DNA of 64,000 nt from Achromobacter ruhlandii (GTDB lineage: Bacteria > Pseudomonadota > Gammaproteobacteria > Burkholderiales > Burkholderiaceae_B): positions 62,001 to 126,000 of the forward strand of contig NZ_CADIJL010000008.1 of assembly GCF_902859695.1 (NCBI RefSeq), read 5' to 3'. Position numbers and translations under genes: made by a program. Each line of letters starts with the position of its first letter. The stretch's first letter is position 1. A model generated the notes under the pieces. That model worked only from the letters and a program-made list of their open reading frames with translations. It did no database searches and had not been told where the DNA came from. Below, in pieces: positions 1 to 64,000 of the stretch.

Positions 1-9
1 TGCCGCAGC

Positions 10-708
10 ATGACCATGCACCGCATCGCCCCCAGCATCCTCAGCGCCGACTTCGCATGCCTCGGTGACGAGGTACGCGGCGTGATCGCCGCCGGCGCCG
101 ACTGGATTCACTTCGACGTGATGGACAACCATTACGTCCCGAACCTGACGATCGGCCCGGCGGTGGCGAAGGCGCTCAAGCCCCACACGCGGCGCGCCGA
201 CGGCAGCTCGGCGCCGCTCGACGTGCATCTGATGGTGCACCCGGTGGACACATTGGCGGCCGAGTTCGCGCAAGCCGGGGCCGGCCTCATCAGCTTTCAT
301 CCCGATGCCAGCGTTCACGTGGACCGCACCCTGCAGCTGATTCGCGGGGCCGGCTGCAAGGCCGGTCTGGCCTTCAATCCGGCCGCGCCGCTGGACGTGC
401 TGGACTGGACCCTCGACAAGATCGACCTCGTGCTGATCATGAGCGTCAACCCCGGTTTCGGTGGGCAGAGCTTCATCGACAGCGCGCTGCGCAAGATCGA
501 GAGCGCCCGGCGTCTCATCGACCAGTCCGGCCGCGACATCCGTCTGCAAGTCGACGGCGGTATCAAGGTCGACAACATTCGTCGTGCCGCCGATGCGGGC
601 GCCGACACTTTCGTGGCCGGCAGCGCGATCTTCGGCCAATCGAACTACAAGGCCGTCATTGATGCCATGCGGGCCGAACTGGCCGCGCCGATGGGCAAGG
701 TGGCGTGA
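10..708 (+). CDS. rpe: Ribulose-phosphate 3-epimerase
   Basis: Interconverts ribulose 5-phosphate and xylulose 5-phosphate in the Calvin cycle (CbbE). The 232-residue TIM barrel has the family metal and catalytic residues: H35 and D37 in HFDVMD, H73 in DVHLMV, and D182 in the VDGG strand. The phosphate loop NPGFGG lies near residue 148. It is the first gene of a twelve-gene same-strand Calvin operon; the operon probably begins further left because the ATG lies only 9 bases into the window. Length and motifs are normal for the family. Confidence 0.96.
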
Positions 709-717
709 GGCTGGCGC

Positions 718-861
718 ATGGACGCACCCCTACCTCTGTATCGCATGCGCCAGACCAGCCGCCTGTTCGCCGATCGTAACCGCGTGCTCGACCAGGTCGC
801 GCTCACGACTCTTGCCGCGGCGGACATCCGGGTCAGCCGGGTGTTCGCCGCGGCAACCTGA
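718..861 (+). CDS. Possible small ORF, 47 residues, unrecognised
   Basis: An ATG-started 47-residue reading frame sits 9 bases after the rpe stop and ends 26 bases before fbp. The product (begins [10 protein letters not shown], ends RVFAAAT) resembles nothing I know. No good ribosome-binding site precedes it. It fills most of the only long gap in the first half of an otherwise overlapping operon, so it could be a small gene, a decayed gene end, or chance. I cannot distinguish these by eye. Confidence 0.25.
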
Positions 862-887
862 CACTGAACCACTCCGAGGACTCACCC

Positions 888-1985
888 ATGCCACTGTCCC
901 ACCGCCAGACCCTGACCCGCTACCTGATCGAGGAACGACGCCGCTTCCCCGAGGCCAGCGGCGAACTCAACGCGCTGATCCTCGATGTGGCGCTGGCATG
1001 CAAGGCGCTGGCCCGCGTCGTGTCGTTCGGAGAACTCGGCGACGCGTTGAGCGACGGTTCCGCTGCGCCCACGGGGGGGGGCATCAACGTGCAGGGCGAG
1101 GTGCAGAAACCGCTGGACGTGCAGTCCAACGAGATGTTCATCCGCATGAACGAGTGGAACGGGCAACTCGCCGGCATGGCCAGCGAGGAGATGGAGGAGC
1201 CGTACCTGATCCCGAGCTCTTACCCGCGCGGCAAGTACCTGCTCGTGTTCGACCCACTGGACGGCAGCAGCAACATCGACGTCAACGTCTCCATCGGCAG
1301 CATCTTCTCGATCCTGCGCGCCCCGGCCGACGTGGTAGCCAGCGGCCGCGACGTGACCGAAGCGGACTTCCTGCAGCCCGGCGCCGCACAGGTCGCCGCC
1401 GGCTACACGATCTACGGGCCGACGACGCAACTGGTGCTGACCGTCGGCAATGGTGTCGCGGCCTTCACGCTGGACCCCAACCTCGGCGAGTTCTTGCTGA
1501 CGCGCAGCGACATCCGCGTACCCGAGCAGACGCAGGAGTTCGCAATCAACTCCAGCAACAGCCGGTTCTGGGAGCCGCCGGTCAAGCGCTACGTCGACGA
1601 ATGCCTGGCCGGCAAGACCGGGCCGCGCGGCAAGGACTTCAACATGCGCTGGGTCGCGAGTATGGTCGCCGAGGCGCATCGCATCCTCATGCGCGGCGGT
1701 GTCTTCATGTACCCGCGCGACACCAAGGATCCCGCCAAGCCCGGTCGTCTGCGGCTGCTGTACGAGGCGAATCCGGTCGCAATGCTGATGGAACAGGCCG
1801 GCGGCCGCGCCAGCACGGGGCGCGAGCCGATCCTGGGGGTCAGTCCGACGGCGCTGCATCAGCGCATCGGCTTGATCTTCGGCAGCAAGGATGAAGTCGA
1901 GCGCATCGAGCGCTATCACCAGGAGCCGGCGTCCAACGAGGCCGCCGCACCGCTGTTCGCCGAACGCAGCCTGTTCCGCGACTGA
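888..1985 (+). CDS. cbbF: Fructose-1,6-bisphosphatase, class I
   Basis: Hydrolyses fructose 1,6-bisphosphate (and in autotrophs often sedoheptulose bisphosphate) in Calvin-cycle regeneration. The 365-residue protein carries the class I metal site [10 protein letters not shown] at residues 122-131 and an acidic EEMEE at 100-104. GAGGA precedes the ATG. Codons 63-66 contain an uninterrupted run of nine G (around 1073-1081) reading in frame as part of TGGGIN; such a tract is prone to sequencing error or slippage, but the frame here is intact. Confidence 0.96.
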
Positions 1986-2017
1986 ACCGAACACGAGCCA
2001 CCCTGCGAGTCCACACC

Positions 2018-2902
2018 ATGTCAGAAAAACACCCCATCATCGCCATCACGGGCAGTTCCGGCGCCGGCACGAGCTCGGTGACGCGCACGTTCCAGAACAT
2101 CTTCCGGCGCGAAGGCGTGAAGGCAGCCGTCATCGAAGGCGACAGCTTCCACCGCTACGACCGCAAGGGGATGAAGCTGCACCAGGCCGAGGCCGAGAAG
2201 TCCGGCAACACGCACTTCAGCCACTTCGGGCCGGAGAACAACTTGCTCGTCGAGCTCGAACAGCTGTTTCGCGGCTACAGCGAGAGCGGCACCGGCAAAC
2301 GCCGCAAGTACCTGCACGACGACGACGAGGCCGCGCCGTACAAGCAGGAGCCGGGCACCTTCACGCCGTGGGAGGACCTGCCTGCCGACACCGACATGTT
2401 GTTCTACGAGGGACTGCACGGGGCGGTGGTGACGCCTGAGGTGAACATCGCCAAGCACCCCGATTTGCTGGTCGGCGTGGTGCCGGTGATCAACCTCGAG
2501 TGGATCCAGAAGCTGTACCGCGACAAGAAGATGCGCGGTTACTCGACCGAGGCGGTGACCGACACCATCCTGCGCCGCATGCCCGACTACGTCCAGTACA
2601 TCGTGCCGCAGTTCTCGCAGACGCACGTCAACTTCCAGCGCGTACCGGTGGTGGATACGAGCAACCCCTTCATCGCGCGCGACGTCCCGAGTGCCGACGA
2701 GAGCCTGTGCGTAATCCGCTTCGCCAACCCCAAAGGCATCGACTTTCAGTACCTGCTGAACATGATCCACAACTCGTGGATGAGCCGCGCCAACACGCTC
2801 GTCGTGCCCGGCGGCAAGATGGAGCTGGCGATGCAGTTGATTTTTACGCCGTTTATCTGGCGCATGATGGAACGGCGCAAGCGCGCCCTGGGAGTCCTGT
2901 GA
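2018..2902 (+). CDS. cbbP: Phosphoribulokinase
   Basis: Phosphorylates ribulose 5-phosphate to ribulose 1,5-bisphosphate, the substrate of RuBisCO and one of two steps unique to the Calvin cycle. The 294-residue protein is the short bacterial (class I) form, with a P-loop GSSGAGTSS at residues 12-20. Its TGA shares one base with the tkt ATG (TGATG at 2900-2904), indicating translational coupling. Confidence 0.97.
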   Translation: MSEKHPIIAITGSSGAGTSSVTRTFQNIFRREGVKAAVIEGDSFHRYDRKGMKLHQAEAEKSGNTHFSHFGPENNLLVELEQLFRGYSESGTGKRRKYLHDDDEAAPYKQEPGTFTPWEDLPADTDMLFYEGLHGAVVTPEVNIAKHPDLLVGVVPVINLEWIQKLYRDKKMRGYSTEAVTDTILRRMPDYVQYIVPQFSQTHVNFQRVPVVDTSNPFIARDVPSADESLCVIRFANPKGIDFQYLLNMIHNSWMSRANTLVVPGGKMELAMQLIFTPFIWRMMERRKRALGVL

Positions 2903-4956
2903 TGGCCAGTACCTCTGCCGACCGCGTGCTGCGCCCCGAGAGCGGCCGCTACGACGAACTCGCCAACGCGCTGCGCGCCCTGGCCATGGACGCCGTTCAG
3001 CAGGCCAACTCCGGCCACCCCGGCGCGCCGATGGGCATGGCCGAGATGGCCGTCGCGCTGTGGAGCGGTCATCTGCGCCACAACCCGGGCAATCCCGGGT
3101 GGCCCGACCGCGACCGGTTCGTCTTGTCCAACGGGCATGCGTCGATGCTGCTGTATGCCTTGCTGCACCTGAGCGGCTACGACCTGCCGATCGAGGAACT
3201 GCAGCGCTTCCGGCAACTGCACAGCAAGACCCCGGGCCACCCCGAGGTGGGCCTCACGCCCGGCGTGGAAACCACGACCGGCCCATTGGGCCAAGGTTTG
3301 GCGAACGCGGTCGGCATGGCGCTGGCCGGGAAGTTGCTGGGCGACGAGTTCAACCGCCCGGGACATGTCGTGGTCGACCACCACACCTACGTCTTTCTCG
3401 GCGACGGCTGCCTGATGGAAGGCATCAGTCACGAGGTCTGCTCGCTGGCTGGCGTGTGGAGGCTCAACAAGCTGATCGCGCTGTACGACGACAACGGCAT
3501 CTCGATCGACGGTGCGGTCGATGCCTGGTTTCGCGACGACACCGCGGCACGCTTTCGAGCCTATGGCTGGAACGTGATCGGCCCGATCGACGGCCACGAC
3601 GTCGTGGCGATCGGGCGTTCCATCGCCGACGCGCGGCGCTCTGCCGACCGGCCCACGTTGATCGTGTGCCGCACCACCATCGGCCGCGGCTCCCCGGGAC
3701 GCGCCGGTACGGCCAAGGCCCATGGCGAACCGCTCGGGGCCGACGAGATTGCCGCCACGCGCGCCGCCATCGGGTGGCACGAGGCTCCGTTCGAAATTCC
3801 GGATACCGTGCGTGCGCGCTGGAGCGCGCGCGATCTGGGCGCCAGGCGCGAAGCTCAGTGGCGCTTGGGCTTCGAGGCCTACCGGAGCGAATATCCCGCA
3901 CTGGCCGCGGAGTTCGAGCGCCGGATTGCCGGCGACCTGCCGTCGTCGTTTCATGAAGCCGCGTCGGCAGCGATGATCGAACTCGGTCAGGCCACCACGC
4001 CGGTCGCCTCACGCAAGGCTTCGCAGCAAGCGCTGGCGATGCTGGCGCCCAAGATCCCCGAGATGCTCGGCGGCAGTGCCGACCTCACGGGCTCTAACCT
4101 GACCGACTTCCCGGGCTGCGGTGCCGTGCGGGCCGGCCAGCCCGGCGGGCGCCACGTCAACTACGGCGTGCGCGAGTTCGGCATGGCGGCGATCATGAAC
4201 GGGCTGGCGCTGCACGGCGGCTTCATTCCGTACGGCGGCACCTTCCTCACCTTCAGCGACTACAGCCGCAACGGAATTCGCATGGCCGCGCTGATGAAGC
4301 TGCGCGTGGTTCATGTCTTCACGCACGACTCGATCGGCCTGGGCGAGGACGGCCCGACGCACCAGGCCGTCGAGCATGCCGCGAGCTTGCGCCTGATCCC
4401 CAATCTCGATGTCTGGCGGCCCTGCGACGCCGCCGAGACCGCGGTGGCCTGGGCGTTCGCGCTCGAGCAACGCACGCGCCCCAGCGCGTTGCTGCTGTCG
4501 CGGCAGAACCTGCCGCCGCAGGCGCGCACTGCGGAGCAGGTCGCGCAGATCCGTCGCGGCGGTTACGTGCTCTCCGACCGACCCGAGCCGCAGGTGGTGC
4601 TGATCGGCACCGGCTCCGAGGTGTCCATCGCGATGGAGGCGCAGCGCCTTCTCGATGCGGTGGGCATCGCGGCGCGGGTGGTCTCGTTGCCCTGCAGCAC
4701 CCTCTTCGATCGGCAGGAGGCCGCCTGGCACGAGCAGGTGCTCGGCCGGGGAATCCCGCGCATCGGCGTCGAAGCGGGCGTCACCTCGTGGTGGGGCCAG
4801 TACCACTGCGTCGCCGCGCTGGGGGTGAACAGCTTCGGCGAGTCGGCGCCCGGCCCGCAGGTGTACGAGCACTTCGGCCTCGACGCCAAGGCGCTGGCCG
4901 ACCTGGCACGCGAAGTGCTGGCGCGCGAAGTGCGGTTCGTCCGGTCCAGGAGCTGA
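2902..4956 (+). CDS. cbbT: Transketolase
   Basis: Thiamine-diphosphate enzyme moving two-carbon units between sugar phosphates in Calvin-cycle regeneration. The 684-residue protein starts at the ATG overlapping the prk stop; a longer open frame upstream is only prk read out of frame. The ThDP/Mg motif begins with GDG at residues 167-169 and runs on to the DDNGISID stretch. The central pyrimidine domain (with DSIGLGEDGPTH) and C-terminal domain are complete. One base separates its stop from gph. Confidence 0.97.
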   Translation: MASTSADRVLRPESGRYDELANALRALAMDAVQQANSGHPGAPMGMAEMAVALWSGHLRHNPGNPGWPDRDRFVLSNGHASMLLYALLHLSGYDLPIEELQRFRQLHSKTPGHPEVGLTPGVETTTGPLGQGLANAVGMALAGKLLGDEFNRPGHVVVDHHTYVFLGDGCLMEGISHEVCSLAGVWRLNKLIALYDDNGISIDGAVDAWFRDDTAARFRAYGWNVIGPIDGHDVVAIGRSIADARRSADRPTLIVCRTTIGRGSPGRAGTAKAHGEPLGADEIAATRAAIGWHEAPFEIPDTVRARWSARDLGARREAQWRLGFEAYRSEYPALAAEFERRIAGDLPSSFHEAASAAMIELGQATTPVASRKASQQALAMLAPKIPEMLGGSADLTGSNLTDFPGCGAVRAGQPGGRHVNYGVREFGMAAIMNGLALHGGFIPYGGTFLTFSDYSRNGIRMAALMKLRVVHVFTHDSIGLGEDGPTHQAVEHAASLRLIPNLDVWRPCDAAETAVAWAFALEQRTRPSALLLSRQNLPPQARTAEQVAQIRRGGYVLSDRPEPQVVLIGTGSEVSIAMEAQRLLDAVGIAARVVSLPCSTLFDRQEAAWHEQVLGRGIPRIGVEAGVTSWWGQYHCVAALGVNSFGESAPGPQVYEHFGLDAKALADLAREVLAREVRFVRSRS

Positions 4957-4957
4957 C

Positions 4958-7876
<2,919 letters not shown>

Positions 7877-7880
<4 letters not shown>

Positions 7881-8695
7881 CCACCGGAACGGCGGCAAGA
7901 CCCAAGCTCGAGGCGCTGCTGTGGGACGTCGACGGCACCCTCGCCGAGACCGAGCGCGACGGGCATCGGGTCGCGTTCAACCTCGCCTTCGAGGCCTTCG
8001 GCCTGCCTTGGCGTTGGGACGATGCGCGCTATGGCGAGCTCCTGCGCGTGACCGGCGGGCGCGAGCGCCTGATGCACGACATGGACAGCCGGCCCGACGC
8101 ACCGCCCATGGCGAGCGAGCGCGATGCGCTGGCGCGCGCGCTGCACGCGAAGAAGAACACCTTGTATGCTGAACTGGTTGCCGATGCCGGCATTCCGCTG
8201 CGCGACGGCGTTCTGGAACTGATGCGCGAGTGCCGCGACCACGGCGTGCGCATGGCCGTCGCCACGACCACCAGCCGCTCCAACCTCGAAGCCTTGTTGC
8301 GCAAGCACATGGGCAACCGGTGGGCCGGCTGGTTCGGTGCCATCGTGTGCGGCGAGGACGTGGAGCGCAAGAAGCCCGATCCCGAGGTCTTCGTCAAGGC
8401 CTTGCGGGCGCTGGGCGTCGGCCCACACCAGGCCGTCGCCATCGAAGACTCGCCCGGCGGCGTGGCGGCGGCGCGCGCCGCCGATTGCCCGGTGGTGGTC
8501 ACCCGCAGCTTCTACTTCGCCAAGGCACCGATCGAGGGTGCCATCGCCGTCGGCCCCGGCCTGCACGCCCGCGAGGGCTGGCGCCCGGCGCTGGCCGCGC
8601 GGGTGAAGCCGCCGCAGTCGCAGGGGCAGCGCGTCGGCCTCGCCGACATCGCCGACTGGTTTGCGCAACGGGACACGATCTGCGACTACCCGTAG
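7877..8695 (+). CDS. cbbY: CbbY-type HAD sugar-phosphate phosphatase
   Basis: CbbY proteins dephosphorylate xylulose 1,5-bisphosphate, a misfire inhibitor of RuBisCO. The 272-residue protein has HAD motif [11 protein letters not shown], the cap signature [10 protein letters not shown], motif [14 protein letters not shown], motif [11 protein letters not shown] and motif [13 protein letters not shown]. It overlaps pgk by 4 bases. It is the only intact cbbY here: two further copies on the minus strand near 33.4-36 kb are broken. Confidence 0.92.
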
Positions 8696-8754
8696 CGCAC
8701 TTGCACTCGATCCAACGACTTCCTGAACCTTCAACGACTTACGGAGAATCCTTC

Positions 8755-9792
8755 ATGGCCCTCATCTCACTGCGCCAAGTGCTCGATCACGCTGCCGAAT
8801 ACGGCTACGGCGTGCCCGCTTTCAATGTCAACAACCTGGAGCAGGTCCACGCCATCATGGAGGCGGCGCAGGAAACGCAGTCGCCGGTGATTTTGCAAGC
8901 CTCGGCCGGCGCCCGCAAGTATGCCGGCGAGCCCTACCTGCGCCACCTGGTGCTGGCGGCCGTGGAGATGCACCCCGACATCCCGGTCGTGCTGCACCAG
9001 GACCACGGCGCCTCGCCGGCGGTGTGCCAGCAGTCGATCCGCTCGGGCTTCACCAGCGTGATGATGGACGGCTCCCTGCTCGAAGACGCGAAGACGCCCG
9101 CGAGCTACGATTACAACGTCGACGTCACGCGCAAGGTCTGCGAAATGGCGCATTCAATCGGCGTCTCGGTCGAGGGTGAACTGGGCTGCCTGGGTTCGCT
9201 CGAAACGGGCGAGGCCGGCGAAGAAGACGGCGTCGGTGCCGTGGGCAAGCTCACGCACGACATGATGCTCACCAATCCCGAGGAGGCCAAGGACTTCGTG
9301 GCCCGCACTGGCGTGGATGCGCTGGCTATTGCCATCGGCACCAGCCACGGCGCCTACAAGTTCACCCGCAAGCCCACCGGCGACATCCTGGCCATCGAGC
9401 GCATCGCGCAGATCCACGCCGCGGTGCCGAACACGCACCTGGTGATGCACGGCTCCTCCAGTGTGCCGCAGGAGTGGCTGGCGATCATCCGCAAGTACGG
9501 CGGCGACATCAAGGAGACCTACGGCGTGCCGGTCGAGGAGATCCAGCGCGGGATCAAGAGCGGTGTGCGCAAGATCAACATCGATACCGACATCCGCTTG
9601 GCGATGACCGCGGCGATGCGCCAAGTGTTCGCCGAGCAGCCCAGCGAGTTCGACCCGCGCAAGGCGCTGCAGGCGGCCACTAAGGCCGCGCGCAGCGTGG
9701 TCAAGGCGCGCTTCGAGGCCTTCGGCTGCGCCGGGCAGGGGGCCCGCATCAAGCCGCTCCCGCTCGAAGTCATGGCGGCACGCTACGCGTGA
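8755..9792 (+). CDS. cbbA: Fructose-bisphosphate aldolase, class II
   Basis: Zn-dependent aldolase making fructose or sedoheptulose 1,7-bisphosphate in the Calvin cycle. The start at 8755 follows an ACGGAGAA ribosome-binding site; a longer frame upstream is cbbY read out of frame. The 345-residue protein shows the class II histidines in [17 protein letters not shown] and VMHGSS, and the phosphate-binding [10 protein letters not shown]. Its stop overlaps the GTG start of pyk. A second, differently built class II aldolase lies at 33904-35142. Confidence 0.95.
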
Positions 9793-11225
9793 AGGCCCGC
9801 CACACCATGCGCCGCAACCGCAACGCCAAGATCGTCGCCACGCTCGGCCCGTCCAGTTCCGACAAGGACACCATCCGCCGGCTGTTCGCCGCCGGTGTCG
9901 ATGTCTTTCGCCTGAACTTCAGTCACGGCGACGAGGCGGCGCATCGGGCCAGCTTCGCCATCCTGCGTGAACTCGAGCGCGAGGCCGGCCGCCCGATTGG
10001 CATCCTGGCCGACCTGCAGGGTCCGAAGCTGCGCGTGGGCACTTTCGCCGCGGGTTCGGTGATGCTGGACGAATCGCAGCCGTTCCGCCTCGAGCTCGAC
10101 ACGGCGCCGGGTGACGCGCGCCGCGTCGGCCTGCCGCATCCGGAGATCTTCGCGGCGCTGGCGCCGGGCGCCGAACTGCTGCTCGACGACGGCAAGCTGC
10201 GGCTGATCGTCGAACGCTGCGGCGCCGACTTCGCCGATACGCGCGTGGTGGCCGGCGGCAAGCTGTCCGATCGCAAGGGCGTCAACGTGCCCGGCGTGCT
10301 GCTACCCATCAGCGCACTGACCGCCAAGGACCGGCGCGATCTGGCGCTGGCGCTGGACCTCGGTGCGGACTGGATCGCCCTGTCGTTCGTGCAGCGGCCC
10401 GAAGACGTCGTCGAGGCGCGAAAGCTGATCGGCGAACGCGCGGCCATCGTTGCGAAGCTCGAGAAGCCGTCGGCGGTCGAACAACTGGAAGCCATCGCCG
10501 AATGCGCCGACGCCGTGATGGTGGCGCGCGGTGACCTGGGCGTGGAGTTGCCGGCCGAGCGCGTGCCCGGGATACAGAAACGCATCCTCCGCACCTGCCG
10601 CCGGCTCGGACGGCCGGTGATCGTGGCCACGCAGATGCTTGAATCGATGGTGACGAGCCCGGTGCCTACGCGCGCCGAGGCCTCGGACGTGGCCACTGCG
10701 ATCTACGACGGCGCCGACGCGGTCATGTTGTCCGCCGAATCCGCTGCCGGCCGCTATCCGGTCGAGGCGGTGGACATGATGAGCCGCCTGATCACCGAAG
10801 TGGAGGGCGATCCGCAGTACCTGCAGCTGATGAACGCGTCGCGCCCGAGCGCGCCGGCTGGCGCGGGTGCCGCCGACGCCGTGTGCTGCGCCGTGCGCCA
10901 TGCCGTCGCGCTGATGCATGCGAGCGCCATCGTCTGCTACACGAGCTCGGGCCACACCAGCCTGCGTGTCGCCCGTGAGCGTCCCGAGGCGCCGGTACTG
11001 AGCCTGACGCCGCATTTGCGCGTCGCGCGCCGCATGGCGCTCGCCTGGGGCATCCACTCGGTGCACATCGAGGACGTGGCCGATGTCGATCAGATGACCG
11101 CGAAAGCCTGCGCGGTCGCCTGCCAGGAAGGATTCGCCCAGGGCGGGCAGACCCTCGTCGTCATTGCCGGCGTGCCGTTCGGCACGCCCGGCACGACGAA
11201 TCTCATGCGCATCGCGACGGTGTGA
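9789..11225 (+). CDS. pyk: Pyruvate kinase
   Basis: Converts phosphoenolpyruvate and ADP to pyruvate and ATP, carrying fixed carbon into central metabolism. The 478-residue protein has RLNFSHG, the [10 protein letters not shown] loop, the [14 protein letters not shown] strand and the signature [15 protein letters not shown]. The GTG at 9789 overlaps the fba stop; an ATG at 9807 ([17 protein letters not shown]) is an alternative start. Pyruvate kinase directly downstream of cbbA is familiar from other autotrophic betaproteobacterial cbb operons. Confidence 0.95.
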
Positions 11226-11260
11226 ATCCAGTCCCTCTTAACAGACCAAAGAGCCCCCCG

Positions 11261-12079
11261 ATGGACCCGACCCCCCTCCCGCCGCACCCAGTTCGCGGCC
11301 AACGCCGACGACTGCTGGTGGCCGGCAACTGGAAGATGAACGGCAGTCTGGCCGGCGTACAGGCGCTGGCGGCGGCGATCGCCGACGGTGCCGTGGCACG
11401 CCTGGACCGTGTGCAACTGGTACTGTTCCCACCCTTTACCTACCTGCCCGAGGCGCAGCGCCGCCTGGGCGCCAGCGGCATGGCCTGGGGCGCACAGAAC
11501 GTCTCGGGGCATGAAGACGGTGCCTTCACCGGCGAAGTATCGGCCCAGATGTTGCGGGAGTTCGGCTGCGCCTGTGTGCTGGTCGGCCACTCCGAGCGGC
11601 GCACGCTGTTCGGCGAGAACGACGCCGTCGTGGCGCGCAAGTTCCTTGCGGTCCGCCAAGCCGGAATGACGCCGGTGCTGTGCGTCGGCGAGTCGCTGCC
11701 GGAGCGCGAGCAAGGTGCGACCGAGGATGTGGTGGCGCGCCAGCTCCAGGCGGTGCTTGATCTGGCCGGGGCGAGTGCGTTTGCCGATGCGGTCGTGGCC
11801 TACGAGCCCGTGTGGGCGATCGGCACGGGCAAAACGGCCACACCCGCCCAGGCGCAGGACGTTCACGCCTTCATCCGTGGCCGACTGGCCGAGGCGGACC
11901 CGGCCATCGCAGCGTCGCTGCACGTCCTTTACGGCGGCAGCATGAAGCGAGCGAACGCACGCGAGCTGCTCGCCATGCCCGACATCGATGGCGGCCTGTT
12001 GGGCGGGGCGTCGCTGAACGTCGACGAGTTCATGGCCGTGGCCATCACGGCCCAGCGGCTCGCGCAGGAGAACACTTAA
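11261..12079 (+). CDS. tpiA: Triose-phosphate isomerase
   Basis: Interconverts dihydroxyacetone phosphate and glyceraldehyde 3-phosphate. The barrel begins with VAGNWKMNG, carries the electrophile histidine in LVGHSERR, the catalytic glutamate in [11 protein letters not shown], and the phosphate loop LYGGSM. I prefer the ATG at 11261 (272 residues). A GTG at 11222 overlaps the pyk stop and would add 13 residues; even from 11261 the product has a proline-rich N-terminal extension. The stop shares one base with the rpiA start. Confidence 0.94.
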
Positions 12080-12738
12080 TGACGCAGGACGAGATCAAGG
12101 CCATGGTCGCCCGTGCGGCGCTGCCGCACGTGCTGCCCGGCAGCATCATCGGCGTGGGTACCGGATCGACGGTGAACCACTTCATCGACGCGCTGTCCTC
12201 GCTTCGCGAGGGCATCGCCGGCGCGGTGTCGAGCAGCAATGCGACCACGGCCAGGCTGCGCGGGCATGGCATTCGAGTCCTCGAGGCCGGCGAAGTCGAA
12301 CAACTGGCTCTGTACGTGGATGGCGCCGACGAGATCGACCCGCACGGTCACATGATCAAGGGTGGCGGTGCGGCGCTCACGCGCGAGAAGATCGTGGCCG
12401 ACTTGGCGCAGCGCTTCCTGTGCATCGCCGACGCATCCAAGAAAGTCGAGGTGCTGGGACGGTTCCCGCTACCCGTCGAGGTGATCGACGTCGCCGCCAC
12501 GCGCATCGCCCGCCGCTTCGCGGCGATCGGCGGCCGTGCCGTTCTGCGCAAGGGTGTCGTCACCGACAACGGCCACCCGATCCTCGACGTGCACGGCCTT
12601 GCCATCGCCGACCCGCCGGCGTTGGAGGCCGAGATCAACCAGTGGCCCGGCGTGGTGACGGTCGGACTGTTCGCGCGCCACCGCGCCCATGCGTGCCTGC
12701 TGGGCACCCCCGAGGGTGTGCTCACGCTGCAGTTCTGA
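12079..12738 (+). CDS. rpiA: Ribose-5-phosphate isomerase A
   Basis: Interconverts ribose 5-phosphate and ribulose 5-phosphate, completing the pentose part of the Calvin cycle within this operon. The 219-residue protein shows [19 protein letters not shown] and the catalytic [11 protein letters not shown] block. The ATG lies in TAATG with the tpiA stop; an open frame extending further upstream is tpiA read out of frame. This is the last gene of the operon. Confidence 0.95.
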
Positions 12739-12863
12739 CTGCGTTAGAGATATGCGATCGTAATGCTCACGATTCGCTCATTTCAAGATCAGCGAAAAAG
12801 GGGCGACAATGCTAGCAGCGGGCGCCAGACCCTGAATCGCTTCGACCACCAAGGAGGAGACAC
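12739..12863 (+). promoter_or_regulatory. rpiA-hoxF intergenic region
   Basis: These 125 bases separate the Calvin operon from the hydrogenase operon and should hold the end of the first and the promoter of the second. An imperfect inverted repeat pairs GCGATCGT (12754-12761) with ACGATTCGC (12769-12777), one base bulged, without a T-tract. A strong ribosome-binding site AAGGAGGAG lies just before the hoxF ATG. I looked for a sigma-54 GG-N10-GC element, expected for HoxA-controlled hydrogenase genes, and found no good match. Confidence 0.35.
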
Positions 12864-14672
12864 ATGAGCAAAGACATCCGGACAATACTTGAGCGTTACC
12901 GCTCAGACAGAGCCCGTCTGATGGACATACTTTGGGATGTTCAGCATCTGTACGGGCACATTCCCGATGAGGTGCTGCCGCAACTAGCGGCCGAGTTGAA
13001 CCTGTCCCCACTCGACATTCGGGAAACAGCGTCGTTCTACCATCTTTTCCATGACAAACCGTCGGGAAAGCATCGGATTTACCTGTGCAATTCCGTGATT
13101 GCCAAGATGAACGGCTATCAGGCGGTGCACGATGCCCTCGAGCGCGAGACTGGAGTCCGTTTCGGCGAAACCGACCCGAATGGAATGTTCGGCCTGTTCG
13201 AAACGCCCTGTATCGGACTCAGCGATCAGGAGCCGGCGATGCTGATCGACAAGGTGGTATTCACCCGCCTGAGGCCCGGAAAGATCGCAGACATCATCGC
13301 CCAGCTGAAACAGGGGCGGTCCCCGGCCGAGATCGCGAACCCGGCCGGGTTGCCCAGCGACGATATCGCCTATGTCGATGCCCTGGTGGAATCCAATGTG
13401 CGCACGAAGGGGCCGGTATTCTTCCGTGGCAGGACGGATTTCAAGGCCGTGCTCGACCACTGCCTGACGCTCAGGCCCGAACAGGTGATCGACGAGATCA
13501 TCGAATCCAAGCTGCGCGGACGCGGGGGCGCCGGGTTCTCGACCGGGCTGAAGTGGCAGCTTTGCCGGCGTGCTTTGAGCGACACGAAGTACGTCATCTG
13601 CAATGCCGACGAAGGCGAGCCCGGGACCTTCAAGGACAGGGCCCTGCTGACACGCTCGCCCAAGGAGGTATTCATCGGAATGGCGATCGCCGCCCATGCC
13701 ATCGGCTGCCGCCATGGCATCGTTTACCTCCGCGCGGAGTACTTTTATCTCAAGGATTATCTGGAACGACAGCTTCAGCAGCTCAGGGATGACGGGTTGC
13801 TGGGACGCGCTATTGGCGTCCGGCGGGACTTTGATTTCGATATCCGTATTCAGATGGGGGCCGGCGCTTATATCTGCGGTGACGAGTCGGCCCTCATCGA
13901 GTCCTGCGAGGGAAAACGCGGCACGCCACGGGTGAAACCTCCCTTTCCGGTGCAGCAGGGGTATCTGGGAAAACCCACCTGCGTCAACAACGTCGAGACC
14001 TTTGCCGCCGTCTCCCGAATCATGGAGGAAGGCGCCGACTGGTTCAGTGCGATGGGAACGCCGGACTCCGCCGGCACCCGACTGCTGAGTGTTGCCGGCG
14101 ATTGCAGCAAGCCGGGGATCTACGAGGTGGAATGGGGCGTGACGCTCAACGAGGTACTGGCGATGGTCGGAGCGAAGGAGGCGCGGGCCGTTCAGATCAG
14201 CGGGCCCTCGGGTGAGTGCGTGTCGGTGGAGAAGGATGGCGAACGCAGGCTCGCGTACGAGGATCTTTCCTGCAATGGTGCGTTCACGATCTTCAACCGG
14301 AACCGTGACCTGCTGGACATCGTCAAGGACTACATGCAGTTCTTCGTCGATGAGTCCTGCGGCATTTGCGTGCCGTGCCGGGCCGGCAACGTCGACCTGC
14401 ACAGGAAGGTCGAATGGGTGATCGCCGGCAAGGCGTGCCAGAAGGATCTGGACGACATGGTCAGTTGGGGAGCGCTGGTGCGCAAGACCAGTCGATGTGG
14501 TCTTGGCGCCACCTCTCCCAAACCCATCCTGACGACGCTGGAGAAGTTTCCCGAGATCTATCAGGACAAGCTGGTGAGGCACGAGGGCCCGCTGCTGCCG
14601 TCGTTCGACCTCGATACCGCCTTGGGCGGGCATGAGAAGGCGCTGAAGGAACTGGAGGAGGCAAAAAAATGA
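12864..14672 (+). CDS. hoxF: NAD-reducing hydrogenase, diaphorase subunit HoxF
   Basis: Flavin subunit of the soluble group 3d [NiFe]-hydrogenase, passing electrons from H2 oxidation to NAD+. The 602-residue protein fuses an N-terminal NuoE-like domain to a NuoF-like part with the FMN loop GRGGAGFSTGLKW, the NADH loop GAGAYICGDESAL and the [4Fe-4S] motif ESCGICVPCRAGN plus a later cysteine. In the NuoE-like domain only C75 and C116 remain where four [2Fe-2S] ligands would be expected, so that cluster is probably absent or altered. It overlaps hoxU by 4 bases. Confidence 0.96.
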   Translation: MSKDIRTILERYRSDRARLMDILWDVQHLYGHIPDEVLPQLAAELNLSPLDIRETASFYHLFHDKPSGKHRIYLCNSVIAKMNGYQAVHDALERETGVRFGETDPNGMFGLFETPCIGLSDQEPAMLIDKVVFTRLRPGKIADIIAQLKQGRSPAEIANPAGLPSDDIAYVDALVESNVRTKGPVFFRGRTDFKAVLDHCLTLRPEQVIDEIIESKLRGRGGAGFSTGLKWQLCRRALSDTKYVICNADEGEPGTFKDRALLTRSPKEVFIGMAIAAHAIGCRHGIVYLRAEYFYLKDYLERQLQQLRDDGLLGRAIGVRRDFDFDIRIQMGAGAYICGDESALIESCEGKRGTPRVKPPFPVQQGYLGKPTCVNNVETFAAVSRIMEEGADWFSAMGTPDSAGTRLLSVAGDCSKPGIYEVEWGVTLNEVLAMVGAKEARAVQISGPSGECVSVEKDGERRLAYEDLSCNGAFTIFNRNRDLLDIVKDYMQFFVDESCGICVPCRAGNVDLHRKVEWVIAGKACQKDLDDMVSWGALVRKTSRCGLGATSPKPILTTLEKFPEIYQDKLVRHEGPLLPSFDLDTALGGHEKALKELEEAKK

Positions 14673-15379
14673 GCATTCAGATCACGATCGACGGCATCAC
14701 GGTCACGACGGAGGAAGGGCGAACGCTGGTGGACGTCGCCGCAGAAAACGGCGTGTATATCCCGACGCTGTGCTACCTCAAGGACAAGCCCTGTCTTGGC
14801 ACCTGCCGGGTGTGTTCGGTAAAAGTGAATGGCAACGTGAACGCGGCGTGTACGGTGCGGGTCTCCAAGGGCTTGAATGTCGAGGTCAATAGCCCTGAAA
14901 TGGTCGATATGCGCAAGGCGCTGGTCGAATTCCTGTTCGCGGAGGGAAACCACAACTGCCCGAGCTGCGAAAAGAGTGGCCGTTGCCAGCTGCAGGCGGT
15001 CGGCTACGAGGTGGACATGATGGTCTCGCGCTTCCCGTACCGTTTCCCGGTTCGCGTACAGGACCAGGCTTCGGAGAAGATCTGGCTGGAGCGGGATCGC
15101 TGCATCTTCTGCCAGCGCTGTGTCGAGTTCATCCGCGACAAGGCGACCGGCAGGAAGATCTTCAGCATCAGCCAGCGCGGTTCCGAGTCGCGCATCGAAA
15201 TCGATGTCGAACTCGCGAACGCCATGCCGCCGGAGCAAGTCAAGGAAGCGGTTGCGATCTGCCCGGTTGGCACCATTCTCGAGAAACGGGTCGGCTACGA
15301 CGACCCCATCGGACAACGCAAGTACGAAATCCAGTCGGTGCGCGCACGCGCGCTGGGCCTGGAAGGAGTGGACAAATGA
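14669..15379 (+). CDS. hoxU: NAD-reducing hydrogenase, diaphorase subunit HoxU
   Basis: Iron-sulfur relay subunit homologous to the N-terminus of NuoG, linking HoxF to the hydrogenase dimer. The 236-residue protein contains the plant-type [2Fe-2S] motif CYLKDKPCLGTCRVC, the NuoG-type CPSCEKSGRCQLQ segment, and further cysteines in CIFCQRC and CPVG for [4Fe-4S] binding. It overlaps hoxF and hoxY with ATGA junctions. Length is as expected for HoxU. Confidence 0.95.
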   Translation: MSIQITIDGITVTTEEGRTLVDVAAENGVYIPTLCYLKDKPCLGTCRVCSVKVNGNVNAACTVRVSKGLNVEVNSPEMVDMRKALVEFLFAEGNHNCPSCEKSGRCQLQAVGYEVDMMVSRFPYRFPVRVQDQASEKIWLERDRCIFCQRCVEFIRDKATGRKIFSISQRGSESRIEIDVELANAMPPEQVKEAVAICPVGTILEKRVGYDDPIGQRKYEIQSVRARALGLEGVDK

Positions 15380-16005
15380 GCACCGCCGCAAAGAACGAGC
15401 TTGCGTCGCACGAGTTGCCTGCGACGCCGATGGATCCGGCGCTGGCCGCAAACCGCGAGGGCAAGATCAAGGTGTCCATGATCGGTCTGTGCGGTTGCTG
15501 GGGCTGCACCTTGTCCTTTCTCGACATGGACGAGCGGCTCCTGCCGCTGTTGGAGAAAATCACCATCCTGCGCTCGTCGCTGACCGATATCAAACGAATC
15601 CCCGAGCGCTGTGCGATCGGATTCGTCGAAGGCGGCGTTGCGAACGAGGAGAACATCGAAACGCTGGAGCACTTCCGCGAGAACTGCGACATCCTGATCT
15701 CGGTCGGGGCGTGCGCGGTGTGGGGCGGTGTGCCCGCGATGCGCAACGTCGTCGAGCTGAAGGACTGCCTGGCGGAGGCCTACGTCAACTCGGCGACCGC
15801 CGTGGCGGGCGCCAAGGCCGTCATCCCGTTCCATCCGGATATTCCCAGGATCACCACCAAGGTTTACCCCTGTCATGAGGTGGTCAAGATGGATTATTTC
15901 ATCCCGGGGTGTCCTCCGGATGGAGACGCCATCTTCAAGGTCCTGGACGATCTGGTCAACGGGCGTCCATTCGATTTGCCGAGCTCGATCAATCGCTACG
16001 ATTGA
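15376..16005 (+). CDS. hoxY: NAD-reducing hydrogenase, small subunit HoxY
   Basis: Small subunit of the hydrogenase module, holding the proximal [4Fe-4S] cluster. The 209-residue protein has the N-terminal cysteine motif LCGCWGCTLSF and further conserved cysteines in VGACAVWGG, VYPCHEV and IPGCPPDGD. No Tat signal is present, as expected for a cytoplasmic enzyme. I chose the ATG overlapping the hoxU stop; in-frame codons further upstream are hoxU read out of frame. Confidence 0.95.
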   Translation: MSTAAKNELASHELPATPMDPALAANREGKIKVSMIGLCGCWGCTLSFLDMDERLLPLLEKITILRSSLTDIKRIPERCAIGFVEGGVANEENIETLEHFRENCDILISVGACAVWGGVPAMRNVVELKDCLAEAYVNSATAVAGAKAVIPFHPDIPRITTKVYPCHEVVKMDYFIPGCPPDGDAIFKVLDDLVNGRPFDLPSSINRYD

Positions 16006-16022
16006 TAAACGGAGGTAATGTC

Positions 16023-17489
16023 ATGAGCAGAAAACTGGTTATCGATCCCGTGACCCGTATCGAGGGTCACGGCAAGGTCACGGTGCACCTGGATGACGAC
16101 AATAACGTCATCGACGCCAAGCTGCACGTCGTGGAATTCCGGGGTTTCGAAAAGTTCATCCAGGGCCATCCCTACTGGGAGGCGCCGATGTTTCTGCAGC
16201 GTATCTGCGGCATCTGCTTTGTCAGCCACCACCTGTGCGGGGCCAAGGCGCTGGACGACATGGTCGGTGTCGGCCTGAAATCCGGCATCGATGTCACACC
16301 GGCCGCGGAGAAAATGCGCCGCCTCGGCCACTACGCGCAGATGCTCCAATCCCATACGACGGCCTATTTCTATCTGATCGTGCCGGAGATGCTGTTCGGG
16401 ATGGACGCGCCGCCTGAGCAGCGCAACGTGCTCGGCCTGATTGAGGCCGATCCCGAGCTGGTGAAAAGAGTCGTGATGCTGCGCAAATGGGGCCAGGAAG
16501 TCATCAAGGTGGTGTTCGGCAAAAAAATGCACGGCATCAACTCGGTGCCCGGTGGCGTCAACAAGAATCTGAGCATTGCCGAGCGCGACCGTTTGCTGAA
16601 CGGGGAAGAAGGCCTTCTGGCGATGGATCAGGTCATCGACTTCGCACAGGATGGACTGCGCCTGTTCTACGACTTCCATGAAAAGCACCGGGCGCAGGTG
16701 GACAGTTTCGCCGACGTACCCGCACTCAACATGTCCCTGGTCGATGCCGACGGCAATGTGGACTACTACCACGGCAAGCTGCGTATCGTCGACGACGACA
16801 AGAACATCGTCCGCGAACTCGATTATCACGACTACCTGGATCACTTCAGCGAAGCGGTCGAGGAGTGGAGCTACATGAAGTTCCCTTACCTCAAAGACCT
16901 GGGAAGGGAAAAGGGTTCGGTGCGCGTCGGGCCGCTGGGCCGCATGAACGTGACGAAGACGCTCTCGACGCCGCTCGCCCAGGAGGCGCTGGAACGCTTC
17001 CATGCCTACACGAAGGGGCGGGCGAACAACATGACCCTGCACACCAACTGGGCACGGGCCATAGAAATCCTCCACGCCGCGGAGGTCATCAGGGAATTGC
17101 TGCACGACCCGGACCTGCAGAAGGATCAGCTGGTGTTGACGCCGCCCGCCGGCGCGTGGACCGGCGAAGGGGTCGGTGTGGTCGAAGCGCCACGTGGAAC
17201 CTTGCTCCACCATTACCGTGCCGACGAGCGCGGCAATATCACCTTCGCCAACCTGGTCGTCGCCACCACTCAAAACAACCAGGTCATGAATCGCACGGTG
17301 CGCAGCGTCGCCGAGGACTACCTGGGCGGGCACGGCGAGATTACCGAGGGCATGATGAACGCCATCGAGGTGGGCATACGCGCATACGATCCTTGCCTGA
17401 GCTGCGCCACCCACGCCCTGGGGCAGATGCCGCTGGTGGTTTCGGTCTATGACGCGGCGGGGGGGCTGATCGATGAACGCACCCGCTGA
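16023..17489 (+). CDS. hoxH: NAD-reducing hydrogenase, large subunit HoxH
   Basis: Catalytic subunit with the NiFe(CN)2CO site. The 488-residue precursor has ligands C62 and C65 (RICGIC) and C458 and C461 (DPCLSCATH). The 24 residues after H464 form the C-terminal extension removed by the HoxW protease after nickel insertion. The start at 16023 follows a GGAGG site; upstream in-frame codons belong to hoxY. Group 3d is assigned from motifs and from the FUYHWI gene order. Confidence 0.96.
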   Translation: MSRKLVIDPVTRIEGHGKVTVHLDDDNNVIDAKLHVVEFRGFEKFIQGHPYWEAPMFLQRICGICFVSHHLCGAKALDDMVGVGLKSGIDVTPAAEKMRRLGHYAQMLQSHTTAYFYLIVPEMLFGMDAPPEQRNVLGLIEADPELVKRVVMLRKWGQEVIKVVFGKKMHGINSVPGGVNKNLSIAERDRLLNGEEGLLAMDQVIDFAQDGLRLFYDFHEKHRAQVDSFADVPALNMSLVDADGNVDYYHGKLRIVDDDKNIVRELDYHDYLDHFSEAVEEWSYMKFPYLKDLGREKGSVRVGPLGRMNVTKTLSTPLAQEALERFHAYTKGRANNMTLHTNWARAIEILHAAEVIRELLHDPDLQKDQLVLTPPAGAWTGEGVGVVEAPRGTLLHHYRADERGNITFANLVVATTQNNQVMNRTVRSVAEDYLGGHGEITEGMMNAIEVGIRAYDPCLSCATHALGQMPLVVSVYDAAGGLIDERTR

Positions 17490-17979
17490 GTTTCCCCTCG
17501 TGACCCTTGAGGATTTCGACGATCCGTCGAGCCTGATTTATGGCATCGGCAACGTCGGTCGGCAGGACGACGGACTGGGCTGGGCCTTGATCGACTGGCT
17601 GGAAGCGGAGTCGCTGTGCCCGAAAGCGGAAATCCAGAGGCACTATCAACTGCATCTCGAGGATGCCGACCTCATCAGCCGCAAGAGGCGGGTGTTGTTT
17701 ATCGATGCCACGAAGGACGCCTCGGTGGAATCATTCACGTTGGAGCGCGCAGAACCGAAAATGGACTTCAGCTTTACCTCGCACGCGATCTCGATTCCAT
17801 CGATCATGGCGACCTGTCAACAGTGTTTTCAGCGCTTGCCCGAAGTGTATGTGCTCGCGATCAGGGGGTATGAATGGGAACTCAAAATGGGGTTGACCCA
17901 GAGGGCAAGGCAAAACCTGGACGATGCGACCGCTTATCTCGCGATGCGGCGGAGTGTCGAGTCTCGTGAATTTAGTTAG
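17473..17979 (+). CDS. hoxW: Hydrogenase maturation endopeptidase HoxW
   Basis: Endopeptidase that trims the HoxH C-terminus. The 168-residue protein starts inside the end of hoxH (17-base overlap). It has the protease signature YGIGNVGRQDDGLGW with the nickel-sensing aspartate, and a conserved histidine in TSHAIS. The sequence is of the SH-specific HoxW type rather than HupD/HyaD, consistent with its position directly behind hoxH. Confidence 0.92.
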   Translation: MNAPAEFPLVTLEDFDDPSSLIYGIGNVGRQDDGLGWALIDWLEAESLCPKAEIQRHYQLHLEDADLISRKRRVLFIDATKDASVESFTLERAEPKMDFSFTSHAISIPSIMATCQQCFQRLPEVYVLAIRGYEWELKMGLTQRARQNLDDATAYLAMRRSVESREFS

Positions 17980-17991
17980 ACGGAGAACGTA

Positions 17992-18495
17992 ATGAAAGAA
18001 CTGGAAATCGACAGGATCGCCACGATGATCTATGAAGCCCCATTGGGCGAGTATATCGGCCGAGATGGCGCCGGCATCCTTGCAGAACATGCCGCCAGTG
18101 AGTGCCGCCTCAAGGATGGTGAGTTTCTCTACCGACAAGGAGAGAGCGCGAGCAGCTTCTATATCGTGACCGAAGGGCGTTTGGCCCTTGTCAAGGCGCG
18201 AAGCGCCGTGGGCAAGGAGCGCATCGTGCACGTGTACGAAGAGGGCGATCTGGTCGGTGAGTTGAGCTTTGTCGACCAAACCCCGCATACGTTATCGGTT
18301 CGCGCGCTGGGCGAAGCATCTCTTCTCTGCTTCAACGCGGACGGCATCGAGCCGCTGATCACGGAACAGCCGTTGCTCATCTACAATTTCATGCGCGCCA
18401 TCATCAAGCGCGTCCACCACGTGGTTGCCACCGTCGGAGAGCACGAGATGGAGTTGCAACAGTACATCTCGACGGGGGGCAAGGGACGGAGTTAA
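17992..18495 (+). CDS. hoxI: HoxI, cyclic-nucleotide-binding-like hydrogenase subunit
   Basis: In Ralstonia eutropha, HoxI joins the soluble hydrogenase as a dimer and has been linked to NADPH-dependent reactivation. The 167-residue protein is a single cNMP-binding beta-roll (about residues 30-125: DGEFLYRQGESAS, EGDLVGELSFVDQTPH) with no DNA-binding domain, which argues against a Crp-type regulator. It follows hoxW by 12 bases, the same order as in Ralstonia. Confidence 0.9.
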   Translation: MKELEIDRIATMIYEAPLGEYIGRDGAGILAEHAASECRLKDGEFLYRQGESASSFYIVTEGRLALVKARSAVGKERIVHVYEEGDLVGELSFVDQTPHTLSVRALGEASLLCFNADGIEPLITEQPLLIYNFMRAIIKRVHHVVATVGEHEMELQQYISTGGKGRS

Positions 18496-18636
18496 ACGCC
18501 AACGCTGGGCGCATCCGGCGCATGCCTCGTTACCACGGCGGTGAATCAACTGCACGTCGCCGGTGGCCTGGATGTGATCTGCACCATGTGCATCGGGATC
18601 GGCCAAGGCATCGCAGCCGTGTTGGAGCGTGTCTGA
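18496..18636 (+). pseudogene. C-terminal relic of a thiolase (acyl-CoA acetyltransferase)
   Basis: Immediately after the hoxI stop an open frame with no start reads LGASGACLVTTAVNQLH (from 18505), then CTMCIGIGQG, ending LERV and TGA at 18634-18636. This is the classic thiolase C-terminus: the GASGA phosphate loop and the catalytic-base cysteine in MCIGxGQG. About the last 45 residues survive. No other thiolase sequence is in the window, so this is a scar of a lost gene. Confidence 0.85.
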
Positions 18637-18701
18637 AATCGTCCTGATTTGTATGCGTCGTCTCCTGGTGGCGTTTGCTTCCTCCCCGCCGCCGGGCTTT
18701 G

Positions 18702-18732
18702 GCCGGATCATTGAACGGCTCGGTGATCCGGC
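18702..18732 (+). terminator. Perfect 9-bp inverted repeat before pntA
   Basis: GCCGGATCA (18702-18710) and TGATCCGGC (18724-18732) are perfect complements around a 13-base loop. The hairpin lies between the thiolase relic and pntA. No T-tract follows, so it may be a weak terminator for the hox operon or an operator; the sequence alone does not decide. Confidence 0.4.
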
Positions 18733-18831
18733 TGAGTCTTCCTAATGTTCGCTAGCGATATGACCCCCTTGAACTTGCTCGGTCCCGTCTGTAGCCGGGC
18801 GCGCAGCGATCAGCACAAGAGGATGAAAACC

Positions 18832-19977
18832 ATGCCTTTGACAATTGGAGTGCCGACTGAAACTGTGCATGGCGAGCGTCGCCTGTGTGTCGTGCCGGAC
18901 GTGGTCAAAAGATATCTCGGGCTCGGCGCGCAACTGCTGATACAGTCCGGTGCCGGCCAGCCCGCGCATCTGCGCGACGAGATGTTCGGGGACGTTCGCT
19001 TTGCCGCAAAGTCGGAAGAAGTGTATTCAACCGCAGATGTCGTACTGTGCGTGCAACCGCCGTCGGTAGAACTGATCGCAACGATGAAGCCGGGCAGCGT
19101 GCTGCTCGGCATGCTGCAGCCGTGGTCGGATGCGACACGCGCGCAGCAGCTGATGGACAAGCAGATCACTTCGTTTGCGCTGGAGCTGCTGCCGCGGATC
19201 ACCCGCTCGCAGAGCATGGACGCGCTGTCGAGCCAGGCCGCGGTTGCGGGCTACGAGTGCGCGCTGATCGCGGCCGATCACTGCCCAAAGTTTTTCCCTA
19301 TGCTGACCTACGCCGCGGGCACGATCCGTCCGGCGAAGGTGCTCGTGATCGGGGCGGGCGTCGCGGGGCTGCAGGCGATCGCCACGGCGCGGCGGATCGG
19401 CGCGATGGTGGAAGCCTATGACGTGCGTGCCGAGACGCGCGAGCAGATCGAGTCGCTCGGCGCGAAATTCGTCGACACCGGCGTGTCGGCAGAGGGCACG
19501 GGCGGCTACGCGCGCGAGCTCACGGACGAGGAAAAGGCGAAGCAGGCGGAGCGCCTCGCGAAGGCCGTTGCGCAGTGCGACGCGTTGATCACGACCGCCG
19601 CCGTCCCCGGTAAGCGCGCCCCGCGCATCATCACCGCCGACATGATCGCGCGGATGAAGCCGGGTGCGGTCGTCGTCGATATGGCGGCCGAATCCGGCGG
19701 CAATGTCGAGGGCACGGTTGCGGGCAAGAAGACCTGGATCAACGACGTCCTCGTCATCGGCCCGGCCCACATCGCCAGCCGCATGCCCGTGCACGCGTCC
19801 GAGATGTACGCCAGGAACCTCTTCAACTTCCTCTCGCCATTCATCAAGGAGGGCACACTCGCGCTCGACTGGGAAGACGAAGTGATCGCCGGTACCTGCC
19901 TCACCCACGCGGGGGTGCTCAAACACGTGGGCGTGCGGAAGGCGCTGGGACTCATGGCCGAAATGGAGGTGGCTTGA
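18832..19977 (+). CDS. pntA: NAD(P) transhydrogenase, alpha subunit part 1
   Basis: Soluble NAD(H)-binding domain (dI) of the proton-translocating transhydrogenase, which moves hydride from NADH to NADP+ using the proton gradient. The 381-residue protein starts MPLTIGVPTET and has a Rossmann loop VIGAGVAGLQAI and the mobile-loop region ending VPGKRAPRIIT. The ATG at 18832 has AGAGGA at good spacing; in-frame ATGs at 18823 and further upstream are less likely. Placed after hox, it probably supplies NADPH for CO2 fixation. Confidence 0.93.
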   Translation: MPLTIGVPTETVHGERRLCVVPDVVKRYLGLGAQLLIQSGAGQPAHLRDEMFGDVRFAAKSEEVYSTADVVLCVQPPSVELIATMKPGSVLLGMLQPWSDATRAQQLMDKQITSFALELLPRITRSQSMDALSSQAAVAGYECALIAADHCPKFFPMLTYAAGTIRPAKVLVIGAGVAGLQAIATARRIGAMVEAYDVRAETREQIESLGAKFVDTGVSAEGTGGYARELTDEEKAKQAERLAKAVAQCDALITTAAVPGKRAPRIITADMIARMKPGAVVVDMAAESGGNVEGTVAGKKTWINDVLVIGPAHIASRMPVHASEMYARNLFNFLSPFIKEGTLALDWEDEVIAGTCLTHAGVLKHVGVRKALGLMAEMEVA

Positions 19978-20279
19978 ATGGAAGGCATTGCCGCGTTGTA
20001 TATCTTCATGCTGGCCGCGTTCACCGGTTACGAGGTGATCGCGCGCGTGCCGGTGATCCTGCATACCCCGCTGATGTCGGGCTCGAACTTCGTGCACGGC
20101 GTCGTGCTCGTCGGTGCGATGGTGGTGCTCGGCGACGCCGATCCGGCCGATTCGGTGCAACTCGCGATCGGCTTCGTCGCAGTGTTCCTCGGCGCGGCGA
20201 ACGCTGCCGGCGGTTACGTCGTGACCGAGCGCATGCTCGCGATGTTCAAGCCGGGCGCCAACAAGGCGGGAGGTGCGCA

Positions 20280-20283
<4 letters not shown>
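19978..20283 (+). CDS. pntA2: NAD(P) transhydrogenase, alpha subunit part 2
   Basis: A 101-residue membrane protein, the separate second piece of the alpha subunit as in Rhodospirillum-type three-gene transhydrogenases. Hydrophobic helices span roughly residues 2-18, 35-50 and 58-78, part of the dII proton channel. It begins directly after the pntA stop and overlaps pntB with ATGA. Confidence 0.93.
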
Positions 20284-21650
<1,367 letters not shown>

Positions 21651-21653
<3 letters not shown>

Positions 21654-21671
21654 TTTGATACAGTCAAATTA
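21651..21671 (+). promoter_or_regulatory. 8-bp perfect palindrome between pntB and the nickel permease
   Basis: TAATTTGA and TCAAATTA are perfect inverted repeats around TACAG, starting at the pntB stop codon. The following stretch to 21705 is strikingly AT-rich for this DNA. It could be a dimeric-regulator operator or a small stem; no T-run follows. Confidence 0.4.
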
Positions 21672-21714
21672 AGAGGAAGTAGAATTTCTTCATAACCTAG
21701 TCCAGGGGAGCGGA

Positions 21715-22551
21715 ATGGAAGCACTGCCGAACGATTGGGTGGCCCTGGCCGCGCTGGTCTTCATGCTGGGCGTCAAGCACGGCTTCGATGCCGATCATCT
21801 CGCCACCATCGATGGCCTGACCCGTTTCAACCTGCGCCATGGCGCCCCCGTCGCCCGTGCCTGCGGCATCCTGTTCTCGCTGGGGCACGGCACGGTGGTC
21901 ATCGCCATCGCCCTGGCCGTCAGCACCCTGGCCCGCCGCTGGCAGGTGCCCGGCTGGCTGGAGGCCAGCGGTGCCTGGATTTCCATCGGCTTCCTCGTCG
22001 CGCTCGGCGTCATCAACCTGCGCGCCGTGCTCACCACGCGGCACGACGAGGTGGTGCAGCCCGTGGGTCTGAAGGGCCGCTGGCTCGGTCGGCTGCAGCA
22101 TGCCTCCCATCCCCTGGCCGTCGCCGCCGTCGGCGCGCTGTTCGCCCTGTCCTTCGACACCGTCAGCCAGGCCGCCCTGTTCGCCGCCGCCGGCGCGCAG
22201 TATGGCGGATGGGGCCACGCCCTGGCGCTCGGGCTGCTGTTCACCCTCGGCATGCTGGTGATGGATGGCATCAACGGGCTGTGGATCTCCCGCCTCATCC
22301 GCCGCACCGACCAGATGGCCCTCGTCGCCTCCCGCGTCATGAGCCTGGCGGTGTCAGGCACCAGCCTGCTGGTGGCGGCCTTCGGCGTCATGAGGCAACT
22401 GCTGCCCGCCGTGGACGCCTGGAGCGACGGCAAGGAGCTGGCCTTCGGGCTGTCCGTGGTGTGCGTCATCGCTGGTAGCTTTTTTCTTGCGCTGCGCCTG
22501 ACCCGGGTGCCGGCGGTGGCAGCGGCGCGGCCCATGCGGTTCGTCGAATAG
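21715..22551 (+). CDS. Nickel/cobalt permease, HoxN/NicT-like
   Basis: Probable Ni2+ uptake permease supplying the two hydrogenases. The 278-residue membrane protein has the NiCoT family signature H-x4-D-H as HGFDADH (H22-H28), a second SLGHGTVV segment and the LSFDTVSQ motif, in a sequence of seven to eight hydrophobic helices. A GGGGAG ribosome-binding site precedes the ATG. Placement between hydrogenase and hyp genes supports nickel over cobalt, but the sequence alone does not fix the metal. Confidence 0.85.
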   Translation: MEALPNDWVALAALVFMLGVKHGFDADHLATIDGLTRFNLRHGAPVARACGILFSLGHGTVVIAIALAVSTLARRWQVPGWLEASGAWISIGFLVALGVINLRAVLTTRHDEVVQPVGLKGRWLGRLQHASHPLAVAAVGALFALSFDTVSQAALFAAAGAQYGGWGHALALGLLFTLGMLVMDGINGLWISRLIRRTDQMALVASRVMSLAVSGTSLLVAAFGVMRQLLPAVDAWSDGKELAFGLSVVCVIAGSFFLALRLTRVPAVAAARPMRFVE

Positions 22552-22629
22552 CCGGGCCGCATCCGGCCACGCGCCGCATTCGTCTACCCGGCTGGCAACG
22601 TAGCGTTTAAGCTGCGCAGATTTTTAACC

Positions 22630-22906
22630 GGACACTACTGAGCATCCCAAGCCCGTGACCGTGCCCGGTGTTCGCGAAGAAACGACGATGGGCTACAAAG
22701 TGAACGGCAGCGCCGAGATGACCGACCCGTCACTGGTGCGAGTACACGGCGTTAGCCGACGCCGTTGTGCGAGCCCGTTACTGAGCATGGTCCGGGAATC
22801 GTCGGTGACAGTGGTGAGCGGTGAGAGCCGCATCCCGTTTGAGAGATCGAGTCGAATTCGACGCTTCCCCTGGCGCTGCCGTTCATCAACAATCGTGAGG
22901 CAGACC
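22630..22906 (+). ncRNA. Candidate IS110 5' non-coding end (possible bridge-RNA locus)
   Basis: The stretch upstream of the IS110 transposase has no credible gene. It contains a hairpin pairing ACGGCG with CGCCGT around an 8-base loop (about 22745-22764) and a 10-base direct repeat TACTGAGCAT at 22636-22645 and 22779-22788. IS110-group elements carry a structured bridge RNA in this position. That this stretch is such an RNA is inference from position and element family; I could not define the RNA ends or guide loops. Confidence 0.35.
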
Positions 22907-24229
22907 ATGGCGATGCGCAAGCGAAACGAGGAAGTCTTTCCCAATGCGGCGGGGATTGATGTCGGCGCATCGAGTCACTGGGTGGCGGTGCCGCCGCATG
23001 TGGCCGAGGATTCGGTGCGCGAATTCGGGGCGATGACCGACGACTTGAACGGGATGGCCGACTGGCTGCTGGCCTGTGGTGTCGATACCGTGGCGCTGGA
23101 ATCGACCGGGGTGTACTGGATTCCGGTGCATGAGGTGCTGGAACAGCGCGGGCTGAAGGTCTGGCTGGTCGATGCGCGGCAGTTGAAATACGTGCCCGGC
23201 CGCAAGAGCGACGTGCAGGATTGCCAGTGGCTGCAGAAACTCATGAGCCTCGGGTTGCTGCGCGCCGCCTGGCGTCCGGCGGGCGAGGTATGCGTCGTGC
23301 GCGCGATCGTGCGCCAACGCGAGGTCCTCCTGACCGAGCAGGCGCGCTGGGTGCAGCGCATGCAGAAGGCGCTCGTGCAGATGAACCTCCAGCTGACTGA
23401 AGTGCTCAGCGACATCATGGGCATGACCGGGGAGGCGATCATCCGCGCCATTGTCGCCGGCGAGCGCGATCCGCAGGTGCTGGCTCGGCTTCGCCATCGT
23501 CGGGTCAAGGCCAGCTCCGAGGACGTGGTCAAGGCACTGACCGGCAACTGGCGCGAGGAACATCTGTTCGTGCTCGGCCAAGCGCTGGCGATGTACGACG
23601 ACATTGCGCGTCGCCTCACCGAGTGCGATGCCAAGCTGCAGACGCTGCTGGCCGAACGCGGTCAAACCCAGCTTGATCTCGGCCAAGCGCCGCGCAGCGG
23701 CAGCAAACTGGCGACGGCATTCGGCCTTCGTCAAGCCTTGGCTAACTGGGCCGGCGTCGATCTGACGCGCATCAATGGCCTGGGCGTCACCGTTGTCATG
23801 AAGCTCCTGTCGGAGATCGGGCCGGATCTGAGTCGCTTTGCCAGCGTCAAGCACTTCTGCTCCTGGCTCGGGCTTTGTCCGGGCACCAAGATCAGCGGCG
23901 GCAAGGTGCTCGCGTCCAGCACCAAGCGCTCAGCCAATCGGGCGCGGCATGCGCTGAAGATGGCGGCCATGACGCTCTCGCACAGCAACTCAGCCCTCGG
24001 CGCCTTCTACCACCGGCTGTGCGCACGCATGGACAAACCCCGCGCCAATACCGCTGTCGCCCACAAACTGGCCCGCCTGGTCTACTTCATGCTCACGCGC
24101 GGCGAACAATTCGTCGATCAGGGGCAACAACGTTACGAGGAACAGCAGCGGCAACGTAGCATCACCGCCCTCAAACGCCGCGCCGCTGCCCTCGGGTTTC
24201 AACTTCAACCGACCGCGGTGGCCGCATGA
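22907..24229 (+). mobile_element. IS110-family transposase, intact
   Basis: A 440-residue DEDD transposase/recombinase. The N-terminal RuvC-like domain shows GIDVGASSHWVAV, VALESTGVYWIP, and KYVPGRKSDVQDCQWLQ. The C-terminal Transposase_20 domain includes INGLGVTVVMKLLSEIGP and a serine-bearing MTLSHSNSALG. I chose the ATG at 22907; the open frame extends upstream into non-coding sequence. Element ends could not be fixed by terminal repeats, as expected for this family. A broken relative lies at 44088-44692. Confidence 0.92.
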
Positions 24230-24269
24230 AAACCGCTGCCGTCAGTTCTGTTTCTTGAGAGATCCGATC

Positions 24270-24569
24270 ATGTTTGAGCGATTGTTCAAATATCCCTCTG
24301 CCTCGGCGCGCCATCGTCAAGGGCCGTTGGCGGACGCCCGAGAGCAATTTCGGCAGCACTGCGCCGACCAACGAATGGCGCACGGTACCTCGCTTCGGAT
24401 CGCCCGTGGACTACTGATGATCGCCCAGCAAATGGATACCGTCGCCGAGGCGCTGGTCACCCCCCGGCAAGCCGGACAAGGTCGTGGTCGTTGCCTGCTG
24501 CGCAAACTGCTGACTATCATGAATGCCATCCTCAAAACCCAGACGCCGTGGATAGCGAAATGCGCTTGA
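24270..24569 (+). pseudogene. N-terminal fragment of a tyrosine recombinase
   Basis: A 99-residue frame begins MFERLFKYPSASARHRQGPL and continues through a segment with SLRIARGLLMIA. This matches the N-terminal core-binding part of IS-associated tyrosine recombinases as I know them. There is no catalytic R-HxxR-Y domain, so the gene is truncated. It begins 41 bases after the IS110 transposase stop, and its end overlaps the start of the next frame. Confidence 0.6.
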
Positions 24570-24928
24570 TTTTGAACACGGTTGCTCCACGTCTGCCCCG
24601 ATTGCTACCGGCCGGAGCGAAAGTGGCTGGGCGGGATTCGCACCCGCTGAAAGACAGCGCCTTTGCACGGCGCACTCCGACAGGCTGCTCGCGGGTGGAC
24701 ACGGCGCGTGACATGTTGCTACACTGCCTGCAGGCGAGCGGTGCGCACGTCCGGCGCTCCGCGATCGTTGCCTCCACTGAGTGGGATTTTCATCCGCAGG
24801 GTGCCTTTCGCATCGAGGCCCTCGGCAAGCGCGCGACCGACGACGAGACATTGAAAACCTATCTGGACGCCTTGGCGCTGACGCTCGATCCCTGCGTCGC
24901 TGACGAGGTCAGGCTGCACGATGCATGA
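24560..24928 (+). CDS. Unrecognised protein upstream of hypA
   Basis: A 122-residue frame (from ATG 24560) overlaps hypA by 8 bases, suggesting coupling to the hyp operon. I do not recognise the family. The C-terminal 70 residues (from an in-frame ATG at 24713, including STEWDFHPQGAF and LALTLDPCV) look like a folded conserved protein, while the first 50 residues have biased, junction-like composition. The left part may be recombined DNA and the true start may be 24713 or lost. Confidence 0.5.
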   Translation: MRLILNTVAPRLPRLLPAGAKVAGRDSHPLKDSAFARRTPTGCSRVDTARDMLLHCLQASGAHVRRSAIVASTEWDFHPQGAFRIEALGKRATDDETLKTYLDALALTLDPCVADEVRLHDA

Positions 24929-25262
24929 GATGTCGCTGGCCGAGGGCGTGCTGCAGATCGTCGAGGACGCGGCACGGAGCCAAGGCTTCTCCCAAGTGAC
25001 CGCGGTGAGGCTGGAGATCGGCCGGCTGTCCAGCGTCGAGCCGGAGGCGCTGCGCTTCTGCTTCGACGTGGTGGTGCGCGGCAGCCTGGCGGAAGGGGCG
25101 CGTCTGGAGATCGTGGATATCCCCGGCACGGGCTGGTGCCTGCAGTGCAGTGAGACGGTGCCGGTCAATGCGCTGTACGACTCCTGCCCGCGCTGCGGCA
25201 GCAGCCAGGTGCAGCCCACTGGCGGCACGGAAATGCGCGTCAGGGATCTGGAAGTGGCGTGA
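24921..25262 (+). CDS. hypA: Hydrogenase nickel-insertion protein HypA
   Basis: Nickel chaperone acting with HypB. The 113-residue protein begins with the invariant nickel-binding MHEMSLAEG and has the zinc site formed by CLQC and CPRC near residues 73-93. It is first of seven hyp genes. Length and motifs are standard. Confidence 0.96.
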   Translation: MHEMSLAEGVLQIVEDAARSQGFSQVTAVRLEIGRLSSVEPEALRFCFDVVVRGSLAEGARLEIVDIPGTGWCLQCSETVPVNALYDSCPRCGSSQVQPTGGTEMRVRDLEVA

Positions 25263-25295
25263 CCTCACGTCAGGACAAGGAGACAGAATCGAATC

Positions 25296-26276
25296 ATGTG
25301 TACCATCTGCGGCTGCGGCGCCGGCGAAACCCGCATCGAAGGCCAGGAACTGGAGCATACGCACGAGCACGTGCATGCCGACGGCACCGTCCATGCCCAT
25401 GCCCACCCTCCTCACGAACAGGATCACCATTACGCGGATCATGACCACGACCACGCTCATGCCCACCGCGCCGTGCGCGGCACCGACCATCTGCACTACG
25501 GTCACGGACCCGCTGGTGCCCATGCCCCAGGCATGAGCCAGGCGCGGATGGTGAAAATCGAGCAGGACATCCTCGGCAAGAACAACGCCTACGCGGCGCA
25601 GAACCGCCGCTGGTTCGATGAGCACGGCGTGTTCGCGCTGAACTTCGTCTCCAGCCCCGGCTCCGGCAAGACCACGCTGCTGGTGCGCACCATCGAGGCG
25701 CTGCAATCCACCTGCGGGCTGGCCGTCATCGAGGGCGACCAGCAGACCTCCTTCGACGCCGAGCGCATCCGCGCCACCGGCGTGCGCGCCCTGCAGATCA
25801 ACACCGGCAAGGGCTGCCACCTGGACGCCTACATGGTAGGTCACGCCCTGGAGCAGCTGCGGCCGCAGGACGAGAGCGTGCTGCTGATCGAGAACGTGGG
25901 CAACCTGGTGTGTCCTTCCGCCTTCGACCTGGGCGAAGCCCACAAGGTGGTGATCCTCTCCGTCACCGAGGGGGAAGACAAGCCCCTCAAGTATCCGGAC
26001 ATGTTCCGGGCTGCCAGCCTGATGTTGCTCAACAAGTGCGATTTGCTGCCGCACCTGTCCTTCGACGTGGAGCGGACCATCGAGTATGCCCGGCGCGTGA
26101 ATCCCGCGCTGCACGTGATCCGCACCTCGTCCACCACCGGTGAAGGCTTCGCCGAGTGGCTGGCGTGGATCACTGAAGGACTGGTCGGCCAGCGCGCCAA
26201 GCGCAGCCAGAACGTGGACCTGCTGCGCGCCCGCGTCGCCGAGCTGGAAGCGGAGCTGGCGGTGCTCAAGCGCTGA
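25296..26276 (+). CDS. hypB: Hydrogenase nickel-insertion GTPase HypB
   Basis: GTPase delivering nickel to the large subunit. The 326-residue protein carries the high-affinity CTICGC site at residues 2-7, a histidine-rich nickel-storage stretch (about residues 21-76), and the P-loop SPGSGKTT at 120-127. Later GTPase motifs include NKCD. The His-rich region suggests nickel storage as well as insertion. Confidence 0.96.
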
Positions 26277-26289
26277 TCGCCGAGCCCGC

Positions 26290-28647
26290 ATGCTGATGCC
26301 GCGAACCCAGCGCCAGCCCCGGCCCGTCCGCATCCGCATCCGCGTGCGCGGCGTGGTGCAGGGCGTGGGCTTCCGGCCCTTCGTTTATCGCCTGGCGCAG
26401 GAACTGGGCGTCGCCGGCTGGGTGCGCAACGACGGCGCCGGCGTGGACATCGAGGTCCAGGGGAGCGCCGCGGCCATCGCCGAGCTGCGCGAGCGGCTGC
26501 GCCGCGACGCGCCGCCCCTGGCGCGAGTGGATGAGATCGGCGAGGAACGCTGCGCGGTACAAGCCGACGCCGACGGCTTTGCCATCCTCGAGAGCAACCG
26601 TTCCGATGCCGCCGTGCACACCGCCATCGGCCACGACACGGCGGTGTGCGCCGACTGCCTGGCGGAGCTTTTCGACCCCGCGGACCGGCGCTACCGTTAC
26701 GCCTTCATCAACTGCACCCAGTGCGGCCCGCGCTACACGCTGACGCGCGCGCTGCCCTACGACCGCGCCACCACCAGCATGGCGCCGTTCCCGCAGTGCC
26801 CGCCCTGTCTGGGCGAGTACCAAGCGCCGGAGCATCGCCGCTTCCACGCCGAGCCCAACGCCTGTCCGGATTGCGGCCCCAGCTTGATGCTGCTCGATGC
26901 GCAGGGCATGCCGGTGCCGGGCGTAGACCCGATTGCCGGAACGGTGGCGCGCGTGCTGCGCGGCGAGATCGTCGCCATCAAGGGCCTGGGCGGCTTCCAT
27001 CTCGCCTGTGACGCGCGTAATGCCGAGGCGGTGGCGCGGCTGCGCGACCGCAAGCAGCGCGAGGAGAAGCCCTTCGCGGTGATGGTCGCCAACCCGGTGA
27101 CGGCGGCGCAGTGGGGCGATGTCTGCAGCGGCGCAGAGATCCTGCTCGCGGCGCCGGAGCGCCCCATCGTGCTGCTGCGCAAGCAGCGCATCGTCGACGA
27201 GCAGCTGCACGGCGTGGCGCCGGGACTCGCCTGGCTGGGCGTGATGTTGCCCCATACGCCGCTGCAGTACCTGCTGTTCCACGAGGCGGCCGGCCGGCCC
27301 GACGGGCTCGCCTGGCTCACGCAGCCGCAGCCGCTGGTGCTGGTGATGACCAGCGCCAACCCCGGCGGCGAGCCGCTGGTCATCCGAAACCATGTGGCGC
27401 TGCAACGCCTCGCCGGCATCGCCGATGCCTTCCTCCTTCACGACCGCGAGATCCTGGTGCGCTGTGATGATTCTGTGGTGAGAGCCGAACCCACCGATCA
27501 CCCATCGCAGCAATTCATTCGTCGTGCTCGGGGTTACATACCGCGTGCCATCAAGCTCGCCCGCAGCGGTCCGTCGGTGCTGGCGCTGGGCGGCTACTTC
27601 AAGAACACCGTGTGCCTGACCCGCGGTGACGAAGCCTTCGTTTCCCAGCATGTGGGCGATCTCGACAACGCCGCCACCTGTGAGGCGATGATCGAGGCGG
27701 TGGCCCATCTGCGGCAGGTGCTGGACATCCAGCCGCGGCTCGTCGCCCACGACCTGCATCCGGAATTCTTCAGCACGCGCCACGGGGCGGAACTGGCGGC
27801 GGAATGGGCCGTGCCCGCCGTCGCCGTGCAGCACCATCACGCCCACATCGCTGCGGTGCTGGCCGAGCACCGCTCGGACGGGCCCGCCATCGGCTTGGCG
27901 CTGGACGGCGTCGGCCTGGGCAATGATGGCCAAGCGTGGGGTGGCGAACTGCTGCTGGTGGACGGCGGCTCCTGCAAACGCCTCGGTCACTTGCGCCGGC
28001 TGCCGCTGCCCGGCGGCGACCGCGCGGCGCGCGAGCCTTGGCGCATGGCTGCCGCCGCGCTGCACCTGATGGGGCGTGGCGAGGAGATCGCAGAGCGCTT
28101 TCCGCAGCAGCCGGGGGCGAAGATGGTGAACCGCATGCTGGCCCAGCGGTTGAACGCGCCGCTCACTTCCAGCATGGGCCGCTGGTTCGACGCCGCCGCC
28201 GGCCTGCTGGGCACGCGCGAGACCATGGCCTACGAGGGCCAGGCGGCGATGCTGCTGGAAGGGCTGGCCGAGCGCTGGGGCGAGGGGCTGGCGCTGCGCG
28301 ATGCCTGGCGCATCGGCGCGGACAACGTCCTGGATCTGCTGCCGCTGCTGGAGGCGCTGTCCGCCGAAGCAAACCCGGCGCGCGGTGCGGCGCAATTCCA
28401 TGCTACGCTGGTGGCGGCGCTGGAAGCTTGGGCCGTCGCGGCGGTCCAGGACACCGGCGTGCGCACCGTCGCCTTCGGCGGCGGCTGCTTCCTCAACCAC
28501 ATCCTCGTCCGCAACCTGGGTCGACGCCTGGCGGCACGCGGCCTGACCGTGCTGACGGCGCAGCAGCTGCCGTCCAATGACGGCGGCATCGCCCTCGGTC
28601 AGGCCTGGGTGGCGCTGCGGTGGGCGCCTCAACTTATGGAAGAGTAG
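26290..28647 (+). CDS. hypF: Carbamoyltransferase HypF
   Basis: Makes the cyanide precursor from carbamoyl phosphate and passes it to HypE. The 785-residue protein contains an acylphosphatase domain ([17 protein letters not shown]), two zinc fingers ([32 protein letters not shown]), a YrdC-like domain, and a Kae1-like domain with [11 protein letters not shown] and [11 protein letters not shown]. The ATG at 26290 is preferred; the open frame further upstream is hypB read out of frame. Confidence 0.95.
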
Positions 28648-28651
28648 AAAC

Positions 28652-28888
28652 ATGTGCCTTGCTATACCCGCACGCATCGCGGAGAAACTCGACAACGACA
28701 TGGCCCTCATCGACCTGGGCGGCGTGCGCAAGGAGATCTCGCTGGCGCTGGTGGATGACGTCGCCGTGGGCGACTACGTCATCGTGCACGTGGGCTACGC
28801 ACTGACGAAGCTGGATCCCGAAGAGGCGGAACGCACCCTGAAGCTGTTCGCCGAAGCCGGCATGGTGCAGACGGAGGGTGCGTCATGA
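28652..28888 (+). CDS. hypC: Hydrogenase assembly chaperone HypC
   Basis: Small chaperone that, with HypD, carries the Fe(CN)2CO unit to the large subunit. The 78-residue protein begins MCLAIPARI with the essential Cys2. The start lies 4 bases after the hypF stop; the stop overlaps hypD as ATGA. Confidence 0.95.
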
Positions 28889-30027
28889 AATACGTGGACG
28901 AATTCCGGGACGGCGAGCTGGCCCGTACCCTGGCGGCGAAGATCGCCCGCGACGCCGACTCCGGGCGCAGCTACAGTTTCATGGAGTTCTGCGGCGGCCA
29001 CACCCACGCCATCTCCCGCTACGGTGTCAGCGATCTGTTGCCCGCCAACGTGCGCATGATCCACGGCCCCGGCTGCCCGGTGTGCGTGCTGCCCATCGGC
29101 CGCATCGATCTCGCCATCAAGCTCGCGTTGGAGCGTGGTGTGATCCTCTGCTCCTATGGCGACACGCTGCGCATCCCCGCCTCCGAGAGCCTGTCGCTGC
29201 TCAAGGCCAAGGCCCGCGGTGCGGACATCCGCATGGTCTACTCGGCGGCCGACGCGCTGGCCATCGCCCAGCAGAATCCCCAGCGCGAAGTGGTGTTTTT
29301 CGCCATCGGCTTCGAGACCACCACGCCGCCCACCGCGCTGGTGATCAAGCAGGCCGAGGCGGCCCGCGTCACCAACTTCAGTGTGCTGTGCAACCACGTG
29401 CTGACGCCTTCGGCCATCATCACCATCCTCGAGTCGCCGGAGGTGCGCAAGCTGGGTACCGTGCCGCTGGACGGCTTCGTCGGCCCCGCCCATGTCAGCA
29501 CCGTGATCGGCAGTCGGCCCTACGAATTCTTCGCCGAGGAGTACCGCAAGCCGGTGGTGATCGCCGGCTTCGAGCCGCTGGACGTGATGCAGGCCATCCT
29601 CATGCTGGTGACGCAGGTCAACGAGGGCAGAGCCGAGGTGGAGAATGAATTCACTCGCGCCGTCACCCGAGACGGCAACCAGAAGGCCCAGGCCTTGGTG
29701 TCGGAAGTCTTCGAGCTGCGCTGCTCCTTCGAATGGCGCGGCCTGGGCGAGGTGCCCTACAGCGCCCTGCGCATCCGCGCCAGCTACCGCCTGTTCGACG
29801 CCGAGGCCCGCTTCGGCCTCGCCTACCGGCCGGTGCCCGACAACAAGGCCTGCGAATGCGGCGCCATCCTGCGCGGCGTGAAGAAGCCCACCGACTGCAA
29901 GCTCTTCGCCACCGTGTGCACGCCGGAGAATCCGATGGGCTCCTGCATGGTGTCGAGCGAAGGGGCGTGCGCGGCGCATTACAGCTACGGGCGGTTCAAG
30001 GACATCGAAGTGGTGGTGGCAGCTTGA
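28885..30027 (+). CDS. hypD: Hydrogenase maturation protein HypD
   Basis: Iron-sulfur scaffold on which the Fe(CN)2CO moiety is assembled. The 380-residue protein has the conserved [32 protein letters not shown], and C-terminal cluster cysteines in [10 protein letters not shown] and DCKLF. The length is normal for the family. Confidence 0.96.
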
Positions 30028-30034
30028 TGAATTT

Positions 30035-30090
30035 AACCGCAGAGACGCAGAGGCGCAGAGTTTTCTCCGTGTCTCGGCGCCTCTGCGGTG
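30035..30090 (+). repeat. Palindromic intergenic repeat, copy 1 (hypD-hypE)
   Basis: The 73-base gap between hypD and hypE is almost filled by a palindrome: ACCGCAGAG at 30036-30044 pairs with CTCTGCGGT at 30081-30089, and both arms are built from CGCAGAG-like units. A related copy follows hypE. Such repeats of the CGCAGAGACGC type are dispersed intergenic elements. Confidence 0.7.
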
Positions 30091-30100
30091 AGGATCGACG

Positions 30101-31150
30101 ATGAGCGAAGTGAAGAAAGGCTATATCCGGCCGCTGGATTTCAAGCACGGCCGCATTGACATGAGCCACGGCGGCGGCGGGCGCGCCATGGCGCAGTTGA
30201 TCGACGAGCTGTTCCTGCGCGCTTTCGACAATGAGTGGCTGCGCCAGTTGAACGATCAGGCCTGTTTCGCCGTCACCACGGGGCGCATGGTGATGGCCAC
30301 TGATGCCCACGTGGTGTCGCCGCTGTTCTTCCCCGGCGGCGACATCGGCGGCCTGTCGGTGCATGGCACCATCAACGACGTGGCCATGGCCGGCGCCCGG
30401 CCGCTCTACCTCGCCGCCAGCTTCGTCATCGAGGAGGGTTTTCCGCTGGCGGACCTGCGGCGCATCGTGGACTCCATGGCCCAGGCGTCGCAGGAAGCGC
30501 GGGTGCCCATCATCACCGGTGATACCAAGGTCGTCGAGCAGGGCAAGGGCGACGGTGTTTTCATCACTACGACCGGCGTCGGCGTCGTGCCCGAGGGCGT
30601 GAGTATCAGCGGCGAGCGGGCCCGGCCGGGCGACCGCATCATCGTCTCCGGTGCCATCGGCGACCACGGCATGGCCATCATGTCGCAGCGGGAGAACCTG
30701 CGCTTCGACACCGAGATCGTCTCCGACACCGCGGCCCTGCACGGCCTGGTGACGGCGATGGTGATGGCGGTGCCCGACATCCACGTGCTGCGCGATCCCA
30801 CCCGCGGCGGCGTCGCCACCACGCTGAACGAGATCGCCCGGCAGGCCGGCGTGGGCATGATGCTGGACGAGGCGGCGATTCCGGTGAATCCGCAGGTGGC
30901 GGCCGCCTGCGAATTCCTTGGCCTGGATCCGCTTTACGTCGCCAACGAGGGCAAGCTCGTCGCCATCTGCGCGGCGGGCGATGCAGATCGACTGCTGGAA
31001 GTGATGCGTGCCCATCCCCTGGGGGCCCGCGCCGCCGTCATCGGCGAAGTCACCGAAGATCCTCATCACTTCGTGCAGATGAAGACCGCCTTCGGCGGAC
31101 GGCGCATCGTCGATTGGCTCTCCGGTGAGCAGTTGCCGAGAATATGTTGA
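30101..31150 (+). CDS. hypE: Hydrogenase maturation protein HypE
   Basis: Dehydrates the carbamoyl group on its C-terminal cysteine to a thiocyanate, the cyanide donor. The 349-residue PurM-like protein has MSHGGGGRAM near residue 21, ATDAHVVSPLFFPGGDIG, RDPTRGGVATTLNE, and ends exactly in PRIC, placing the catalytic cysteine at the C-terminus. Confidence 0.96.
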   Translation: MSEVKKGYIRPLDFKHGRIDMSHGGGGRAMAQLIDELFLRAFDNEWLRQLNDQACFAVTTGRMVMATDAHVVSPLFFPGGDIGGLSVHGTINDVAMAGARPLYLAASFVIEEGFPLADLRRIVDSMAQASQEARVPIITGDTKVVEQGKGDGVFITTTGVGVVPEGVSISGERARPGDRIIVSGAIGDHGMAIMSQRENLRFDTEIVSDTAALHGLVTAMVMAVPDIHVLRDPTRGGVATTLNEIARQAGVGMMLDEAAIPVNPQVAAACEFLGLDPLYVANEGKLVAICAAGDADRLLEVMRAHPLGARAAVIGEVTEDPHHFVQMKTAFGGRRIVDWLSGEQLPRIC

Positions 31151-31159
31151 GAGGTTGAT

Positions 31160-31235
31160 TTTGAAACGCAGAGACGCCGAGACGCGGAGGAATTCAGAAC
31201 AGGTTTTCTCGGCGCCTCGGCGCCTCGGCGTTTAA
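31160..31235 (+). repeat. Palindromic intergenic repeat, copy 2 (hypE-hypX)
   Basis: A palindrome of the same style as copy 1 fills the hypE-hypX gap: a left arm starting AAACGCAGAGACGCCGAG (31164) pairs with a right arm of repeated CGGCGCCT units ending CGGCGTTT (31233). The unit content resembles copy 1 but the sequence is clearly diverged. Confidence 0.65.
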
Positions 31236-31248
31236 TGCAGCGTGATTC

Positions 31249-32988
31249 ATGCGAATACTCTTCCTCACCCACAGCTTCAACAACCTCACCCAGCGCCTCT
31301 ACGTGGAACTCACCGGGCGCGGGCACGAGGTGTCCATCGAGTTCGACATCGCCGACAGCGTGGCCGAGGAGGCCGTCGCGCTGTTCCGGCCGGATCTCAT
31401 CGTGGCGCCCTATCTGCGCCGGGCGATACCCGAGTCCATCTGGCGCCAGCACGTTTGCCTGGTGGTGCATCCGGGCATCGTCGGCGATCGCGGTCCCTCG
31501 GCGCTGGACTGGACGATCCAGGAGGGTGTGGATGAGTGGGGCGTCACGGTGCTGCAGGCCAACGGCGAGATGGATGCCGGCGACATCTGGGCCACCGAGA
31601 CCTTTCCCATGTGCCTGGCGAAGAAGAGCAGCCTCTACCGCAACGAGGTGACGGCGGCGGCGACCCGCGCGGTGCTGGCGGCGGTCGGGCGCTACGCCGT
31701 GTATCGTTCCGGCGCATTCCGCCCGCGGCCGCTGGACTATGCGGATCCAAACGTGCGCGGCCGGCTGCGTCCGCTCATGAAGCAGGAAGACCGTAGCATC
31801 GACTGGCAGCGCGAGAGCACCGAGCAGGTGTTGCGCAAGCTCCACGCGGCGGACGGTTTCCCCGGCGTGCGCGACGAACTGTTCGGCGTGCCCTGTCATC
31901 TCTTCGACGCCCATGCGGAGTACCGCCTGCGGGGCGAGCCGGGCGCGCTGCTGGGGCGGCGTGAGGGTGCAGTGCTGCGCGCCACGGTGGATGGCGCGGT
32001 GTGGATCGGCCATGCGAAGCGCGCCGACCGCGATGATGCGCTGAAGCTGCCTGCCACCCTGGCCTTCGCCGAGGAGACGAAGGATCTGCCCGAGTACACC
32101 GTGCCCCTGTGGCGCGAAGAGGAGGGAGACTGGAGCCCGCTGCGCTACCATGAGGCCGGCGGCGTCGGCTACCTGCATTTCGATTTCTACAACGGCGCCA
32201 TGGGCACGACGCAATGCCAGCGCCTGCTCGCCGCCTACGAGTTCGCGCGCAGCCGGTCCACGAAGGTCATCGTGCTCCTGGGCGGTGCGGACTTCTGGTC
32301 CAACGGGATCCACCTCAATCTCATCGAGGCGGCGGACAGCGCCGCCGATGAGTCCTGGCGCAACATCAACGCCATCGACGACGTGGCCCGCGCCGTCATC
32401 GAGACCGGCGGCCAGCTCACCGTCGCCGCGCTGCGCGGCAACGCCGGCGCCGGCGGCGCCTTCCTGGCGCTGGCGGCGGACGAAGTGTGGGCGCGCGAGG
32501 CGGCGATCCTCAACCCCCACTACAAGAACATGGGTAACCTCTACGGCTCCGAGTACTGGACCTACCTGCTGCCCAGGCGGGTGGGCATGGCGCGCGCCCG
32601 CGCCATCATGCAGAACCGCCTGCCCCTCGGCGCCGCGGAAGCGGCGCGGGAAGGCGTGGTGGATGCCTGCCTGTCCGGCGACGTGGCGGCCTTCACCGTG
32701 CAGGTGGTGGCCCGTGCCGAAGCGCTGGCCGCTGCGGTGGACCTGGCACAGCGGCTCGAGGAGAAGCGCGCGCGGCGCGTGCGCGACGAGGCCGTGAAGC
32801 CGCTGGCCGCCTATCGCGACGAAGAGCTGGAACACATGCGGCGCAACTTCTACGGCTTCGATCCCAGCTATCACGTGGCGCGCTATCATTTCGTGCGCCG
32901 CACGCCGCACTCGTGGACGCCGCGGCATCTGGCCGCACACCGCGACATCGATTGGGGGACAGGCCGCCTGAAGGCCGTGAAGCCATGA
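31249..32988 (+). CDS. hypX: HypX/HoxX, CO-ligand synthesis enzyme
   Basis: Makes the active-site carbon monoxide from formyl-tetrahydrofolate, allowing [NiFe]-hydrogenase maturation in air. The 579-residue protein joins an N-terminal formyl-THF-binding domain (HPGIVGDRGPSALDW) to a C-terminal enoyl-CoA-hydratase-like domain (NAGAGGAFLALAADEVWAR, NPHYKNMGNLYGSEYW). It overlaps the following response-regulator frame by 4 bases. Its presence points to aerobic hydrogenase assembly. Confidence 0.94.
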   Translation: MRILFLTHSFNNLTQRLYVELTGRGHEVSIEFDIADSVAEEAVALFRPDLIVAPYLRRAIPESIWRQHVCLVVHPGIVGDRGPSALDWTIQEGVDEWGVTVLQANGEMDAGDIWATETFPMCLAKKSSLYRNEVTAAATRAVLAAVGRYAVYRSGAFRPRPLDYADPNVRGRLRPLMKQEDRSIDWQRESTEQVLRKLHAADGFPGVRDELFGVPCHLFDAHAEYRLRGEPGALLGRREGAVLRATVDGAVWIGHAKRADRDDALKLPATLAFAEETKDLPEYTVPLWREEEGDWSPLRYHEAGGVGYLHFDFYNGAMGTTQCQRLLAAYEFARSRSTKVIVLLGGADFWSNGIHLNLIEAADSAADESWRNINAIDDVARAVIETGGQLTVAALRGNAGAGGAFLALAADEVWAREAAILNPHYKNMGNLYGSEYWTYLLPRRVGMARARAIMQNRLPLGAAEAAREGVVDACLSGDVAAFTVQVVARAEALAAAVDLAQRLEEKRARRVRDEAVKPLAAYRDEELEHMRRNFYGFDPSYHVARYHFVRRTPHSWTPRHLAAHRDIDWGTGRLKAVKP

Positions 32989-33434
32989 CGACAAAAACCA
33001 GGTTGCCCACCGTGCTGGTGGTGGATGACGAGGTGCGCTCCCAAGAGGCGCTGCGCCGCACGCTGGAGGAGGAATTCGAGGTGCTCACCGCCTCCGGCGC
33101 GGGGGAGGCGCGAGGCATCATGGAGCGCGACTTCGTGCAGCTGCTGCTCTGCGACCAGCGCATGCCCGGCATGTCCGGCGTGGAGTTCCTCAAGCAGGTG
33201 CGCAGCCAGTGGCCGGACGTGGTGCGGATGATCATCTCCGGCTACACGGACTCCAAAGACATCATTGCCGGCATCAATGACGCTGGCATCTACCAGTACA
33301 TCCTCAAGCCGTGGCAGCCGGAGCAGCTACTGCTCACCCTGCACAACGCCGCCGAGCTTTACCGGCTGCAGAGCGAGAACCAGCGCCTGGCGCTGGAGCT
33401 GCGCACCAGCGAGCCGGTGCTGAAGAAGCGCGTC
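32985..33434 (+). pseudogene. hoxA: hoxA, truncated NtrC-type hydrogenase regulator
   Basis: HoxA is the sigma-54 activator of hydrogenase genes. Here only the receiver domain survives: LVVDDEVRSQEALR, the phosphoacceptor region LLLCDQRMPGMSG and ISGYTDSKD, followed by the linker LRTSEPVLKKRV. After about codon 147 the frame runs into the antisense of a broken cbbY and continues as nonsense to 33914. The AAA+ and DNA-binding domains are gone, so activator function is lost, although a stub could still be made. Confidence 0.9.
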
Positions 33435-33906
33435 CACGTTGGCGCGGCTGGTGGTGGTGACAATGGCCGTTTTCAGGCCGGCGGCCTTCGCTTCGCCCAG
33501 CTGGCGCGCCACGCCGGGACGAATCTCCACGAGGCCGGCGATCACGGCCTCGGTGTAGCGGCGCGTCTTGTCCTTGTGCAGGGCAGCGACGAACCCGTCC
33601 ACGTCGCGTGCGGCGAGCAGGTCCGGGTGGTCCTCGGCCAGGAAACGCCGGATGCGCTCCTTGCCGCCGGAGACCTTGAGCAGAACGCGATAACGCTCCA
33701 GGCTCCAGTGCCCCAGGTTTGCACAGCCCCCGGCTCGGGAATCCCACCCGAGCCGTTCCACGAGGGGGCCAGGTCGTTCTTGGGACGGTCCGGCGAACGA
33801 CTTGCCGGGCCCATCGCGGCGAAGGTGGCATTGAACGCCTGGCGGTGTAGCTGCTCGGTTTCGGCGAGGGTGCCGTCCACGTCAAAAAGCAGCGCCTTGA
33901 GCGTCA
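33432..33906 (-). pseudogene. cbbY relic 2, truncated and interrupted
   Basis: Reads [19 protein letters not shown] at the start (HAD motif I), then is interrupted after FAAMG. About 100 bases of unrelated sequence follow, including a perfect 9-bp hairpin (33731-33739 with 33747-33755). The gene resumes in another frame with LLKVSGGKERIRRF and AIVTTTSRANVDALL. It ends where it meets the hoxA stub; motifs III and IV are lost. The start codon lies within the last codons of the aldolase gene. Confidence 0.88.
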
Positions 33907-35142
33907 TGACGTGACGCCTTCGGTGACCGGAGCGCACGACAGCGGCAGCGTCGAGGCGCCGGTGACCCGGTCGGCGACGCGGAAATCGCTGGTCAGGCGG
34001 TCCGCCGCCGCCGGGCGGAACAGATGGTCGGCGAAGGCGACGTGGGTAGGGTGTTGCTTGTAGCTCTCGATGACCTCTGGCGCGGCGAAGCGGATCAGCC
34101 AGCAGTGACGGTACCGCGCGCTCTGGTCGGCGACGCTGCCGACGGTGACTTCGCGCACCCCGGGGATTTCCGACAACACCCGCTGCCCTTCCGCCATCAG
34201 GGCGCGCAGCCGGACCTCGTCGTGGTTGGGGGCGTTGTAGAGCACCACGTGCTCCACGTTGATCCAGGGGCGGCAACGATCCAGCACCTCCGCCGCCCGT
34301 CCGGCGGCGCCGAAGACCCGCAGGCAGCGTTCTACCTCGGCGGCGATGGGCTCGCGCACCCCGGCGAGCAGGGCCGTGTAGCTCCTCGCCCCGGCGCGAG
34401 CGGCGGCGCGGATGGCGTCCCCGGCGGCGTCGGCCAGCGCGGTGTAGTAATTGATCTTGGCCACGCCGAAGGTGATGAGCTTGCGGAACTGGTCATCGGA
34501 CAGGCCGGTGCCGCCATGGATGACGAGGGGCAGCCCCAGCGCGGCGTGGATGTCCTTGAGCCGGCCCCAGTCCAGCCCGGGTTTGTCCTTCATGCGGCCA
34601 TGCACGGTGCCGACGGAGACGGCCAGGCAATCAACGCCGGTGCGTTCCACGAAGGCCTTGGCTTCCGCCACGGTGGTGTATTGGACCGGGCCGGGATGGC
34701 GCTCGGCATCTTCGCCCTCGACACCCGGCACGTAGCCCAGCTCGCCCTCGACGCAGACGCCGCAGGCGTGGGCCATCGCGGTCACGGCCCGGGTCGCGTC
34801 GATGTTGTCGCCGATATCCAGGTGCGAGGCATCCACCATCACTCCGTTGGCCCCGAGACGAATGGCCCGGATGGCCGAATCGAGGCTCGCGCCGTGGTCG
34901 AGATGGATGGCCACCGGCACCTGGGCGCGCCGCGCCGCCGCTTCCACGGCGGGCATGGCCAGCTCGAGATCGAAGTGGCTGAAATGCGATTCGGCCAGGC
35001 TCAGGATCACCGGTGCGCGGGCGCGTTCCGCGCCGACGACGATGGCCTCCAGGAAATCCAGGCCAACCAGATCGAAGGCCCCCACCGCGTAACCGTGGGC
35101 ATGGGCATGGTCGAGCATGTCCTTCATGTTGACCAGGGGCAT
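33904..35142 (-). CDS. Class II fructose-bisphosphate aldolase fused to a Dabb domain
   Basis: A 412-residue two-domain protein. Residues 1-about 285 form a class II aldolase (MPLVNMKDMLDHAHAHGY, IHLDHGASLDSAIR, SVGTVHGRMK, VIHGGTGLSD, KINYYTALA). Residues about 295-395 form a Dabb (stress-responsive alpha/beta barrel) domain beginning INVEHVVLYNAPNHDE with HCWLIRFAAPEVIESY. The zinc histidines are present. GGGAGGA precedes the ATG. It duplicates cbbA in activity class; the role of the Dabb domain is unknown to me. Confidence 0.88.
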   Translation of the reverse strand: MPLVNMKDMLDHAHAHGYAVGAFDLVGLDFLEAIVVGAERARAPVILSLAESHFSHFDLELAMPAVEAAARRAQVPVAIHLDHGASLDSAIRAIRLGANGVMVDASHLDIGDNIDATRAVTAMAHACGVCVEGELGYVPGVEGEDAERHPGPVQYTTVAEAKAFVERTGVDCLAVSVGTVHGRMKDKPGLDWGRLKDIHAALGLPLVIHGGTGLSDDQFRKLITFGVAKINYYTALADAAGDAIRAAARAGARSYTALLAGVREPIAAEVERCLRVFGAAGRAAEVLDRCRPWINVEHVVLYNAPNHDEVRLRALMAEGQRVLSEIPGVREVTVGSVADQSARYRHCWLIRFAAPEVIESYKQHPTHVAFADHLFRPAAADRLTSDFRVADRVTGASTLPLSCAPVTEGVTS

Positions 35143-35154
35143 GGCGTTTTCCTC

Positions 35155-35207
35155 CCAAAAAAACGAAGGGCCGCCCCGAGTTTTTTTGTCCCCCTCGGGG
35201 GGCGGAA
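35155..35207 (-). terminator. Hairpin with T-tract directly upstream of the aldolase
   Basis: Read on the minus strand, a GC-rich stem (about 35194-35206 pairing with 35169-35180) is followed within ten bases by seven T (35157-35163), then by the ribosome-binding site of the aldolase gene. This looks like an intrinsic terminator stopping transcription from the cbbLSQO side just before the aldolase. It may also belong to a dispersed CCCCTCGGGGGG repeat. Confidence 0.5.
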
Positions 35208-35235
35208 ACGGCCAAGCCGTTTCCTGGGGGCGCTC

Positions 35236-35470
35236 TTAACCGTCCTCGTCCTCGGGGGGCCACCAGCCGGCGGCACGGGCACGCGCCAAGGCTTCGGCGT
35301 AGATGCGTTGGTGGCGGGCGCGCAGGTCGTCCGGCAGCTGGCTGGGCAAGCCGCCCGAGGCGTCCCAGCGGGCACTGACCCGCTCGGCCAGGGTTTTGCA
35401 AGCGGCCAAGCCCCGAGCCGGCGCAGGTTTCGCTCTCCGGCGCCTGTGCGGTACTCGAAGACCTCGGCAA
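35236..35470 (-). pseudogene. Broken copy of the 98-residue cbb-cluster gene
   Basis: Read on the minus strand, this contains ESETCAGSGLGRLQ, a one-base frameshift at a CAAAACCC tract (about 35400), then LAERVSARWDASGGLPSQL and RHQRIYAEALARARAAGW, ending PEDEDG and TAA. It aligns residue by residue with the C-terminal two-thirds of the gene at 36443-36739 (EVEWDKYSNLPSRLP, RHVEIYDRAIQTARAKGW, ELGEDE). The surviving similarity indicates that both derive from one protein-coding family. Confidence 0.8.
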
Positions 35471-35587
35471 TACGTCGCTGGATGATCTGGCCAGACTGGC
35501 AGTTTCCGGAAATCAAGTTCGACCCTGATCGGCGGACGGTCCGTTCGGGACTCGCATCACGCCCGTCCTTGATGCGCACGAGCGGCA

Positions 35588-36007
35588 TCAGGCGCCGCCT
35601 CCATGCCACAAGCGCAAGGCAGACACGTTGGTCGCGCGGAGATCTTCCAGCACGGCTACTGCACCGGTGAAGTCCTCCCCGCGCGTCCAGGCATTGACGG
35701 TTACCAGCACTGGCAGTCCGGCACCACGTGCCGCACGCACGCCGTTCTTCGAATCCTCGACGGCGAGGCAGCTTGCCGCAGGCAGTTGCATTTGCGTCAT
35801 TCCTCAAGTGTAGATGTCCGGGGCGGGTTTTTTTTCGAGCGCCTGTTCGCCGGCGCCGATGACCTCGAAGGTGTCAGGCGGCAAATCGGCCAGCGTGGTG
35901 GAAAGCAAGACAAATTCGCGAAACGTCGCGTTGAACGCCTGACGATGGACCTCCTCGGTATCCGCGAGCGTGCCATCGACATCGAAGATCACCGCCTGGA
36001 GCGTCAT
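35588..36007 (-). pseudogene. cbbY relic 1, internal deletion
   Basis: Starts with an intact HAD motif I ([19 protein letters not shown]), jumps after FNATFREF to the later part ([19 protein letters not shown], motif III), meets a stop, then resumes as LPAASCLAVEDSKNGVRAA (motif IV) and the C-terminus. The cap and motif II (roughly 110 residues) are deleted. It and relic 2 flank the Dabb-aldolase. Sequence between its end and 35470 contains a frame I do not recognise. Confidence 0.88.
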
Positions 36008-36052
36008 CGCGTCAGTCCGGCGTCAATCTGCGGCAGGTGTCCAGAGCCCTCG

Positions 36053-36427
36053 TCACAGGGTCTTGCGCACCGCATTGCGCAACCGTGCTTCCAGTTCCTC
36101 GGCCATCAGCAGCAGTGCCTTGTTGCGAACCTTGGCTGCGCCTTGGTGGTAATCACGCACGGTGCAAACCACCGGCTCATGCAAGGCGGTACGGCCTTTG
36201 TCCTGAAAATCCGTCCAGGAGATGACAGGCATGTCGTACAGGCTGGAATCAACCAGCACCCACTCCCCGTCGTCGAGCAGCATGGACATGGGCGGAAAAT
36301 CTTCCAGACCGAAGCAGGTCTTCACCGGCTCGCGCATCCAGTAGCGCCGCCAAACGTTCCATACTGGTGCCGGGATGCTTGAGGAGTATTCATTCAGAGC
36401 GGGACAGTCGCGCAGACGCTCGTACAT
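36053..36427 (-). CDS. Unrecognised 124-residue cbb-cluster protein
   Basis: An open frame downstream of the 98-residue gene and 15 bases from it, apparently in the cbbLSQO transcript. The protein begins MYERLRDCPALNEYSSS and is soluble, with several tryptophans and a basic C-terminus (LEARLRNAVRKTL). I do not recognise its family. Codon use looks like its neighbours, and no competing frame is better. Confidence 0.7.
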   Translation of the reverse strand: MYERLRDCPALNEYSSSIPAPVWNVWRRYWMREPVKTCFGLEDFPPMSMLLDDGEWVLVDSSLYDMPVISWTDFQDKGRTALHEPVVCTVRDYHQGAAKVRNKALLLMAEELEARLRNAVRKTL

Positions 36428-36442
36428 TGTCGGCCGCTCTCC

Positions 36443-36739
36443 TCACTCATCCTCGCCCAGTTCCGGGTCCCAGCCCTTGGCGCGGGCAGTCTGAATGGCC
36501 CGGTCATAAATTTCGACATGCCGCTTGAGCAACTCCGGCGGCAGGCGGCTGGGCAGGTTGCTGTACTTGTCCCATTCCACCTGCACCTGTTCCATCAGGG
36601 CCTGCATGCGGCCGCCCTGCCAGCCGGAGCAATCCTCCGTCTCCGGTATCAGGCCGAACAACCAGCCGTCGAGGACGATGCGGCCGAGTTGGGTGAGGCC
36701 GTGCTTGTCGCTGTATAAACCGGGGTATGTGTTTTCCAT
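36443..36739 (-). CDS. Unrecognised 98-residue cbb-cluster protein
   Basis: A small acidic protein (MENTYPGLYSDKHGL ... ELGEDE) 8 bases after the cbbO stop. I do not know its function. That it is real is supported by a second, decayed copy at 35236-35470 preserving the same C-terminal pattern. Position suggests a role linked to RuBisCO activation by CbbQ/CbbO, or simply co-expression. Confidence 0.78.
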   Translation of the reverse strand: MENTYPGLYSDKHGLTQLGRIVLDGWLFGLIPETEDCSGWQGGRMQALMEQVQVEWDKYSNLPSRLPPELLKRHVEIYDRAIQTARAKGWDPELGEDE

Positions 36740-36747
36740 GGTCTTTC

Positions 36748-39105
36748 CTATCGGGTAAGGCCGGCATACAGCAGCGGCAGTTTCTCGGGCAGGCGCTGGA
36801 CATGATCCACCACCATGTAGTTCTTCTGGCCAAAAATTCGTGAGACGTAATTATCAGCGCGTGGGTCCAGGCTCATGCAGTAGGTGGTGACACCAAGTTT
36901 TGCCACCTCCTCCACAGCCTTCTTGGTGTCGTAGCGCAAGTATTGCGGGTCGCGCACATCCACGTCGGCGGGTTCGCCGTCGGTAATGACGATCAGGAGT
37001 TTCTTGGCCGAACGCTGCAGTTGCAAATGATGGCCGGCATGTCGAATCGCTGCACCCATCCGGGTAGACAGCTGCCCGGTCATCCCGGCGAGCCGGGACT
37101 TGGGTGTCTCGTCCCAATGCTGGTCGAAGTCCTTGAACCGGTAGTACTCGACATCGTGGCGTCCGTCCGAACAAAAGCCGTGGATGGCAAAGGGGTCGCC
37201 GACCTTGTTTATGGCGTCGGCCAGCAGCACGCAGGCCTGCTGGGTGAGCTCGCGCACCGAATATTCCTGGTCCTGCACTTTTTCGTTGGTCGATTCCGAC
37301 AGATCGAGCAACACCAGGATCGAAAAGTCGCGGGTCTTGCGCACACTACGCATCATGATGCGTGGATCGGGCTGGTTGCCGAGGCGGATGTCGGTAAGGC
37401 TGGAGATCGCTGCGTTGATGTCGATCTCGTCGCCGTCCTCGAGGCGGCGGATGCGCTGCACACCCTGCGGCTGCATGGCGTCGAGCAGGAATTTCATGCG
37501 ATGGATTTCGCGCTTGTACTGTGCGGTAATCGCCTCGATGATCTGCAGGTCGCCGGCCTTGGCACGCTTTTCCAGCACGGTTGCCCAGGCCGGGCGCTCC
37601 AACTGGATCTGGTAATCCCATTCGGAATAATGGAAGGGGTCGGAGACCGGCTCCTTGCCTTCAAGTTCGTTGAAGCTCTTGCCGCCACTCTCGTCACCGA
37701 TGTTTTCATACGGGAACAACTCGGTGCCGAGCACCCAGATTTCCTCGGCATCGTCGCCGGCCGTCTCGACATCGATCTCGTTGGCCATTTCCATCACGCT
37801 GACGTACTTGCGCACCTGTTTGATGGACTCGTAGCCGGCACTGGCTGCCTTGTTGAAATCGAATTCCTCGAACTCCCAGAAGTAGCGGTTGTCGTCGCGG
37901 TAGGGGGCGGTGAGCAAATCGGTACGTGGATTGAACGGAATCCGTTTCTGGCCGAAGCTGTGCGCAAGCTGGACGCCAATATCCCATGAAGTCAGGTTGC
38001 TATCGAGCTTCTCCTGCGCGAGCGCGAACAGCGCACGGGCCTCGACGATCCACGGGTCCTTGTCCTTGTATGACTCATCAAGCAGGGCGCGTGCAAGACG
38101 GTTGAGATAATCGCCCATGCTGCCATTCATCTCGGGCGTGGCCGTGTGCAGCTTGCTCCAGAGTTGCTTGAGGCCGGGAAAGCGCCGGATGGAGAGAGTC
38201 TCCACGCGCGCATCCTCGATGACGCTGATCACCGCGATCTGCATGGGATTGAGCGCCTCGGCGGAAATAGGCAGCTTCGTCTCGACCACGTGGGCGGCGC
38301 AATGGGCGGCCGTGGCGCGATATAGCTCCAGACCGGACACTGGCTCCTGACCTTCGACCGTGAAATCGTCGAACGCATCCGGCACGTGCAGCAGGTAGTC
38401 CTCGATGTAAGGGCGGTAGCCTTCGCGGGTCTCGAAGTCGCCTGACGTGGGGCGCATGAAGAAGTCGCGGGCCCACAGTGCGCGCAGATACATGTTGATG
38501 CGGCGCTGCACATCTACCAGCAGGGTGCCCTTGCGCTCCTTCTGCAGCATCGCCATCGACTCCTTGGAATCAAGGCTGAAATAGCGGATCTGTTCTTCGT
38601 AGTTGGTGCGGTGTGCATGGGCGCCCCAGAGCGCCCAACGGCGCAGGCCACCGAGGGTGAGGTGCTGGAACAGGACTTCCAGCTTGTCCAGCATCGGCCG
38701 CACGCCACGCGGCGCTTGCGCGATCAGGGTATTGATGAACTGCAGGTACTTGATGAAAAGTTCGGCATCACCCAGCCGATTGGCGGCGATGGCCGAAGTG
38801 GCGAGCAGCAGCTCGATCACCGTCCCCGAGGTTCGCGAGGCCAGTTCGAGGGAGGCAGTAGCCAGGTCGCCGACAACGTCCTCGCCGACCTCCTTGGCGA
38901 CCATCGGCGCTTTCTCGATCCAGGTTTCCACCAGCGAATCACCCTTGCCGAGTCCGCGAATGGCGGCCGCACCCTTCAGGTAGTTGTCCAGACCACGCGG
39001 CGAGAACACCTTGGTCGCTTCGTGCCAATTGGCCTGCAACGCATTCTGGCTGTGCGGCGACAAGTCCTCCAGCAATTCGGCATAATCAGCAAGATTGAAT
39101 GACAT
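36748..39105 (-). CDS. cbbO: RuBisCO activase subunit CbbO
   Basis: CbbO is the adaptor that, with the AAA+ hexamer CbbQ, removes inhibitory sugar phosphates from RuBisCO. The 785-residue protein ends in a von Willebrand A domain with the MIDAS motif LLDLSESTNEKV (DxSxS) and the later ITDGEPADVD. The N-terminal part is the CbbO-specific region. Cotranscribed with cbbL, cbbS and cbbQ, as in form IAq clusters. Confidence 0.95.
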   Translation of the reverse strand: MSFNLADYAELLEDLSPHSQNALQANWHEATKVFSPRGLDNYLKGAAAIRGLGKGDSLVETWIEKAPMVAKEVGEDVVGDLATASLELASRTSGTVIELLLATSAIAANRLGDAELFIKYLQFINTLIAQAPRGVRPMLDKLEVLFQHLTLGGLRRWALWGAHAHRTNYEEQIRYFSLDSKESMAMLQKERKGTLLVDVQRRINMYLRALWARDFFMRPTSGDFETREGYRPYIEDYLLHVPDAFDDFTVEGQEPVSGLELYRATAAHCAAHVVETKLPISAEALNPMQIAVISVIEDARVETLSIRRFPGLKQLWSKLHTATPEMNGSMGDYLNRLARALLDESYKDKDPWIVEARALFALAQEKLDSNLTSWDIGVQLAHSFGQKRIPFNPRTDLLTAPYRDDNRYFWEFEEFDFNKAASAGYESIKQVRKYVSVMEMANEIDVETAGDDAEEIWVLGTELFPYENIGDESGGKSFNELEGKEPVSDPFHYSEWDYQIQLERPAWATVLEKRAKAGDLQIIEAITAQYKREIHRMKFLLDAMQPQGVQRIRRLEDGDEIDINAAISSLTDIRLGNQPDPRIMMRSVRKTRDFSILVLLDLSESTNEKVQDQEYSVRELTQQACVLLADAINKVGDPFAIHGFCSDGRHDVEYYRFKDFDQHWDETPKSRLAGMTGQLSTRMGAAIRHAGHHLQLQRSAKKLLIVITDGEPADVDVRDPQYLRYDTKKAVEEVAKLGVTTYCMSLDPRADNYVSRIFGQKNYMVVDHVQRLPEKLPLLYAGLTR

Positions 39106-39117
39106 GGCAGGCTGCCT

Positions 39118-39921
39118 TTAGAAGAAGGTGGTTACCGCAGCATCGAGCGCATCGCGCATGTCGGGATCGTCGGTGATCGGGCGGACCAGCGCGACGCGGC
39201 AGGCGGCCTGCGGGTTGACACCCTTGGCAATAAGCGAGCCGGCGTAGATCAGCATGCGGGTGGACAGGCCTTCGTCGAGGCCGTGCCCCTTGAGGTTGCG
39301 CGAGCGTTCGGCAATCGAAACCAGCTTGCCGGCGATGTCGGCGTTGGCCCCCGATTCATGCGCCACGACCTCGGTTTCGATGGCGTGCTCGGGATAGGTG
39401 AAGTCGAGACCGCCGAAACGCTGCTTGGTCGACTGCTTCAGATCCTTCATCAGGGACTGGTAGCCAGGGTTGTAGGAAATCACGATCTGGAAATCGGGAT
39501 GGGCATTGACCAGTTCGCCCTTCTTTTCCAGCGGCAGCACTCGACGGTTGTCGGTCAGCGGGTGGATCACCACGGTGGTGTCCTGGCGCGCCTCGACCAC
39601 TTCGTCGAGGTAGCAGATCGCACCATGCCGTGCGGCGATGGCCAGCGGGCCATCCTGCCACTCGGTGCCCTGGGCTGAGAGCAGGAAGCGGCCGACCAGG
39701 TCAGAGGCGGTCATGTCCTCGTTGCAGGCGACGGTAATCAGCGGCTTGTTCAGCTTGTGTGCCATGTATTCGACAAAGCGCGTCTTGCCGCAGCCGGTCG
39801 GTCCCTTGAGCATCATCGGCATGCGCACGGAGTAGGCGGCTTCGAACAACTCGACCTCGTCGGCGACGGCGCGATAGTAGGGTTCCTTGGTGATGCGGTA
39901 TTGATCGACGATATTGCTCAT
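39118..39921 (-). CDS. cbbQ: RuBisCO activase AAA+ subunit CbbQ
   Basis: MoxR-type AAA+ ATPase partner of CbbO. The 267-residue protein has Walker A GPTGCGKT, Walker B AICYLDEV and sensor-1 region ISYNPGY. AAGGAG precedes the chosen ATG at 39921; 12 extra in-frame residues upstream are unlikely to be translated. Normal family length. Confidence 0.95.
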
Positions 39922-40070
39922 GCGGGGGCTCCTTGATGAGAACGCGGATTTATCCACGAATGACGCGAACTCGACGGCGCACCATTCGTTGGCAAACTCC
40001 TGGAAAACAAAAAGCCCCCGATTGCGCTTGCCGCGCAGCGGGGGCCAGATACTGCCAACCGCCGAGCGAC

Positions 40071-40427
40071 TTAAACCGTCTTGCCGCGGTAAACCACCAT
40101 GGCCGCGCCTTGCGACTGCTTGAAGTTGTCGTAGCCGACCAGGCGCACGTGGTTGTTGGGGTTGGCCTTGTGGCAGGCTTTGGCCTCGGCCAGAACGCGA
40201 TCGACGTCGGTTTCACCGAACATCGGCAACTTCCACATGTACCAGTAGGAGTCCATCAGGTACTCAGGCTCGATATGCTCGATAGCCGGGTTCCAGCCCT
40301 TCTTCACCAGATACTCGACCTGCCTCTTGATGCTGGCCGCGTCCATCGCGGGCAGGTAGGAAAAAGTTTCGAACTTCCGGCTGGCGGGGTCGGAAAGGCG
40401 GGAGTTGTAATCCATTACGTCAGACAT
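40071..40427 (-). CDS. cbbS: RuBisCO small subunit, form I
   Basis: Small subunit of L8S8 RuBisCO. The 118-residue protein begins [14 protein letters not shown] and contains the conserved [15 protein letters not shown] and [12 protein letters not shown] segments. The start follows GAAAGGAAATG. It sits between cbbL and cbbQ. Confidence 0.96.
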
Positions 40428-40504
40428 TTCATTTCCTTTCAAATTGGGTCCTGATCCCGGGTCGCCAATTGCGGCTCCGGGGTGTCATGCGCTCGGCGCA
40501 AGAA

Positions 40505-41926
40505 TTACTTGTGGGCGACGTCCAGCTTGTCGACGGTGTCGAACTCGAACTTGATCTCTTTCCACGTTTCCATGGCGATCTTCAGTTCGGGCGAGTGCGT
40601 GGCAGCCTCGGTCAGGATGCTCTTGCCCTCCTTCTCGACGGCGACGCCCTTGTTGCGCGCCTCGACGCAGGCTTCCAGCGCGACGCGGTTGGCGGCGGCG
40701 CCGGCGGCGTTGCCCCAGGGGTGGCCGAGCGTACCGCCACCGAACTGCAGCACCGAGTCGTCGCCGAAGATGGTGACCAAGGCAGGCATGTGCCAGACGT
40801 GGATGCCGCCGGAGGCGACCGGCATGACGCCGGGCATGGAGCCGAAGTCCTGGTCGAACATGATGCCGCGGCTGCGGTCTTCCTTGATGAAGTCGTCGCG
40901 CATGATGTCGATCCAGCCGAGCGTCGCGTCGCGGTCGCCTTCCAGCTTGCCGACGACGGTGCCCGAGTGCAGGTGGTCGCCGCCGGACAGGCGCAGGCAC
41001 TTGGTCAGCACGCGGAAGTGAATGCCGTGGTGCGGGTTGCGGTCGAGCACGGCGTGCATGGCGCGGTGGATGTGCAGCAGCATGCCGTTGTCGCGGCACC
41101 AGTTGGCCAGGCCGGTATTGGCGCAGAAGCCGCCGGTCAGGTAGTCGTGCATGATGATCGGCGCGCCGATTTCCTTGGCGTACTCGGCGCGCTTGTACAT
41201 CTCTTCCGGCGTCGGCGCGGTGACGTTCAGGTAGTGGCCCTTGCGTTCGCCGGTTTCGCGCTGCGCCTTCTCGGTCGCTTCCTGGACGAAGTCGAAACGC
41301 TGCTTCCAGCGCATGAAGGGCTGGCTGTTGACGTTCTCGTCGTCCTTGGTGAAGTCGAGGCCGCCACGCAGGCACTCATAGACGGCGCGGCCGTAGTTCT
41401 TGGCCGACAGGCCGAGCTTCGGCTTGATGGTGCAGCCCAGCAGCGGCCGGCCGTATTTGTTCATGATGTCGCGCTCGACCTGGATACCGTGCGGCGGGCC
41501 GCCGCAGGTCATGACGTAGGCGATGGGGAAGCGCACGTCCTCGAGGCGCAGGGCACGCAGGGCCTTGAAGCCGAAGACGTTGCCAACCAGGGAGGTCAGC
41601 ACGTTGACGATGGAACCCTCTTCGAACAGGTCGATCGGATAGGCCACGAAGGCGTAGAAGCAGGTGTCATCTCCCGGCACGTCCTCGATCCGGTAGGCAC
41701 GGCCCTTGTAGTAGTCGAGGTCGGTCAGCAGGTCGGTCCACACCGTGGTCCAGGTGCCGGTCGACGACTCGGCGGCCACGGCGGCGGCGACTTCCTCGCG
41801 GGCCACGCCCGGCTGCGGGGTGACCTTGAAGCAGGCGAGAAGGTCAGTGTCCTTCGGAGTGTATTCCGGGGTCCAGTAGGTTTGGCGATACTCCTTCACG
41901 CCAGCGTTGTATGTCTTTGCGGCCAT
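40505..41926 (-). CDS. cbbL: RuBisCO large subunit, form IA
   Basis: Carboxylates ribulose 1,5-bisphosphate. The 473-residue protein starts [10 protein letters not shown], with AGAGGAGA before the ATG. Catalytic loop TIKPKLGLS carries K168 and K170; carbamylation lysine K194 lies in DFTKDDE; the HIHRAMHAV histidine segment and loop 6 region are present. Sequence and the following cbbS-cbbQ-cbbO indicate the non-carboxysomal form IAq; no carboxysome genes are in the window. Confidence 0.97.
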
Positions 41927-42050
41927 TCGTTTCTCCTCTATGTTGTCGGAAATCTCGCCCGATGAAATTCGGGCTGGTGCAAGTATGAGCAAGTTGCGCA
42001 CTAATTAAAACTTAATTGATTTTATCTTTATCATTCACTATTATGAATTA
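41927..42050 (-). promoter_or_regulatory. cbbL-cbbR divergent promoter with two candidate CbbR boxes
   Basis: The 124-base divergent region turns AT-rich towards cbbR. Two inverted repeats stand out: AATTAA-AAC-TTAATT (42003-42017) and ATTCA-CTATTA-TGAAT (42033-42048). Both fit the LysR-type pattern of short dyads with T-N11-A spacing, and cbbR itself is divergent. They are 16 bases apart, consistent with a recognition site and an activation site; which serves which promoter is not visible. Confidence 0.65.
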
Positions 42051-42932
42051 ATGCACTTGAGTCTGAGACAGATCCGTATCTTCGAAGCCGTCGCTCGGCA
42101 CCGCTCCTACACGCGGGCGGCGGAAGAGTTGCGCCTGACCCAGCCGGCGGTATTTACCCAGGCCAAGCAACTTGAGGAAGGCGTCGGGCACCCCCTTCTG
42201 GAGCGCATCGGCAAGCAGATTTACCTCACCGATGCTGGCCGCGAGGTGCTCGCCACCTGCCGGGAAACGATCAAGGGGCTGGATTGCCTGGAGATGCGCC
42301 TGGCTGACATGCAAGGGCTGAAGCGCGGGCGGCTTCGCCTCGCCATGGTAACCACCGCCGAATACCTGCTGCCACGTCTCCTCGGGGAGTTCTGCGCCCA
42401 CTACCCCGGAATCGAGGCGAAACTGATCGTCAGCAACCGGGAGCAATTGCTGGCCCGCATCGCCAACAACGAGGATGACCTGACCATCCTCGGTGCTCCG
42501 CCCGAGGGCATGGACGTGGCGGCCATTCCCATCGCCGACAATCCCTTGGTCGTCATCGCGAGAAACGATCACCCCCTGGCCGGGGAGAAGGCAATTCCAA
42601 TGGCACGTATCGCCGAGGAACCGTTCGTTTTTCGCGAACCCGGGTCCGGGACACGTCTCGCCACTGAACGGCATTTTGCCGAGCACGGCCACAAGCTCAA
42701 GGTCCGCCTGGAACTGGGCAGCAACGAGGCGATCAAGCAGGCCATCGCCGGCGGCTTGGGCGTGTCCGTGCTCTCCGGCTACACGTTGGCGCTGGAAGGA
42801 CTCAGCGGCTTGGTGCAACCTCTCGACGTGCAGGGGTTTCCTTTGATGCGCAAATGGTACGTCGCCTATCCGAAGGGCAAGCACTTATCGGCGGTGGCCG
42901 AGGCGTTTCTTGGCCATTTGCTGGGCAAGTAG
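42051..42932 (+). CDS. cbbR: LysR-type regulator CbbR
   Basis: Transcriptional activator of Calvin-cycle genes, divergent from cbbL. The 293-residue protein has the N-terminal winged helix-turn-helix (LRQIRIFEAVARHRSYTRAA, RLTQPAVFTQAKQLEE) and a LysR substrate-binding domain (residues about 90-290). Divergent arrangement identifies it as CbbR. An IS1595 element starts 20 bases after its stop. Confidence 0.94.
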   Translation: MHLSLRQIRIFEAVARHRSYTRAAEELRLTQPAVFTQAKQLEEGVGHPLLERIGKQIYLTDAGREVLATCRETIKGLDCLEMRLADMQGLKRGRLRLAMVTTAEYLLPRLLGEFCAHYPGIEAKLIVSNREQLLARIANNEDDLTILGAPPEGMDVAAIPIADNPLVVIARNDHPLAGEKAIPMARIAEEPFVFREPGSGTRLATERHFAEHGHKLKVRLELGSNEAIKQAIAGGLGVSVLSGYTLALEGLSGLVQPLDVQGFPLMRKWYVAYPKGKHLSAVAEAFLGHLLGK

Positions 42933-42951
42933 AGGTCAGGAGCCTTTCTGA

Positions 42952-44087
42952 AAGCGGGGTATCCGGATGAGTGCGGTTGCTTAGCGGCGCCATGGGCTGC
43001 GAGGAATTTCCAGGTGGAGAGATGATGGTGCGCTTTTTGCGGAGCACGGAGGCGCAGGACTATCTTCCCCTGCTTTTCTGGGTCCCGGGTTTGCCACGAG
43101 GTCTCGACAGGAGATGGGATGCATAGCGACCGACTGCTCAAGGAGTCGGTAGAAGAGCATTCCCCTGGCGCGCGAACCTCTGGGGTTAAATCGGAAGGTA
43201 AACTCGTCCAAGTAGGCTTGCATATGATCCGCACTGAAAGAACCTTGGTGGGTGCCGAGCAGCCACCTTTTCACGAGAGACGCCACGCGGTGGACTCCGG
43301 GGAGAATTTCGTGCGCGTCCATGCCAGAGCCCTTGATGGATGTGCTTCGATGAACATAGTCACTCCCCGCTGCCAGCGGGTAGGAGGCCAGTCCGTCGGT
43401 GAGAATCTTGGCGCCGGGCTCTATATGATATGAGTAAGGAGAAAGGATCGCAGCGTATCAGCCTCCGCGTTGGGAATGACTTGAATGCGACAGCGACCGA
43501 ATCCTTTTGGCGGGATCTGCTCCACGGCCACAGCAACGAGAACCTTGCCGGCAGCGCCTCTCCCGCGTTTTTGGGGGCGAGCACCGCCAATCATCGTTTC
43601 ATCCACCTCCACATCGCCGGAAAGTCGCGTGCGTTCAGCGTGCCCAATGGCACCACGAAATCGGTGCAGCATCGCCCAAGCAGTTTCGTAGGATCCAAAC
43701 CCCATAAGGCGATGGAGCGTTTTGGCCGAACCCCCGTTTTTCGCTGCTGTCATGTGCCAAGCGGCGGCGAACCATATGGTGAGGGGCGTTTTCGTGCGAT
43801 GGAAGATTGTGCCCGCCGTTGCCGAAATCCTGCGACGGCACGCTTTACACCACCAACGGCCATCACTCATGCGCCATCCCGCATCTCCAGAACAGCCCGG
43901 GCAGGAAAAACCGTCCGGCCAACGCAACCAGTCCAGATAATCGAGGCAGGCAGCATCATCAGGGAACCAGCCGAGAAAATCAGCGTAGTCCTTTGGGTAG
44001 TCCTTTCCCGCTTGCGGCCTCGGCCGCGATCCAGTCGTCGCCATCGGGGCGTGCTAGCATCGCCGCACTCATCCGGATACCCCGCTT
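42952..44087. mobile_element. IS1595-family element with 22-bp terminal inverted repeats
   Basis: The ends are perfect 22-bp inverted repeats: 42952-42973 (begins AAGCGGGGTATCC) and 44066-44087 (ends GGATACCCCGCTT). The 1136-bp element holds one frameshifted transposase on the minus strand. No 8-bp target duplication is visible: the left flank is the cbbR tail and the right flank is inside an IS110 gene, so one side was rearranged after insertion. Confidence 0.88.
42981..44044 (-). pseudogene. IS1595-family (ISXO2-like) transposase, frameshifted
   Basis: The N-terminal part (44044 to 43421) has the zinc ribbon CPGC...CKAC and the DDE start VDETMIGG, ending SFLLTHII and stop. The C-terminal part continues in another frame from about 43430: GAKILTDGLASYPL, HRSTSIKGSGMDAHE, VASLVKRWLLGTHQG, YLDEFTFRFN. 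The break falls in a short AT repeat (about 43425-43437), consistent with a two-base gain or one-base loss. The enzyme is probably dead. Confidence 0.88.
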
Positions 44088-44692
44088 CCCCAATGCGGCG
44101 GGTATCGATGTGGGCGCGTCGAGTCATTGGGTGGCCGTGCCGCGGCATTCGGCGAGCGAGCCTGTGCGGGAGTTCGGCACGATGACCGACGATCTGAGCG
44201 CACTGGCCGACTGGCTGCTGGCGTGCGGCGTCGACACGGTGGCGCTGGAATCCACTGGCGTGTACTGGATTCCACTGTACGAGGTCCTGGAGCAGCGCGG
44301 TCTGAAGGTGTGGCTGGTCGACGCCCGGCAGATGAAGTACGTGCCGGGGCGCAAGAGCGACGTGCAGGACTGCCAGTAGCTGCAGAAGTTGATGAGCCTG
44401 GGGCTGCTGCGCGCGGCGTTCCGGCCGGGCAATGAGGTGTGCGTGGCGCGTGCGGTGGTGCGTCAGCGCGAAGTGCTGCTCGCCGAGCAAGCCTCGTGGG
44501 TGCTTCGCATGCAAAAGGCCCTGGTGCAGATGAACATCCAACTCGGCGAAGTCCTGACCGATGTAATGGGGATGACGGGCCAGGCCATCATCCGCGACAT
44601 CGTTGCCGGGCAGCGCGACCCCGCGCTCTTGGCACGGCACCGTCACGGTCGGGTCAAGGCCAGCGAGCATGACATCGTGCGCGCGCTTCGGC
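44088..44692 (+). pseudogene. IS110-family transposase relic
   Basis: Resumes at the PNAAGIDVGASSHWVAVP segment of an IS110 transposase closely similar to that at 22907. A TAG at 44377-44379 replaces the TGG of the intact copy (VQDCQ then stop). The frame continues as LRAAFRPGNEVCVARAVV to KASEHDIVRAL, where IS5-family sequence cuts it off. The 5' end was removed by the IS1595 element. Confidence 0.88.
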
Positions 44693-44925
44693 ATAGAGCT
44701 TCTTCAGGCCAGGAATCTTGGCGCAGGCCTGCGCCACGACCGGCGCAGCGGCATCTCGGTCCTGCACGCTGGCGGCGGTGATCGTGACGGCCAGCAACAG
44801 CCCCAGCGTATCGACCACGAGGTGGCGCTTGCGTCCCTTGACCTTCTTGCCCGCATCAAAACCCGTTTGCCCGCTTTGGGGCGTGCTGCGGGTGGTGATC
44901 GCGGCGCTCGGCTCGGGGACTTTCC
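44692..44925 (-). pseudogene. IS5-family transposase fragment
   Basis: Minus-strand frame reading GQTGFDAGKKVKGRKRHLVV, DTLGLLLAVTITAASVQDRD and KIPGLKKLYAEA: the C-terminal catalytic stretch of an IS5-family (IS427-like) transposase. Both ends are cut: by the IS110 relic at about 44692 and by IS701 sequence at about 44925. Confidence 0.8.
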
Positions 44926-45297
44926 CGGCGCATCGGGAGATGCCAGCAATGCGCCCGCGATTCCTCGCCATCCCAGAGCCACACCCGCTGCTTGAGATAG
45001 CCGGCGACGACCTCGCCCTGCTCACCTTCGCGCACCGAAAGGCGGCGCCAGCGGGAGGCGGGCTGGGCTGCCGCCCACGCGGCCACTGTCAGGGGCGCCG
45101 TCCGTGCCTGCGGGCGGCTCGGCGCCTTGCCCCGCAACGAGCGGCGTTCCGGCACGGCCGGCGCCGGGTCGGCGAGATAGACGGTCTGATCGGAATGCAC
45201 TTCTGCCAGAAAGGTTTCCCGTTCCTCAGCAAGGGCGCGCAGCATCCAGGGCAGATGGCCGTAGCCGGCGTCAAAGACGGTGTAGGCGAAGCGTATC
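44925..45297 (-). pseudogene. IS701-family transposase fragment
   Basis: Minus-strand sequence reads FAYTVFDAGYGHLPWMLRAL, then AEVHSDQTVYLADPAPAVPE, WRRLSVREGEQGEV and VWLWDGEESRAHCWHLPMRR. This is the middle of an IS701-type DDE transposase. It lacks both ends and has no start codon of its own family. Confidence 0.75.
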
Positions 45298-45553
45298 GCC
45301 CGGTTCCGGCGTCCATTCTGTTGACGTCAACCCCACCGGCGGCATCCCGGCCAGGGTCACCTCCACCAGGCCCGGCAATTGCTCAACCGCCGGCGCCATT
45401 ACCTTCAAGCACATCCTCTCCCAACGGGATCTTGTATTTTTTCATTGTTACACTAGTCTTGATCTAAGCGTTGGAGTTTTGCCTAAACATTGCTCAGCCG
45501 CACCGCCGTGGCGGTAGGCCCCGACGCCACATGATCTCAGAGGAGGGCGCGCC
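45298..45553 (+). promoter_or_regulatory. Upstream region of the group 1h hydrogenase operon
   Basis: 256 bases between IS701 debris and hhyS. The left 120 bases are GC-rich and open in more than one frame, but I recognise no protein there. An AT-rich core (about 45430-45495) is the likely promoter zone. AGAGGAGGG just before the ATG is a strong ribosome-binding site. No clear regulator site is visible. Confidence 0.4.
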
Positions 45554-46615
45554 ATGGCAGAGGTATCCTCCAGCCCCTGTGGGCGCAAAACCCAACCCCC
45601 ACCCGCCGTGGCAGAAGTCCACATCCTGTGGATCACGGCGGGGCTCGGCTGCGACGGCGATACCATCTCCATCACCGCTGCCACCCAGCCCAGTATCGAG
45701 GACATTGTCCTGGGAGCGATCCCCGGACTCCCGAAGGTCCACTTGCATAACCCGGTCCTCGCCTATGAGAACGGCGACGAGTTGATGGCCTACTGGCACA
45801 AGGCCGACCGGGGCGAGATCGAGAACTTCATCCTGGTGGTCGAAGGCTCCATCCCCAATGAACGGATCAAGTCCGAGGGTTACTGGGCCGCCATGGGCGT
45901 GGACGAAAAGACCGGGCAGCCCATCACCACCGCAGAGTGGCTGGATCGTCTGGCCCCCAAGGCCCTGGCCGTAGTGGGTGCTGGCACCTGTGCCACCTAC
46001 GGTGGGATTCACGCCATGGCCGGTAATCCCACTGGCTGCATGGGCCTGGCCGATTACCTGGGTTGGGACTGGAAGTCGAAGATCGGTATCCCCATCGTCA
46101 ATGTCCCCGGCTGCCCGGTCCAGCCGGACAACTTCATGGAAACGCTCCTGTATCTGCTCTATCAGCTCGCCGGGCGCGCCCCCATGATCCCGCTGGACCA
46201 AGCCCTGAGGCCCAAGTGGTTGTTCGGCAGGAGCGTGCACGACAACTGCCCTCGAGGTGGCTACTACGAGGAGGCGAACTTCGCCAGGGAGTACGGCTCG
46301 CCCAAGTGCATTGTCAAACTGGGGTGCTGGGGGCCCGTGGTGCAGTGCAACGTCCCGAGGCGAGGCTGGATGGATGGCATCGGCGGCTGCCCCAACGTGG
46401 GCGGCATCTGCATTGGTTGTACGATGCCCGGGTTTCCGGACAAGTTCATGCCCTTCATGGACCCGCCCCCCGGGGCCGCCCTGTCCTCGAACCTGATCCA
46501 ACCTTACGGCCGGCTGATCCGGGCGCTGCGCAGGCTCACCAACTCCACCCTCAACAAGGAGCCCAAGTGGCGCCACAAGCGTCCGGAGCTGACCACCGGG
46601 TACAAGACGAAATAA
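45554..46615 (+). CDS. hhyS: Group 1h [NiFe]-hydrogenase small subunit
   Basis: Iron-sulfur subunit of the high-affinity, oxygen-tolerant 'actinobacterial-type' hydrogenase. The 353-residue protein lacks a Tat signal. The proximal-cluster motif reads GLGCDGD: C33-x2-D36, with aspartate where other hydrogenases have cysteine, a described hallmark of this group. Other cluster cysteines are in GAGTCATYGG, NVPGCPVQ, KLGCWGP and GICIGCTMPGFP. The large subunit follows 39 bases downstream. Confidence 0.93.
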   Translation: MAEVSSSPCGRKTQPPPAVAEVHILWITAGLGCDGDTISITAATQPSIEDIVLGAIPGLPKVHLHNPVLAYENGDELMAYWHKADRGEIENFILVVEGSIPNERIKSEGYWAAMGVDEKTGQPITTAEWLDRLAPKALAVVGAGTCATYGGIHAMAGNPTGCMGLADYLGWDWKSKIGIPIVNVPGCPVQPDNFMETLLYLLYQLAGRAPMIPLDQALRPKWLFGRSVHDNCPRGGYYEEANFAREYGSPKCIVKLGCWGPVVQCNVPRRGWMDGIGGCPNVGGICIGCTMPGFPDKFMPFMDPPPGAALSSNLIQPYGRLIRALRRLTNSTLNKEPKWRHKRPELTTGYKTK

Positions 46616-46654
46616 CGAGCTGCAGCAGCCTTGGCCAAGCCTGGGAGAAAGACC

Positions 46655-48457
46655 ATGTCCACTGAGCCGCAAACCGGACCGACCAGGACCATCACCCCGA
46701 ACAAGCTGGTGGAGATGAGCTGGGATCCGATCACACGGATCGTGGGGAGCCTGGGCATCTACACCAAGATCGACTTCCAGAATCGCCGCGTTGCGGAGTG
46801 CCACAGCACCTCATCCATCTTTCGCGGCTACAGCGTCTTCATGCGCAACAAGGACCCGCGGGATGCCCACTTCATCACCAGCCGCATCTGCGGCATCTGC
46901 GGCGACAATCACGCCACCTGCGCGGTGTATACCCAGAACATGGCCTTCGGGGTGAAGCCGCCGCCTCTGGCCGAGTGGATCATCAACCTCGGCGAGGCCG
47001 CCGAGTACATGTTCGATCACTGCCTCTATCAGGACAACCTGGTGGGAGTCGACTTCTGCGCGCAGATGGTCAAGGAAACCAACCCGGGCCTGCTGATCCA
47101 AGCCGAGCAGACCGAGGCACCCCATGCGCATCTGCACGGCTATCGTACCATCGCCGACATCATGCAGGCCCTCAATCCCTTCAGCGGCGACTTCTACCGC
47201 GAATCCCTGCAGATGAGTCGTCTGACCCGGGAGATGTTCTGCCTGATGGAAGGGCGCCACGTCCACCCCTCGACGCTCTATCCTGGTGGCGTGGGGACGG
47301 TGGCCACGGTCCAAGTGTTCACTGATTATCTGACGCGGCTGATGAAGTACGTGGAGTTCATGAAGAAGGTGGTGCCCCTACACGATGACTTGTTCGACTT
47401 TTTCTACCAAGCCCTGCCAGGCTACGAAGAGGTGGGTAAGCGGCGGATACTGCTCGGTTGCTGGGGGGCGTTCCAGAACCCTGTGGTCTGTGACTACGAC
47501 TACAAGACGATGAGCCAATGGGGGCGCTCCATGTTCGTCACCCCGGGGGTGGTGGTCGACGGCGAACTGATCAGCACCGACCTGGTGGAGATCAACCTGC
47601 AGATTCGCATCCTGCTGGGCAGCTCCTTCTATGACGATTGGGATGGCGGGAAGGTCTTCGTTAAGACCGACCCTCTGGGTAACCCGGTGGATCAGCTCCA
47701 TCCCTGGAATCAGACTACCCTTCCACGACCACAGAAGCGCGATTTCAACGACAAGTACACCTGGGTCATGTCGCCGCGCTGGCTCGACAAGCGCAGCGGT
47801 GATCACCTGGCGCTGGATACCGGCGGGGGGGCCATCGCCCGGCTGTGGGTGACGGCCCTGGCCGGGCTGGTGGATATCGGGTACATCAAAGCGACCGGCC
47901 AAAGCGTAAAGATCTATCTGCCGAAGACCGCGTTGCTGCCAGAGGTCGAACTCGAGTGGAAGATCCCACAGTGGAGCAACGCCCTCGAGCGCGATCGCGC
48001 GCGCACCTATTTTCAGGCATATGCGGCGGCGGCGGCACTTTATTTCGTCGAGCAGGCCTTGGAGGAGGTCCGCGCAGGCCGGACCGAGACCTGGACCGCG
48101 TTCAAGGTCCCGCAGGAGGCCATTGGCTGTGGCTTTCACGAGGCGGTGCGCGGCGTGCTGTCCCACCACATGGTGATCCGCGATGGGAAGATCGCCAACT
48201 ACCATCCCTACCCACCTACCTGTTGGAACGCCAGCCCGCGGGATATCTATGGCACACCGGGCCCCTATGAGGATGCGGTGCAGAACACACCGATCTTCGA
48301 AGAAAACGAACCGGGCAAATTCAAAGGCATCGACATCATGCGCACCGTGCGCAGTTTTGATCCCTGTTTGCCCTGTGGGGTCCATATGTACCTGGGCAAG
48401 GGGAGGACGCTCGAGACTATCCACTCGCCCACCTTCGGCCGGGCATTCGGATCCTGA
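46655..48457 (+). CDS. hhyL: Group 1h [NiFe]-hydrogenase large subunit
   Basis: Catalytic subunit. The 600-residue precursor has active-site ligands C79 and C82 (RICGICGDNHATCA) and C571 and C574 (DPCLPCGVH). The 23 residues after H577 are the C-terminal extension presumably cut by the protease encoded at 50910. The ATG at 46655 follows GGGAGAAAG. Strong similarity of motifs to the Ralstonia/actinobacterial group supports group 1h. Confidence 0.93.
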   Translation: MSTEPQTGPTRTITPNKLVEMSWDPITRIVGSLGIYTKIDFQNRRVAECHSTSSIFRGYSVFMRNKDPRDAHFITSRICGICGDNHATCAVYTQNMAFGVKPPPLAEWIINLGEAAEYMFDHCLYQDNLVGVDFCAQMVKETNPGLLIQAEQTEAPHAHLHGYRTIADIMQALNPFSGDFYRESLQMSRLTREMFCLMEGRHVHPSTLYPGGVGTVATVQVFTDYLTRLMKYVEFMKKVVPLHDDLFDFFYQALPGYEEVGKRRILLGCWGAFQNPVVCDYDYKTMSQWGRSMFVTPGVVVDGELISTDLVEINLQIRILLGSSFYDDWDGGKVFVKTDPLGNPVDQLHPWNQTTLPRPQKRDFNDKYTWVMSPRWLDKRSGDHLALDTGGGAIARLWVTALAGLVDIGYIKATGQSVKIYLPKTALLPEVELEWKIPQWSNALERDRARTYFQAYAAAAALYFVEQALEEVRAGRTETWTAFKVPQEAIGCGFHEAVRGVLSHHMVIRDGKIANYHPYPPTCWNASPRDIYGTPGPYEDAVQNTPIFEENEPGKFKGIDIMRTVRSFDPCLPCGVHMYLGKGRTLETIHSPTFGRAFGS

Positions 48458-48466
48458 GGCGGCACG

Positions 48467-48910
48467 ATGGAAAGCGCGGCGTTCGAGCAGGAGGTGCGGC
48501 GGATCGAGGCGCTGATCCAGGTGTTGGAGGGCCTGCCCGACCCGACGGCCCGGGAGGCAGCGAAGGAACTGCTGCAGGTCGTGCTGGACCTGCACGGTAA
48601 AGGGCTCGCCAGGATCTTGAAGCTGGTCTCCGAAACCGGGACAGCAGGCCAGACGCTCCTCGATGCCATGGCCAAGGACGATCAGGTTCGAGGCCTGCTG
48701 CTCTTGCACGGGCTACCCCCGGACGATGCAGAGGTTCGGGTCCGGCAGGCACTGGACAGCGTGGCGTCCCATCTGCGTATCCAAGGTATCGGCGTAGCGC
48801 TGATGCAGGGCCTGTCCGGAGGACCAGAGTTCGAGGCGGTCATTCGTGATTTCTTCACCCGACTCAAGGCGGGTGCGCATCCGGTGGTGGAGGTGCGCTC
48901 CGATGCCTGA
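48467..48910 (+). CDS. NifU-like hydrogenase-cluster protein without cysteines
   Basis: A 147-residue helical protein 9 bases after hhyL. Its start (RRIEALIQVLEGLPDPTARE) resembles the NifU-annotated gene that follows hhyL in group 1h clusters. It contains no cysteine at all, so it cannot bind an iron-sulfur cluster by itself. A scaffold or assembly-chaperone role is plausible but not shown. It overlaps the next gene by 7 bases. Confidence 0.7.
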   Translation: MESAAFEQEVRRIEALIQVLEGLPDPTAREAAKELLQVVLDLHGKGLARILKLVSETGTAGQTLLDAMAKDDQVRGLLLLHGLPPDDAEVRVRQALDSVASHLRIQGIGVALMQGLSGGPEFEAVIRDFFTRLKAGAHPVVEVRSDA

Positions 48911-49571
48911 GCTCGACTTCCAGGTGCTGGGCGCAGAGGTGGCCCGTTACGCGGCATCACCGCAGCTTGTTTTCAAGCTGCAGCTAACCGCAGCCGATAC
49001 CGAGACGCCCATCCACCATGTCATGCTCCAGTGCCAGGTCCGGATCGAGGCCATGCAGCGGCGTTACCAGCCCCGGGAGCAGGAGCGGCTGCTCGAGCTG
49101 TTTGGTGCTCCCGAGCGTTGGAGCCAGACCCTGCACAGCCTGCCCTGGACCTCGATCAGCGCGCTGGTACCGCGGTTTCAGGGTAACTGCATGGTCGATC
49201 TACCAGTTTCCTGCAGCTACGACTTCAACGTGGCGGCGACCAAGTACTTCTATGCCCTGGAGACGGATGAAATCCCGCTGGGCCTCCTGTTCAGCGGCTC
49301 GATCTTCTACCAGGATCCGGAGGACGGGCTGCAGATCGACCGTATCCCCTGGGACAAGGAGGTCTCCTTTCGCCTTCCCGTGGGAGTGTGGCGGGCGATG
49401 ATGGCGCATTATTACCCCAACAGCGTCTGGCTGGTGCTGCGCCAGGATGTGTTCGACCGACTCTACCAGTACAAGCGACACCAAGGGCTCGCCACCTGGG
49501 AGCAGACCTTGGAACGCCTGCTGGGCCCTGCGGAGGAGCTGCCTGATCATGGATCTCACCGAGGTGAATAA
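48904..49571 (+). CDS. DUF6084-family hydrogenase-cluster protein
   Basis: Starts at ATG 48904 (MPELDFQVLGAEVARYAASP), about 222 residues. Contains HHVMLQCQVRIEAMQRRY, GAPERWSQTLHSLPWTSIS, SYDFNVAATKYFYALE and EIPLGLLFSGSIFYQ, typical of the DUF6084 proteins found almost only beside group 1h hydrogenases. No membrane segments or cofactor motifs are seen. Probably an assembly or partner protein; the function is unknown to me. Confidence 0.78.
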
Positions 49572-50913
49572 AATCGTGGAGGCCGTCCTCTATGAGGGCT
49601 ATATCCTCTACCCTTATCGGCCGTCGGCGGTGAAGAACCAACAGCGCTGGAGCTTCGGCGGAGTCTACCCCCGAGCCTACAGCCAAGCCCAGGGCGATAC
49701 CGAGCCTTGGAGTCTGCAGACCCAGTGCCTGCTGCAGGGAACACCGCAGACGGTGCTGCACGTGCTGGTGCGCTTCCTGCACCTCATCAATCGCGAGGTC
49801 GGTGCTCTAGCGCAGCCGCTGCCGGAGCTGTCGGCAGGAGTCGAGCCCCCGATGCGCAGGGTCGACCTGCTCGAGATCGGTGACCGACGCTACTATCGCT
49901 GGCAGGAAGCCCGGGAGCAGCCTCTGGATGTGGCCAAGCTGGGCCTTGATGAACTGCTCGACGCCCCTCGGCGGCTTCCCTTCGCCGTTGCCGGTGGGCG
50001 CGAGGTAGAGCCCGTACGCGATGCCACGGGCGCGGTGACGGCTCTGCTGGTGCGAACCTGGCAGGCGCTGGCCGGTCATGTCGAGCTGACGGCGGAGCCG
50101 GTCGTAGACGCTGTGTTCCGGATCACGGTGCGGGTTGCCAACCTCACCCAGGTGGGCGGGGCTCCTGTCCGGGAGCAGGCCTTGCGGCATGCCCTGGTGT
50201 CGACCCATACCATTCTTGGTCTGGAGCAAGGCGCGTTCATCTCCTTGTTGGATCCTCCAGCCTCGCTGCGCGAGGCGGCGGCCCGCTGCGACAATATTGG
50301 CACCTGGCCAGTATTGGTCGGCGAGCCAGGGGAGACCGACACCCTGCTCTCCTCCCCTATCATCCTCTATGACTATCCCCGGATCGCCTCCGAGAGCCCG
50401 GGCAGCCTCTTCGACGGCACGGAGATCGACGAACTGCTTACACTGCGCATCCTGACCCTGACTGAACAGGAGCAACGGGAAATGGCGGCGGTGGACGAGC
50501 ATGCCCGTGCGCTGCTCGAGCGGACTCAATCCCTTTCCCAGGCGCAACTGCAGCGGCTGCACGGAACGTTGCGCAGCCTCCGCTCCGAGCCAGCCGGGCT
50601 GGCGGATCCCTGGCGTGGCTGGGATGACAAGGTACGACTGACCCGCTGGCAGGTGGGCGGAGTCGAGCTCAAGGCCGGGGATCGTGTCCGCCTGCGCCCC
50701 GGTGCCTCGGCCGACATCCTGGACCTGGCGCTGGCGGGTAAGGAGGCCATCGTCGAGGCCATTGAGTGCGACCTGGAGGGCCAGGTCCACATCGCGGTGG
50801 TGGTGGATGAGGATCCCGGTAAGGATTTGGGGATGCAGCGGCTGCCCGGTCACCGGTTTTTCTTTGCCCCGGAGGAAGTCGAGCCGCTCGCCAGCAATGG
50901 AGCGCGGCGGTGA
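49549..50913 (+). CDS. Conserved group 1h hydrogenase-cluster protein, unknown function
   Basis: A 454-residue protein starting MDLTEVNKIVEAVLYEGYIL, overlapping the DUF6084 gene by 23 bases. Includes YPYRPSAVKNQQRWSFGG, VSTHTILGLEQGAFISLLDP and SSPIILYDYPRI. The C-terminal 80 residues (RVRLRPGASADILDLALAGK) look like a small beta domain. I know no characterised homologue. Tight coupling to the hydrogenase genes implies an assembly or electron-transfer role. Confidence 0.78.
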   Translation: MDLTEVNKIVEAVLYEGYILYPYRPSAVKNQQRWSFGGVYPRAYSQAQGDTEPWSLQTQCLLQGTPQTVLHVLVRFLHLINREVGALAQPLPELSAGVEPPMRRVDLLEIGDRRYYRWQEAREQPLDVAKLGLDELLDAPRRLPFAVAGGREVEPVRDATGAVTALLVRTWQALAGHVELTAEPVVDAVFRITVRVANLTQVGGAPVREQALRHALVSTHTILGLEQGAFISLLDPPASLREAAARCDNIGTWPVLVGEPGETDTLLSSPIILYDYPRIASESPGSLFDGTEIDELLTLRILTLTEQEQREMAAVDEHARALLERTQSLSQAQLQRLHGTLRSLRSEPAGLADPWRGWDDKVRLTRWQVGGVELKAGDRVRLRPGASADILDLALAGKEAIVEAIECDLEGQVHIAVVVDEDPGKDLGMQRLPGHRFFFAPEEVEPLASNGARR

Positions 50914-51413
50914 GCGAGAAACCCATCCTCATCGCCGGCATCGGCAACATCTTCTTTGGTGACGATGCCTTCGGTGTCGAGGTCGTCCAGCGTCTGGCCC
51001 GGCGTCCGCTACCCCCTGAGGTGGAGGTGCTGGACTTCGGGATTCGCGGGCTGGACCTGAGCTATGCGCTTCTGGATGGTTGCCGGGCGGCGATCCTGGT
51101 CGACACCACCTGCCAGGGCGGCAGACCGGGCACGCTCTACGTGATTGAGCCGGAGCCAGAATTGCCGAGCGAGCCGTCCTTCCAGGACATGTCGATCTCG
51201 CCTCACCACATGGACATCGCCAGCACCCTGCGCCTTGTGTCTACCCTGGGCGGAGCCTGCCGGCAGATCGTCCTGGTGGCCTGTGAACCGACCTCGTTCG
51301 GCCCGGAGGAGGAAGGCCGGATGGGGCTTAGCGAGCCCGTTCTGGCGGCGGTGGATAAGGCGGTTGGGCTGATCGAATTCATGGTGCAGCGGATGCTGAA
51401 GGAGATGCAATAA
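50910..51413 (+). CDS. Hydrogenase maturation endopeptidase for the group 1h enzyme
   Basis: A 167-residue HyaD/HupD-type protease starting at GTG 50910 (GTGA with the previous stop). Motifs: AGIGNIFFGDDAFGVEV with the nickel-sensing acidic residue, a second acidic ligand in ILVDTTCQGG, and the histidine in SISPHHMDIA. It presumably trims HhyL; HoxW serves the other hydrogenase. Confidence 0.88.
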   Translation: MSEKPILIAGIGNIFFGDDAFGVEVVQRLARRPLPPEVEVLDFGIRGLDLSYALLDGCRAAILVDTTCQGGRPGTLYVIEPEPELPSEPSFQDMSISPHHMDIASTLRLVSTLGGACRQIVLVACEPTSFGPEEEGRMGLSEPVLAAVDKAVGLIEFMVQRMLKEMQ

Positions 51414-51465
51414 GGACGAGCAGTCAGTCAATTCATGAATCGAGAGGGTTACCAAGGAGGTTGCT

Positions 51466-51573
51466 ATGAGCGGGTGGACCCTGTTTTGGATCGTCTTGGT
51501 GCTGGTGATCGTGTTCCTGGTTCTAGCCAATCTGCGCGACATCAAGCGTTACATCAAGATCCGCTTGATGTGA
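51466..51573 (+). CDS. DUF6893-type 35-residue single-span membrane peptide
   Basis: A tiny gene of 35 residues: an N-terminal hydrophobic helix (WTLFWIVLVLVIVFLVLANL) followed by a basic tail RDIKRYIKIRLM. A perfect AAGGAGG lies 5 bases before the ATG. Small proteins of this design (DUF6893 family) are found with group 1h hydrogenases. I infer a membrane anchor or linker for the otherwise signal-less hydrogenase. Confidence 0.8.
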   Translation: MSGWTLFWIVLVLVIVFLVLANLRDIKRYIKIRLM

Positions 51574-51581
51574 ACGCACCG

Positions 51582-51627
51582 GGCTGGCATGACTCGATGC
51601 ATTACGCCTCATGCCCCATTGCCAGCC
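51582..51627 (+). terminator. Inverted repeat after the hydrogenase operon
   Basis: GGCTGGCA (51582-51589) and TGCCAGCC (51620-51627) are perfect complements around a 30-base loop, 8 bases after the small-peptide stop. It probably marks the operon end; no T-tract follows. The rest of the gap to 51833 shows nothing else I can name. Confidence 0.4.
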
Positions 51628-51833
51628 CACTCTGGGGCGTGTTCACAGTAACCAGATGCGGACACATGCGAGATGCAAGAAAGCGTTGATTACCAATACA
51701 GTTGCAGCACACGGGATTCACCCCGGCAGATACGACTTGGCGTGACGCGCCCCCTCGGCCGCAGTAGGATCACGGCAGGCCACTCCCGGCGCTGGTGCCG
51801 GGCACGACGACACCAAGTCTGCACTCGGCACAG

Positions 51834-53570
51834 ATGATCATGCCCAATAGCGTTACTGAAGACTCCGGCTTCTCCGCCTGGAATCCCGGCGTCACCAGCG
51901 GGATACCCGTGCCATGGCGTGATCTGGAGACGATCTACCGGCAGGAATGCGTCACCACCGATCGCGTCGAGGTCCAAGAGCTGGCGGCCATGATCGGAAT
52001 GCCTGCCGAAGAGCTGGCCGCATTTCGCCCGATGCGTCTCGTGCTGCATGAGCTGATCGTCCGCGTGACCGCAGACATCGCAGTCGCCGAAGGCGACTCA
52101 GAAGAAGTCTTCGGCCAGAATTTCAGGCACATCACCCGCCGCATCTTCGACGCTTATCTTCTGCCCCATGCGGATTCGTTTCATCGCCAACACGCGGAAC
52201 TGAGCCGGCGCGCCGAATGGCGGGCAGGGGAGCTTCTCACCCGACAGCTGCGCGCGACGCCGGAGGCAGCAGCGGCAAAGCGGGGGCTCGGAGCGCTGTT
52301 CGGTCGCAGGCAAGAGCACGCCCGACGGACTGAATCCCCGGCCGAGCACGACCACCGCATCATTTCCGGCTTCAAGGCCAGCGGGCTGGCTGCCCTCGAT
52401 CCCTTCGAGCGCGCACTGTTCAATAGCCTGTATCGCATCCTGGGCGCAATGGCAGCGACCCGCGGATCGCTGGGCCGTGATCCGGAACTGCTTAAGACCC
52501 TCGTCACCCGCCACGTCTGCAATAGCTTCGGCAGCCTGCTTCTCGGACAGGCCATCGCACCCATGGTCGAGGCCGCCATCGACGCAGAGGGCTACACCCG
52601 CATCCGCAACTGCGGCGCCCCCGTGCTGATCAGCCTCAAAGGGGCATCAGCAGCCGGGAAGAGCTCGATCCGCCCGATGGTCAAGCGCCTGATGCTCGAC
52701 ACCGGAATTGACGGCGACGGCTATGCCACCATCAGCCCGGACGTCTGGCGTCGGCTGCTGCTGGATTACGATTCGCTCGGCGCTGCGTACAAGTATGCCG
52801 GCCACCTGACCGGCCGGGAGGTGATGGTGATCGACGCCAAGCTCGATCATTACATCCGCGACAAGGCCAACCGCGCACAGGCCATCCCGCATCTGCTGGT
52901 CGACCGGTTCCGCTTCGACAGCTTCTCGACCCGCAAAATTGGCCGAGTGCTGGACGAGACCTATACGCGATATGTTTCGACGATTCACATGTACTTCGTC
53001 GTGACACCGCCCGAGGAAACGGTCGAACGCGGCTGGCTGCGGGCACGCGAGCGAGGCCGCTACAAGGCTGTCGAAGATTTCCTCGGACATTGCATCGAAG
53101 CCTACGCGGGCATGCCGAGGGTGCTGTTCAAGTGGCTCGCCTATGCGCATATCGACTACCGCTACCAGTTTCTCGACAACCGAGTACCGAAGGGCACTTT
53201 CCCGACCCCGATCGCCTGCGGCACGCGCCAGCACATGACGATTTATGATCCACTCGGAATGATCGACATCGCGCGTTACGAGAAAATCAATGTGCACGCT
53301 CGCAGCAGAGACGAAGTCTACGCCGATCCGCAGTCATCTCGGATCGGCTGCAATACCGCCTTCTTGCGCGAGTGTCTGCAACGCATTCCCCTGGTGACCT
53401 TCGCAACGCCGCCGCACGACGGTTCACGCGTCTATCTCGAATTCCGCAATGGTGCCGCACGACTGGCCGCACCGGAGATTTTCGCGGAAATCACACGCGA
53501 TCCCCGCGTCGCGAGCGTGATGCGGGAAATCGCGCCCCAAATCGTGTCCGGCGAAGTTCAGAGATGCTGA
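51834..53570 (+). CDS. Unrecognised P-loop protein, kinase/zeta-toxin-like core
   Basis: About 578 residues from ATG 51834 (alternatives: GTG 51795, ATG 51840; none has a good ribosome-binding site). The middle carries a P-loop LKGASAAGKSS followed by DGYATISPDVWRRLL and an arginine-rich region TVERGWLRARERGRY, a layout like zeta-toxin or related small-molecule/protein kinases. The N-terminal 270 residues and C-terminus match nothing I know. It overlaps the truncated regulator start by 7 bases and borders the conjugative element. Confidence 0.65.
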   Translation: MIMPNSVTEDSGFSAWNPGVTSGIPVPWRDLETIYRQECVTTDRVEVQELAAMIGMPAEELAAFRPMRLVLHELIVRVTADIAVAEGDSEEVFGQNFRHITRRIFDAYLLPHADSFHRQHAELSRRAEWRAGELLTRQLRATPEAAAAKRGLGALFGRRQEHARRTESPAEHDHRIISGFKASGLAALDPFERALFNSLYRILGAMAATRGSLGRDPELLKTLVTRHVCNSFGSLLLGQAIAPMVEAAIDAEGYTRIRNCGAPVLISLKGASAAGKSSIRPMVKRLMLDTGIDGDGYATISPDVWRRLLLDYDSLGAAYKYAGHLTGREVMVIDAKLDHYIRDKANRAQAIPHLLVDRFRFDSFSTRKIGRVLDETYTRYVSTIHMYFVVTPPEETVERGWLRARERGRYKAVEDFLGHCIEAYAGMPRVLFKWLAYAHIDYRYQFLDNRVPKGTFPTPIACGTRQHMTIYDPLGMIDIARYEKINVHARSRDEVYADPQSSRIGCNTAFLRECLQRIPLVTFATPPHDGSRVYLEFRNGAARLAAPEIFAEITRDPRVASVMREIAPQIVSGEVQRC

Positions 53571-53809
53571 AACTGGAACATCAGTCCGATACCCCGCTGG
53601 TCGCCCAGATCGCCAGCGGACTTCGCCGCCTCGTTGAGGAGCGAAAGCCCACCCAGGGGATGAAGGTGCCGTCGATCCGGCAATTCGCCCGGCAACATGG
53701 AGTCAGCCCATCGACGGTCGCTAGGCTAGCCCTCTCAGGTTTAGTACGGCTCCCACACGAAGGCCAGATCCGCGCCTGGATTCTGCAAACTGCCTACCCA
53801 CGCCGATGA
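53564..53809 (+). pseudogene. Truncated GntR/MocR-type regulator
   Basis: Begins MLKLEHQSDTPLVAQIASGL with a GntR-type winged helix (GMKVPSIRQFARQHGVSPST) and then loses similarity after about residue 53 (53722), running out through the end of the conjugative-element gene on the other strand. No effector domain remains. The start overlaps the end of the P-loop gene, so the two were probably one operon. The break coincides with the element boundary. Confidence 0.7.
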
Positions 53810-54417
53810 AAACACCCCAACGCCCGCCCGGTCAGCACCCCAACCACCAGCGGCACGCACGGCAGCAGCAGCGGATGCAACGTCACCGGCAGCACGAAGC
53901 CGATGACCGTCGCGCAGAGGATCACGATCCCCAGGCTGGCGTACAGCGCGAACATTTCCGGATCGTGCTGAAGGAATTCCTTGGCCTTGATGAGCCGCGC
54001 AAATCCGCCGTCGACGACTGCAGCCAAGACGAATACCGCCAGCCAGGGCAGCCATTCGAGTAGGGTGGAGAGCCGATAGCTGGCGAGCAGGAGCAGCGCG
54101 TCGACGGCGCGGAAGTAGGCGTTGTTGAAGAGGCGCTGGTTGACCGAGGACATCTCCCGGGACACGGCGCCGGTCACGCCGGCTGGCGAAGGCGCATCCT
54201 TCGCGGCAGGAATCGGCGTGACCTGGGTTGTCGCATCTTGCATGCGCATCGCCCCATCCAGCATGCGGGTGGCGGGCTCGGCGCCCCAGTAGGCGGTGGC
54301 TGCCTCATGCTCGGCGCGTAGCTGTGCGAGGAAGCGCTCCGGGGGATGGGCCGACGGCACGTACAGCACCAGGACCAGCAGGACGAGCAACGACAACACG
54401 GCGACGGCGCGGATCAT
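53794..54417 (-). CDS. TIGR03747-family integrative-conjugative-element membrane protein
   Basis: A 207-residue membrane protein (MIRAVAVLSLLVLLVLVLYV start; later helices around LEWLPWLAVFVLAAVV and the C-terminal 60 residues). This family lies just after traD in SXT/TOL-type conjugative elements. The ATG at 54417 overlaps the traD stop. Normally it is followed by RAQPRD and further type IV secretion genes; here nothing of the kind follows. Confidence 0.85.
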   Translation of the reverse strand: MIRAVAVLSLLVLLVLVLYVPSAHPPERFLAQLRAEHEAATAYWGAEPATRMLDGAMRMQDATTQVTPIPAAKDAPSPAGVTGAVSREMSSVNQRLFNNAYFRAVDALLLLASYRLSTLLEWLPWLAVFVLAAVVDGGFARLIKAKEFLQHDPEMFALYASLGIVILCATVIGFVLPVTLHPLLLPCVPLVVGVLTGRALGCFHRRG

Positions 54418-56321
54418 GCGGCCGCCTTTCCCGGGGCGCGGCACGAATCCGCATCGGGATCGAGGATCGGAAACCGCCCCTTGATGATTCGGCCGCCCGA
54501 CACCGAGGCGAAGTACTGGAGGTTGGGCAGCTTGCCGAGCACATCCGCCGGCACCATCTCCTCGAAGCTCTCGGTGAGTTGGGTGGAATAGCTCGACGAG
54601 AAGTCGCCCAGGTGGGCATCCGATCCGTGGCTCAGGCCCACCCGCACCGTGTGGATCGCCGTCTTGCCGAAGGTCTCGACCACGAAGTCCTGGGTCGGCC
54701 GGTCCTTGGTGCGCAGCGCGATCAGGTTGTTGAGGTTGCCCAGCGCCATGCGCGCCGCGTCCTCGCTACCCAGCCGCCTGGCCAGGTCCGCCAGGGTCTG
54801 CATCGCGCAGGTGGTGAAGATGCCGCCCTCGGCGCCCTTGTTGAGGATCTCGATCAGCGGCTGGTTGATGACGTTCGAGACCTCGTCGACGAACAGCGCG
54901 ATGCGCCGGTAGCCGCCCAGGTTGTAGCGCATGCCGGCGCGTGCGGCCTGATCGGCCAGTGCCAAGGCGCCGATGGCTGAGGCGACGGACGGGTCGGGCA
55001 GCGAGTCCAGGCACATGTAAAGCACGTGGCCGGCGCGCTCGATTTTCTCGAAGTTCATAATGGGCCGCCTGTCGTCCGCATCGAAGGGATCGGGCGAGAG
55101 GCTGCGGCCCAGGTCGCCCGAAGTCAGCATCGACAGGATGGGCAGCAGGTTGGCGGTGATCTTCTGGTAGTGCTCGCGATTGTGGCGGAAGGTGCGCACC
55201 TGGGCGTCGATTACCCTGTTGCGCTGGTTCTGGGCGATGTGGTGCTCGTAGTAAGCGACGAAGGCCATCAGGTCGGCGCTGGCCGCCTCCGACGGCCGTT
55301 TAATGTTGCCGCGATGGGCATCGTGCAGCAGCTTCTTCATCTCGGGCAGTTCGCGCCAGCCGACGCCCAGGGTCTGATCGTAGTAGCGGCGCAGCGATCC
55401 TTCGAGGACCGGTTCGATGCCGCCCTCGATGTACTTGGTCAGTTTCATCAGGTTCGGCCGTTCCTCGATTTCGACCAGGCCCTGCACCACGACGTTGACG
55501 GCATCCCAGCCGAAGGCCGAGAAGGCGCCGGCCGTGTCCGGCGGCATGATGGACTGGATGCGCGAGGCGATCTCGGTGGGCTTCTGCCAGTTGAAGGTGA
55601 AATCCAGCCGTACCCCCCGCTCCGGGAAGGCCGGGTGGAATTCCATGAAGGTGTCCGGCTCGCGGTAGTCCGCGCAGGCACGCTCCACGACCCGCTTCAG
55701 GCGCCGGCTGTTCTTCGGATCGATGACGATCACCACGTCGCCGCGGCGGATCGCCTGGGTGATCAGATTGGCGAGTGCCACCCCCTTGCCGGACTGGGTG
55801 GTGCCCACCAGCAACGTGCCGCCCTCGAAGTTCTGCAGCGGCCGGTGCAAAGGACCTTCCTTCGGTTCGACGCCGTGGATATAGGGCAGACCGATCTCGG
55901 CGTCCGGCTGCGGCTTGCTGTCGTAGCCCAAAAGTTGCAGCAGGCGCGACGATACGGCGTACTCGCGGTAGTCGATCTTGGCGAGCTCATAGAGCCGCTG
56001 CGAATGCACCGGCTGCCATTCGAAGCCGAAGCCCAGGAACACCGAGGCCGGATCCTGGCACCATCGAGCCAGGTCGCCGGTGCCGACGACCTCGATGCCG
56101 CGCCCGCGCAGCGACGCCCGCAAGATCAGCGTGCGTAGCGCCTGGGTCACCCGCAGCACGCCCATCGCGAAGCAGACGAGTGCAAGCGGCAGGGCCAATT
56201 GCCGGGGCAGGGCGCCGGTCACGCCGACTCCAATGAAATAGAGCAGCGCCAGCCACCAGGCGATGCCGGCATAGACCTCATAGGCCCGGCGCCAGGGCAT
56301 CTCGTAGCGGCGTACCAGCAT
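54414..56321 (-). CDS. traD: Conjugative coupling protein TraD
   Basis: Type IV coupling ATPase bringing the relaxase-DNA complex to the secretion channel. The 635-residue protein has two N-terminal membrane helices (residues about 15-55), Walker A GTTQSGKGVALAN and Walker B IALFVDEVSN. It belongs to the SXT/TOL-type element subfamily. The start at 56321 abuts the relaxase stop. Confidence 0.92.
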   Translation of the reverse strand: MLVRRYEMPWRRAYEVYAGIAWWLALLYFIGVGVTGALPRQLALPLALVCFAMGVLRVTQALRTLILRASLRGRGIEVVGTGDLARWCQDPASVFLGFGFEWQPVHSQRLYELAKIDYREYAVSSRLLQLLGYDSKPQPDAEIGLPYIHGVEPKEGPLHRPLQNFEGGTLLVGTTQSGKGVALANLITQAIRRGDVVIVIDPKNSRRLKRVVERACADYREPDTFMEFHPAFPERGVRLDFTFNWQKPTEIASRIQSIMPPDTAGAFSAFGWDAVNVVVQGLVEIEERPNLMKLTKYIEGGIEPVLEGSLRRYYDQTLGVGWRELPEMKKLLHDAHRGNIKRPSEAASADLMAFVAYYEHHIAQNQRNRVIDAQVRTFRHNREHYQKITANLLPILSMLTSGDLGRSLSPDPFDADDRRPIMNFEKIERAGHVLYMCLDSLPDPSVASAIGALALADQAARAGMRYNLGGYRRIALFVDEVSNVINQPLIEILNKGAEGGIFTTCAMQTLADLARRLGSEDAARMALGNLNNLIALRTKDRPTQDFVVETFGKTAIHTVRVGLSHGSDAHLGDFSSSYSTQLTESFEEMVPADVLGKLPNLQYFASVSGGRIIKGRFPILDPDADSCRAPGKAAA

Positions 56322-56322
56322 C

Positions 56323-58038
56323 TCAGCTTCCCTCCGCCGGTGGCGCGGCAAAGCCCGCCAGATCGAGTCCGCTCACGCAGCGCGGGTCGAGCACGATGCC
56401 GACGGTGGGGTTGCCGTTGAATTCACGCGACAGCGTCGGCGGGCCGTTGCGGTTTGGTTTCACCAGCAGGTTCGCCTCTGTGAGGGCACGCATGGCGAGG
56501 GGTGGCTGGACGCCGCGCCGCCCGAATTCCTCCAGCGGTACGAACACCCCCTGGGCGACGGTGCACACGGTGGGCGGACCCATGCCATCGTTGAGCGTGC
56601 GAACGGCCTCGGCCAGGGCGTCCCGCACCACCGGGTTCAGACGCATCGGGGCTTGCAGGGTGAATAACGCCGAAGGCGGTGTCGTCGCCGGTTCCGGCGA
56701 AGGTGATCCGGGTGTTTCCTCGACCGGCCCCACGCGGACGTCATTCTCGGCAGGCGGCTCGGGCGGCGGAATGAGCGACAACTGGGTGCCGCTCTTCACC
56801 GGTGCCGGCGGTGGCATTGATGGAGGCGTCTGCGGCGCAACTGGCGTAGACGCCCGCGCTGACTTGAATTCCAGCGCCTGGGGCAGGGCGACGGGGGGCG
56901 GATCGATTCCCGCGAGGAGAATGGCTGGGGCCGAGAGCTTGACGGCTTCCAGCGGGGCCTTGGCGCCGGGCGGCTGGATGGACCAGGTCGCGCGGCCCGC
57001 TGCTGCCGCTTCGAACACGCCAGCGGCCAGCAGCAGTTCCAGCATCGTCTCGGGCGCCTTGGGGATGCCGGCCAGTTGGTCGGCTTCGAGTAGTTGGTGG
57101 ACATCCTCGGCGGCGCCGGGCCAGACCAGGAACAGACCGTCCTGTCCGAACCACAGGCGCGACTTCTCGCGGTTGGGGACCCAGGCCGAGTTGCCGCTGG
57201 TGAGCCGCCGCAGGGCGTCGACCAGGTAGCGCTCCAGGTGCGAGCCGTATTGCGGCGAACCGTAGCGGTCGGCGCTGGCGACCAGGTTGCGGTCGATGAC
57301 CAGCGCCAGCGAGCGGCGGACGAGTTCGTCGAGGATGTTGTGGTCGCGATAGACCGGAATGCCGCCGATGCTGGCCAGCAGATGCGGCACGATGACCGCA
57401 TTGCCCTCGGAGAGGTCGGCCATCATCGCGGGCGGCACCACATGGGGCAGGGCGAACAGGCCCAGGCCGCGCGCCTCGACGGCTTGGGGCCGCCAGCGCA
57501 GGAAATAGCGCTCGCTGCCCCGGGTTGCCAGCCAGTCGGCCAGCGGCCGCAGGAAGGCCGGCCACGCCTCGCCGGCGGCATCGGTGACGATGATATGGCT
57601 CATCAGCCGGTGCAATTCGCAACACAGCCCAGCGATGAAGGTCGCATGGCGCCAGCGCGGCTCCAGTTGGCGGCGTGCCGAGATGCTCATTCGCCCTGAG
57701 AAGATATGCGCGTCGGTGCCTTGCAGGCTGAAGAACGCGGTCTCCAGGCCGAGGCGCAAGAGCCCGCCGGGCTTGCTGAAGTAGTTGTCGGCGGTCGCTG
57801 GCAGCAGATGTACGCAGGCGGCATAGCGGCGCACCAGCATTAGGACATCGCGCTCGAAACTGTCCCGGTCGATGCCGTAACAGAGCTTGATGCGTGCGAT
57901 TAGGTCCGCTTCGCCGGCCAGCAGATCCTCGACCGGCACGGCGGCGAACCCTGGGTCGGAGGCGGGGTATGAAGTGACAGGCGTTGGCGTGGCGGGCATG
58001 GCGGTACGGCGATTCCGACGAGAATGCGCAGTGGCCAT
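56323..58038 (-). CDS. MobH-family relaxase (TraI_2 type)
   Basis: Nicks the element at oriT to start transfer. The 571-residue protein has the MobH N-terminal HD-like domain (about residues 30-300; FAAVPVEDLLAGEADLI, RHATFIAGLCCELHRLM), a proline-rich linker (about 395-450) and a C-terminal TraI_2_C domain (NPVVRDALAEAVRTLND, VFVPLEEFGRRGVQP). An alternative start is ATG 57999. No oriT could be recognised. Confidence 0.88.
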   Translation of the reverse strand: MATAHSRRNRRTAMPATPTPVTSYPASDPGFAAVPVEDLLAGEADLIARIKLCYGIDRDSFERDVLMLVRRYAACVHLLPATADNYFSKPGGLLRLGLETAFFSLQGTDAHIFSGRMSISARRQLEPRWRHATFIAGLCCELHRLMSHIIVTDAAGEAWPAFLRPLADWLATRGSERYFLRWRPQAVEARGLGLFALPHVVPPAMMADLSEGNAVIVPHLLASIGGIPVYRDHNILDELVRRSLALVIDRNLVASADRYGSPQYGSHLERYLVDALRRLTSGNSAWVPNREKSRLWFGQDGLFLVWPGAAEDVHQLLEADQLAGIPKAPETMLELLLAAGVFEAAAAGRATWSIQPPGAKAPLEAVKLSAPAILLAGIDPPPVALPQALEFKSARASTPVAPQTPPSMPPPAPVKSGTQLSLIPPPEPPAENDVRVGPVEETPGSPSPEPATTPPSALFTLQAPMRLNPVVRDALAEAVRTLNDGMGPPTVCTVAQGVFVPLEEFGRRGVQPPLAMRALTEANLLVKPNRNGPPTLSREFNGNPTVGIVLDPRCVSGLDLAGFAAPPAEGS

Positions 58039-58078
58039 TCTCGGGCTGGCTACCTTGCCTGTCCCGCCGAAACGTCAC

Positions 58079-58717
58079 CTATTCCGACGGGCTATCGCCT
58101 TCGGCTTCAGGGCTTAACTTGTGAAACAGCGCCAGCATGCCCAGTTGGCGCTCGGTCATGTCGAGTGCAGGGCGAGCCGGGTAACACGCTTGGATGCGAT
58201 GGTCCAGGTGAAAGCGTTCCAGCAGCTTGCAGAAGGGGCAAGGTTCGCCAGGGTGCGCCACGGTGCCGACCGCGGCAATGAACTCGCAGCCACACCCGGG
58301 GCAGGTCAGCACGGACAGCGCCGGTGCGTTGGCCAGCCAGATGCCGTCGATATAGGAGACGAGGTTGAAGGCCCGGTCCAGGCTGATGCGGTAAGGCGGC
58401 AGCGTGGCGGCCTGGTAGGCGCGGTAGGCGAAGACCAGGGCTTCGCCGGCGGCGAGTCCCTGGTTGCGCAACTGGCGGTACCTGGCGCCAATGAGGCAGG
58501 CGTCGGTCCGCAGGATGAGGTTGGCGCCGTGGTACCACTCGGCCGAGTCGGGGGCGCGTCCGCGCGGGATGGTGTGGGCATCGGGGAAAAAGAGACTCTG
58601 CACCTGGCGCGGCGGGATGCCGGTGATGAGGTGGATCGTCTTCAGCCGTGCGCCGAGTGCCGCCAATTGCTTCGCCAGCTGCATGGCGCGCAGGTGCCGA
58701 TCGCCGCGGGTCGGCAT
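58079..58717 (-). CDS. FlhC-like transcriptional activator of the conjugative element
   Basis: A 212-residue FlhC/SetC-like protein. The C-terminal zinc site is visible as CPGCGCEF and CPFCKLL; the N-terminus RHLRAMQLAKQLAALG and GIPPRQVQSLFFP fit FlhC. In SXT-like elements such proteins pair with an FlhD-like partner to switch on transfer genes; the partner is the next gene, 12 bases upstream. Confidence 0.85.
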   Translation of the reverse strand: MPTRGDRHLRAMQLAKQLAALGARLKTIHLITGIPPRQVQSLFFPDAHTIPRGRAPDSAEWYHGANLILRTDACLIGARYRQLRNQGLAAGEALVFAYRAYQAATLPPYRISLDRAFNLVSYIDGIWLANAPALSVLTCPGCGCEFIAAVGTVAHPGEPCPFCKLLERFHLDHRIQACYPARPALDMTERQLGMLALFHKLSPEAEGDSPSE

Positions 58718-58729
58718 CGGTCGTGGTTC

Positions 58730-59035
58730 CTACCGCCGGCTGTCCATCGGCATGGGGGGATGGACGAGCGCCATGGGGCCCGCCAACACTCGCGGCGTGC
58801 TCAGCAACGTCACGAGGTCGGCGCGCGGTGGGAACAGGGTCGTGTCGCCGACGTGGATTACCAAGGACCACACCTCGTCGAGGCTCAGTTCTCGAAGATG
58901 GTTGGCTTGCGCCGTATTGAGCCCGTACCTGCAGCAGGTCGAGGCGGGGTCATACTGGAGACCGGCGCGAATGACGACGAGCACATTCAGGTTGATCCAT
59001 TCGACATCGGTAAGCGTCACGCGACTCATGGTCAT
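58730..59035 (-). CDS. FlhD-like partner of the FlhC activator
   Basis: A 101-residue protein of FlhD-like layout (WINLNVLVVIRAGLQYDP, YGLNTAQANHLRELSLDEVW). The ATG at 59035 has GGAG five bases upstream; an ATG at 59074 has none. It pairs with the FlhC-like gene as a presumed heteromeric activator of the element. Sequence similarity to FlhD is weak, so the call leans on context. Confidence 0.7.
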   Translation of the reverse strand: MTMSRVTLTDVEWINLNVLVVIRAGLQYDPASTCCRYGLNTAQANHLRELSLDEVWSLVIHVGDTTLFPPRADLVTLLSTPRVLAGPMALVHPPMPMDSRR

Positions 59036-59074
59036 GTTCTCCAGTTGGTCCTGCTGAAACGGGTGTCTGAGCAT

Positions 59075-59495
59075 CGAAGGTGGAAAGTTTTATGAGCGAC
59101 CCGTCATGATGATTGGGTTATGGCAACAAAAATCAGCATAGTCATTGGCATTGTGTTATGGCAGAGACATTTGTTCAAAAATCTGGAGGGCGATCCTTTT
59201 GCCACACGTAAGGTCCGACAGAAGCTGTTGCTTGGGGGAATAGCCGCCGCAGGGAGGATCGTTCGGCGTATCGAAAAGGCATAGTTTGAGGGGCGACGAT
59301 TCCAACGAATCAGACCAAGACCGGCGGGGCAGCCGACGCGGCGACTAAGCGCGATCGCCGGCCTGCTGCGCCGGTGGAGGGGCCGCTGCCACTCGATCTG
59401 ATGTCGGGATAGCGCGCCCTCGGTATAATGGTATTGGAATGGCTGAAGGCCGGGCCGGGGCGGATACCCCGGCCGGCTTTCAGCGATTGTCTGGA
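59075..59495 (-). promoter_or_regulatory. Control region upstream of the flhDC-like genes
   Basis: 421 bases without a convincing gene. Near the flhD-like start two direct repeats, ATTGGGTTATGGC (59112-59124) and ATTGTGTTATGGC (59150-59162), match in 12 of 13 bases with 38-base periodicity; the local sequence is AT-rich. They are likely binding sites for a regulator of element transfer. The rest shows only a minus-strand open frame of doubtful meaning. Confidence 0.5.
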
Positions 59496-60560
59496 TCAGG
59501 CCGCTTCCGCCAAGCCTTTCCACTCATGGGCCGGCAAGTCGATCAGCCGGCCGCCCAGTGCTTCAAACTCCGTCGCGCGGTCGTAGTCCTCGACTTCCTG
59601 GCTGTAATGCGTCACCGCATTGACTAGCCCATAGCCCGACAACTGACCTTCGGTGATCAGATGGCGCAGCACACCGGCGCGCTCGCTGTCGTTCAGGGCG
59701 TAGCGCTGAGCCAGCACCTCGACCGTCTTCACCGGGTCGCCCACCAGCGGGATATTGAGCGTCTTCTGCATCTTCTGCGCCGTCTGGCGGAAGGTCGCTT
59801 CCGACACTGCCGCCTGCACTACGTCGCGCACCTTCAGGAAGAAGGCTTTGTCGTCGGCGCGCAAGGTGTCGTCCTGGTACACCTGGATGCGTTCATCCTC
59901 GGTGCCCAGCGCGCGCCCCACGTGAGTTTTGCGCAGCGAGCGGTCGGCAGCGATCAAGCCATTGCTGCACACCAGCCGGAACAGTAGCGGCTGTACCGAC
60001 AACGTGCCCTGGCCCACCTCCGAGTTCGAGATCACGACCCCGGCCTGCACCATATCGCCGGGCGCCATCTCGTACTTGAGGCGTGGCGTGATGCATTTCA
60101 GGTACATCTTCGTTTCGGTCAGTTCGACCGACTCGAAGCGTACCTCGGGCAGTTGCTGCAGGATGGGCAGCACACTCTCGGCCAGGTCGAAGTTGTCCAG
60201 GCGGCGGTAGCGATCCGACAACACGGCGCGCACCTGACCGTCCAGGGTGCGCAGCATGCGCCGCTCGTCCTCCCTCTGCAGCCAGGTGTTCACATTGCGG
60301 TCTAGCAGGGCCGGCTGGTCTTCGCGCATGCGCTCGAAATAGGCATACGGGATTTTCAGCTTGTCTGCCAGTTGGCGACGTGCCAGGGGTGTGACGCCGT
60401 AGTGCACCGGGCTGCCGCCTTCCTCGATGACGAGTCGCGTGCTCCCCAGATCGTCGGTGGCATGACGCACCAGCGTCGAGGGCACGACTAAGTCCTTCTT
60501 CGAATGCAGCTGGCGCTCCAGTTCCTGGGCCAGGCTGACGAGAGAACGTCCGTTTTTCAT
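59496..60560 (-). CDS. DUF932-domain protein of the conjugative element
   Basis: A 354-residue DUF932 protein (MKNGRSLVSLAQELERQL; FRLVCSNGLIAADRSLRKTH), a family frequent on plasmids, phages and conjugative elements with no settled biochemical role. AAGGAGA precedes the ATG at 60560; longer in-frame sequence upstream is not expected to be translated. The 276 bases between it and the primase show no gene. Confidence 0.85.
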   Translation of the reverse strand: MKNGRSLVSLAQELERQLHSKKDLVVPSTLVRHATDDLGSTRLVIEEGGSPVHYGVTPLARRQLADKLKIPYAYFERMREDQPALLDRNVNTWLQREDERRMLRTLDGQVRAVLSDRYRRLDNFDLAESVLPILQQLPEVRFESVELTETKMYLKCITPRLKYEMAPGDMVQAGVVISNSEVGQGTLSVQPLLFRLVCSNGLIAADRSLRKTHVGRALGTEDERIQVYQDDTLRADDKAFFLKVRDVVQAAVSEATFRQTAQKMQKTLNIPLVGDPVKTVEVLAQRYALNDSERAGVLRHLITEGQLSGYGLVNAVTHYSQEVEDYDRATEFEALGGRLIDLPAHEWKGLAEAA

Positions 60561-60836
60561 AGCAATCTCCTTGTCGGAAAAGAAAAGCGGAGACGGCATC
60601 GCCCCTCGGGGGAAGCGCATCCCCGCCAGGGTCGAGACGGACCGGCGGTTGCCGGTCCAGAAAGGGCGCGAGAAATCGCGCCGGAACTCCAGGGCTGTCT
60701 TCGCGGCGCCTTGGGGCGCCGCCTGGTGTGACAACTACCAGTGGGGCAAACATAGGGGCCTTTTCACCGTCACCGCCCGATGCAGTGCCGCTGAAAAGGC
60801 GGGTGCAGCCGACTGGCCGCACCCTTCGTCAAACAT

Positions 60837-61883
60837 TCATGCCGCACGCGGCGCCTGGGCTTCCAGGCGTTGGCGCCAGACATCGGCCCAATCGGTGCCG
60901 GCATGCTTGGGCAGGAACACCCGCACTTGCCGCCGACCGCTATTTTTCTCTTCACGCTTCAACCGGCGCGCCAGCGCGAAGGCGAAGGCCTGGCCGGCGA
61001 AGTCGCCGTCGGCGTCGTTGTCGGCGTAGATGCAGACCTTACGCACCGTGTCCGGCAGCCACAGCTTCTCCAGATTGCCGGCGTTGAGCCCGGCCCAGAC
61101 CGGTTTGCCGGTCGCCAGATGCAAGGCGATGCCGGTCTCGATACCTTCGCTGATCGCCAGTTCCTCGGTCGCATCGAACAAGCGGACCGCGGCGCCGTTG
61201 ATCCCGGCCGAGAGCACCTTTTTCGCATCGAGCGCCGCGAGCTTGCCGCCGTCCCGCAGATAGGTCCGGTGCAGCGTCACGGCGTGGCCGTCGGCACCCT
61301 GAATGCAGGCGAGCATCGCCGGATATTCAGCCACCTTGCGTGACTTGCCGGCGGCTTCCTTCTGGTAATAACCGAGGGCAGGGTGGAAGCGCAGCACCTT
61401 CGGGTACACCGGCAGGGCGAGACCCCGTCCGCTCAGGTAGCGATCGACTTCGTCGCCCACCGTTACCGCTTTTGCCTCGTTCCAGATCCGTTGGGCCAGC
61501 TTCTTCATGCGCTCGGCCGACGGCTCGCAACTGCGGGGCGGTGCCGTCACCGGCATCATCCCCAGACAGCGCTCGACGTCACGCAGCGCGGTGTTGAAGT
61601 CCAAGCCCATGATGGCTTGCAGCAACTTGAAGCCGCCACCCGGGCCGCATTGGCGGCAGTGGTAGTTCCCCTCGCCGAACTTGTCGGTGTACTGGAACCG
61701 ATCCGTGCCACCGCACAACGGGCAAGGCAGGTTGCGCCGCTTGAGGATGCGTTCATCCACGCCCAGGCTCGCCAGGATTTCCGTCCACCGGCCATGGGCA
61801 CGTTGCTTGACCGCTTCGATGCGGGCCGCGTACTCACGATCCTGCATGGCCAGCTCCCGCGTTGGCAGAACCCGCTTCGGCAA
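60837..61883 (-). CDS. Zinc-finger/TOPRIM primase-like protein
   Basis: A 348-residue protein with an N-terminal primase zinc finger (CPLCGG at residue 54 onward, YHCRQCG) and a TOPRIM domain (ISEGIETGIAL, YADNDADGDFAG). It resembles plasmid/ICE primases without a helicase domain. Probably primes element replication after transfer. Alternative start ATG 61847. It overlaps the ATPase gene by 50 bases if the longer start is used. Confidence 0.85.
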   Translation of the reverse strand: MPKRVLPTRELAMQDREYAARIEAVKQRAHGRWTEILASLGVDERILKRRNLPCPLCGGTDRFQYTDKFGEGNYHCRQCGPGGGFKLLQAIMGLDFNTALRDVERCLGMMPVTAPPRSCEPSAERMKKLAQRIWNEAKAVTVGDEVDRYLSGRGLALPVYPKVLRFHPALGYYQKEAAGKSRKVAEYPAMLACIQGADGHAVTLHRTYLRDGGKLAALDAKKVLSAGINGAAVRLFDATEELAISEGIETGIALHLATGKPVWAGLNAGNLEKLWLPDTVRKVCIYADNDADGDFAGQAFAFALARRLKREEKNSGRRQVRVFLPKHAGTDWADVWRQRLEAQAPRAA

Positions 61884-63462
61884 TCAGGGCCACCGAATGG
61901 CCGGGCGCAGCACCCACCCCCACGGTGACCTGGAAGGCCTTGCCGTGCAGCAGGGGATACCGGCCCAGCCGCAATTCCTGCAGCAGCGAGTCGAGCGTCT
62001 GCACCGGATCGACCGAACGCAGGCGACGGATGAGGTCCGCCAGCGCGTCGCGGTCCGCGTCCAGGTCCGAAGCGAGGAACTGGTCGTTCTCGTCGATGAA
62101 GGACGAGGCCTGCCGCACCGCTTCGCCGGAGGTCTCGCCGTCCGGGATGTACAAGACACCATGGTGGCAGACGCCCTTGTCGGTGACTTCGACGACCTTG
62201 CTGCCGGCGCGCAGGCGCACGGCCTCGCACAGGATCACGGTGGGCCACACCCAGCGCCCTTCCAACTGGACGCGGACCTGTTCGGACACCGCCTCGACCT
62301 GCACCGTTTCCTGGTCCAGGAAACGCACGTGGCGCCATGCCCAGTGCTCGGAGCTCAGGCCGATCCAGTCGAAGAGCAAATAGCCCTTGGCCCGGGCGAG
62401 CATCCAGCGTGCTGCGTTGTCGTCGCCCAACCAGTCGAGCGAAACCAGAGTCACTTTGCCGCTCTCGACGGCATGTCGAGTGGGTGCTACGGCAACTTGC
62501 CGGACATAGCTGCGGTCGTCATCCTGGATCGGATAGTCGACGATTTCGTCGAATAATTCGACCGGCAGCACATCAAGGTCGTTGAGCAGGTCCCAATGTC
62601 CCCAGGCGCGCATCGCCGCGTAATAGATTGCAACGAAGCGCTCGGGCGAAAGCTGGGTCTTGGCGACCTCTAGCGTCTGCCGCCAGCAGGCCTTCAACTC
62701 GGTATCGATCCGCTTTCTCTGTACGTCCTCGTCGATCAACTTGTCGCGATCCGGCAGGCGCGCCACGAACTGGCGCGAATCCAGGTGCACGATATTGACC
62801 TCGTCGAACGGGCAATAGTTGGGCTTCATGACGCAGAAGCCCTGCAGGAAGACCAGGGTGTTGTAGCTGAACTTGCCGTCCCGCGTGCCGGTGAGGTGGA
62901 CCGTGCCCATCGGGCTGGCCATCGTCGCCAGGTTCGCGGCGGCAAAGCGCCGCAACAGCGGCTTGCCGTTGAACAGCACCTCCACCGGAAAACCCAGGCA
63001 CAAGCTCTCGATGCGATTGCCCAGGTCGGGCAGGTCAACGCCGTGCAACTCGATCCGGGTACCGGCAACGGCTTCGGCGATGGGCTCCACCTCGATGGAC
63101 GCCTTGGCCAGCGCCGCCGCGGTGTCGATATCGACACGCTGATGCTTTGAGGCGACGATGCAGCGCGTGGCGGCATACAGGCACTTCGAGAAGCCCACCC
63201 CGAAAGGGCGCTCCTCGGCACTGGTGGCCGCATCCCAACCCGACTCGTGGAAGCTCAGGAGCTTTTGGAAGTCGTCGAGGCCGCGGCCATCGTCTTCCAC
63301 CCGCAGTACCTGCGTGGTGGCGTCGTATTGAATTTCGATGCGCATCGCGCCGGCACGGCGGGCGTTCTGCAACAGCTCGGAGACGAGCGTAAAGCGGTCG
63401 GTAAAGGCATAGCGCTGGTTGCGCAGCGCGCCTTCCTCGTTGATTTGAACCTGTATCTGCAT
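61834..63462 (-). CDS. GHKL-type ATP-binding protein of the conjugative element
   Basis: A 542-residue protein with an HSP90/MutL-like ATPase fold at the N-terminus: N-box ELLQNARRAGA, DDGRGLDDF and FGVGFSKCL. The remainder is unfamiliar. GGAG lies 6 bases before the ATG at 63462. Such genes recur in proteobacterial conjugative elements next to the primase; the function is unknown to me. Confidence 0.82.
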   Translation of the reverse strand: MQIQVQINEEGALRNQRYAFTDRFTLVSELLQNARRAGAMRIEIQYDATTQVLRVEDDGRGLDDFQKLLSFHESGWDAATSAEERPFGVGFSKCLYAATRCIVASKHQRVDIDTAAALAKASIEVEPIAEAVAGTRIELHGVDLPDLGNRIESLCLGFPVEVLFNGKPLLRRFAAANLATMASPMGTVHLTGTRDGKFSYNTLVFLQGFCVMKPNYCPFDEVNIVHLDSRQFVARLPDRDKLIDEDVQRKRIDTELKACWRQTLEVAKTQLSPERFVAIYYAAMRAWGHWDLLNDLDVLPVELFDEIVDYPIQDDDRSYVRQVAVAPTRHAVESGKVTLVSLDWLGDDNAARWMLARAKGYLLFDWIGLSSEHWAWRHVRFLDQETVQVEAVSEQVRVQLEGRWVWPTVILCEAVRLRAGSKVVEVTDKGVCHHGVLYIPDGETSGEAVRQASSFIDENDQFLASDLDADRDALADLIRRLRSVDPVQTLDSLLQELRLGRYPLLHGKAFQVTVGVGAAPGHSVALIAEAGSANAGAGHAGS

Positions 63463-63534
63463 GATGTGCTCCATGAGTGCAGGCGGAACCCGGCCCCGGC
63501 GGGACGGGCCCGCCAAGGGGGAAAGAACGATCGG

Positions 63535-63864
63535 TCAGCCGAGACGGCGGATCGGCGGGGTAAACAACTGGCCGGCGGCCAGGGCCTCCATCAGGCTGTG
63601 TCCGAGGAACTCCCAGGGCAGCAGGTGCTGGGTGGAATGAAGCCCACTGAGGACCCGGCCCTCGGCATCGAGCCGTTCGACTTTCAGGCCGATCGGATGC
63701 CAATGCACCCGGTAGGCCAGCCAGTCGGCGCCGGCGATGACGAAGGTGCGGCCGGCCCGACCGGTGAGGATTTCGCTTTCCTTGACCAGGAACTCGATGT
63801 CTTCCGGCGCCTGAACGGTCAGCAGGGAAGGGGCGTCGTGCGCGATGCGCGTTTGGGTATGCAT
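63535..63864 (-). CDS. Small conserved conjugative-element protein, unknown
   Basis: A 109-residue soluble protein (MHTQTRIAHDAPSLLTVQAP; ADWLAYRVHWHPIGLKVERL). No family function known to me. It is in line with the ATPase and primase genes and has a GAGGCCG-like site before the ATG. Context supports it as a real element gene. Confidence 0.7.
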   Translation of the reverse strand: MHTQTRIAHDAPSLLTVQAPEDIEFLVKESEILTGRAGRTFVIAGADWLAYRVHWHPIGLKVERLDAEGRVLSGLHSTQHLLPWEFLGHSLMEALAAGQLFTPPIRRLG

Positions 63865-63874
63865 GGCGGCCTCC

Positions 63875-64000
63875 TCACAGCACGCGCGACGCGCAGGGCT
63901 GCCCGTCTTCGGGCGCGGCTGCGTCCGTGCGACGGGTAGATGGATCGAAGGGCAGATCGTTGATCTGCGCCAGGGCTTCGCGGTCGGCTGGCGTCGTCAT
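63875..64000 (-). CDS. Small ORF at the window edge, 41 residues
   Basis: Minus-strand frame beginning with ATG at the last base of the window (MTTPADREALAQINDLPFDP) and ending CASRVL plus stop 10 bases before the next gene. It is in line with the element genes. It may start further right outside the window, so the N-terminus is uncertain. Confidence 0.5.
   Translation of the reverse strand: MTTPADREALAQINDLPFDPSTRRTDAAAPEDGQPCASRVL

Follow-up and report, generated by a model that had tools for sequence, protein, structure and literature searches.

Genes for growth on hydrogen and carbon dioxide adjoin conjugation genes in this part of the Achromobacter ruhlandii genome, and the question is whether they are cargo of a transferable element. 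The window, i.e., the whole stretch of 64,000 nucleotides, corresponds to positions 62,001-126,000 of contig NZ_CADIJL010000008.1 (C8), and the complete 226 kb contig was analysed. We found that the window is very probably a portion of a putative ICE of ~200.6 kb that resides in a chromosomal tRNA-Pro(GGG) gene and has a 67.0 kb autotrophy block in the slot between the traJ position (DUF4400 gene) and traL of an F-type, MobH backbone.

Gene content of the insert

Gene content was checked by profile searches (Pfam, NCBIfam). The features of the insert in the window are as follows:

1..53790, no strand, autotrophy insert, window portion (borders from related elements; colinear insert-free backbone in NZ_CP136337)
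10..12738, +, Calvin-cycle operon: rpe, fbp, prk, tkt, HAD phosphatase, gap, pgk, HAD, fba, pyk, tpiA, rpiA (Pfam/NCBIfam)
12864..17489, +, hoxFUYH, NAD-linked NiFe hydrogenase (DNA identity to pHG1 hoxF, hoxU, hoxH region, 88.6%; NCBIfam below cutoffs)
17473..18495, +, hydrogenase maturation protease (hoxW-like) and cyclic-nucleotide-binding protein (hoxI-like) (TIGR00072 above cutoff; pHG1 order identical)
18832..21653, +, transhydrogenase genes: pntA-like, small middle ORF, pntB (PF05222/PF01262, PF02233)
21715..22551, +, NicO-family nickel transporter (PF03824)
22907..24229, +, IS110-type transposase, within the cargo (PF01548, PF02371)
24921..31150, +, hypA, hypB, hypF, hypC, hypD, hypE (profile matches; hypA, hypB, hypF also by pHG1 identity)
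31249..32988, +, hoxX-like maturation protein (formyl transferase and enoyl-CoA hydratase domains)
33003..33914, +, truncated hoxA-like regulator, receiver domain only (profile match; comparison with the CZR5 protein)
33904..35142, -, second class II aldolase gene (TIGR00167 just above cutoff)
36748..41926, -, cbbO-type and cbbQ-type genes, cbbS, cbbL (form I RuBisCO) (PF00092, GvpN-like, PF00101, NF003252)
42051..42932, +, LysR-type regulator (cbbR-like), divergent from cbbL (Pfam on 42129-42932)
45608..51413, +, second NiFe hydrogenase (small and large subunit), accessory genes, maturation protease (resembles the second hydrogenase of pHG1)
51834..53570, +, large ORF, zeta-toxin-like (P-loop) (profile match slightly below cutoff)

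The enzymes matched in the Calvin-cycle operon are ribulose-phosphate epimerase, FBPase, phosphoribulokinase, transketolase, GAPDH, PGK, aldolase, pyruvate kinase, TIM and RpiA; the sedoheptulose step is presumably carried out by the element's FBPase. In the RuBisCO cluster, NF003252 scored above its cutoff, the GvpN-like (CbbQ-type) match was below cutoff, and the VWA (CbbO-type) protein was recognised by PF00092; the names "form I" and "CbbQ" were taken from annotated matches. The subunits of both hydrogenases matched NCBIfam models only below curated cutoffs, and their names rest on DNA identity to annotated genes of pHG1 (Cupriavidus necator H16, NC_005241; 49 kb region compared), which is 88.6% for hoxFUYH and 77.4% for the second hydrogenase. 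The order hoxF, U, Y, H, protease, cyclic-nucleotide-binding gene, hypA, B, F is identical in pHG1. Four subunits and the maturation genes of a HoxFUYH NAD-reducing hydrogenase are thus represented by gene matches, with the subunit models below cutoffs. We take this enzyme to belong to group 3d, the protease and the cyclic-nucleotide-binding gene to be hoxW and hoxI, and the second hydrogenase to be of the hhy type, group 1h. The profile evidence for the transhydrogenase covers the pntA-like and pntB genes. The content listed in the preliminary description (Calvin operon, RuBisCO, two hydrogenases, Hyp maturation, nickel uptake, transhydrogenase) was therefore recovered by profile searches and pHG1 identity. 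Judged from its genes, the insert is an almost complete kit for a predicted H2-driven Calvin cycle.

The similarity of the hoxA-like gene to the protein of Dechloromonas sp. CZR5 breaks off near 33,434-33,440, i.e., at a module junction, and no hoxA match of >45% was found elsewhere in the assembly. IS fragments were recognised by eye at window 43-45 kb.

Insert borders and the conjugative backbone

The right border and the genes beyond it are as follows:

53789..53798, no strand, right insert border, at the DUF4400 gene stop codon (ends of matches in MobH-family loci)
53794..54417, -, DUF4400 gene, at the traJ position of SXT-like elements (PF14348)
54414..56321, -, traD coupling protein, SXT type (TIGR03743, 688 bits, cutoff 366)
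56323..57939, -, mobH relaxase (NF041494, 335 bits, cutoff 200; PF07514)
58079..58717, -, FlhC-like transcription activator (PF05280, 30.9, cutoff 27)
59496..63474, -, conserved backbone genes: DUF932 protein, toprim/primase-like protein, HATPase-domain protein (profile matches; relatives)

The preliminary description placed 54 kb of cargo beside TraD, MobH and FlhDC-like activators, with the backbone stopping after a TIGR03747 gene. Several of these points had to be amended. The cargo does fill the window up to 53,790, but another ~13 kb lies upstream; the complete insert measures 67.0 kb (C8:48,763-115,790), with its first 13.2 kb upstream of the window and a transposase fragment and an AAA ATPase at its left edge. 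TraD, MobH and the FlhC-like activator were matched, but the small gene adjoining the latter had no Pfam or NCBIfam match. FlhC-like activators are, we assume, also found in SXT (SetC). The break is indeed located at window ~53,790, at a stop codon, but the label TIGR03747 was not reproduced: the gene matches DUF4400 and had no NCBIfam hit at E<=0.01.

Right-side matches end exactly within the border in 18 of the 40 MobH-family loci that match there; two others end <=7 bases away, and 20 end further inside the DUF4400 gene or beyond. No backbone match extended past the right border into the insert (40 MobH-family loci; border sequences of 8 elements), and a search for exact 14-base repeats, direct or inverted, shared by C8:48,001-50,300 and C8:113,401-115,900 found none. 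Where C8 has the insert, the plasmid NZ_CP136337 has 349 bp between the two backbone segments, J. lividum NZ_CP139977 has other genes, and a related element in another genome of the same genus (G020) has about 1.8 kb. Both sides of the slot were visible in 15/47 MobH loci, with a separation of 0.9-6.7 kb. Because related backbones have little or other DNA at this position, and because the borders are sharp, we consider the cargo to be an insertion into a variable slot. The earlier proposal that the cargo was inserted in an element is thus upheld by the coincidence of the insert borders with the backbone borders of other elements and by relatives that lack this cargo, one of them in the same genus.

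These borders also bear on the opposite arrangement, in which the lineage inherited its hox-hyp and RuBisCO genes on the chromosome and the conjugative element integrated next to or around them. Such heritage could be read from the report that the type strains of A. ruhlandii and A. veterisilvae are hydrogen oxidisers (available text of PMC10497747), and from an Achromobacter-like genome (G039) that has its own RuBisCO. However, among 43 genomes of the genus (its own included), HoxH was detected in 1/43 (this genome), MobH in 2/43 and CbbL in 2/43, the second CbbL being that of G039, only 59% identical; the insert borders coincide with the backbone borders of other elements, and the att repeats described below lie outside the whole block. 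Synteny of the block on the chromosomes of relatives, which the preliminary description had named as a refutation, was accordingly not seen among these genomes, and we regard chromosomal heritage as highly improbable.

Integration site and transfer genes

Extension along the contig, as proposed earlier, revealed an integrase, att repeats and the supposedly missing T4SS genes. The tRNA-Pro(GGG) gene is located at C8:21,391-21,467, and its last 45 bases occur again as a direct repeat at C8:222,008-222,052 (44/45 identical). An integrase with the tyrosine integrase domains Arm-DNA-bind_3 and Phage_integrase (C8:220,388-221,821) adjoins the distal (right) repeat, not the intact tRNA. The single mismatch is a mark of recombination: attL of C8 has C and attR has T, and T was present in 29/29 congener tRNAs read. 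The 23 bases beyond attR are found directly 3' of tRNA-Pro(GGG) in 4/13 congeners, and in a fifth with one added base; in 8/13 the sequence 3' of the tRNA differs. A broken phage-type integrase is located right of attR (C8:222,101-223,287), and an IS66-like element was recognised by eye near the left end of the ICE. An att-like copy at C41:44,810-44,851 was set aside as another element, as it matches a different tRNA-Pro.

The T4SS genes are located at C8:27.4-46.5 kb, upstream of the window and on the far side of the cargo; the F-type genes TraG/H/F/N/U/W/C/V/B/K/E/L follow the gene order of NZ_CP136337. Hence, the locus combines att repeats in a specific site and a site-specific integrase with a relaxase, a coupling protein and T4SS genes (MobH, TraD, TraG to TraL), as is characteristic of an ICE. 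A replicating plasmid was rejected, since on C8 the element is joined, at tRNA-Pro, to ribosomal-protein and pheST genes. It should be noted that the chromosomal gene names on C8 were read from ORF starts, and that a single match to the pheST stretch was also obtained in each of three Betaproteobacteria. The assignment of the chromosome to Achromobacter is probable: an azurin encoded in the genome agrees at 124 of 125 positions with PDB chain 6l1v (6l1v and 1rkr are azurin I of Achromobacter xylosoxidans), and its 16S gene reached at most 91.4% identity among the named plasmid-collection records listed. In a search that kept the best match per protein, trfA, parA, parB and dnaB of NZ_CP136337 were the best match of no C8 protein at E<=1e-5.

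From homology, the integrase would recombine the two att repeats and excise the element, MobH would nick it, and TraD with the F-type T4SS would carry it into a new cell. In the recipient, the element would enter tRNA-Pro and provide hydrogenases, RuBisCO and carbon-cycle enzymes. Alternatively, the element may have decayed into a relic that has lost excision and transfer, as might be suspected from the IS66-like element and from the position of the integrase beside the distal repeat. Since the integrase, MobH, TraD and F-type tra genes are long ORFs that match a relative in order, we consider a relic unlikely.

A related element in Dechloromonas and known autotrophy islands

The 67 kb block might have been assembled inside the element after chromosomal entry, by insertions of IS elements and transposons, without ever moving as a unit, in which case the ICE simply houses it. 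Assembly in place is consistent with the left-edge transposase fragment and AAA ATPase, the IS110 and the IS fragments, the truncation of hoxA at a module junction, and the different closest relatives of the modules. The element of Dechloromonas sp. CZR5 argues against it. Its backbone has ~90% DNA identity to the one described here (main pieces 86.6-92.2%), compared to 66% for the host pheST, and its main hox-hyp-hhy pieces have 87.2-92.1%. In both elements, hox-hyp-hoxX-hoxA and then hhy occur in the same order and orientation, adjoining the same DUF4400 gene, and hhyS/hhyL of the two elements share 92-93% identity vs 77-79% with pHG1. We therefore give assembly in place a minor share of the probability. 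The zeta-toxin-like large ORF also has a homologue (57% identical) within the CZR5 cargo.

The comparison of the same element with and without cargo, proposed in the preliminary description, thus yielded both relatives that lack this cargo and, in CZR5, hydrogenase cargo in the slot. The further suggestion that lithoautotrophy could spread as a unit was sustained in part: a related element in a second genus has hydrogenase cargo in the same slot, but the CZR5 cargo is rearranged, its overall order and several modules differ from this insert, and one module is nearer to pHG1. CZR5 hoxFUYH, hypB and hypF are 92.7-95.6% identical to pHG1 vs 86.7-91.7% to this copy, indicating that modules were exchanged separately. 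CZR5 CbbL is 98% identical in amino acids to the one here, and the RuBisCO genes of CZR5 were found on another contig (19.9 kb) than the one with the element; similarity to this copy is 70-77% for prk, tkt, gap and fba, 73% for cbbR and 38-46% for the pnt proteins.

Chromosomal ICEs bearing hox, hyp and cbb genes for H2/CO2 growth are already known, namely CMGI-2 and CMGI-3 of Cupriavidus metallidurans CH34, which belong to the Tn4371 family and whose presence among strains agrees with growth on H2 and CO2 (available text of PMC2864759, PMC3384475). As described in these excerpts, they have a vir-like T4SS (PMC2864759), their functions are distributed over two islands, and the CMGI-3 cassettes are flanked by IS1071. 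The element analysed here, in contrast, has MobH and F-type tra genes, a tRNA-Pro site, a single insert in one slot and an extra pHG1 hhy-type hydrogenase. Membership in the Tn4371 family was rejected, as the transfer genes are F-type, not RP4/Ti-like (vir-type). ICE-borne H2/CO2 autotrophy is thus not new, and what is new is the variant on a different ICE family. pHG1 differs in being a non-integrated plasmid of 452 kb, typed conjugative (MOBH + MOBP, MPF_T), with another module arrangement.

This slot is the counterpart of hotspot 1 (traJ-traL) in SXT/R391 ICEs, which share the TraD subfamily, the F-type tra block and sharp-bordered variable DNA between the traJ position and traL (available text of PMC2791158, PMC5122569). 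In the same sources, SXT/R391 elements occupy prfC, share IntSXT and have variable regions of 676-29,210 bp, compared to 67 kb here. The likeness was compared for the TraD subfamily and the traJ-traL slot, and membership was rejected on the tRNA-Pro site. A hox-hyp-cbb cluster near an integrase ORF in Achromobacter xylosoxidans H1_3_1, probably of the same genus, is thought to be laterally acquired, and differs, in the available text, by IS256 copies on its flanks and by hydrogenases of groups 1d and 2b (PMC10497747). In searches of the open-licence PMC literature, none of the papers listed dealt with this element, judged by title and abstract start.

Growth on H2 and CO2 has a patchy distribution among Betaproteobacteria. 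An element whose single insert combines Calvin-cycle enzymes with two hydrogenases, maturation genes, a nickel transporter and transhydrogenase is a concrete candidate vehicle for that patchiness. Because a related element occupies a distant host with cargo in the same slot, the H2/CO2 lifestyle appears, from these comparisons, able to move between bacteria. We see about an even chance that a betaproteobacterial MobH/F-type ICE lineage is a vehicle for complete hydrogen lithoautotrophy, its DUF4400-traL slot holding modules for hydrogenase and RuBisCO that travel between hosts of the Burkholderiales and Rhodocyclales and are exchanged with megaplasmids such as pHG1, such that one transfer could make a heterotroph a hydrogen-oxidising autotroph. 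The findings extend autotrophy on ICEs beyond the Tn4371 family to a second family, indicate that a traJ-traL-like slot can accommodate 67 kb, and provide a directly testable case of whether one conjugation event can create an autotroph.

Ends of the element and its transfer genes

The genome comprises 6.86 Mb in 86 contigs, and its genus is probably Achromobacter, since an azurin it encodes equals PDB 6l1v at 124 of 125 positions. Contig C8, which includes the window at C8:62,001-126,000 (window position = C8 position - 62,000), was taken whole (226,338 bases), and its genes were called by a custom script. The preliminary description regarded the autotrophy genes as cargo of a transferable element whose secretion genes seemed to be missing. 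Extension along the contig located these genes on the other side of the autotrophy block: C8:27,413-46,536 matches TraG, TraH, TraF, TraN, TrbC, TraU, TraW, TraC, TraV, DsbC, TraB, TraK, TraE and TraL of plasmid NZ_CP136337, order and orientation being conserved, with OmpA-like and transglycosylase genes adjoining. The DUF4400 gene (window 53,794) is indeed where the backbone run within the window ends, as had been described.

The searches for att repeats and an integrase were likewise positive. The last 45 bases of the tRNA-Pro(GGG) gene at C8:21,391-21,467 recur, with one mismatch, at C8:222,008-222,052, giving a putative integrative and conjugative element (ICE) of ~200.6 kb, and ~190 bp from the distal copy is an integrase that has both arm-binding and catalytic domains. 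At the mismatch position, all 29 congener tRNAs read have T; in C8 the tRNA itself has C, but its distal copy has T, a pattern that would be expected of an element that brought its own 3' tRNA end and displaced the native one. The sequence after the tRNA was compared in 13 congeners (16 minus-strand loci were left out): the 23 bases following the distal copy stand directly after the tRNA in four and with one base added in a fifth, and the remaining eight have a different short hairpin-like sequence.

Immediately right of attR (the distal repeat), C8:222,101-223,287 resembles, by eye, a phage-type integrase split over two frames. Congeners G009, G038 and G042 have tRNA-end repeats 19-48 kb downstream, and the tRNA therefore looks like a common insertion site. 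Also on the element are genes for metal efflux (about C8:133-171 kb; RND, cation efflux and P-type ATPase types) and two adjacent related genes (C8:174,294-179,279), each 45% to one DNA-repair-type gene of NZ_CP136337.

The variable slot and its autotrophy insert

The place between the DUF4400 gene and the traL block (the slot) is variable, because NZ_CP136337 has only 349 bp between the match left of it and the DUF4400 match, and in Janthinobacterium lividum NZ_CP139977 it is filled by hemolysin-secretion and filamentous-hemagglutinin genes. The layout is that of the SXT/R391 ICEs, in which, as Wozniak et al. (PMC2791158) describe, hotspot 1 is found between traJ and traL, borders are common to the elements, and variable regions measure 676-29,210 bp.

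When 47 MobH-family loci were compared to C8 by blastn, 40 matched on the right; the match stops at C8:115,789-115,798 (the DUF4400 stop codon) in 18, at 115,801-115,805 in two, and at 115,817 or later in 20, and, separate cargo pieces of Dechloromonas sp. CZR5 excepted, none of the 40 extends beyond 115,789 into the insert. On the left, the 15 matching loci stop at 48,753-48,762 (n=5), 48,661-48,665 (n=2), 48,559-48,561 (n=7) and 47,873 (n=1). Border sequences were compared, besides C8, in eight elements on the right and six on the left. Because of where these matches end, the insert is taken as C8:48,763-115,790 (67,028 bp), the left border of this sequence-based estimate coming from fewer elements than the right. 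The left cargo edge (C8:48,732-49,953) holds a partial transposase, so named by eye, together with an AAA ATPase; these may be left over from the inserting transposon.

By protein matches, both slot sides were seen in 15 of the 47 loci, 0.9-6.7 kb apart (locus L081 measured to the transglycosylase gene); the left side is absent within at least 7 kb in 20, the flank is too short in five, and seven lack a DUF4400 match. The slots of 11 loci were gene-called, and 10 ORFs from seven loci were profiled: six matched Pfam (dynamin-like GTPase, SNF2-type helicase, two efflux components, multicopper oxidase, amidase), and four had no Pfam match.

Profile searches recovered the gene groups previously claimed for the window; the Calvin-cycle enzyme types among them are RuBisCO, phosphoribulokinase, PGK, GAPDH, TIM, RpiA, aldolase, FBPase, transketolase and epimerase. 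Hydrogenase subunits gave NCBIfam matches below cutoff only, and were named from annotated genes of pHG1, the Cupriavidus necator H16 megaplasmid (NC_005241), which bears genes related to those here. The stretch at C8:53.1-61.7 kb, which precedes the window, has another set of Calvin genes, divergently arranged, for a LysR regulator, FBPase, phosphoribulokinase and transketolase/PEPC, the last in a single minus-strand frame of 1668 aa (C8:53,156-58,159; transketolase, residues 26-674; PEP carboxylase, 733-1668) that could be explained by a gene fusion or else by an effect of the assembly. Between the RuBisCO genes and those of the second NiFe hydrogenase (hhy), window 42,980-45,500 contains fragments resembling, by eye, several insertion sequences, and three ORFs there match no Pfam family (E<=0.01). 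Beside cbbO, two short minus-strand ORFs (window 35,804-36,337), one HAD-like by eye, may be a broken phosphatase gene.

Relatives and the Dechloromonas element

Among 43 genus genomes, HoxH was found in this one only, MobH also in G020 (62%), and CbbL also in G039 (59%). The same element without cargo, which the preliminary description proposed to look for, has counterparts in the related backbone of G020, with a slot of ~1.8 kb, and in NZ_CP136337. Beyond the genus, 29 genomes named via 29 of the 47 MobH loci were searched; 18 have a HoxH match at E<=1e-30, exceeding 54% in CZR5 alone (91%).

In CZR5 (order Rhodocyclales), a 54,465-bp contig carries hoxFUYH-hyp-hoxX-hoxA, hhy, DUF4400-TraD-MobH and more backbone, in the order and orientation of C8; hoxA and hhy are separated there by pnt-like genes together with a homologue of the ORF at window 51,834-53,570. 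At the DNA level, the main aligned pieces of the backbone are 86.6-92.2% identical and those of the hydrogenase cargo 87.2-92.1%; cargo pieces of smaller size, resembling rpe, pntB and the 51,834 ORF, are at 71-78%, and the pheST stretches of the two hosts are 66% identical. The hhyS and hhyL genes are 91.8-93.3% between the two elements versus 77-79% to pHG1. A separate 19,933-bp contig, which may or may not belong to the CZR5 element, has cbbLSQO at 87-94%, its CbbL protein being 98% identical to the copy here. However, prk, tkt, gap and fba of that contig (70-77%), its cbbR (73%) and the pnt proteins (38-46%) are less similar, and CZR5 hoxF, hoxU, hoxY, hoxH, hypB and hypF resemble their pHG1 counterparts (92.7-95.6%) more than the copies here (86.7-91.7%); these comparisons argue against single-unit transfer. 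A second CZR5 MobH locus (L075) has a slot of 0.9 kb. In the CZR5 cargo, hypE and hoxX are separated by a gene (L133:14046-15341) that looks, by eye, like an enolase gene.

Predicted function and precedents

From pathway knowledge, HoxFUYH would likely oxidise H2 to yield NADH, part of which the transhydrogenase would probably turn into NADPH, and the second hydrogenase, whose class feeds respiration, would likely supply respiration. A weak point of this functional reading is hoxA, reduced to its receiver domain: its likeness to the 481-aa CZR5 protein ends at window ~33,434-33,440, the start of the next module, and the assembly has no other match above 45% identity.

ICE-borne autotrophy is already published: PMC2864759 and PMC3384475 assign the genes by which C. 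metallidurans CH34 grows on CO2 and H2 to the Tn4371-family islands CMGI-2 and CMGI-3. PMC10497747 reports a hox-hyp-cbb cluster between IS256 copies in A. xylosoxidans H1_3_1 and names two Achromobacter type strains as hydrogen oxidisers. Within the literature searched, three things appear new: the use of a MobH/F-type ICE in tRNA-Pro as the vehicle, the filling of a traJ-traL-like slot by one insert of 67 kb, and the occurrence in Dechloromonas of a related element that bears hydrogenase genes.

We consider the element, and the insertion of the cargo into it, highly probable. The suggested spread of lithoautotrophy as a unit is favored by the CZR5 element and opposed by the several CZR5 modules that are diverged or closer to pHG1; the chances that functional autotrophy would have been transferred as a unit are about even.
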